Shown: positions 1-24,123 of the stretch, piece by piece
Layout of the letters: every line of letters begins with the position of its first letter
Position numbering within the stretch: the first letter of the stretch is position 1
IMG/VR virus record: IMGVR_UViG_3300009154_000277
Coordinates: 1 to 24,123 of that record
Origin: a virus
DNA: 24,123 bases
Strand: one strand, 5' to 3'
Position numbers and translations under genes: made by a program
Notes under the pieces: model-generated
The model's input: only the letters and a program-made list of their open reading frames with translations
Told to the model about the DNA's origin: nothing
The model's database searches: none

Positions 1-33
1 CGTCGTCATCATCAAGTCTTCGCCAGTTTCCAT
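1..33 (-). CDS. Start of a gene truncated by the window edge
   Basis: An ATG at 33-31 shares its A with the TGA stop of uvsX (TGATG arrangement) and opens an unbroken 11-codon frame to the edge (METGEDLMMTT). A purine-rich stretch (AGAGG) lies about 13 nt upstream. The stop/start overlap is typical of this genome, so translation of a downstream gene is plausible. In T4 the genes after uvsX are 40 and the helicase gene 41, but too little is visible to identify this one. Only the overlap and the open frame are seen; the rest is inference. Confidence 0.4.
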   Translation of the reverse strand, partial: METGEDLMMTT

Positions 34-1091
34 CACTCATCGACCACCTCTCCCGTCTCCTCATCGACCGTCACCTCAGCGTCTTGGCCGTACTTGAACT
101 CGGCATGTGCAGCCTTCTCCAGAGCGTCAATGACCTCCGGTGTGAAGTATTTATCCGGGTTCTTGGTGATGTGACTCTCGAAAGCGGAAACCCCGTTGGG
201 GAACTGAATCTTGTTGGATGCCTTCGTGAACACGCCGTGCTGGAGACCGAGTTCCACCAGACCATAGTACCGATCGAGACCCGTATCGAAGTTCAGAAGG
301 ACTTCAACCGAACGGTTCTCCTTGGTGAGTCGGCTCTTGTAGGTCTTGCAGGTGATGATGTTTCCCGTGACCTCGTCGCCCGACTTGAACTTCTTCTTGG
401 AGAGGTAGACGATGGTGGAGGCGGCGTACTTGAGACCGGAACCTCCACCCATCTCCTTGGTCGGAACATAGGCACCCACCACATCGTAGGTGTGATTGGT
501 CACGACGAGAGGGATGTTGAATCGACCCAACTTGAGGGTGATGGTTCGGAAGGTCCCCTTGATGACCTGACTGCGAGTCATGTCACGGGTCTCCTTGCCC
601 TCCATGCTGTCGTTCATTTCCTTGCTGGTCGAAAGCATACCAAGCGAATCGAGAATGACCATGATCCTTCGCTTTTCCTTCTTGTCGCTCTTCTCGTAGT
701 TGTCGATGATCTGGAGCAACTGATGGCGGAACTGCTCCACCGTGGCGATCGGGAACACGGCGACCCGAGCCGGATCGATGTTGCGATTCTTAATCATCTC
801 GCTGGTCACGGCCTGCTCGGAGTCGAAGTAGAGAATGGCACCATCGGGATTGTCACGGAGGAACTGGCTGGCGATGCCGAGGGCGAAGTACGTCTTGCCG
901 GTGGCGGACTCGCCTGCAATGCCCAGAACCTTGTTGTCGGCGATGCCTCCCTTGAGGGTGCCCGATACGAGGGCGTTGAAGGCATAGGAACCCGTGTCAA
1001 CGAAGCCCGTGATGTCGGCCTCCGTTCCATCGGCAGCCAGACGGGCGTATTCATTACCACTGTTCTTGATGAGGGACTTCAGAAAACTCAT
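33..1091 (-). CDS. uvsX: UvsX-like RecA-family recombinase
   Basis: Strand-exchange ATPase of the RecA/UvsX family (352 residues; T4 UvsX is about 390). It forms filaments on single-stranded DNA and drives recombination-dependent replication and repair. The Walker A motif GESATGKT lies at residues 60-67. The catalytic-Glu region ILYFDSEQA (about 86-94) and Walker B VILDS (about 145-149) follow, and the VTNHTYD segment (about 198-204) matches the L2 DNA-binding region. The C-terminus is acidic (EVTVDEETGEVVDE), as in many RecA proteins. The ATG at 1091 follows AAGGAG with good spacing. A sigma70-type promoter lies just upstream, inside the end of the deacetylase gene. The leader and -10 region closely resemble those of the gp45 gene. 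A late-type heptamer at 148-154 near the 3' end may serve the next gene. Confidence 0.95.
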   Translation of the reverse strand: MSFLKSLIKNSGNEYARLAADGTEADITGFVDTGSYAFNALVSGTLKGGIADNKVLGIAGESATGKTYFALGIASQFLRDNPDGAILYFDSEQAVTSEMIKNRNIDPARVAVFPIATVEQFRHQLLQIIDNYEKSDKKEKRRIMVILDSLGMLSTSKEMNDSMEGKETRDMTRSQVIKGTFRTITLKLGRFNIPLVVTNHTYDVVGAYVPTKEMGGGSGLKYAASTIVYLSKKKFKSGDEVTGNIITCKTYKSRLTKENRSVEVLLNFDTGLDRYYGLVELGLQHGVFTKASNKIQFPNGVSAFESHITKNPDKYFTPEVIDALEKAAHAEFKYGQDAEVTVDEETGEVVDE

Positions 1092-1115
1092 GATATAGAC
1101 TCCTTATTTGGGACA

Positions 1116-1144
1116 AGTTTAGGGCAGGTCGAGCGGTTTGTCAA
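1116..1144 (-). promoter_or_regulatory. sigma70-type promoter of uvsX
   Basis: On the minus strand, TTGACA (1144-1139), a 17-nt spacer and TAAACT (1121-1116). The -10 is followed by TGTCCCAAATAAGGAGT, nearly the same as the sequence after the gp45 -10. It overlaps the 3' end of the upstream deacetylase gene. Confidence 0.7.
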
Positions 1145-1895
1145 ATCGATCCGTGCCTTGTTTGCACACATCGGCAAATGTTTGATACTGGACCCCACCG
1201 ACCGCATCGATGGTCTCAAGGATGGTCAGGAATTCATCCCCGGTGAGGTAGGCGTTCTCGCTCGCCCGTGACCCATGACTGCGTCCATTCTCTGGGTAGC
1301 GAATATCATGGAGGACGATGCTGATGCCATAACCGGCCTTGAGTCGGCGGGTGATGCCTGCGAGGGCACCCACGAGGTCGCCCGAACGAACCTTGTGTTC
1401 GATGCTCAGTTCGCTTCCGGTGAAGCGATCCGGTTCGAAGTACATTCGGGAGGGGGTGTAGTAATGACTTTCATTGCCCGGTCGGACGTAGCAGAAGAGT
1501 TTGGAAACCGCATCGTATAGTTGGTCATCGAAGTGAGAGAGCGGGAAGGCGAAGTGGGTCGGGGAAAATCCATAGGATGCCATGGACTCCATTGCAGGAA
1601 TCACCTCGGTGTCGATGTACGAATCGATTCCGAACTTCTTCGAGTGCTTGAGGGCATCGATGTGGTTCAGTCCGTGGCATCCGATGACATGGCCGTCCGA
1701 GCGAAGAGCCATAAGCATTCCAATCTCATCATCGTCGAGGCGATCGAAAGAGTCCACATAGAATACCGCTTTTGCACGGTACTTCAGCATGAACCCCCGC
1801 ATGTTGTAGCAGGCTCCGATGGCATGGTCGTCGAAGCACAGGTGAACGTGCGGATACGAAACCTTTTCGATCTTATGGGTCTTGAATGATTCCAT
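1119..1895 (-). CDS. NodB-type polysaccharide deacetylase (CE4-like)
   Basis: A 258-residue protein with the NodB/carbohydrate-esterase-4 motifs in order: CFDDH at 20-24 (motif 1, metal and catalytic Asp), CHGLNH at 73-78 (the HxxxH zinc pair, motif 2), FAFPLSHFD around 115-123 (motif 3 position) and VLHDI at 194-198 (motif 5, catalytic His). The family removes N-acetyl groups from chitin, peptidoglycan or exopolysaccharide with a metal held by Asp-His-His. There is no signal peptide, so the enzyme should act in the cytoplasm or as part of the virion. It starts 11 nt after the glycosyltransferase stop, so the pair is one transcription unit, probably driven by the late-type motif at 2747. Substrate unknown; a glycan made by the neighbouring GT2 is one possibility. 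Confidence 0.82.
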   Translation of the reverse strand: MESFKTHKIEKVSYPHVHLCFDDHAIGACYNMRGFMLKYRAKAVFYVDSFDRLDDDEIGMLMALRSDGHVIGCHGLNHIDALKHSKKFGIDSYIDTEVIPAMESMASYGFSPTHFAFPLSHFDDQLYDAVSKLFCYVRPGNESHYYTPSRMYFEPDRFTGSELSIEHKVRSGDLVGALAGITRRLKAGYGISIVLHDIRYPENGRSHGSRASENAYLTGDEFLTILETIDAVGGVQYQTFADVCKQGTDRFDKPLDLP

Positions 1896-1906
1896 GATTG
1901 GTACTC

Positions 1907-2728
1907 TTATTCGACAATTCGATTCTCGTCATATCTATCCTGAAACATATGCCGATGCCGTGCATCAATCGTTCCCCAGTTTCGCTGGATCGTGAAGGAT
2001 TTGCTCATGGCATACTCATGCGATAAACACATTTTGATTCTAGAAGTTCCCCATCTCAAATCAGACAAATAGTCTATGGGATATACTCCGCATTTCCATC
2101 CATAACTTGCTCTGGCACGGAAGCACATATCAGCATCGTCTCCGTCGCACGGAGCAAACTCCTCATCGAGGTAGTTTATCATCCTGACTTTTTCCATGTC
2201 CAGACAAAGGGGTCCTCGATTGATGCACTGACGAATTCTGAAAACATTCCTGTCGGGAATGTCGTGATGTCCTCTGGGGGTGTCGTCTTCGATCCGTCCG
2301 ATCAACTCAACAATGTTTGCAATTCCCTGATTCAGGTTGAACGCATTTCTCGCAGAAACCGCAAAGATGTCGTTCCACTTCTTCATTGGAGCCATCAATC
2401 GAACGTCCCATGCGTCTTCATCGATTATCATGTCGTCCTGAACAATGATGGCATACTTCCCCTTACATGCTCGCATTGCCATGTTGTTCGAACGGGTTTC
2501 ATGGATGTTTGGTGCATCAATTTCAACTAATGACTGCACCATGTTCCTTCCCACTCGCTTCCCGAGCGTACCAATGACCGACTTGACTGCTTGCTTGCTG
2601 TCGTCTTGGCATCCGTCATAAACAACAACGAGTTCAAAAGGAGTTGCGGTAAACTTCATGAACGAATCAACCACCGCCCCTGCAAGCCAACCCTTGTTGT
2701 GAATCGTCAAAATGATACTAAGTTCCAT
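1907..2728 (-). CDS. Family 2 glycosyltransferase
   Basis: A 273-residue GT-A fold transferase. The N-terminal strand LSIILTIHNKGW is the usual GT2 beginning. FELVVVYDGCQDDS (about 32-45) is the nucleotide-sugar Asp region, and IVQDDMIID (about 94-102) is the DXD-type metal site. DGDDADMCFRA (about 195-205) resembles the GT2 acceptor/ED region. The coding sequence looks more AT-rich than the polymerase and uvsX on either side, which suggests more recent acquisition. The ATG follows AAAGGAG. A CTAAATA late-type heptamer lies 18 nt upstream of the start. It is likely cotranscribed with the deacetylase. Possible acceptors are DNA, virion glycoproteins or the host envelope; the sequence does not decide between them. 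Confidence 0.88.
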   Translation of the reverse strand: MELSIILTIHNKGWLAGAVVDSFMKFTATPFELVVVYDGCQDDSKQAVKSVIGTLGKRVGRNMVQSLVEIDAPNIHETRSNNMAMRACKGKYAIIVQDDMIIDEDAWDVRLMAPMKKWNDIFAVSARNAFNLNQGIANIVELIGRIEDDTPRGHHDIPDRNVFRIRQCINRGPLCLDMEKVRMINYLDEEFAPCDGDDADMCFRARASYGWKCGVYPIDYLSDLRWGTSRIKMCLSHEYAMSKSFTIQRNWGTIDARHRHMFQDRYDENRIVE

Positions 2729-2746
2729 GCCAAAACTCCTTTGTCA

Positions 2747-2753
2747 TATTTAG
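2747..2753 (-). promoter_or_regulatory. Late-type promoter motif CTAAATA before the glycosyltransferase
   Basis: CTAAATA lies in the 32-nt gap between the polymerase stop and the glycosyltransferase ATG, with AAAGGAG between it and the start. It resembles the T4 late promoter TATAAATA and is not part of a stop codon, which makes it one of the cleaner examples of the repeated motif. Confidence 0.55.
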
Positions 2754-2760
2754 GGTGATA

Positions 2761-5313
2761 TCAGACAAACAGGTCTTCGAGACTGGCTGTGTCGAACAAC
2801 TTCCACCCGATGGTATTGGTGATTGCCTGTAGGGGTTCCACGAAAGACTTCTCGAATTGAGTGTCGTAGTCGATGTGAGCATGAAGCCCGAACTCTGGCG
2901 GAAGACTGTTGGGGAAGGCGATGACCTTGTCCTGTATCGGATTGGGCACACGGAGGTAGACGAACTTGACCTTCTCCGATTCACGAACGGGTTGATACTT
3001 GCGGAGCAGACCCTTCTTGGCGATCCAATGGTTGTAGAGGAGTGATCCCTTGACGGCGATGGGTGTGGACTTCCGATAGATGGAACTGCGGTCGGCGTAC
3101 TCGTCAAGGCTGTTGCACGAACGGGGGAACGCCACCTTCTCCACGGGGAGGGTCTTGAACTCCTCGAAGAACTTGGTCACGAACGACTGAATCTTCTCCT
3201 CGCTTCCCATCATCACGATGGAGATGGCCTCCTTGAGACGTTCTCGGACGATGGACGGAGTGGACGAACGGGTCGTCTCGATGCCCATGATCTTCAACTC
3301 GGGGGTCTCGGTGAACACGTTGTCCTCCCCCAGCACCACGGACATCATGTACCGCTTCTTGGCCGTCCAGATGCCCTTCAGAGCGATTGCTTCACGCTTC
3401 ATGGACATTCGGTTGGCATAGGCGTTCATACGCTTGGAGAGGTCGTCATACCGCTTGTTGATGAAGGGGCTGAGAGCCTCACGGCAGAACTTGTCGATGA
3501 AGTCGGTGGTCTTCTTCTTGTCTTTGTTAGGGAGGACCTTGTTCACCAAGTTGGAGAGACGGAGGTAAACGGAGTCGGTGTCCGAAGCGATGACGTAGTC
3601 AACCCCCTGAGTCTCGCAAGCCTTGTTCAGGTACTCGTTGAGATGCTTCTCGATCCACCGAATGGACAACTGACCCGAGGTCGTGATGGCCTCGGCCATG
3701 TTCAGGTTGTAGTAGCGGAAGTATTCGTTGCCCAACGCACCGTACGCTGAGTTCAACTGAACCTTACGAACCAACTGGAAGTTTCCATACTTGGAGATTT
3801 CCTTCTTGAGTTCGGCCTTCTTGTCGGGGAGGACATCCTCGCCGAGGTTCTTGAGCATGGCCTTGGCCGAGAGCATCTTCTTCTTGAACTCCTTACGCTC
3901 GGCATACATCTTGTCCATGAGTTCGGGGAGGAACCCACGGACATCCTTGCGATAAGTCGTTCCGTTGGCGGCGACACAGAGACCCTCGCCGATCTTCTCT
4001 GCGAGGAAGGATTCGAGCATGGGGTTGCGTCCCTTCTCGATCAGGTCATCGACCATCGTGGAGTCGGCCATCGCCCCGAACTCCACTCGCTCCGACAACA
4101 GCGTCTCGGGACTGATGTTGTATTGGAGGATGAGGTGAGGGTAGAGGCTGTCCAAGTCGAACGATGCCACCCACTCATGCTGTCCGATCTGCGGTTCCTT
4201 CACATACGCACCGACGAACTGCTCATCCTTGGTCTCCTGCTTGCGGGGAGGAATGACCACATGGCGACGACGAAGTTCGTTGTAGACGATGACATCCCAC
4301 ATGCGCACCTGCGTGAACACGTCCCCGAAGTTGCACTTGGCCGAGTAGGCGAGACCGAGAGCCAGTTCGATGAGCCGAAGTTTGTTCTCCAACTCCACGA
4401 CGATGTCCACGTCTCGGACGTTGTACTCCATGAACTTCTGGAAGTTCTTGCGGTAGAAGTCGGTGATCGTTCCGTAGTCCTCGTAGGAGACCTTGCCCTC
4501 GCCCAACTCCACCGAGGCGATGTACTCCAACTTGTACGACTCTCGCTTGGTGAAGGTGAACTTGTCGTAGAGGTCGTAGTAGTCGAGCGTCGTGATTCCC
4601 TCGAAGTCGTAGAAGTTCCTCGTCCGGCCATTCATGGTGATCTTTCGGGGACGAGTCTTTCCCCATGGCGACAACTTGTCGGCCTCTTCCTGACCGAGGA
4701 CTTGCTTGATTCGATTGTAGATGTATGGAAGGTCGAAAAACCGGACGTTCCATCCAGTGATGATGTCGGGGTCGCACGCCCGCCAGTGCGCAACGAAGTC
4801 GGCCAGAAGTTTGGCTTCGTCCTCGTAGCACAGACAATCCACGCCCTTTACGTCGAACTGCCCGAGCCCGAACGTCGTGGTTCCGCCGTTGGACATCCTT
4901 ACGGTGATGCCGTTGATCCGCTCAGTCGGATTGTCGGTGGATGCGAATCCGGCCTCGCTCTCCACTTCGATGTCCAGATACATCGTGCGAATGAGAGAAG
5001 GGTCGTAGTCCACTTCTCCCTCATAGTTCTTGGAGATGAATTGGTAGCACGGATCAATGTCTCCGTAGACGGTGAAGCCATCGACGGACTTGTATTGGTC
5101 GATGAACTTGCCCGCTTCGTAGCCACTCTCGAAGTCCACCTCGTCCACCACCCTGCCGTCGATGGTCCTCCACGGAGAGTCGGTCTTCCGCTTGGTGGGG
5201 ACGTAGAGACATGAACGGAACGGAACCCTCTCGTGAATACGGGTTCCATCCTTCGTCCAACCTCGATGAAACAGATTGGCCCCACGGCCAGAAACATGGG
5301 TATAGAAAGTCAC
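2761..5313 (-). CDS. 43: Family B DNA polymerase (T4 gp43-like)
   Basis: Replicative polymerase with 3'-5' proofreading exonuclease, 850 residues (T4 gp43: 898). The exonuclease motifs are DIE at 114-116, NVRFFD at 189-194 and YNVRD at 297-301. The polymerase motifs are DLDSLYP at 386-392 (A), KVQLNSAYG near 517-525 (B) and DTDS at 578-581 (C). All catalytic residues are present. The C-terminus SLEDLFV resembles the clamp-binding peptide of T4 polymerase and should bind gp45. The start is GTG, preceded by AAGGAG at a 7-nt spacing. It has its own promoter with an extended -10 inside the end of the GroES-like gene. No intein or intron is visible. Confidence 0.97.
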   Translation of the reverse strand: MTFYTHVSGRGANLFHRGWTKDGTRIHERVPFRSCLYVPTKRKTDSPWRTIDGRVVDEVDFESGYEAGKFIDQYKSVDGFTVYGDIDPCYQFISKNYEGEVDYDPSLIRTMYLDIEVESEAGFASTDNPTERINGITVRMSNGGTTTFGLGQFDVKGVDCLCYEDEAKLLADFVAHWRACDPDIITGWNVRFFDLPYIYNRIKQVLGQEEADKLSPWGKTRPRKITMNGRTRNFYDFEGITTLDYYDLYDKFTFTKRESYKLEYIASVELGEGKVSYEDYGTITDFYRKNFQKFMEYNVRDVDIVVELENKLRLIELALGLAYSAKCNFGDVFTQVRMWDVIVYNELRRRHVVIPPRKQETKDEQFVGAYVKEPQIGQHEWVASFDLDSLYPHLILQYNISPETLLSERVEFGAMADSTMVDDLIEKGRNPMLESFLAEKIGEGLCVAANGTTYRKDVRGFLPELMDKMYAERKEFKKKMLSAKAMLKNLGEDVLPDKKAELKKEISKYGNFQLVRKVQLNSAYGALGNEYFRYYNLNMAEAITTSGQLSIRWIEKHLNEYLNKACETQGVDYVIASDTDSVYLRLSNLVNKVLPNKDKKKTTDFIDKFCREALSPFINKRYDDLSKRMNAYANRMSMKREAIALKGIWTAKKRYMMSVVLGEDNVFTETPELKIMGIETTRSSTPSIVRERLKEAISIVMMGSEEKIQSFVTKFFEEFKTLPVEKVAFPRSCNSLDEYADRSSIYRKSTPIAVKGSLLYNHWIAKKGLLRKYQPVRESEKVKFVYLRVPNPIQDKVIAFPNSLPPEFGLHAHIDYDTQFEKSFVEPLQAITNTIGWKLFDTASLEDLFV

Positions 5314-5338
5314 TCAAGCACTCCTTGGAGGTGGACCC

Positions 5339-5367
5339 ATTGTAGCATCAATCGTCTTCACGGTCAA
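5339..5367 (-). promoter_or_regulatory. sigma70-type promoter of the DNA polymerase gene
   Basis: On the minus strand, TTGACC (5367-5362), a 17-nt spacer and TACAAT (5344-5339). TGC precedes the -10 (extended -10). It overlaps the 3' end of the GroES-like gene and lies 26 nt from the GTG start. Confidence 0.65.
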
Positions 5368-5629
5368 CTGCGGCGATCCAATCTTGGTGAATCAGGTCAT
5401 AACTCTCGTAGCCATGACCGTGGCCCTTGGTGATGTCCCAGAGAACCTTGTCGCCGACCTGAATGTCCTCGGTCAGTCCGTCGCCGACCATCTTCACCAC
5501 GCTCCACATGTACTTGCTCTTGAGTTTCTCGGTGTAGATGATGCCTTGCTCGGTAGTCTTTTCCTTGCCAAGGCCATCGGTCTGCACGGCGATCCACTTC
5601 TTGATGGGCTTCAGATTGTTCTTCTTCAT
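5348..5629 (-). CDS. GroES-like co-chaperonin (gp31-type)
   Basis: A 93-residue protein colinear with GroES: the N-terminal LKPIKKWIAVQTDG strand, a middle segment with IIYTEKLKSKYMWSVVKMVGDG matching the 'rGeVlaVGnG' region, then QVGDKVLWD (the 'VGDxVlf' motif) and YDLIHQDWIAAV (the 'ilseeDilAvv' ending). T4 gp31 does the same job, replacing GroES on host GroEL so that the large capsid protein can fold. Sequence identity to gp31 itself was not judged. A longer upstream frame exists, but the ATG at 5629 is chosen: it overlaps the Dam stop as ATGA and follows GGAG, and the GroES similarity begins there. The segment aligned with the mobile loop, TTEQGIIYTEK, is short, which may reflect host GroEL specificity. 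Confidence 0.82.
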   Translation of the reverse strand: MKKNNLKPIKKWIAVQTDGLGKEKTTEQGIIYTEKLKSKYMWSVVKMVGDGLTEDIQVGDKVLWDITKGHGHGYESYDLIHQDWIAAVDREDD

Positions 5630-6384
5630 TCCATGATCTCCATAAGGTTTGTCTTGACTTCGTTCGGCATGTTGAGGTATGCCACCCACTCGCTTCGATC
5701 CACGGTCCCGCCCCGTCTCATGTTGGGAACTCGAACCTTCTTGACCATATGCCATTCGTACATAGGGAAGATTTCTTGGGCATTGGACCCGTATGTGAAG
5801 ATCGTCGGGCAATTCGATGCCTCGATCATTTTCACGGTTCGACTGGGGTCATATTCGACCTTGGCGTAGTTGGCGTTCGTGGCGATGTACGGAGGATCAA
5901 CGAAGAGCAGGTCCCCCTTCTCGGCGACGAACTGGTGCCCGTCGCCCTGCACCACCTCGATGTCCTTGAGCCTCGGCAGGCATCGTAGCGTCTCCTCGAT
6001 GGGAAGGGAGTGCTGGGGGTAGATGCTCCACGAACTCAACTGGCCCACGACGAGGCCGGTCACGTTCACACGGACGTAGGTCTCGGGGCCTAGCAGGAGG
6101 TTCATGTCCCGCACGTTCATCTGGCTTCGCTTCTTGGCGTTCTCGACGGCTTCGTTCAGGTCCATCAGGTCGTCGGTCGTGGCCTCCTTGAGCCACCGCC
6201 ACATGGCGACGAGGTACGGATTCATCTCGTACCCCAACCCTTTCACGTTGCTGTTGAGCATGAATGCACCGGAGCCTAGGAACGGCTCAACGATGCGTTG
6301 AGTGCCTTCGGGCACACGGCGATAGAGATGCAACAACTTGGACTTGTTGCCGCAGTAGCGAAACAGGCGTAGTGGAGGGCTCAA
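5626..6384 (-). CDS. dam: Dam-type DNA adenine-N6 methyltransferase
   Basis: A 252-residue class alpha (D12) methyltransferase. FRYCGNKSKLL near the N-terminus is motif X (AdoMet binding), VEPFLGSGAF (about 32-41) is motif I (FxGxG), and FVDPPYI (about 160-166) is the catalytic DPPY motif IV. It transfers methyl from AdoMet to adenine N6. GATC would be expected by analogy with T4 Dam, but specificity cannot be read here. The start is TTG at 6384 overlapping the TGA of the lysozyme gene (TTGA), with a strong AAGGAGG 7 nt upstream. The same start arrangement is used at 15271. Likely role: protecting phage DNA from restriction or regulating expression. Confidence 0.9.
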   Translation of the reverse strand: MSPPLRLFRYCGNKSKLLHLYRRVPEGTQRIVEPFLGSGAFMLNSNVKGLGYEMNPYLVAMWRWLKEATTDDLMDLNEAVENAKKRSQMNVRDMNLLLGPETYVRVNVTGLVVGQLSSWSIYPQHSLPIEETLRCLPRLKDIEVVQGDGHQFVAEKGDLLFVDPPYIATNANYAKVEYDPSRTVKMIEASNCPTIFTYGSNAQEIFPMYEWHMVKKVRVPNMRRGGTVDRSEWVAYLNMPNEVKTNLMEIME

Positions 6385-6785
6385 TGAAGAGCCTCCTTGA
6401 TCTTCTTCCAGTAGCCGATGGTGGCCCGCTTGAGATGACCCTTGGGTCCACCGTTGTGAATTCGAGCCAGCGTCTCGTAGGACGCATCCTTGGGAGCGTA
6501 GCGACGGAGGTACGCCTTCACGACCTTCTTGGCGTACTCGGGATTGAAGCAGTCCTTGTAGGTCCCCCCGATGGTCTTGTCGAAGTTCGTGGCATCCTTC
6601 CAGTATGCCTTATGAATCTGATACGGGCCGATGGCCTCACCGCCATCACCCACGAGATGGTCTCGACCGCTGGATTCCACTTGACGTACGGCGGCGAGGA
6701 ACTTGTCGTCCACGCCCGCCCACGCACGGGGAACAAGAATGAGAAGGGCACCTACGATGATGAGAAGAATGCGAAGTCGCTTCAT
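6381..6785 (-). CDS. Exported lysozyme-like protein (muramidase/transglycosylase fold)
   Basis: A 134-residue protein with an N-terminal signal: KR, a hydrophobic core LRILLIIVGALLIL, and an AWA-G cleavage-like site near residues 22-25. The mature part has AVRQVESSGRD, with the Glu where lysozyme-like folds place the catalytic acid, then GEAIGPYQIHKAYWKDA. That segment strongly recalls the 'GPfQIk.pYW.da' motif of destabilase/i-type lysozymes, and an HNGGP loop follows. It could degrade peptidoglycan from the periplasm, either as an endolysin exported by Sec or as a signal-anchor-release enzyme. The hydrophobic segment could be a membrane anchor rather than a cleaved signal. No holin or spanin is recognisable next to it. 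The gene ends in TTGA overlapping Dam. Confidence 0.78.
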   Translation of the reverse strand: MKRLRILLIIVGALLILVPRAWAGVDDKFLAAVRQVESSGRDHLVGDGGEAIGPYQIHKAYWKDATNFDKTIGGTYKDCFNPEYAKKVVKAYLRRYAPKDASYETLARIHNGGPKGHLKRATIGYWKKIKEALH

Positions 6786-6789
6786 TGGA

Positions 6790-7119
6790 TCACTCCGAAT
6801 CGATGGTCTTCTTGCTCTGAACGTAGGACTGGAACAGGACAGCGTAGTTGATGATGTCCACGATGGTGTCTTCGAGCGATTCGTCCTTGACCTCGAACAC
6901 GCCCGACTCCACGAAGGAGGACAGACGGCTCATCTTGTCGGTCAGGCGGACGAGGAAGCCTTGCTCGGTGGAGCAAATGCCCATGGCCTCACATCGAGTG
7001 AAGTTGGCGAAGGGTTCGTTGCCCCGCTTGCCCGCATAGTCGGAGTTCTTCCGCTTCATGAGTTCTCGGGCTTTGGTGCAGAGGACTTCGTGATTCGCAA
7101 GGAGTTCGGTTCGGTTCAT
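6790..7119 (-). CDS. DUF1599/Nmad1-like protein
   Basis: A 109-residue all-alpha protein. The conserved stretch KNSDYAGKRGNEPFANF, followed by EQGFLVRLTDKMSRL and DESLEDTIVDIINYAVL, matches the phage family known as DUF1599 (nucleotide modification-associated domain 1). That family is thought to resemble MazG-type nucleotide pyrophosphohydrolases; the acidic pair in ESLEDTIVD could bind metal. The ATG at 7119 is preferred over an upstream ATG because AAAGGA precedes it at good spacing. A well-formed promoter lies 42 nt upstream. It lies next to two dUTPases, consistent with nucleotide-pool work, but the reaction is not established. Confidence 0.7.
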   Translation of the reverse strand: MNRTELLANHEVLCTKARELMKRKNSDYAGKRGNEPFANFTRCEAMGICSTEQGFLVRLTDKMSRLSSFVESGVFEVKDESLEDTIVDIINYAVLFQSYVQSKKTIDSE

Positions 7120-7160
7120 GACAATCCTTTCATCGACCATCGGGACATCGTCTCTTGAGA

Positions 7161-7189
7161 AGTATAGCCCACGCACGAGACCATGTCAA
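7161..7189 (-). promoter_or_regulatory. sigma70-type promoter before the DUF1599-like gene
   Basis: On the minus strand, TTGACA (7189-7184), a 17-nt spacer and TATACT (7166-7161), a near-consensus promoter in the gap between the first dUTPase gene and the DUF1599-like gene. Confidence 0.75.
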
Positions 7190-7203
7190 GTCGAATGTTT
7201 GCT

Positions 7204-7740
7204 TTATGACTTTCCGGTGGAACCAAATCCCCCTGTTCGGGTGGTTTTGGGTGTGGGCTTGGCACACGGCAACATGTCGGCTCTGTACACGGGGATGAAC
7301 TCGGCCTGACAGATTCGATCTCCGTGATTGATCCTAACGGGGACCTCACTGGTATTGGTAATGGGAACCATGACCTGTTCGACGTAGTCCGAGTCGATCA
7401 CGCCTTCGGAGTTGCTCAGCACGAGTCCACCTCGAACGGCGAGGCCGGAACGCATATGGAGCCTCATGGACCAACCTTCGGGGATGTCGAACGCCAACTG
7501 GGTGGGAACGAGAACTCGGTCTCCCGGCTGGATGTTGATGTGAATGGTGTCCTCGTTCGTCTGAGCAGCAGCCAAGAGAATGCTCTCGTGACTGTGTTTG
7601 CTGAACGTGGTGATTCGATTATGACCATGGGCGAAGCAAGCCTTAAGGTCAAAACACGCCGAACCGTCTGTGGCGTACACCGGGTCGAATGCGGACGAAT
7701 GGAGTTTGTGAACCCCTACCTGCGGTCTCTCACACATCAT
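7204..7740 (-). CDS. dut: dUTPase (trimeric type), all five motifs
   Basis: dUTP diphosphatase producing dUMP and diphosphate, which keeps uracil out of DNA. About 178 residues. Motif I is GSACFDLKA, motif II RSGLA, motif III GVIDSDY (catalytic Asp and discriminating Tyr), motif IV GDRICQ and motif V RTGGFGSTGKS, the arm that closes over a neighbour's active site in the trimer. The insert between motifs I and II is longer than in E. coli Dut. The ATG at 7740 follows GAGG; a second ATG sits at 7737. It lies 28 nt after a paralogue (7769-8251) with which it shares most of its length. Probably cotranscribed with it from the promoter at 8286-8314. Confidence 0.92.
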   Translation of the reverse strand: MMCERPQVGVHKLHSSAFDPVYATDGSACFDLKACFAHGHNRITTFSKHSHESILLAAAQTNEDTIHINIQPGDRVLVPTQLAFDIPEGWSMRLHMRSGLAVRGGLVLSNSEGVIDSDYVEQVMVPITNTSEVPVRINHGDRICQAEFIPVYRADMLPCAKPTPKTTRTGGFGSTGKS

Positions 7741-7768
7741 ATGAACCTCGCTGTTGATGGAACTGGAT

Positions 7769-8251
7769 TTATCTATGGGTCTTGAAGGACGCTCGGGTGA
7801 GGGACACCAACTCGGCCTGACATACGCAATCGCCATGGTTGATGCGTACGGGCATTGTGGAGGTGTTCGTGATGGCGATGTACAACTGGTCGGTGTAGTC
7901 GCTGTCGATGATCCCCTCGCCGGAAGAAAGAATCAGGCCACCCTTCACGGCCAGACCGGATTTCATATGGAGACGAAGAGACCAACCATCGGGAATGGAG
8001 AAGGCCAACTGCGTGGGGATGACCACACGATCCCTCGGGGGAATCTTGATGTGGACGGTGTCCTTTTCATATTCGGCGACGGCGGAAATGACGCTCTCGG
8101 CGTTGTTGATTCCGCTGTATGCCCTGACCTGCCGACTCCCCTCTGGGAAGCAGGCACGGAGGTCGAAGCACGACGATCCTTCTGTGGTGTACACTGGATC
8201 GAAAGCCTCTGGACGAAGTTTACGGACACCTACGCTCACGCTTTCAGCCAT
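7769..8251 (-). CDS. dUTPase-like paralogue lacking motif V
   Basis: A 160-residue close paralogue of the adjacent dUTPase, with the shared blocks VGVxKL.xxAFDPVY, CFDLxACF, VPTQLAF and GLxLS..EG. Motif I is GSSCFDLRA and motif III, GIIDSDY, keeps Asp and Tyr. Motif II is KSGLA (Arg to Lys), motif IV is GDCVCQ (the conserved Arg replaced by Cys), and the chain stops at SFKTHR before any motif V. It may be inactive, a regulatory subunit, or a partner in mixed trimers that borrow motif V from the other protein. The ATG at 8251 follows AGAGGAG, and a strong promoter lies just upstream. A tandem duplication followed by divergence is the simplest origin. Confidence 0.88.
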   Translation of the reverse strand: MAESVSVGVRKLRPEAFDPVYTTEGSSCFDLRACFPEGSRQVRAYSGINNAESVISAVAEYEKDTVHIKIPPRDRVVIPTQLAFSIPDGWSLRLHMKSGLAVKGGLILSSGEGIIDSDYTDQLYIAITNTSTMPVRINHGDCVCQAELVSLTRASFKTHR

Positions 8252-8285
8252 GGGTTCTCCTCTTCCTCTTTGGATGTCTGGGCCA

Positions 8286-8314
8286 ACTATAGGCGAATCA
8301 CGCCTCGTTGTCAA
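8286..8314 (-). promoter_or_regulatory. sigma70-type promoter of the dUTPase pair
   Basis: On the minus strand, TTGACA (8314-8309), a 17-nt spacer and TATAGT (8291-8286). The -35 lies inside the last codons of regA. Confidence 0.7.
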
Positions 8315-8714
8315 CCGGTCTTTGCTTGGTTCCGATGGTGTATTTGGGAATCAACTGCCAGTCCTTCTTCTCGGAGTAAGGCAGGATTTTCATGTGACTG
8401 ATGGGGCATACCGGATCGACCGTGGCTCCCTTGCTCACGATCTTGACCAGACCCCACTCCTCCAGAAGATTGGCGATGGTGTTCCGGCGAGCCTTGTCCG
8501 TGTCGGGAAAAGAAGAGGATAGGCCGTCGAGAGCGAAGAGTTCCTTGAAGTGAACGATGTAGTACTTGCCCTTCTTGTGAAGGATGTGGCAAGACTGGTA
8601 CAGTTTCTTTTCGGTTCGGGACGACACCCCGATGCGAGTGAGGGTCTCACGGACTTTCAAAAAATTTTGTGGGTCACTCAGAGTGACTTCCACGAAGGTG
8701 TCGATCAAAGCCAT
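8298..8714 (-). CDS. regA: RegA translational repressor
   Basis: A 138-residue homologue of T4 RegA (122 residues), an RNA-binding protein that represses early phage mRNAs at their initiation regions. The block FLKVRETLTRIGVSSRTEKK and the next, LYQSCHILHKKGKYYIVHFKE, are nearly colinear with T4 RegA, as are the LLEEWGL segment and the ending WQLIPKYTIG. About 15 residues (TKQRPVDNEA at the tail) extend beyond the T4 C-terminus. It sits between gene 62 and the DNA polymerase block as in T4, but dUTPase and other genes now separate it from gene 43. The start is preceded by GGGAG, which is part of a 7-bp hairpin (8719-8746), suggesting control of its own translation. Confidence 0.95.
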   Translation of the reverse strand: MALIDTFVEVTLSDPQNFLKVRETLTRIGVSSRTEKKLYQSCHILHKKGKYYIVHFKELFALDGLSSSFPDTDKARRNTIANLLEEWGLVKIVSKGATVDPVCPISHMKILPYSEKKDWQLIPKYTIGTKQRPVDNEA

Positions 8715-8718
8715 ATCA

Positions 8719-8746
8719 TACTCCCATTGTCTATAGAACGGGAGTA
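8719..8746 (-). promoter_or_regulatory. Hairpin sequestering the regA Shine-Dalgarno
   Basis: In the regA leader TACTCCC (8746-8740) can pair perfectly with GGGAGTA (8725-8719) across a 14-nt loop. GGGAG is the only good Shine-Dalgarno sequence before the regA ATG (8714), so the stem would block ribosomes. An overlapping CTAAATA (8751-8745) provides the first bases of the stem. Confidence 0.55.
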
Positions 8747-8751
8747 TTTAG
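8745..8751 (-). promoter_or_regulatory. CTAAATA motif before regA
   Basis: CTAAATA is located between the gp62 stop and regA, partly overlapping the regA leader hairpin. It is a member of the repeated (A/C)TAAATA set. If it acted as a late -10, transcription would start inside the hairpin and remove its 5' arm. Confidence 0.4.
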
Positions 8752-8755
8752 ATTT

Positions 8756-9154
8756 TTACGAGCCTCCGTATCCGGTTCGGAGTTCGTTCTTCTGATCCTC
8801 CGACAGCATGGACAGATACTCGGCAGCCTTGCGTGGGCTCACCTCATAGATCTTCGACACCAAGGGGATGAGGTCGTCTTCTTCTCGCTTGATCCATTTG
8901 TCGTACCGCTTGCGACGACGAACCGAGGCGAACAGATAGTCATACTGGAGTTTCTTATCCAGATTGGGCGACTGATTCATCGTGTTGGCATACAGAACCG
9001 TGTCCGAAGAGAAGGACAGGGCACGGTTCACGAGGAAGGGTTGATAATCCTTCTCTGCCTCAGGTTGAATGTGGAGAAGATTGTCGCTCTTCTCGTTGAT
9101 GCTCTTGGCGAAGTCGAAGGGAGAGAGCCTCTTATGCGGGGATGTCGATGTCAT
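8756..9154 (-). CDS. 62: Clamp loader small subunit (gp62-like)
   Basis: A 132-residue protein (T4 gp62: 187). SPFDFAKSINEKSDNL at the N-terminus, then DYQPFLVNRALSF and the DYLFASVRRRKRYDKWIKRE block align with T4 gp62 ('FMVENALS', 'NYLMAAVPRGKRYGKWAK'). With gp44 it forms the pentameric loader of the gp45 clamp. It is shorter than T4 gp62 at the C-terminus. The ATG at 9154 lies inside the end of the preceding gene (23-nt overlap); a GGAAGG lies rather far upstream, so translation probably depends on coupling. Identification rests on those motifs plus position between 44 and regA. Confidence 0.88.
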   Translation of the reverse strand: MTSTSPHKRLSPFDFAKSINEKSDNLLHIQPEAEKDYQPFLVNRALSFSSDTVLYANTMNQSPNLDKKLQYDYLFASVRRRKRYDKWIKREEDDLIPLVSKIYEVSPRKAAEYLSMLSEDQKNELRTGYGGS

Positions 9155-9851
9155 AAATGTTGATGCCTTCCGGCGAGGTCAGGTCAATGATGAGGCGAAG
9201 AGGAACATAGATCCACTGGCACTTGTTGGAGTCGTACAAAGAGAAGAGCAGAAACCGATCGTAGTTGTTCTTGCCGTGGTAGCGAGTGAGAAGAGGGCAC
9301 TCGATGTACTCGGTCGTGACGATCGGCTCACGATGAGAGATGCGAGTGTCCACGATCTTTCCGTTCAGATCTTCATACCGGATCTTCAGGCAATAAGGAT
9401 ATATGCGAGCCAAGAGCCTGCTGATCCACGATGCCAGCATGATGTCGGACACGCCCGTTTGATCTAGGTAGGAGTTGAACACCGACTCCTTCTCGGTGGA
9501 CATGGTCGCCTTGACCGAGAAGTATTCGTTGCGAGAATCCAAGAACGCCTTCCTTGCGGCCTCGGCTTCGGCAGCGAATGCTTCGAAACGGTACTTGGTA
9601 TTGAGCCTCTTCGAGACCTTGACGATCTTCTCCAGATCCTGATCGGAGAGAGTCTTGGAGACCGACATGATCTTGTCGAAGTGAGTGCCGTCCGTAACGT
9701 CGGAAGCCTTGAGGTCCTCCAACTGCTCGTGGGCGGATGAATTGATCTTCTTGAATGAGTTCTTGAACTCACATATGAAGCCGTCAATGTCATACTTCTT
9801 CAGAATGTCATCGATCGTGCTAGACAGGTCCTTGAGGCTCTTTACTTCCAT
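9132..9851 (-). CDS. Unknown protein inserted between genes 44 and 62
   Basis: A 239-residue protein not recognised. The N-terminal 110 residues are predicted mostly helical and rich in K/E/D (SLKDLSSTIDDILKKYD, LSDQDLEKIVKVSKRL, FAAEAEAARKAFLD), perhaps coiled-coil. The C-terminal half has several beta-like hydrophobic/charged stretches (IYPYCLKIRYEDLNGKIV, DRFLLFSLYDSNKCQWIYV). No signal peptide or catalytic motif is visible. The ATG at 9851 follows AAAGGGGACGG. Genes 44 and 62 are directly adjacent in T4, so this is an insertion that has kept the operon intact. A role with the clamp loader is possible but is only inference from position. Confidence 0.75.
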   Translation of the reverse strand: MEVKSLKDLSSTIDDILKKYDIDGFICEFKNSFKKINSSAHEQLEDLKASDVTDGTHFDKIMSVSKTLSDQDLEKIVKVSKRLNTKYRFEAFAAEAEAARKAFLDSRNEYFSVKATMSTEKESVFNSYLDQTGVSDIMLASWISRLLARIYPYCLKIRYEDLNGKIVDTRISHREPIVTTEYIECPLLTRYHGKNNYDRFLLFSLYDSNKCQWIYVPLRLIIDLTSPEGINIYDIDIPA

Positions 9852-9878
9852 ACCGTCCCCTTTTTTTCCCGCCCTCTC

Positions 9879-9885
9879 TATTTAG
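9879..9885 (-). promoter_or_regulatory. CTAAATA motif at the gene 44 stop
   Basis: CTAAATA overlaps the TAA stop of gene 44, 27 nt before the ATG of the unknown gene 9132-9851. It may be a late-type promoter or only a stop-codon context; the TAA-ATA arrangement recurs elsewhere in the window. Confidence 0.35.
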
Positions 9886-10838
9886 GATTTGAAGGTGCAA
9901 TCCGATGCCAACGAGATGCAGCAGGCGGTCAGGTTGATTTCTTGATCGGCCACGAACGCCGCCTTGTATTGGTAGTCGGCGAGGATGAGAACGGCTTGGG
10001 GGATCGAGTCGGGGGTGAGATGCTCCTGTAGACCATCGTAGATTCCCCTGAACAGGTGAACAACGTCCTTGTCCGAGTTATCGACCACCCACTTGCGAAT
10101 GTCTCCGAAGTTCTTGGACTTCAGCCCCTTGACCAGCGTCGAGATGGCGGCATCGCCCGAGGCGACCAGAATGCCAGCGTCGATCTTCCCGTTCTTCGAC
10201 CACCTCGAATACTTCTGTAGTTCGTTGATGGTCTTACGGAAGTCCGGGAAGTTGTGGAGGACCAGTTCGGCCAAAACCTTGTCCGAGTATTCAAACCCCT
10301 CGGCCTTGAGAATCTCCCTCACCCGATTGTGGAACTTGGCTGCGACCTGAGGACGCTCCTTGGGGGTGATTCGGAAGTCGATGAGCGTGCATCGACTGTG
10401 GAGGGGTTCGATGATGCGGTTCTTGAAGTTACAGGTCAGGATGAACCGACAGTTGGCCGAAAACTCCTCGATGAAGCCACGAAGGGCTGGCTGAGTCGAT
10501 GCCGGGTTGAGGTAGTCGGCCTCATCGAGAATGACCACCTTGAGTCCCCCGTTCAAGGAAACGGTCGAGGCGAAGTTGCGGATCTTGGTGCGAAGCACGT
10601 CGATGCCGCTCTCTTCGGAGGCGTTGATGAACAACATGTCGAGACCCAACTGATTGCAGAGGGCACGAGCCACCGTCGTCTTGCCGCATCCCGCCCCTCC
10701 CGTGAGGATCATGTTCGGGACCTGACCCGACTCGACAATGTCGCCGAAGACCTCCTCAAGACGAGAAGGAAGAATGCACGAAGCGATGTCACGGGGTCGC
10801 CACTTTTCGACCCAGAGGAAGAACTTGGGATCGGTCAT
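9882..10838 (-). CDS. 44: Clamp loader large subunit (gp44-like AAA+ ATPase)
   Basis: A 318-residue AAA+ ATPase (T4 gp44: 319) that opens the gp45 ring and loads it at primer ends. WVEKWRPR at 9-16 is the usual clamp-loader opening (T4 has 'EQKYRPS'). Walker A GGAGCGKT lies at 47-54, Walker B VILDEAD at 102-108, the sensor 1 region ILTCNFKNRI at about 133-142, and the SRC arginine finger at 148-150. All key residues are intact. It starts 2 nt after the gp45 stop. The Shine-Dalgarno GGGAGCC is at the gp45 end, so translation is probably coupled to the clamp gene. Confidence 0.96.
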   Translation of the reverse strand: MTDPKFFLWVEKWRPRDIASCILPSRLEEVFGDIVESGQVPNMILTGGAGCGKTTVARALCNQLGLDMLFINASEESGIDVLRTKIRNFASTVSLNGGLKVVILDEADYLNPASTQPALRGFIEEFSANCRFILTCNFKNRIIEPLHSRCTLIDFRITPKERPQVAAKFHNRVREILKAEGFEYSDKVLAELVLHNFPDFRKTINELQKYSRWSKNGKIDAGILVASGDAAISTLVKGLKSKNFGDIRKWVVDNSDKDVVHLFRGIYDGLQEHLTPDSIPQAVLILADYQYKAAFVADQEINLTACCISLASDCTFKS

Positions 10839-10840
10839 GT

Positions 10841-11530
10841 TCAGGCTCCCTTCGTGGGTTCACCATAGGTGCTGTCGCTGTCCATCGCCACCCAGTACGT
10901 GATTCCGTTTCCGGAGAAGCGGGCCACGGACTTCTTGGCGATCGAGAACGAGTAGTCGCCGGGAAGCAACTTGAGCGTATCGACGGCGAACCAGAAGCAG
11001 AAGTTGATGTCCGTCTCGGTGTTGAGGTTCAAGTACCAACTGTTGGAAGTCGGATTCTTCTTGTCGCAAACACGAATGCCCAGTTCTCCGTTCTCGGACA
11101 CCACGCACATGTCGGGAGCCTGAAGAACCGATGCGGCCTTAAGGATCGATCCGACATCGGACTCGCTCATGTCGAACGTCAGAGCGAGGTCGGGCATCTT
11201 GACCTTCTTGTCGGCCTTGTTGGTGATGAACTCGGGGTTCGAGTAGTAGTACTTCACCGAACGAGATCCGCCGTTGCCATCGGATGCGATGACGAGGTGA
11301 GTGTCCTCGAAAGAGAGGACGGGGTCCTTGAACAGGCTCAAGATGCTCAGGAACTTCGAGAGATCGTAGATGGCGAACTCACGAGGGAAAGCCTCAGCGA
11401 CGGTGGCCTCCGCAAGAATTCGCTTGGACGGGCATACCGTTGCAAGCGTATGCCCCTCCTTCACGAGCAGGGAGGGATTGATGGACGCAAAGTTCTTGAG
11501 GACGGACACGGTTTCATTCGACAGTTTCAT
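10841..11530 (-). CDS. 45: Sliding clamp (gp45-like)
   Basis: A 229-residue processivity factor (T4 gp45: 228). The opening MKLSNETVSVLKNFASINPS matches the T4 gp45 beginning (MKLSKDTTALLKNFATINSG). The ending GDYSFSIAKKSVARFSGNGI, then the acidic tail region, corresponds to the last beta strands of the second domain. The protein forms a trimeric ring around DNA, tethers the polymerase, and in T4 also activates late transcription; the late-type motifs in this window make that role plausible here. The ATG at 11530 follows CAAGGAGT. Its promoter and leader resemble those of uvsX. Confidence 0.94.
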   Translation of the reverse strand: MKLSNETVSVLKNFASINPSLLVKEGHTLATVCPSKRILAEATVAEAFPREFAIYDLSKFLSILSLFKDPVLSFEDTHLVIASDGNGGSRSVKYYYSNPEFITNKADKKVKMPDLALTFDMSESDVGSILKAASVLQAPDMCVVSENGELGIRVCDKKNPTSNSWYLNLNTETDINFCFWFAVDTLKLLPGDYSFSIAKKSVARFSGNGITYWVAMDSDSTYGEPTKGA

Positions 11531-11555
11531 AACGAAAACTCCTTGTATTGGGACA

Positions 11556-11583
11556 AGTATACACTCACGACGGCAAAAGTCAA
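11556..11583 (-). promoter_or_regulatory. sigma70-type promoter of the gp45 operon
   Basis: On the minus strand, TTGACT (11583-11578), a 16-nt spacer and TATACT (11561-11556). The -10 is followed by TGTCCCAATACAAGGAGT, shared almost exactly with uvsX. It probably drives the 45-44-62-regA block. Confidence 0.72.
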
Positions 11584-11596
11584 GTCCATTTCACAA

Positions 11597-11668
11597 AGCC
11601 ACCTGTCGGATTTGAACCGACGACCTGTGCTTTACAAAAACACTGCACTACCGCTGTGCTAAGGTGGC
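11597..11668 (-). tRNA. tRNA-Thr (TGT)
   Basis: Full cloverleaf: acceptor GCCACCT/AGGTGGC, D arm with GGTA, anticodon stem GTGTT/AGCAC with loop TTTGTAA, T arm GTCGG-TTCGAAT-CCGAC. The anticodon TGT reads ACA. CCA is not encoded. It stands apart from the main tRNA cluster, 6 nt from the stop of the nuclease-like gene. Confidence 0.95.
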
Positions 11669-11674
11669 GATCAC

Positions 11675-12922
11675 TCAGGGGATGGCATCGAGAAAGTGCA
11701 AGATGTCATCTGCCGATTTAAAGGAATATGGGGATTGTGAGAAGTTGGCCGAGTTGATCCGGGTCGTGAACTGAAGGGTTGGACTTGTCGTTCGATGCCT
11801 CATGACCATTCGGACGTTCCATTTGTTGGGGTTGTCTGTCGATTGCTTCGAACTCAGAATCTTTACCAACTTTCCAATCTCATTGCCCTTCTCGTGCTTA
11901 ATGTCCGAGGGGAATGTGTCTTTACTGTCGAACATGTAGAGTCTGCACTGATTGGCCGGAGTATCTCCAGCCCAGTCTTCCATGTATATTGATTTGTTGC
12001 TTGTGGATGCAGGGTCTTCGTTGCAAAAAATTTGACGAATCACGATACTATTTGCCGCCTCACCACCACCGGAATAGGACCCACCGCTTGCCTTGAGACG
12101 CAATTCGATATTTGCGGTTCCCTTGATTGAACTCGAAATGGTGGGAATGCCGGGAATCTGAGGAGAGCCTGCAAGACCCGTCGAAAACAAACCTCTTCCA
12201 TGGATGTAGATAAAGTGAACTCCCTTCTGCTGGAGAACATTCTCATAGAACTTGATGTTTTCTGGATCACTTATTTTGTCGTTGATGTTGTAGACGAGAG
12301 TGTCTCCCTGAGGCGTGAAGAGTTTTCCCTTGTTGCCAACCTCTTTCCATGCGATCTTGGAAACCTTACCGAAGGGAATCTTTCCCGGTACGATTGACTT
12401 CTTATGGAGATCGATGGGATCGAGAGATGTGCGGATGTATTCCTGCATCTGTCGAATCAGATGAAACTTCTTGGTGTGAATGGCACGAACAACACCAAGC
12501 CAGATTTCGTTTGCGACTTTGACCGCCTTCTTGCCGCTAGTGACCCACGAAGTCTCCGTGACTTCAGTGTCTGGTGAGAAATTGTTTTTGAGACCAAATT
12601 GAGTTCCTTGGGCATTCTCATCTTTGATCTCAATGTTGATCGGACCAGCGAACTGTCTCCCGGAAACCCTAGCCGCAGTGATTACCAGATCGGGCTTGTT
12701 GCTGTCGTTTCCTGCACTTTCTCCGACATGAAAACGATCCGTGCTAGTTGCGTTCTTGTAGTTCTCTGCGGCGCATTTGGCGGCGGCGGCAATCGACTTC
12801 TCCAAACCAAACCCACTACCCGAAACAGTAGGACATGCCTCTTCGATTCCGCCTTCGATGAAAACGGTCGGTTCATTTGCATTGGCTACGAAGTTGTCGA
12901 AACTGATCGGTTTCATATCCAT
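11675..12922 (-). CDS. Putative PD-(D/E)XK nuclease
   Basis: A 415-residue protein of unknown family. The N-terminal part carries a pattern like the PD-(D/E)XK nuclease core: a helix with Glu41 (GFGLEKSIAAAAKCAAENY), then NKPDLVI with P77-D78, then INIEIKDE with E98-x-K100. Q108 in QGTQFG follows. The remaining 300 residues have no motif I know; a glycine-rich stretch (ASGGSYSGGGEAAN) lies around 285-300. It could be a DNA endonuclease used against the host or a competing phage, or a restriction-like enzyme. The coding sequence looks less GC-rich than the replication genes. The ATG at 12922 follows AAGGA; a second ATG lies two codons in. The fold is inferred from a short motif only. Confidence 0.6.
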   Translation of the reverse strand: MDMKPISFDNFVANANEPTVFIEGGIEEACPTVSGSGFGLEKSIAAAAKCAAENYKNATSTDRFHVGESAGNDSNKPDLVITAARVSGRQFAGPINIEIKDENAQGTQFGLKNNFSPDTEVTETSWVTSGKKAVKVANEIWLGVVRAIHTKKFHLIRQMQEYIRTSLDPIDLHKKSIVPGKIPFGKVSKIAWKEVGNKGKLFTPQGDTLVYNINDKISDPENIKFYENVLQQKGVHFIYIHGRGLFSTGLAGSPQIPGIPTISSSIKGTANIELRLKASGGSYSGGGEAANSIVIRQIFCNEDPASTSNKSIYMEDWAGDTPANQCRLYMFDSKDTFPSDIKHEKGNEIGKLVKILSSKQSTDNPNKWNVRMVMRHRTTSPTLQFTTRINSANFSQSPYSFKSADDILHFLDAIP

Positions 12923-12931
12923 TCAAAATCC

Positions 12932-13342
12932 TTATATGATTGTCAGTGAGCAGTAGACTCGGTTCCCCAATCCTTTGTATGTTGCGAATATCAGCAGGTA
13001 CTTCTTTCCTCTTTCGTACCACAGGGTCCCTTGCTTCATGGTCTTGGGGGTGGACCGCTTCTCCCACATAGCAGTACGGGTGTATGCCTGTATGCTGGAC
13101 TTCATCTTGGTCGGAATCGTTCCCTTGAAGAAGTAGCCCGTGATGGAACCCTTCCAGACGTTCGACTCCTTCATCATGCTCACGAGTTGAAGCAGTTCAT
13201 TGTACCCATCCACCTGCGACTTTCCCGCTTTGCCAAGATGAACGGAAACCGCAGCCATTTCGTCGGAGGAGGGCTTGCACTCCTCGGATCGACAGCCTCG
13301 TCTCCGTGCAGCATTTCGGATCTTTCGAACCTTCTTTGCCAT
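12932..13342 (-). CDS. Unknown basic protein
   Basis: A 136-residue protein, not recognised. The N-terminus is very basic (MAKKVRKIRNAARRRGCRSEECK), which suggests nucleic-acid contact. The rest is rich in K, T and aromatic residues, with a repeated small beta-like pattern (SNVWKGSITGYFFKG, GTLWYERGKKYLLIFATYKG). It starts 8 nt after the [2Fe-2S] gene stop and ends 9 nt before the nuclease-like gene, so the two could act together, perhaps as nuclease and partner. No Shine-Dalgarno is visible, and ATAAATA ends 5 nt before the ATG. Confidence 0.65.
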   Translation of the reverse strand: MAKKVRKIRNAARRRGCRSEECKPSSDEMAAVSVHLGKAGKSQVDGYNELLQLVSMMKESNVWKGSITGYFFKGTIPTKMKSSIQAYTRTAMWEKRSTPKTMKQGTLWYERGKKYLLIFATYKGLGNRVYCSLTII

Positions 13343-13347
13343 GGGGA

Positions 13348-13354
13348 TATTTAT
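13348..13354 (-). promoter_or_regulatory. ATAAATA motif 5 nt before an ATG
   Basis: ATAAATA overlaps the TAA stop of the [2Fe-2S] gene and ends 5 nt before the ATG at 13342. The same motif-to-ATG spacing occurs at 15144-15150 and 21696-21702. If this is a late -10, the transcript would begin at or near the ATG. Confidence 0.4.
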
Positions 13355-13551
13355 GGATCGGACTGGATGAGCCTATCAAACACCGTCTCTCCCGTCCGAA
13401 GAGACTCACGAATGTAGGGCTTGCACATTCCACATGCACTGCCGCATCCGAGAGCCTTCTCCACGTCGTCTGCGGTCCATCCTTTCGGCCTTGCCTCCTC
13501 TAGGATCTCGGAGAAGGTCATGCTGAAACAGATGCACCGATCTATCGTCAT
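13351..13551 (-). CDS. BFD-like [2Fe-2S] protein
   Basis: A 66-residue protein with the bacterioferritin-associated ferredoxin pattern: RCICF at residues 5-9 (the C-x-C pair), about 30 residues, then GCGSACGMCKPYI carrying the second cysteine pair (CGMC). Between them EILEEARPKGWTADDVEKAL corresponds to the helical spacer of the family. BFD domains hold a [2Fe-2S] cluster and pass electrons or help iron release. The ATG at 13551 overlaps the HAD gene's TGA (ATGA). The partner is unknown; a Dps-like protein is encoded in the same operon (14767-15138), which makes an iron link possible but unproven. Confidence 0.78.
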   Translation of the reverse strand: MTIDRCICFSMTFSEILEEARPKGWTADDVEKALGCGSACGMCKPYIRESLRTGETVFDRLIQSDP

Positions 13552-14081
13552 TTGAACCCGAGTTCCTTGAGGCGAGCGATGGTCTTTGAGGCATTCGTAT
13601 GGAGAATGCCGATGCCACCCTTCGCCTCCCACTCCTTGATGTTCTTGCTCCAGTCGTCAATCAGCACGTTCGGTCTGCCGTCTTGCGTGGCGAAGTTCTG
13701 CTTCTCCTCACGCTTCACGAGATTGATCTTGGCGGGACTGGGGCTCAGGTTTTTCTTCACCCAGAGAATCTTGTCTTGGCGGCAGTTGGGCTGCCACGAG
13801 GATGTGGGTGCCGAAAGGATTTCCGCATGGTACTTGCTGATGAAGGACCACAGCCGTCGCATGTCGGGCATGGGAGGCAGTTCCGCAAACAAATGGGGAT
13901 GCTGCTCATCGATCTTGGGCTTCATCGGATCGACGAACTCGTCAAAGGTTCGATTGGTCAACTTGCGACCGTACAGTTCGCTCACGCCACCCACGAGATC
14001 CGCCAGAACGCCGTCCATGTCGCAGTAGATCGTAGGGAGAGAAGGAGGGGATTCGGAGAGGTGTTCGATAAAGTCTTTCAT
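13548..14081 (-). CDS. HAD-superfamily phosphatase (deoxynucleotidase-like)
   Basis: A 177-residue HAD hydrolase. Motif I is YCDMDGVLADL with the nucleophile Asp20 and Asp22. Motif II is LSAPTS (about 89-94), the Lys region NLVKREEKQ is about 119-127, and motif IV is VLIDDWSKNI with the metal-binding Asp pair. The overall layout matches the 5'(3')-deoxyribonucleotidase (NT5C) group common in phages, which dephosphorylates (deoxy)nucleoside monophosphates; a role in 5'-end or sugar-phosphate turnover cannot be excluded. The first ten residues, MKDFIEHLSE, resemble a T4 capsid-targeting sequence, which raises the possibility that the enzyme is packaged. It overlaps the PAP2 gene by ATGA at its start and the BFD gene at its end. 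Confidence 0.82.
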   Translation of the reverse strand: MKDFIEHLSESPPSLPTIYCDMDGVLADLVGGVSELYGRKLTNRTFDEFVDPMKPKIDEQHPHLFAELPPMPDMRRLWSFISKYHAEILSAPTSSWQPNCRQDKILWVKKNLSPSPAKINLVKREEKQNFATQDGRPNVLIDDWSKNIKEWEAKGGIGILHTNASKTIARLKELGFK

Positions 14082-14770
14082 GTCAAAAAATCCACAAGTC
14101 CATGCCGGACAACGTCTCGGCCCAGTATTATACCCGCTTTACAGTCGGAAGGGAAGTGAACTCCACCTATAATTCTGCTCTTTGAGATTCTCTGGGCCAA
14201 CTTCTTGAAGTCCTGCTCGAACTCGGGGTGGAGTATGGTCAGGGCCTCGCTGAACATGCCAACGTCGAAGGCGTGCCCGGAAGGGTAGGCTGGTGTAAGG
14301 GGGTCCGACAGAAGCCGCTCAATCCTCTTGCCCAGCATGGGTCCGAGTTGGTAGGGTCTTGGTCGGTTGTAGTACAACTTCGTGTAGAGGATGAACCCAT
14401 TTCCCTGTTCGGCCATGGTGTCGAACCATTCCCAGTCATAAGGCTTTCCGGTGAGTTCAGTGGCCGTCTCCGCCCAGAGTTGGTAGTGAGCGTGAAGATC
14501 GTCAACCTTGAGGGCGAAGGACCGTTCTGCGGGGGTGGACTCGGCCATCACCTCGACCATCTGGTTGAGTTCCAGCATCGTCTCGGTGCTGGAGTTCGCA
14601 TGGGGAGGGCACACCTTGGGGACCGACTGGTTTGCATCACGACGAGCGACGTACCGTCCAAGAACCGTACTCGTATCGCTCGTATGGGAAATGACCAGAG
14701 CGGTGTCCTTCGGGGTGAGTTTCCCGTAGGACACTGAGTCGATTCCGTTGTGTTCCCCGAAGGTTCTCAT
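14078..14770 (-). CDS. Soluble PAP2-family acid phosphatase
   Basis: A 230-residue protein with the complete PAP2/vanadium haloperoxidase signature: K131-x6-RP (KLYYNRPRP), PSGH at 163-166, and SR-x5-H-x3-D (SRIIGGVHFPSD at 198-209), giving the catalytic His pair and Asp. It has no signal peptide and no membrane segments, unlike most lipid-phosphatase PAP2 enzymes, so it should be cytoplasmic or virion-borne and act on soluble phosphate esters. The N-terminal 90 residues are variable and mostly helical. The start and end both overlap neighbours as ATGA, so it is coupled to the Dps-like and HAD genes. Its proximity to a second phosphatase is notable. Confidence 0.88.
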   Translation of the reverse strand: MRTFGEHNGIDSVSYGKLTPKDTALVISHTSDTSTVLGRYVARRDANQSVPKVCPPHANSSTETMLELNQMVEVMAESTPAERSFALKVDDLHAHYQLWAETATELTGKPYDWEWFDTMAEQGNGFILYTKLYYNRPRPYQLGPMLGKRIERLLSDPLTPAYPSGHAFDVGMFSEALTILHPEFEQDFKKLAQRISKSRIIGGVHFPSDCKAGIILGRDVVRHGLVDFLT

Positions 14771-15138
14771 GAGAGTCGGAGGAGGTACTTGGTCTTGTTG
14801 ACCGAGCCCAACATCTCATCTCTGATGTTCAGAAGATCGGTGTCCTTGTCCTTGTCGAGATACGTTGGGAGTTCGGTTGTGAGGTAGTTCACCACGCCGT
14901 CAAGGTAGTCCATGACATCCTTCTTGGACTTGTAGTTTTCAGCCGCCATCGTGAACGCTTCCTTGCTCACGGGAACGCCACCACGCTTGCCTGAGAAGGT
15001 TTCAACGAACTCATCGATGTTGCCACCAAGGTCATCATACAGGGAACCCAGAGCCTGATGCTCGGCGTACGACTTGGTTTGCCAATGATAGATGCGAAGT
15101 TGAGACTGAATCGACAGGAATTTGGTGATGACGTTCAT
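14767..15138 (-). CDS. Dps/ferritin-like phage protein (DUF5856-like)
   Basis: A 123-residue helical protein. FLSIQSQLRIYHWQTKSYAEH, then ALGSLYDDLGGNIDEFVETF, has the Dps-like pattern of a first helix with HW and a second helix with H...D...E. It corresponds to a phage family of unknown function that I associate with the name DUF5856. Whether it binds iron is not shown; only part of the Dps ferroxidase set is visible. A longer upstream frame exists, but the ATG at 15138 is chosen because the similarity begins there. GAGAC precedes it, and the CTAAATAG motif lies 5 nt upstream. It overlaps the PAP2 gene by ATGA. Confidence 0.68.
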   Translation of the reverse strand: MNVITKFLSIQSQLRIYHWQTKSYAEHQALGSLYDDLGGNIDEFVETFSGKRGGVPVSKEAFTMAAENYKSKKDVMDYLDGVVNYLTTELPTYLDKDKDTDLLNIRDEMLGSVNKTKYLLRLS

Positions 15139-15142
15139 GTCT

Positions 15143-15271
15143 CTATTTAGTCTCTTTGGGCTTCTTGGGCTCCTTGGCTTTCTTCTTGCCAAAGATCCGT
15201 TCGTAGTTCTCGTCCCACTTCTTCTGATCCACCGGGCGATATGAATCTCCCTTGCCTGCCTGTCCGTTCAA
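15143..15271 (-). CDS. Small conserved phage protein with TTG start
   Basis: A 42-residue protein reading NGQAGKGDSYRPVDQKKWDE after the start, followed by NYERIFGKKK and a KPK-rich tail. The pattern 'kGd.YRPVd..Kw.eNYerIFGkkk' is one I have seen in many T4-like and other phages; its function is unknown. The start is TTG at 15271 overlapping the TGA of the upstream gene (TTGA), with a strong AAGGAGG 7 nt before it. This is the same arrangement as Dam at 6384. The non-ATG start and short length make it easy to miss. The stop TAG is part of a CTAAATAG motif. Confidence 0.8.
   Translation of the reverse strand: MNGQAGKGDSYRPVDQKKWDENYERIFGKKKAKEPKKPKETK
15144..15150 (-). promoter_or_regulatory. 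CTAAATA motif 5 nt before the Dps-like ATG
   Basis: CTAAATA followed by GAGAC and the ATG at 15138. It overlaps the TAG stop of the 42-residue gene. Compare ATAAATA-GAAAC-ATG at 21702-21688. Confidence 0.4.
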
Positions 15272-15819
15272 TGCGAATCCTCCTTCCACCACTTCGGCTT
15301 GATTCCGGTCTTCCATGCGGCGAACCTACGCTTCTCGCCCATGTAGTAGTTGCGGTATGCGGTGACCGCATCGGGATTGCGATACTGGTCGGGCATTGCC
15401 TGAGCGAACGAGGTCGTCCCATTCACCGTGGCGATGTTTCGGGGGGCACTGCGAAGGAAGTTGTACGTGAGGCCCTCCATCGAATGGTGCTTCTGGTAGC
15501 GATCCGTGTACTCTCGGAGGAGGGCATCGAGGTGATCGTAGAGCCAGAAGTAGTTCTTGTTGTTCTCCATTGCCCAGCGAGTACAGGGGTGGTTGACCAT
15601 GGTGGCCTTACACAGAACCTTGTCGAAGGCGGGGTTGGGATGATCCCACTGCTTGATCCTCCTGCCCGTGCGGGAGAGGGCCGTGGTGGGCTTGCCGTCA
15701 AGGACTCGGTGGGCCGTCGAGAGCATCTGGGCACTCTCTACAATCATTTTACACACATGACGGTCACACAGGTCCTTTGCTGCGAGCCACGGGTCCCGAT
15801 TTACGACAAAGATGTTCAT
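15268..15819 (-). CDS. Conserved phage protein of unknown function
   Basis: A 183-residue protein beginning MNIFVVNRDPWLAAKDLCDR, followed by HVCKMIVESAQMLSTAHRVLDG. It later has NHPCTRWAMENNKNYFWLYDH and a C-terminal FAQAMPDQYRN...AYRNYYMGEKR. This block order matches a widespread phage family, sometimes labelled pyrimidine-dimer glycosylase in databases, though no catalytic evidence for that is seen here. Conserved His, Asp, Cys and Trp residues suggest an enzyme. The ATG at 15819 is chosen: GAGGAG precedes it at good spacing and the family begins there. It overlaps the gene upstream by 56 nt and the 42-residue gene by TTGA. Confidence 0.78.
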   Translation of the reverse strand: MNIFVVNRDPWLAAKDLCDRHVCKMIVESAQMLSTAHRVLDGKPTTALSRTGRRIKQWDHPNPAFDKVLCKATMVNHPCTRWAMENNKNYFWLYDHLDALLREYTDRYQKHHSMEGLTYNFLRSAPRNIATVNGTTSFAQAMPDQYRNPDAVTAYRNYYMGEKRRFAAWKTGIKPKWWKEDSH

Positions 15820-16045
15820 ACTTCTCCTCAATGCTTCGAGCAATATCGTAGTTCTTCTTGACCAACTTCTCCAGTTCACTCAACTGGTCCGTGTATGCCT
15901 CAATCATAGCAGGGTCACGGAGGTCAGGCAAGTCCTCGGCCAAAGGAACCATGCTGTCGAGAATCCTTATCGATTCCTTGATGTATTCCCGCTGGAGCCG
16001 TAGGAGACTGGCCTTGCGTTCATCGAACGACATCTTCTTTCTCAT
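15764..16045 (-). CDS. Unknown charged helical protein
   Basis: A 93-residue protein, not recognised. It is almost entirely charged and helical (FDERKASLLRLQREYIKESI, LSELEKLVKKNYDIARSIEEKYE), with heptad-like leucines suggesting a coiled coil. The ATG at 16045 is chosen because GGAG lies 7 nt upstream; the frame upstream of it runs through tRNA-Pro. The last 18 codons overlap the next gene by 56 nt in another frame, which is long for this genome. The C-terminal tail (GPVARSKGPV) may therefore be less constrained. Confidence 0.6.
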   Translation of the reverse strand: MRKKMSFDERKASLLRLQREYIKESIRILDSMVPLAEDLPDLRDPAMIEAYTDQLSELEKLVKKNYDIARSIEEKYEHLCRKSGPVARSKGPV

Positions 16046-16061
16046 GGTGTTCTCCAACCAA

Positions 16062-16135
16062 TCAGGGTGAGAGGATTTGAACCTCCGACCTTCTGGACCC
16101 AAACCAGATGCTCTACCAAACTGAGCCACACCCTG
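16062..16135 (-). tRNA. tRNA-Pro (TGG)
   Basis: Acceptor CAGGGTG/CACCCTG, D arm GCTC-AGTTTGGTA-GAGC, anticodon stem TCTGG/CCAGA with loop TTTGGGT (anticodon TGG, G37), T arm GGAGG-TTCAAAT-CCTCT. Reads CCA. It lies just upstream of the coding start at 16045, whose ribosome site is in the short gap. Confidence 0.95.
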
Positions 16136-16236
16136 TAACCCCCACCCATAATGAGCATCACCTTGCGGCGAGAGGCTCGGTGGGGCAGTGGTGCGTTGTC
16201 TCCGGAGCCGCACCACCTTTTGAATATCTATCCGAA
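16136..16236 (-). other. 100-nt gap in the tRNA cluster with a hairpin
   Basis: This gap between tRNA-Pro and tRNA-Gly is wider than the others (4-20 nt). It holds no T-arm consensus. GTGGTGCG (16216-16209) can pair with CGCACCAC (16195-16188) across a 13-nt loop. It may be the remnant of a tRNA or a processing element. Confidence 0.35.
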
Positions 16237-16309
16237 AGCGGACGAAGGGGTTCGAACCCTCGACAATCAGATTGGAAATCTGACACTCTACCAACTGAGT
16301 TACGCCCGC
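16237..16309 (-). tRNA. tRNA-Gly (TCC)
   Basis: Acceptor GCGGGCG/CGTCCGC, D arm ACTC-AGTTGGTA-GAGT, anticodon stem TCAGA/TCTGA with loop TTTCCAA (anticodon TCC), T arm GAGGG-TTCGAAC-CCCTT. Reads GGA. Confidence 0.95.
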
Positions 16310-16313
16310 AACA

Positions 16314-16386
16314 TGACCCTATGGGGACTCGAACCCCAGTCTGGTCCGTGAAAGGGACCCGTCCTAGACCGCTAGACGATAGGGCC
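16314..16386 (-). tRNA. tRNA-Glu (TTC)
   Basis: Acceptor GGCCCTA/TAGGGTC (one G-T pair), D arm GTCTAGCGGTCTAGGAC, anticodon stem GGTCC/GGACC with loop CTTTCAC (anticodon TTC), T arm TGGGG-TTCGAGT-CCCCA. The D arm and loop match E. coli tRNA-Glu closely. Reads GAA. Confidence 0.94.
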
Positions 16387-16390
16387 GAGG

Positions 16391-16603
16391 TCAATCCTGT
16401 AGGAAGTTCTTCTTGCTCTCGTCAATGCTATTGTTTCTCGCATCTCGCAGGATGGCCTCGTTGGCCTCCTGATAGCCGAGGTTGTACTCCTCCGAAACGG
16501 GGGAGTGGTCGAGGTCTGGGTACTTTCGGTACTTGTTGGGCCTGCCTTCCATGCGATCGGCGTAGCCTTCACGATATCCTGATCCGGGGGTATAGTTTGC
16601 CAT
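16391..16603 (-). CDS. Small unknown protein between tRNA genes
   Basis: A 70-residue hydrophilic protein (MANYTPGSGYREGYADRMEG start) with two 'GY' segments, GYREGYADRMEGRP and YNLGYQEANEA. The spacing vaguely recalls the ribosome modulation factor fold (GYxxGxxGR ... GWxEG), but the similarity is too weak to assign. It lies between tRNA-Ala and tRNA-Glu. The ATG at 16603 is only 2 nt from the tRNA-Ala 3' end and no good Shine-Dalgarno is present, so translation may need unprocessed transcript. It is supported mainly by its compact fit between the two tRNA genes. Confidence 0.55.
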   Translation of the reverse strand: MANYTPGSGYREGYADRMEGRPNKYRKYPDLDHSPVSEEYNLGYQEANEAILRDARNNSIDESKKNFLQD

Positions 16604-16605
16604 AA

Positions 16606-16678
16606 TGGAGCCTACGGGGATCGAACCCGTCGTCTCTACCTTGCAAAGGTAGCGATTCACCTTCGAATCTTCGGCCCC
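16606..16678 (-). tRNA. tRNA-Ala (TGC)
   Basis: Acceptor GGGGCC/GGCTCC (seventh pair G-A), D arm GATTC...GAATC, anticodon stem CTACC/GGTAG with loop TTTGCAA (anticodon TGC), T arm ACGGG-TTCGATC-CCCGT. Reads GCA. The D arm is unusually strong (5 bp). Confidence 0.92.
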
Positions 16679-16683
16679 AACAA

Positions 16684-16766
16684 TGGGTAAGGAGGGATTC
16701 GAACCCCCGTAGGCGTAAGCCAACACGTTTACAGCGTGCCCTCGTTGACCGCTTGAGTACCTACCC
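16684..16766 (-). tRNA. tRNA-Tyr (GTA), long variable arm
   Basis: Class II tRNA: acceptor GGGTAGG/CTTACCC, anticodon stem GCACG/CGTGT with loop CTGTAAA (anticodon GTA), a variable arm with GGC-TTAC-GCC, T arm GGGGG-TTCGAAT-CCCTC. Reads TAC/TAT. Confidence 0.92.
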
Positions 16767-16773
16767 ATATCAA

Positions 16774-16907
16774 ACTGGATGACGGGATTCGAACCCGTGT
16801 GAATCAGCATCGTGGGGCGAAGCCCGTGGCTTCTCTTGACCCGATTCAGAGGTCGCCCACGACACACCTGTAGCCTTGCGGTGCGTGTCCCACCACGCCG
16901 CATCCAG
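16774..16907 (-). ncRNA. 133-nt tRNA-like RNA with no normal cloverleaf
   Basis: The ends are those of a tRNA: a perfect 7-bp acceptor CTGGATG/CATCCAG and a perfect T arm ACGGG-TTCGAAT-CCCGT directly 5' of the 3' acceptor strand. Between them lie about 100 nt instead of the usual 45-60. A D-like arm GCGTG-GTGGGA-CACGC fits, but no 17-nt anticodon arm follows it. The interior can form a long stem TCGTGGG/CCCACGA and a tight hairpin GAAGCC-ACG-GGCTTC. GACCT-CTGAATC-GGGTC could be an anticodon arm (GAA), but position 37 would be T and the surrounding lengths are wrong. It could be a tRNA with an insertion, a fused or decayed tRNA, or a distinct tRNA-like RNA. Confidence 0.6.
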
Positions 16908-16911
16908 AAAA

Positions 16912-16982
16912 CTTCCCCGCTAGGATTCGAACCTAGGAAAGCACATTAACAGTGTGCCGTGATACCGTTTCACCACAGGGAA
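16912..16982 (-). tRNA. tRNA-Asn (GTT)
   Basis: Acceptor TTCCCTG/CGGGGAA, D arm GTGA-AACGGTA-TCAC, anticodon stem GCACA/TGTGC with loop CTGTTAA (anticodon GTT), T arm CTAGG-TTCGAAT-CCTAG, discriminator G. Reads AAC/AAT. Confidence 0.94.
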
Positions 16983-16984
16983 CA

Positions 16985-17055
16985 CTACCCCACTAGGACT
17001 CGAACCTAGACACAATCCTCCAAAGGGACCGGTGCTGCCATTACACCATGGGGTA
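16985..17055 (-). tRNA. tRNA-Gln (TTG)
   Basis: Acceptor TACCCCA/TGGGGTA, anticodon stem GGTCC/GGATT (two G-T pairs) with loop CTTTGGA (anticodon TTG), T arm CTAGG-TTCGAGT-CCTAG, discriminator G as usual for Gln. Reads CAA. Confidence 0.9.
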
Positions 17056-17060
17056 TGCGA

Positions 17061-17318
17061 TCACTTGCCGTTGCGTTCGCCACGCCTCACGGGCGGGGTC
17101 TCGGGACGCTCCACGACGATCGATCCACGCTCGTCGCTCCGAGCATCGACCACGCCCTCGTGGACAGGACGATGGCGAGCGGGGGTGAACACGAAGCCGA
17201 CAGCACTCACTGCGATCATAAAGACCGACAGCGTGCGGATGGCGCAAGTGATGGCACACCAAATGCTCTTGTTCGAACTCTTGACCTGACTCTGACAATT
17301 CGTTGCTTCACAATCCAT
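17061..17318 (-). CDS. Small membrane protein
   Basis: An 85-residue protein, not recognised. One hydrophobic segment at about 26-49 (CAITCAIRTLSVFMIAVSAV) predicts a single transmembrane helix. The N-terminal side carries Cys residues (DCEATNCQ) and the C-terminal 35 residues are strongly charged (ARSDERGSIVVERPETPPVRRGERNGK). The ATG at 17318 follows CAGGAG at 7 nt. It is followed by the tRNA-Gln gene after 5 nt. A role in the host envelope or in lysis is possible but nothing specific is seen. Confidence 0.7.
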   Translation of the reverse strand: MDCEATNCQSQVKSSNKSIWCAITCAIRTLSVFMIAVSAVGFVFTPARHRPVHEGVVDARSDERGSIVVERPETPPVRRGERNGK

Positions 17319-17336
17319 GACAATCTCCTGTAAAAG

Positions 17337-17540
17337 TTACTCGATCACCTTGTTGAATTCCATGTGAACGCCACGACGGGCGATCACGCTCAGAATGCTT
17401 TCGGCCTGCTCCAGACGGACATCCAGAGCATGGGCTTGAATCTCATTCACCTTGTTGCAATAGAACACGTACATCGAAAACACAAGGTTGATGATTCCAA
17501 GCCATAGAACAAAACGCTTCATCTGCTTCTTATCGGACAT
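17337..17540 (-). CDS. Small membrane-anchored protein
   Basis: A 67-residue protein: a basic N-terminus MSDKKQMKR, one transmembrane helix FVLWLGIINLVFSMYVFYC (about 10-28), then an amphipathic helix (ALDVRLEQAESILSVIARRG). This layout fits a bitopic inner-membrane protein; a holin or spanin component is possible but not shown. The ATG at 17540 is preferred because GAGGAG lies 5 nt upstream; a GTG at 17546 that overlaps the previous stop (GTGA) is the alternative. Confidence 0.7.
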   Translation of the reverse strand: MSDKKQMKRFVLWLGIINLVFSMYVFYCNKVNEIQAHALDVRLEQAESILSVIARRGVHMEFNKVIE

Positions 17541-17542
17541 TC

Positions 17543-17860
17543 TCACTCCTCTTGTTTAGTCACCGTCAGAAGTGCGGTGACGATCATTGAATCTCCAGTG
17601 TCTACGATCTCGATCTTCGAGATCCTGCGATCATCGTCGGAGGCACCATAGAACGAGATGGTGTCGTTCATGTGAACGAAGGGTCCGCCTTCGAAGTCGA
17701 TGAACTCATACCCGCTGTTCTTGTCGTCCCAGCCCATCCGATGATACAGCGATCGACCGCTGAGGGTGTACTGGGTGTCGTTGATCTTCTTCAGGACACG
17801 GTTGTCGCCATAGCGACTGGTGCTTACGTATTCGGACTTGATTGTTTTCATGATGTTCAT
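17543..17860 (-). CDS. Unknown phage protein
   Basis: A 105-residue protein, not recognised. It is mostly beta-like with charged turns (SRYGDNRVLKKINDTQYTLSG, FEGGPFVHMNDTISFYGAS, SKIEIVDTGDSMIVTALLTV), perhaps a small beta-barrel. It begins 1 nt after the WYL_2-like gene stop, with no clear Shine-Dalgarno, so it is probably translationally coupled. A second ATG lies three codons in. Confidence 0.65.
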   Translation of the reverse strand: MNIMKTIKSEYVSTSRYGDNRVLKKINDTQYTLSGRSLYHRMGWDDKNSGYEFIDFEGGPFVHMNDTISFYGASDDDRRISKIEIVDTGDSMIVTALLTVTKQEE

Positions 17861-17861
17861 T

Positions 17862-18152
17862 TCAGATTGCCGGAAGGGGAACTTCGATGCGAGACCATTC
17901 GGTGATGTTCTTGAGGTAGAAGCATCGCCAGTCCTTCTTCTCCACGTCCCATGCGTAAACCCGATCAGGGGACGAACGAACCTTGTCGTCCTTGCCCTCG
18001 CTCACTGCGACCTCACCTCGATCCGGAAGATGCTGGGGCATGAGTGTGGCATACATGGTGCGAAGAGTTCCGTCCACCTTGGTGAAGGTCACCTTGCATA
18101 TGGACTGACGGAGGTCTGCCAATACATGTTCACGAGTTGGTTGTGTTTCCAT
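17862..18152 (-). CDS. WYL_2/DUF2693-like small protein, probably leaderless
   Basis: A 96-residue protein. CKVTFTKVDGTLRTMYATL, then VYAWDVEKKDWRCFYLKNI, is the layout of the phage family WYL_2 (formerly DUF2693), thought to adopt an Sm-like SH3 barrel: 'v.FtK.DG..R.m.aTl ... v.vwD.e...WR.fr...I'. Function unknown; a regulatory or nucleic-acid role is often guessed. The -10 of a near-perfect extended promoter ends 7 nt before the ATG, and no Shine-Dalgarno fits in the gap. The mRNA would therefore start at or next to the ATG. Confidence 0.8.
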   Translation of the reverse strand: METQPTREHVLADLRQSICKVTFTKVDGTLRTMYATLMPQHLPDRGEVAVSEGKDDKVRSSPDRVYAWDVEKKDWRCFYLKNITEWSRIEVPLPAI

Positions 18153-18159
18153 TGCAAGA

Positions 18160-18187
18160 AGTATAGCAGGTCACGGGTCCGTGTCAA
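18160..18187 (-). promoter_or_regulatory. Strong extended -10 promoter before the WYL_2-like gene
   Basis: On the minus strand, TTGACA (18187-18182), a 16-nt spacer ending in TGC, then TATACT (18165-18160). The ATG is 7 nt downstream of the -10. This is among the best sigma70 matches in the window. Confidence 0.8.
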
Positions 18188-18219
18188 GATTCATCGACAC
18201 TATTTTTGCGTGTCTTGAA

Positions 18220-19128
18220 TCAGCCAGCGGTTTCTGGATACTTCCTCGTGATGTCGGACGGGACTTGGTCGGTCTTGGGTCCGAGAATCTCGGCTTGCTC
18301 CAAGGTCTTGAGGACAGCCGACTCGTTGAACCTCGGATCTCCCGCCTTCTTGATGCGAAGGTACAGGGGTTCATTCTCGAAGCCCTTCTTCATCTTGAGG
18401 ATCTGTCCGGTTTGACCTGCCCGACCACCTTCGGGACGAACCATCTCGGCTCTGCCGCCCAGAACGACGGCAACGTCGCCGTTGATGCCCAACTTGGGGT
18501 AGTTCTGAATCACGACTTCGGTCATCGTCTTCTTGGCACCTGCGTGCGTCTGGAAGAGAATGCTGTTGAACACTCGGCGTTCACGCTTGTAGTTCTGGTC
18601 CACGGCGATTCGGACATCGGTCAAAACCCAAACGATGTGAATGTTCTCGGGCTTGTAGCCGTATTCCTTGAGCCGGTTGCTCTCGTTGATGGCGGCACGC
18701 TCGGACTTGAGGGTGCAGTCGATGATGATGTTCGGCTTCTCTTGGTTGTCCTTGTTGGCCGTGAGGGAGTAGATCAACTGCTTGTCGTCCTTGCCGAGGT
18801 CCTTCACCATCATGTGAAGTTTCGCCACGTCGGACGGATTTCGAAGATCCATCTTGGCGATCTCGCTCGAAACGTCACGAACCTTTCCGAACTTCTTGGC
18901 GAACTCGGGATCAGCGACGATTTTGCTCGCCACCTTCTTGAGGGCCAACTTCAGACTGTCCGGGTCCCAGACTTTCCAGTCGCCACCGATGACGTTCTTG
19001 ATGACCCAACCCTTTCCCGAACCCGCACCACCGGCGAGAATCACGGCTTGGTTGTACCGCTGACCCTTTCCGAGGATCAGGAGTTTTTCCATAAGGAGTT
19101 CACGGAGTTGTTCAAACAGAATGGGCAT
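18220..19128 (-). CDS. P-loop kinase / zeta-toxin-like protein
   Basis: A 302-residue protein with Walker A AGGAGSGKGW at about 32-41, preceded by a hydrophobic strand (AVIL), and an NIIIDCTLKSERAAIN segment (about 133-148) like the second strand of small kinases. HIVWVLTDVRIAVDQNYKRERRV (about 163-185) is like the lid/Arg region of zeta-toxin and polynucleotide-kinase-type P-loop proteins. The fold is likely ATP-dependent phosphotransfer; the substrate is unknown. The ATG at 19128 follows AGAGGAAC. It lies 12 nt after the capsid-targeting-like gene at 19141-19581. An ATAAATA motif at 19316-19322 inside that gene may be its promoter. Confidence 0.72.
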   Translation of the reverse strand: MPILFEQLRELLMEKLLILGKGQRYNQAVILAGGAGSGKGWVIKNVIGGDWKVWDPDSLKLALKKVASKIVADPEFAKKFGKVRDVSSEIAKMDLRNPSDVAKLHMMVKDLGKDDKQLIYSLTANKDNQEKPNIIIDCTLKSERAAINESNRLKEYGYKPENIHIVWVLTDVRIAVDQNYKRERRVFNSILFQTHAGAKKTMTEVVIQNYPKLGINGDVAVVLGGRAEMVRPEGGRAGQTGQILKMKKGFENEPLYLRIKKAGDPRFNESAVLKTLEQAEILGPKTDQVPSDITRKYPETAG

Positions 19129-19140
19129 CGGGTGTTCCTC

Positions 19141-19581
19141 TTATACTTTCAACTTCGGGTCGGGACTCATGAAGTTCTTCTTCTTCATCGCAGTGACCAT
19201 GACCATCTTCTTAATCTTGCCATCCCAGTCGAGCGTGAAGGGCATGTTCAAGTCCTTGCTCACGTCGTTGATGATGGCCTTCCAGTCCGCCTTGTGATTG
19301 CTGATCTCTTTGGAGTATTTATCATAAGTCTTACGGAAGGCATCCTGTATCTCGGGAATGGACACAGTGCCGCCGTAGCCACGACTTCCGTTGATGCGTT
19401 CCCAGAAGTGCTTGGTGAAGGCGATGTCGAGATTGGCCGAACGGAACATCTGGTCCAGAACCGTCTCAAGACGCTTCAGGTCGTTCCATGCGACCATGTG
19501 CTGCTGAGGAGTGACTGGCGTGGACCTGTCCGCAGGCGTGAACGTCCATGTCTCGGTGATGTACGACTTGAATGATTTCAT
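19141..19581 (-). CDS. Putative internal head protein with capsid-targeting-like N-terminus
   Basis: A 146-residue protein. Residues 1-10, MKSFKSYITE, closely resemble the T4 capsid-targeting sequence (MKTYQEFIAE of internal proteins, cut after I-x-E by the prohead protease). The remainder has FTKHFWERINGSRGYGGTVS (about 55-74), then EIQDAFRKTYDKYSKEI and a C-terminal MPFTLDWDGKIKKMVMVTA followed by MKKKNF. I recall the same block in proteins of other T4-like phages; its function is not known, and the HFxERI start recalls small RelE/BrnT-type toxins only loosely. It starts 3 nt after its neighbour's stop. An enzyme packaged in the head is possible. Confidence 0.65.
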   Translation of the reverse strand: MKSFKSYITETWTFTPADRSTPVTPQQHMVAWNDLKRLETVLDQMFRSANLDIAFTKHFWERINGSRGYGGTVSIPEIQDAFRKTYDKYSKEISNHKADWKAIINDVSKDLNMPFTLDWDGKIKKMVMVTAMKKKNFMSPDPKLKV

Positions 19582-19584
19582 TGA

Positions 19585-19890
19585 TTATCTCTCCATGGAC
19601 TGCCAGTTTGGTGTTGTTGGTAGGCTCTTGTCTGTCACGACTTCCTTCATGCCGAGAAACCCCGCCTTTGCCCAGCGAAGGATTTCATTTCGCCTCTCGT
19701 TGGCCGTAAGAGCGTTTCGTATCTCCCAAGGCTTCTTCATCCGCTTCTTCTTCTCGGCGTACTCATCGTCGCCGAAGTCCTCAACGTCCCAGTCTCCCGT
19801 GGCAAGATCGACTTGGAAGTCTCTTCCGTAGGAGAACAGTGAGGTGGTGTTTCCGATTTCCTCTCGTATGAATCGTGAGAATGACTTCAT
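19585..19890 (-). CDS. Putative internal head protein, paralogue of its neighbour
   Basis: A 101-residue protein. MKSFSRFIRE at the N-terminus is capsid-targeting-like. The rest aligns with the adjacent gene (19890-20222): IGNTTSLFSYGRDFQV against IGSTSDILNYGGKDFQI, and ERRNEILRWAKAG...PNWQ against QRRKDILRWMSGI...PKWQ. The ATG at 19890 shares its A with the neighbour's TAA stop (TAATG), so the longer upstream frame is rejected. The middle is very acidic (DWDVEDFGDDEYAE). A tandem duplicate of a structural or packaged protein is the simplest reading. Confidence 0.68.
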   Translation of the reverse strand: MKSFSRFIREEIGNTTSLFSYGRDFQVDLATGDWDVEDFGDDEYAEKKKRMKKPWEIRNALTANERRNEILRWAKAGFLGMKEVVTDKSLPTTPNWQSMER

Positions 19891-20222
19891 TATTTTCCGT
19901 GCTTCTTGATGTGGTTTTTTCGAACGACGTGCTGCCACTTGGGAATGTCGGGGATTTCCTTCTCATCAGCGATGGCACGGATGTCCTTGGTGATCCCGCT
20001 CATCCACCTGAGAATGTCCTTTCGACGCTGCTCCACATGGATCGAGTTCTTTCCCTGCCATGTATCCTCGTCGTAAGAGTGGTCAGGAGACATACCCCTC
20101 ACTTGGGTGACGACGGTCTTTCCCTTGATCTTGGAAACGATCTGGAAGTCCTTGCCACCGTAGTTGAGGATGTCGGAGGTTGAGCCGATCGATTCAGTGA
20201 GCCATTGGGAGAACTTTTTCAT
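19890..20222 (-). CDS. Putative internal head protein, first of a tandem pair
   Basis: A 110-residue protein starting MKKFSQWLTES, a capsid-targeting-like N-terminus with L-x-E for processing. It shares IGSTSDxLxYG-DFQ and the RRKDILRW...PxWQ segments with the next gene. The C-terminus is basic (RKNHIKKHGK), which could contact packaged DNA. The ATG at 20222 is preceded by AGGA. An ATAAATA late-type motif (20244-20250) lies 21 nt upstream, not in a stop codon. It is the leading gene of a unit running 20222-18220. Confidence 0.7.
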   Translation of the reverse strand: MKKFSQWLTESIGSTSDILNYGGKDFQIVSKIKGKTVVTQVRGMSPDHSYDEDTWQGKNSIHVEQRRKDILRWMSGITKDIRAIADEKEIPDIPKWQHVVRKNHIKKHGK

Positions 20223-20243
20223 CGTGGGGAAATCCTATGGGAT

Positions 20244-20250
20244 TATTTAT
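20244..20250 (-). promoter_or_regulatory. Late-type motif ATAAATA before the internal-protein operon
   Basis: ATAAATA lies between the terminator of the outer-membrane gene and the ATG at 20222. The leader has AGGA before the ATG. It is one of the cleanest examples of the motif, being independent of any stop codon. Confidence 0.55.
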
Positions 20251-20259
20251 GAAATGACA

Positions 20260-20279
20260 GAGGGGGCTTTCGCCCCCTC
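20260..20279 (-). terminator. Terminator-like hairpin after the outer-membrane gene
   Basis: A perfect 8-bp stem, GAGGGGGC/GCCCCCTC, with a GAAA loop on the minus strand, 40 nt after the stop of the barrel gene. The following sequence TGTCATTTC is only moderately T-rich, so termination may be partial. Confidence 0.6.
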
Positions 20280-20319
20280 CAATCAAGCCAAGGTAGAGAA
20301 TCGAGCGGAATGCCCGAAC

Positions 20320-21093
20320 TTAGAACGAGAACGAAATGCCGCCGTGGGCGACCCAATCGGTCTCACTGAACGAAGCATCCACGTCCTGATAGACGGGGAG
20401 ACCCACGCCGAAATCCGCATGGAAGTTCTTCGTGGGGGTCAGAACGAACGACGGGCCAGCGAGAACAGTCGTGCTGCTGGTGTCGAAGGCGAACTGGGCA
20501 TCGAGGTCAGCCCCGATGGTGAACCAGTCGCAAGCCTTCCACGAGAGGCCCGTCTGAGAGGTCAGGACACCGTCCTGAACGGTCCCACCGAGGGTGGGAT
20601 TGAAGACCACGCCATCGAAGGCATAGTCGAAGGAAACCTTCTCCGAGGCCGAAACCTTGCCCCAGTCAAGCGACAGAGCCGCATCGACATGAGGGACGAC
20701 GTTGTCGGGAGAGAAGGCGGTGTCGAACGCCGGAATCAGGGCACCGCCACCGAGGGTGACGGAAGCCGAACCGCCGAGAGTCTTGCCGTTCCATACGGCA
20801 TAGTCGGCGAAGACATCGAAACCGGCGACACCGAGATCGGTCTGATCGACGGTCGGCATCGCCACGCCAACCGTAAGATCCTTGAGGAACAGATCCTTCA
20901 GGGCGACCGTGGGGGTCACCACGAAGACCGAGTCGGTCGAACCATCGAACTTGTGGTACGAGGTATCGACCGTGAACGAAACCTTTGCCGAAGTCTCGGC
21001 AAGACCGACCTTGGCGGGTGCAGCGGGCTGAGCCATGGACACCGAGGCCGTAACGAACGAGGCGAGAACTGCGAACTTGCTAAAGATATTCAT
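20320..21093 (-). CDS. Phage-encoded outer-membrane beta-barrel protein
   Basis: A 257-residue protein. The signal peptide MNIFSKFAVLASFVTASVSMAQ has an Ala-x-Ala-like cleavage site (SMA-QPA), and a proline/alanine linker follows. The remainder alternates hydrophobic and polar residues in strands of 8-12 (KVSFTVDTSYHKF, FLKDLTVGVAM, GKTLGGSASVTLGGG, ASEKVSFDYAFDG, FTIGADLDAQFAF, NFHADFGVGLPVY). It ends in HGGISFSF with a terminal Phe, the signal recognised by BamA. These features fit a porin-like outer-membrane protein. The ATG at 21093 is preferred (a TTG lies one codon upstream); AAGGAG is near. It has its own sigma70-type promoter and terminator, so it may be expressed early and could block superinfection at a receptor. 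Confidence 0.78.
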   Translation of the reverse strand: MNIFSKFAVLASFVTASVSMAQPAAPAKVGLAETSAKVSFTVDTSYHKFDGSTDSVFVVTPTVALKDLFLKDLTVGVAMPTVDQTDLGVAGFDVFADYAVWNGKTLGGSASVTLGGGALIPAFDTAFSPDNVVPHVDAALSLDWGKVSASEKVSFDYAFDGVVFNPTLGGTVQDGVLTSQTGLSWKACDWFTIGADLDAQFAFDTSSTTVLAGPSFVLTPTKNFHADFGVGLPVYQDVDASFSETDWVAHGGISFSF

Positions 21094-21149
21094 CAAATCA
21101 ATACTCCTTGAAAAGGTTAGAAACTACACTCTCCTTGGCAGAGAGGCAC

Positions 21150-21177
21150 AGTATATTACTCTGTCGGCAGGAATCAA
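21150..21177 (-). promoter_or_regulatory. sigma70-type promoter of the outer-membrane gene
   Basis: On the minus strand, TTGATT (21177-21172), a 16-nt spacer and TATACT (21155-21150). It gives a leader of about 50 nt to the ATG at 21093. Confidence 0.68.
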
Positions 21178-21215
21178 CCGAGACTGAAAACTTTCTTTAT
21201 TGCGATTGGAAATAG

Positions 21216-21246
21216 AAGGACCCTCCTTGTGGATTGGAGGGTCCTT
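21216..21246 (-). terminator. Terminator hairpin, first copy of a repeated element
   Basis: An 11-bp stem, AAGGACCCTCC/GGAGGGTCCTT, around a 9-nt loop, followed by CTATTTCC on the minus strand. The core, including the loop, is identical over 25 nt to the hairpin at 22054-22082. It ends transcripts from the 21298-21690 gene and sits before the promoter of the outer-membrane gene. Confidence 0.65.
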
Positions 21247-21294
21247 CGGACCATCGTCTCTCGACAATGGTGGGGTGACTGGGATGGTCAGGGG

Positions 21295-21301
21295 TATTTA
21301 G
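21295..21301 (-). promoter_or_regulatory. CTAAATA motif at the stop of the 21298-21690 gene
   Basis: CTAAATA contains the TAA stop. No gene starts between here and the terminator at 21246, so as a promoter it would make only a short structured RNA. It may equally be a stop context. Confidence 0.35.
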
Positions 21302-21690
21302 GGCTTGCCTTTCTTGAGTGTTGCCAACTTTCTCTTCACGGCGGGGCTGGCGAGAACCTTCTCGGCCTCGGCGAACCCTCGGATGTAGTAGCCCGTGAAG
21401 TCTCCTGCACTGCCCTTGGAGTCGTTGATGATGCGGTTCGCCTGCTCGTATGAGAGGTGGCCCGAAGCGACTCTGTCGGCGATGTCACGAAGGCGACGGG
21501 GAATCTCCTTGAGTCCGTACTCATACGACAGCATACCCGCACCACGGAAGTGGACCATGATCTCACCCTTGTCATCGAGGTAGATGCCCCCGAGAGGCGA
21601 CGAGGAGTCGGTCGAGGTGTAGATCGTGGTGTTCTCGGCGAGGGACTGCTTGCGAAGTCCGCCGTCCCAGAGTTCGGCGAAAGATTTCAT
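21298..21690 (-). CDS. Putative internal head protein
   Basis: A 130-residue protein. MKSFAELWDG...SLAEN at residues 1-20 resembles a longer capsid-targeting sequence ending in L-A-E, the cleavage consensus of T4-type prohead protease. The rest is not recognised: a beta-like stretch (GGIYLDDKGEIMVHFRGAG) followed by helices (EIPRRLRDIADRVASGHLSY, ANRIINDSKG), ending in a basic tail KRKLATLKKGKP. ATAAATA-GAAAC precedes the ATG by 5 nt, a position shared with two other genes here. It is followed by a terminator. Confidence 0.68.
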   Translation of the reverse strand: MKSFAELWDGGLRKQSLAENTTIYTSTDSSSPLGGIYLDDKGEIMVHFRGAGMLSYEYGLKEIPRRLRDIADRVASGHLSYEQANRIINDSKGSAGDFTGYYIRGFAEAEKVLASPAVKRKLATLKKGKP

Positions 21691-21695
21691 GTTTC

Positions 21696-21702
21696 TATTT
21701 AT
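21696..21702 (-). promoter_or_regulatory. Late-type motif ATAAATA 5 nt before an ATG
   Basis: ATAAATA-GAAAC-ATG before the capsid-targeting-like gene ending at 21690. It does not overlap any stop codon, so it is not explained by coding. Confidence 0.5.
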
Positions 21703-21743
21703 CCAAAAAGAATTCCCATTGCTGGGGGTTCGGGCTCCTCCAC

Positions 21744-21995
21744 TCAGGAGAGGGGAGGGGTTGAGAAGGCTCCTGCCTTCCGAGAGTGCTTGGTCTCTTC
21801 CTCCGAGCGATCCATGGTCACGACACCCGCCGTGTTTCCGTTGCTGTCTCGGATGACCACCACATCGGTTTCCCGAATGGTGTTGTGATTGTGATTGATG
21901 ACATGGGATGCCTGAGTCAGCATTCGTTCCACTTCAAGAGCGAAGTTCTCCTGAAAGGCATCGTTGTCCGTCGTGAATGAGATGGTTACTTTCAT
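21744..21995 (-). CDS. Small unknown protein, probably leaderless
   Basis: An 83-residue protein, not recognised. MKVTISFTTDNDAFQENFALE is followed by a probable helix and then ETDVVVIRDSNGNTAGVVTMD, an alpha/beta-looking small domain. A His/Asn-rich turn, HVINHNHNT, lies in the middle. The -10 (TATTCT) ends 8 nt before the ATG, so the transcript would start at or near the start codon. A TTG three codons upstream would need even less leader and is not used here. Confidence 0.62.
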   Translation of the reverse strand: MKVTISFTTDNDAFQENFALEVERMLTQASHVINHNHNTIRETDVVVIRDSNGNTAGVVTMDRSEEETKHSRKAGAFSTPPLS

Positions 21996-22003
21996 AGGGA
22001 GCA

Positions 22004-22032
22004 AGAATAGACGGGGACGAGAGGAAAGTCAA
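22004..22032 (-). promoter_or_regulatory. sigma70-type promoter 8 nt from the ATG
   Basis: On the minus strand, TTGACT (22032-22027), a 17-nt spacer and TATTCT (22009-22004), then 8 nt to the ATG at 21995. Confidence 0.62.
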
Positions 22033-22053
22033 GTCCTTCGTCTCGGAAACAAA

Positions 22054-22082
22054 GAGACCCTCCTTGTGGATTGGAGGGTCTC
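22054..22082 (-). terminator. Terminator hairpin, second copy of the repeated element
   Basis: A 10-bp stem, GAGACCCTCC/GGAGGGTCTC, around the same 9-nt loop as 21216-21246, followed by TTTGTTT on the minus strand. It terminates the 22140-22343 gene and immediately precedes the next promoter. Confidence 0.75.
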
Positions 22083-22136
22083 CTCGATGGCCCGAGCGAG
22101 AGTTCTCGGGCGGGGACCGTTTGGGTCCTCTGTTCT

Positions 22137-22143
22137 TATTTAT
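22137..22143 (-). promoter_or_regulatory. ATAAATA motif at the stop of the 22140-22343 gene
   Basis: ATAAATA overlaps the TAA stop, as at 21295. About 55 nt downstream begins the shared terminator hairpin; between them GCCCGAG/CTCGGGC forms another stem. Confidence 0.35.
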
Positions 22144-22343
22144 CGAACGACGTTCTCGGGAGTGACGACGAACGGAGTGCCGTGCCGTCCGCCCATGTTC
22201 ACGACGACATGGGTGCCCATGGCGAGGACGACCTTGGAGGTCTTGGAGCGGTACTCGATTCCATTCCTGCCTTGACCGCTGGGGACGAGATAGGTGACAC
22301 GGGAGCCGGGGCGAAGGGAGGCGATGTACGTGGCGTTGCTCAT
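22140..22343 (-). CDS. Small beta-barrel-like protein
   Basis: A 67-residue protein, not recognised. It is beta-rich with a KOW/SH3-like feel (RPGSRVTYLVPSGQG, SKTSKVVLAMGTHVVVNMGG, TPFVVTPENVVR). The ATG at 22343 follows AAGGAG at 6 nt. It is the last gene of the unit 23081-22140 and is followed by the terminator. Confidence 0.65.
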   Translation of the reverse strand: MSNATYIASLRPGSRVTYLVPSGQGRNGIEYRSKTSKVVLAMGTHVVVNMGGRHGTPFVVTPENVVR

Positions 22344-22371
22344 GATTTCTCCTTTTCGGTGTCTGCTTGGT

Positions 22372-22725
22372 TCACAGGTAGTTGGTGCCGAACACGCTCA
22401 CGGCGTTCATGCCGTTGCTCGGATCGTAGATCGACCCACGGGCGTGCTTGGCGGGGGCGTTCCACGAGGCGGGCATGAGGATGTCGCCGCTTCGGTAGGG
22501 AGTGCCGTCGATCTCTCCATCGCTCATGGCGACGAATCCCATCACTCGCCTGCTGCTGTCCTCTGCGATGATCTTGATGAACTTGCGACCCTTGGGGGCC
22601 ACCTTCAGGACGGGAGGGGTCAGGGGGGAGAGGTTGACACGATAGTGCTGGGTCACTCGCTCTTGCCACGAGTTCAGGAAGGAGACGAAGGCGGGGGTCG
22701 AGGCGGTGGTCATGGTGGTGGTCAT
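22372..22725 (-). CDS. Conserved phage protein of unknown function
   Basis: A 117-residue protein. FVSFLNSWQERVTQHYRVNL leads into PLTPPVLKVAPKGRKFIKII, and it ends GDILMPASWNAPAKHARGSI, then IYDPSNG...FGTNYL. I recognise the same layout from small hypothetical proteins of many phages ('GrKyakIv ... G.ilkaasw.aPaKhaRGnIfd...g...yG..YL'); the function is not known. Two candidate ATGs (22725 and 22713) exist and neither has a good Shine-Dalgarno. It begins 11 nt after the previous stop. Confidence 0.72.
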   Translation of the reverse strand: MTTTMTTASTPAFVSFLNSWQERVTQHYRVNLSPLTPPVLKVAPKGRKFIKIIAEDSSRRVMGFVAMSDGEIDGTPYRSGDILMPASWNAPAKHARGSIYDPSNGMNAVSVFGTNYL

Positions 22726-22736
22726 GGGATGGGTTC

Positions 22737-23081
22737 TCAGGCGACGACGACGGGACGGAGGAAGCGACTGGCGACAATTTCCTTGGCGAGGTCGGTGAGG
22801 GACTTGGACTCACGGACCATCATCGCACGGTGATCGTAGCACTTGAAGGCGTTCTCGGGGGTGCGGGTGGTGAAGCCCACCACATGGGCATCGTCGCTGT
22901 TGGTCGGCTGGACGATGATTACGCCGTCCTCACTCTTGGTGGGGACGGAGACGGTGATGAACATCTCACGCCCACCCACGGTGGCCCGCATGGTGATGTC
23001 GGCGGGGCTCATCGGGGCGTACATCAGGAGGAGGGCTTGGGTGGCGAGGGCGGGGGAGAGGATGGTGGCGGTGGTCGTCAT
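22737..23081 (-). CDS. Unknown protein, probably leaderless
   Basis: A 114-residue protein, not recognised. ATVGGREMFITVSVPTKSED and GVIIVQPTNSDDAHVVGFTT look beta-rich, and a helical C-terminus (SKSLTDLAKEIVASRFLRPVVV) follows. The ATG at 23081 is taken: a good promoter's -10 ends 7 nt upstream, and no Shine-Dalgarno is present. The longer upstream frame would run through the promoter, so it is rejected. Confidence 0.65.
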   Translation of the reverse strand: MTTTATILSPALATQALLLMYAPMSPADITMRATVGGREMFITVSVPTKSEDGVIIVQPTNSDDAHVVGFTTRTPENAFKCYDHRAMMVRESKSLTDLAKEIVASRFLRPVVVA

Positions 23082-23088
23082 ATGCAAT

Positions 23089-23117
23089 AGTATATCGGCC
23101 ACCCATTCGAAAATCAA
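23089..23117 (-). promoter_or_regulatory. sigma70-type promoter 7 nt from the ATG
   Basis: On the minus strand, TTGATT (23117-23112), a 17-nt spacer and TATACT (23094-23089), then ATTGCAT and the ATG at 23081. Compare the WYL_2-like gene, where TCTTGCA separates -10 and ATG. Confidence 0.72.
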
Positions 23118-23180
23118 CAGTTGAAGGTGAAAAAAATCGAATCTTTTCAAGACCGAACGGAGACCTTCCGAACATCCCCC

Positions 23181-23212
23181 AAAAGAACAAGGCACCAGTT
23201 TCCTGATGCCTT
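23181..23212 (-). terminator. Intrinsic terminator after the 23247-23846 gene
   Basis: A 10-bp stem, AAGGCATCAG/CTGGTGCCTT (one T-G pair), with a GAAA tetraloop, then GTTCTTTT on the minus strand. It lies 35 nt after the gene's stop and is a textbook intrinsic terminator. Confidence 0.85.
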
Positions 23213-23246
23213 GATTCGATCTGATTCGGATTTCATTCGGAAAGGA

Positions 23247-23846
23247 TCAATGCTGATCGTGGAGAAGGAGGATCGGCTTGCCCTTCCATGCGGAACCGGG
23301 TCCGGTGGTCCACTTGAAGGCAAGGCCGAAGTTGCAATCCTTGAGGCTCTTGGCGGCGGTGCTGTTTTCCATGTCAACGGCAAGCATCCCTCCGAAGTCC
23401 TTGACCTCGGGGGCACTGTACCTCGGGTCGGCTTTCGCAACCCTCGACGCAGGAACCTTGATGACCTTCGCCTTGAACTCGGGGTACGCAGTCGAGAATA
23501 CCTGAACAGGGGAAGCAGCCGTGGCGGGAGGAGTGGTCTTCACGGGAGGATTGCTTGCGGGAGATTCCTTCTTGCCGATCTTCTTGAGCATCACCGAATC
23601 ACCCTCAACCTTGGTCACCTGAAAGAACTGAGCATCGGCGACACCGTAGGGAGGCTCGGGCTCATCGCCATAAGCATAAGAAAACGAACCGAAGATGTCG
23701 CCGACCTTGACCTGCTCGGCGGCTTCACTGATCGGAAGGCTCGTCGGACGGACGATGCCGTCCCAGTTCTCGTTGAACTGCTTCGATGCGTTGCGAACCT
23801 GATCGAACGACTCAGAGATGTTGCGATATGATTTCCAATCCTTCAT
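23247..23846 (-). CDS. Putative internal head protein with capsid-targeting-like N-terminus
   Basis: A 199-residue protein. MKDWKSYRNISES at the N-terminus fits the capsid-targeting pattern with I-S-E as cleavage site. AEQVKVGDIFGSFSYAYGDE (about 42-61), then QFFQVTKVEGDSVMLKKIGK suggests a small beta-barrel. A proline/alanine/threonine-rich linker (NPPVKTTPPATAASP) joins a second region ending in KGKPILLLHDQH. The ATG at 23846 follows AAAGGA. A CTAAATA late-type motif lies 33 nt upstream and a terminator follows, so it is a single-gene unit. The molecular function is not recognised. Confidence 0.72.
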   Translation of the reverse strand: MKDWKSYRNISESFDQVRNASKQFNENWDGIVRPTSLPISEAAEQVKVGDIFGSFSYAYGDEPEPPYGVADAQFFQVTKVEGDSVMLKKIGKKESPASNPPVKTTPPATAASPVQVFSTAYPEFKAKVIKVPASRVAKADPRYSAPEVKDFGGMLAVDMENSTAAKSLKDCNFGLAFKWTTGPGSAWKGKPILLLHDQH

Positions 23847-23879
23847 GAGAGATTCCTTTGATTATGGTGGGTTTGGTGT

Positions 23880-23886
23880 TATTTAG
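23880..23886 (-). promoter_or_regulatory. Late-type motif CTAAATA before the 23247-23846 gene
   Basis: CTAAATA lies 33 nt upstream of the ATG at 23846, in non-coding sequence with an AAAGGA ribosome site between. No other gene is near, so it is a good test case for the motif. Confidence 0.55.
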
Positions 23887-23899
23887 CAGTGCCCGCAAT

Positions 23900-23935
23900 C
23901 CGGGATTCGCCGTGCGGCGGCTTCCGGCTTTTTTT
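23900..23935 (+). terminator. Orphan plus-strand intrinsic terminator
   Basis: CCGGGATTCGCC and GGCGGCTTCCGG pair around GTGC (11 pairs, one T/C mismatch), followed by C and seven T on the plus strand. There is no plus-strand gene to its left in this window. It may stop antisense transcripts or insulate the possible plus-strand gene starting at 24027. Confidence 0.65.
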
Positions 23936-24026
23936 CAATCAGGCGACACGGAAACACGGGGGTTCGTAATTGTTCTGGGAGCGACTCCCTCTCCTGTAAT
24001 GGTTTTATCGGTCCCGTAAGTGTTTC

Positions 24027-24123
24027 ATGAGCGGGGAGGAGCAGGGAGGGGGATTCTGCTCGACCTGTAAAAACGCAAAATTACCCCGAGAAAAATTTTC
24101 GAATTTCGGGATCACCAGAGTCA
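24027..24123 (+). CDS. Possible plus-strand gene with CxxC motif, truncated by the edge
   Basis: From ATG at 24027 an open frame of 32 codons runs to the edge: MSGEEQGGGFCSTCKNAKLP followed by REKFSNFGITRV. CSTC with K-x-x-LP-x-x-x-F resembles the zinc-binding lead-in of some phage HNH endonucleases ('C..C....p...F'). No Shine-Dalgarno is visible, and the opposite strand is open as well, so support is weak. If real, it would be the start of a divergent plus-strand unit. Confidence 0.3.
   Translation, partial: MSGEEQGGGFCSTCKNAKLPREKFSNFGITRV

Follow-up and report, generated by a model that had tools for sequence, protein, structure and literature searches.

The internal proteins of phage T4 are the closest described precedent for the locus considered here: mutants of IPIII have defined residues 4 and 7 of its N-terminus as targeting positions and residues 8 and 10 as processing positions (PMC9026906). 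A second point of reference is the cyanophage S-CREM2, whose published virion proteome comprises 52 of 219 proteins, among them three enzymes left unexplained, and for which the authors stated that contamination by abundant proteins could not be excluded (PMC10665884). An N-terminus shared by proteins of a 24-kb viral DNA (24,123 nucleotides; hereafter the window) is very probably a T4-type capsid-targeting sequence, by which its bearers would be packaged, cut by the prohead protease gp21, leave with the DNA and act early.

The first-pass annotation had reported T4-like tags on six proteins, and all six N-termini lie where it placed them, on the minus strand (Table 1). The residues defined by the IPIII mutants were converted into a strict pattern, MK.[FYWH]..[FYWH][ILVM].E, in which H is counted as aromatic. 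The full T4 pattern (K2, aromatic 4, aromatic 7, I/L 8, E10) is present in four of the six proteins (starts 14081, 19581, 19890 and 20222); those starting at 21690 and 23846 are loose, shifted and weaker matches, which reduces the reported six to four exact tags. The tag begins at Met1 and spans 10–19 residues. Positions 4 and 7 are aromatic in five of six proteins, the exception being the 21690 protein with L at 7, and the processing end (I/L 8 and E10) is exact in four, the I/L-x-E being moved to residues 10–12 in the 23846 protein and 17–19 in the 21690 protein. Strict matches occur at 4 of the 2545 ATG, GTG or TTG codons on both strands of the window, and each is the start of an open reading frame of 101–177 aa. 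Inside the proteins of ten phage genomes the strict 9-mer was found 6 times in ~319,000 positions; 0.00075 matches are expected for ~40 genes and 4 were seen (Poisson, 1e-14; 7e-11 with two paralogues counted once). Chance is excluded as the source of the shared N-terminus. The same expression returned ipII, ipIII and gp61.1 from T4 and no match from SPO1 or P1. Neither the six whole proteins nor their N-termini matched PHROG profiles of internal virion or head proteins (T4 IP families), and the N-terminal 30-mers, searched to an E of 10, gave nothing among the internal-virion-protein profiles, whose specificity is too high for a 10-mer.

Table 1. Tagged genes, neighboring features and late-promoter-like motifs of the window
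Feature	Position	Strand	Remarks
HAD 5'(3')-deoxyribonucleotidase-like protein, 177 aa	13548..14081	-	Pfam NT5C 5.5e-10; phrog_2643 1.3e-27; strict tag
Tag MKDFIEHLSE of HAD protein	14052-14081	-	predicted cut after E10
TAAATA, 5 nt before start (15138) of Dps-like gene opening the overlapping Dps-PAP2-HAD run	15144..15149	-	
P-loop kinase, Zeta-toxin-like, phrog_5268, no clear tag in window	18220..19128	-	profile matches
Tag MKSFKSYITE (19552-19581) and ~117-aa domain	19141..19581	-	strict tag; phrog_23027 C-terminus
Tag MKSFSRFIRE (19861-19890) and small body; paralogue of next gene (19890..20222)	19585..19890	-	strict tag
Tag MKKFSQWLTE (20193-20222) and small body	19890..20222	-	strict tag
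ATAAATA, late-promoter-like, upstream of 20222-19890-19581 tagged run	20244..20250	-	
Longer tag-like N-terminus MKSFAELWDGGLRKQSLAE (21634-21690) and body conserved in relatives	21298..21690	-	predicted cut after E19
ATAAATA, late-promoter-like, 5 nt before 21690 start	21696..21702	-	
Tag-like N-terminus MKDWKSYRNISE (23811-23846), weakest member	23247..23846	-	loose match
TAAATA, late-promoter-like core upstream of 23846	23880..23885	-	

The window contains 12 copies of TAAATA, always on the coding strand, against 1.4 expected; permutations served as the control for the promoter-spacing count. The late-type motif noted earlier before three tagged genes was recovered ahead of 20222, 21690 and 23846, and it also precedes the Dps-like gene, which heads the overlapping run that ends with the HAD gene. 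In the HAD protein the catalytic YCDMDG begins at residue 19, and the presumed task of the enzyme is to act on nucleotide pools as infection begins. Its orthologue in the close relative G001 is tagged (MKDFQQYLTE), as are those in contigs L162, L164, L166 and L226. Orthologues of the HAD protein in Melnitz and HTVC008M, and of the 19141 protein in Melnitz, are without a clean tag; tagging is thus not universal. The Methylophilales phage Melnitz does have a tagged protein, 21306. The G001 orthologue of the 19141 protein is tagged, and the ~117-aa domain of this protein is common to many marine phages. It may be a RelE-like RNase, to judge from a fold likeness to RelE/HigB/ParE toxins that is only weak (TM mostly 0.35–0.47, with no hit of E under 0.1).

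The bodies behind the tags, described earlier as mostly unrelated, are so for the most part; those of 19890 and 20222 are paralogues (31% identical). In 10 homologues of this pair, chosen by body and not by tag, M1, F4 and E10 are invariant at an identity to the first row of only 26–30%, and the protease-type end is retained. The neighboring P-loop kinase is tagged in the relatives L174, L185 and L186; in the window its start, MPILFEQLRE, has neither K2 nor aromatics at 4 and 7, and it was rejected as a seventh member. Most orthologues of the 21690 protein in the lineage contigs have differing N-termini that end in (I/L/V)-x-E near residues 18–22. In the 23846 protein, MKDWKSYRNISE is followed by a stretch, KQFNENWDGIVRPTSLPISE, resembling the N-terminus of the 21690 protein, and a search for a full-length orthologue found none. 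A second motif, FxExWDGxxRxxxL, seen in these two proteins and in one of G001, was discarded, with only three occurrences in 14 contigs.

Proteomes determined by mass spectrometry link the tag to finished particles. The fixed-pattern scan of S-CREM2 returned exactly three proteins, a SAM hydrolase, an APH/ChoK-like kinase and a cytidylyltransferase (ORF6, ORF14 and ORF154), and all three are in the published virion proteome (PMC10665884; Fisher p 0.013); with a relaxed pattern the count is 5 of 6 (p 0.003). In S-SCSM1 the tagged NMNAT, ORF91, is a virion protein (PMC9602691) and the tagged protein at 44215 is not marked as one. These data weigh on another reading, that the tagged proteins go to the prohead core to serve there as core or assembly components, and are degraded or expelled at maturation instead of being cargo for the next cell. 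T4 core proteins are likewise cut by gp21 (PMC5694885), and the 19585 and 19890 bodies are small and of no known function; the HAD protein, however, belongs to an enzyme family, and the tagged cytidylyltransferase, SAM hydrolase, kinase and NMNAT are still present in finished virions, which makes a core role unlikely.

A capsid-targeting role also agrees with the modularity of the tag. In related contigs one 10-mer heads different bodies, joined at the predicted cut, and some orthologues occur without it: the sequences behind MKSFKSYITE in the window and in L163 are unrelated, and the fused gene of L163 is represented in L165 by two genes, each tagged. AlphaFold gave the L163 tag a pLDDT < 50 and most of the domain behind it 79–94. 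In 2.7 Mb, 104 distinct tagged proteins form 20 body clusters. Position 3, left free by the regular expression, is S or T in 69 of the 104 (compare MKTYQEFIAE followed by A in T4), position 6, also free, is Q, K or E in 72, and A is the commonest residue at position 11. Residues 1–24 of one tagged relative match phrog_2667 (E 0.002). The GDC domain of relatives was considered as a papain-like peptidase and set aside (weak fold likeness, best E 0.47). A common N-terminus derived from gene duplication or from translation-start context (A-rich early codons), with no targeting role, is highly improbable: two bodies are paralogues, phage genes often begin with MK and upstream motifs are shared among late genes, whereas the other bodies belong to unrelated clusters, protein positions 4, 7, 8 and 10 are conserved while adjacent positions vary, DNA-level tag patterns gave 35 matches across 23 T4-like records against 0 for the reversed-pattern control, and the tag predicts virion proteins of S-CREM2.

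The T4-type prohead protease was sought with a gp21 profile, which detected it in each of nine complete T4-superfamily genomes and in neither of two others; gp21 is annotated in S-CREM2, and record G024 has both a gp21-type (S77) protease and tags. The gp23 propeptide ends in FLTE in T4, FLSE in Melnitz, LLTE in S-CREM2 and LLQE in phiM12 (each followed by A), in FLGE in HTVC008M and in MLNE in S-PM2, L-x-E being common to most complete T4-superfamily genomes checked. The window is a fragment without head genes, and the companion protease that the first-pass annotation would have looked for did not appear in it, in G001 and G002 or in the 13 further nearest contigs, apparent fragments without the head region; gp17, gp18, gp20 and gp23 were likewise not found in 14 lineage contigs, also apparent fragments. 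Since the contigs look like fragments and T4-type tail genes (baseplate gp5 and gp6) occur only in G021 (145 kb), we infer the head type of the lineage; G021 was rejected as a complete genome (gp43 and gp45 matches in pieces, head genes not found), and with baseplate genes and no head genes it does not settle that type. Because T4 prohead assembly begins at the inner membrane, accumulation close to the membrane can be imagined, but a tag that directs proteins elsewhere in the infected cell, such as a membrane assembly site, with virion presence as a by-product, is scarcely credible given that the body-selected homologues keep a protease-type end and that this end agrees with the site at which the gp23 propeptide is cut in relatives.

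The preferred reading is capsid targeting by the mechanism already known from T4. The proteins would be made late in infection with a 10-residue tag (12 and 19 residues in two), whose aromatic residues 4 and 7 would bind it to the prohead core; cleavage after (I/L)-x-E by a T4-type gp21 would then leave the mature protein within the head, to exit with the DNA and act early in the next cell. We infer packaging, cleavage and injection in the window phage, together with the job of each cargo: packaging and cleavage are well-supported predictions from sequence, and injection with the DNA would follow the example of T4. The earlier proposal of a packaged set accordingly stands for targeting and processing, with statistics, residues, modularity, cyanophage virions, protease and the L-x-E cut in its favor, and is weaker for two of the six members. 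It is moderately probable, more broadly, that a single portable head-import tag of 10 residues is common to T4-superfamily phages infecting many aquatic bacteria, and that they package with it early-acting enzymes in a changing assortment (nucleotidase, SAM hydrolase, NMN and cytidylyl transferases, P-loop kinases, a ppGpp-hydrolase-like HD protein and a possible RelE-like RNase). Literature searches did not find the peptide in several spellings, and those on capsid targeting in marine phages gave nothing relevant; no description was found of the spread of tag and enzyme cargo in marine phages (here a deoxyribonucleotidase). If the broader proposal is true, the proteins that uncultured phages inject could be identified from their sequence, and the tag would predict packaged early-acting proteins in uncultured T4-like phages. 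The cyanophage virion proteomes list enzymes not distinguishable from contamination (PMC10665884; PMC9602691), and the tag gives a reason for their presence. It also suggests a route to load foreign proteins into marine phage heads for study, as with T4.

Among known systems, ejection proteins of the giant phages phiKZ and SPN3US carry long N-terminal propeptides that a gp21-like protease cleaves behind a glutamate and for which a targeting role has been proposed, but these propeptides are mostly > 100 residues and differ in sequence from the window tag (PMC5694885). The packaged ADP-ribosyltransferase Alt of T4 is likewise an enzyme with a gp21-cleaved N-terminus (PMC9026906), whereas no ADP-ribosyltransferase was recognised among the tagged proteins of the window. 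The SAM hydrolase, APH/ChoK kinase and cytidylyltransferase of S-CREM2 and the NMNAT of S-SCSM1 share the tag, are non-structural and were detected in purified virions; their families differ from those of the window cargo, and the available parts of the reports name no targeting signal for them. IPI, IPII and IPIII of T4 (MKTYQEFIAE) agree with the window in tag position, length, K2, aromatic 4, aromatic 7, I/L 8 and E10, in the A that often follows E10 and in the use of one tag before unrelated bodies; in contrast, the window and its relatives, which are aquatic phages, have S/T-F where T4 has T-Y, may carry H or W at 7, and, in the window, have cargo from outside the IP families, a predicted deoxyribonucleotidase among it.

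The genes starting at 14081, 19581, 19890, 20222, 21690 and 23846 encode the six N-termini as the first-pass annotation gave them, and its reading of these as tags like the T4 capsid-targeting sequence MKTYQEFIAE, predicted to be cut after (I/L)-x-E, is very likely correct. Mutants of T4 IPIII assign residues 4 and 7 to targeting and 8 and 10 to processing (reviewed in PMC9026906); a strict pattern built on these positions, MK.[FYWH]..[FYWH][ILVM].E, matches exactly 4 of the window's 2545 start codons, each a real ORF (14081, 19581, 19890 and 20222). The tags of 21690 and 23846, placed in the same group, are weaker, with F or W at position 4 and the I/L-x-E further on. Within proteins the pattern turns up only six times across some 319,000 positions, so chance would give 0.00075 tagged starts per 40 genes, vs. 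the four observed. The same scan of T4 returns ipII, ipIII and gp61.1, the last a 54-aa protein whose gene adjoins that of primase.

The tag was compared with virion proteomes of T4-like cyanophages. Purified S-CREM2 virions contain 52 of 219 proteins (PMC10665884, Table 3). The pattern was set before that genome was retrieved, except that H was allowed at position 4, which no S-CREM2 match uses. All three strict matches (ORF6, ORF14 and ORF154) are virion proteins (Fisher p 0.013), as are 5 of 6 relaxed matches (p 0.003); the three constitute the authors' entire "regulatory proteins" class, suspected of being packaged or carried over (PMC10665884). In S-SCSM1, the tagged ORF91, an NMNAT, was detected in virions; a second tagged small protein, encoded between two virion proteins, is unmarked as a virion protein. 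The test is specific, though small. Virion-detected ORF12 of S-CREM2, a Cas9-like nuclease, has a tag-like RFASFMAE at residues 18–25, and its neighbor ORF13 starts MKDLHSFLTE.

On sequence grounds, the tag is a module carried by different bodies. All ten residues of MKSFKSYITE are identical ahead of TWTFTPAD in the window and ahead of KHDGDGDCMQAA in the related contig L163, where two domains form a single protein; in L165 the same domains are two proteins, each tagged. Among 80 loci of the family of the 19141..19581 product (the 19141 protein), 29 have the full tag at the protein start and 18 more have both aromatic positions. The Zeta-toxin-like P-loop kinase, untagged in the window and in G001, starts MKKFSEFITE↓QKLFEEFLEEKLIML in L174 (arrow, predicted cut) and is also tagged in L185 and L186, an apparent gain or loss among relatives. 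Across 2.7 Mb there are 104 distinct tagged proteins in 20 body clusters, among them the deoxyribonucleotidase, kinases of the Zeta-toxin-like type, cytidylyltransferases and an HD_4 protein that resembles ppGpp hydrolases; a few, such as a polymerase fragment, are likely chance ORFs. Positions outside the pattern are still T4-like (S/T at position 3, Q/K/E at 6, A commonest at 11; counts ignore kinship), and M1, F4 and E10 are invariant in ten sequences of the 19890 family, each just 26–30% identical to the first. DNA-level forms of the pattern gave 35 matches over 23 T4-like records; the backwards-read control gave none.

Features of the window and related phages
Feature	Coordinates	Strand	Remark
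Zeta-toxin-like P-loop kinase	18220–19128	-	Starts MPILFE in window and related contig G001, near expected tag end
258-aa protein between tagged genes	20320–21096	-	Signal-peptide-like start; outer-membrane-protein-like look
Eight tRNA genes, seven in one cluster	16062–17055; 11597–11668	-	
TAAATA sites in 5–6-nt spacing set	21696–21702; 13348–13354; 15144–15149		
Tagged HD_4 protein	L188:6447–7007		Starts MKSFTEYLLE; resembles small ppGpp hydrolases
S-CREM2 ORF12–ORF13	OR473000 7704–10546		
T4 gp61.1	NC_000866 18966–19130		Starts MKTFKEFIKE, fits tag
S-CREM2 ORF6, SAM hydrolase			MKDFDSFLEE; strict pattern, in virion proteome
S-CREM2 ORF14, APH/ChoK kinase			MKRFDAFLTE; strict pattern, in virion proteome
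S-CREM2 ORF154, cytidylyltransferase			MKNFSSFLTE; strict pattern, in virion proteome

The window (24,123 bases) is a complete IMG/VR viral record and a fragment. Its T4-superfamily replication genes lie on the - strand and include one for a DNA polymerase that shares 47% identity with the enzyme of T4-like cyanophages. The contigs nearest to it are L001/G001 (48.6 kb, polymerase 85% identity) and L013/G002 (32.6 kb, 92%); judged by the HAD and 19141 proteins, the nearest cultured phage is Methylophilales phage Melnitz. The S77 prohead protease (gp21 in T4) was found in 9/9 complete T4-superfamily genomes searched and in neither SPO1 nor P1; in Melnitz its gene adjoins those for the prohead core protein and gp23. 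The gp23 propeptide ends FLTE↓A in T4, the site at which T4 gp23 is cut, FLSE↓A in Melnitz, LLTE↓A in S-CREM2, FLGE in HTVC008M, MLNE in S-PM2 and LLQE in phiM12; inspection of Cr30 gp23 gave no clear cut site. The window's nearest contigs have no S77 protease, but gp17, gp18, gp20 and gp23 were all absent too from the 14 tested, so the head region is apparently missing from these contigs. A related record, G021, carries T4-type baseplate gp5 and gp6.

TAAATA is the core of the T4-type late promoter, which in S-PM2 takes the form NATAAATA (PMC2984593). This core occurs 12 times in the window, always on the coding strand, vs. 1.4 expected. It lies upstream of 20222, 21690 and 23846, bearing out the late-type motif reported ahead of three tagged genes, and also precedes the Dps-like gene that opens an overlapping Dps-PAP2-HAD run. 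In 685 kb of the lineage, covering 14 contigs, there are 53 cases of TAAATA at a distance of exactly 5 or 6 nt upstream of an ORF start (best permutation control 11, from an overlapping motif); distances of 10–16 nt are scarce, and a second, broad group falls at 17–36 nt. The 5-nt spacing occurs 12 times in HTVC008M, once in S-PM2 and never in S-CREM2, phiM12 or Cr30. If the T4 late-promoter spacing from TAAATA to +1 holds, the start codon would lie at or beside +1, giving leaderless late mRNAs.

By family match, the 14081 protein is a putative HAD-class 5′(3′)-deoxyribonucleotidase. The 19141 domain gave a confident model (pLDDT 92), whose best fold matches, weak ones, include RelE, HigB and ParE toxins. 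The 258-aa protein has no Pfam match and a 63% identical orthologue in G001. Homology and the relatives' proteomes suggest that tagged proteins would be packaged and cleaved in the window's phage, and T4 alone suggests that they may be injected. The capsid-targeting mechanism is already known, not new; the open-licence papers searched describe neither the tag's reach across marine phages nor this explanation of virion enzymes.
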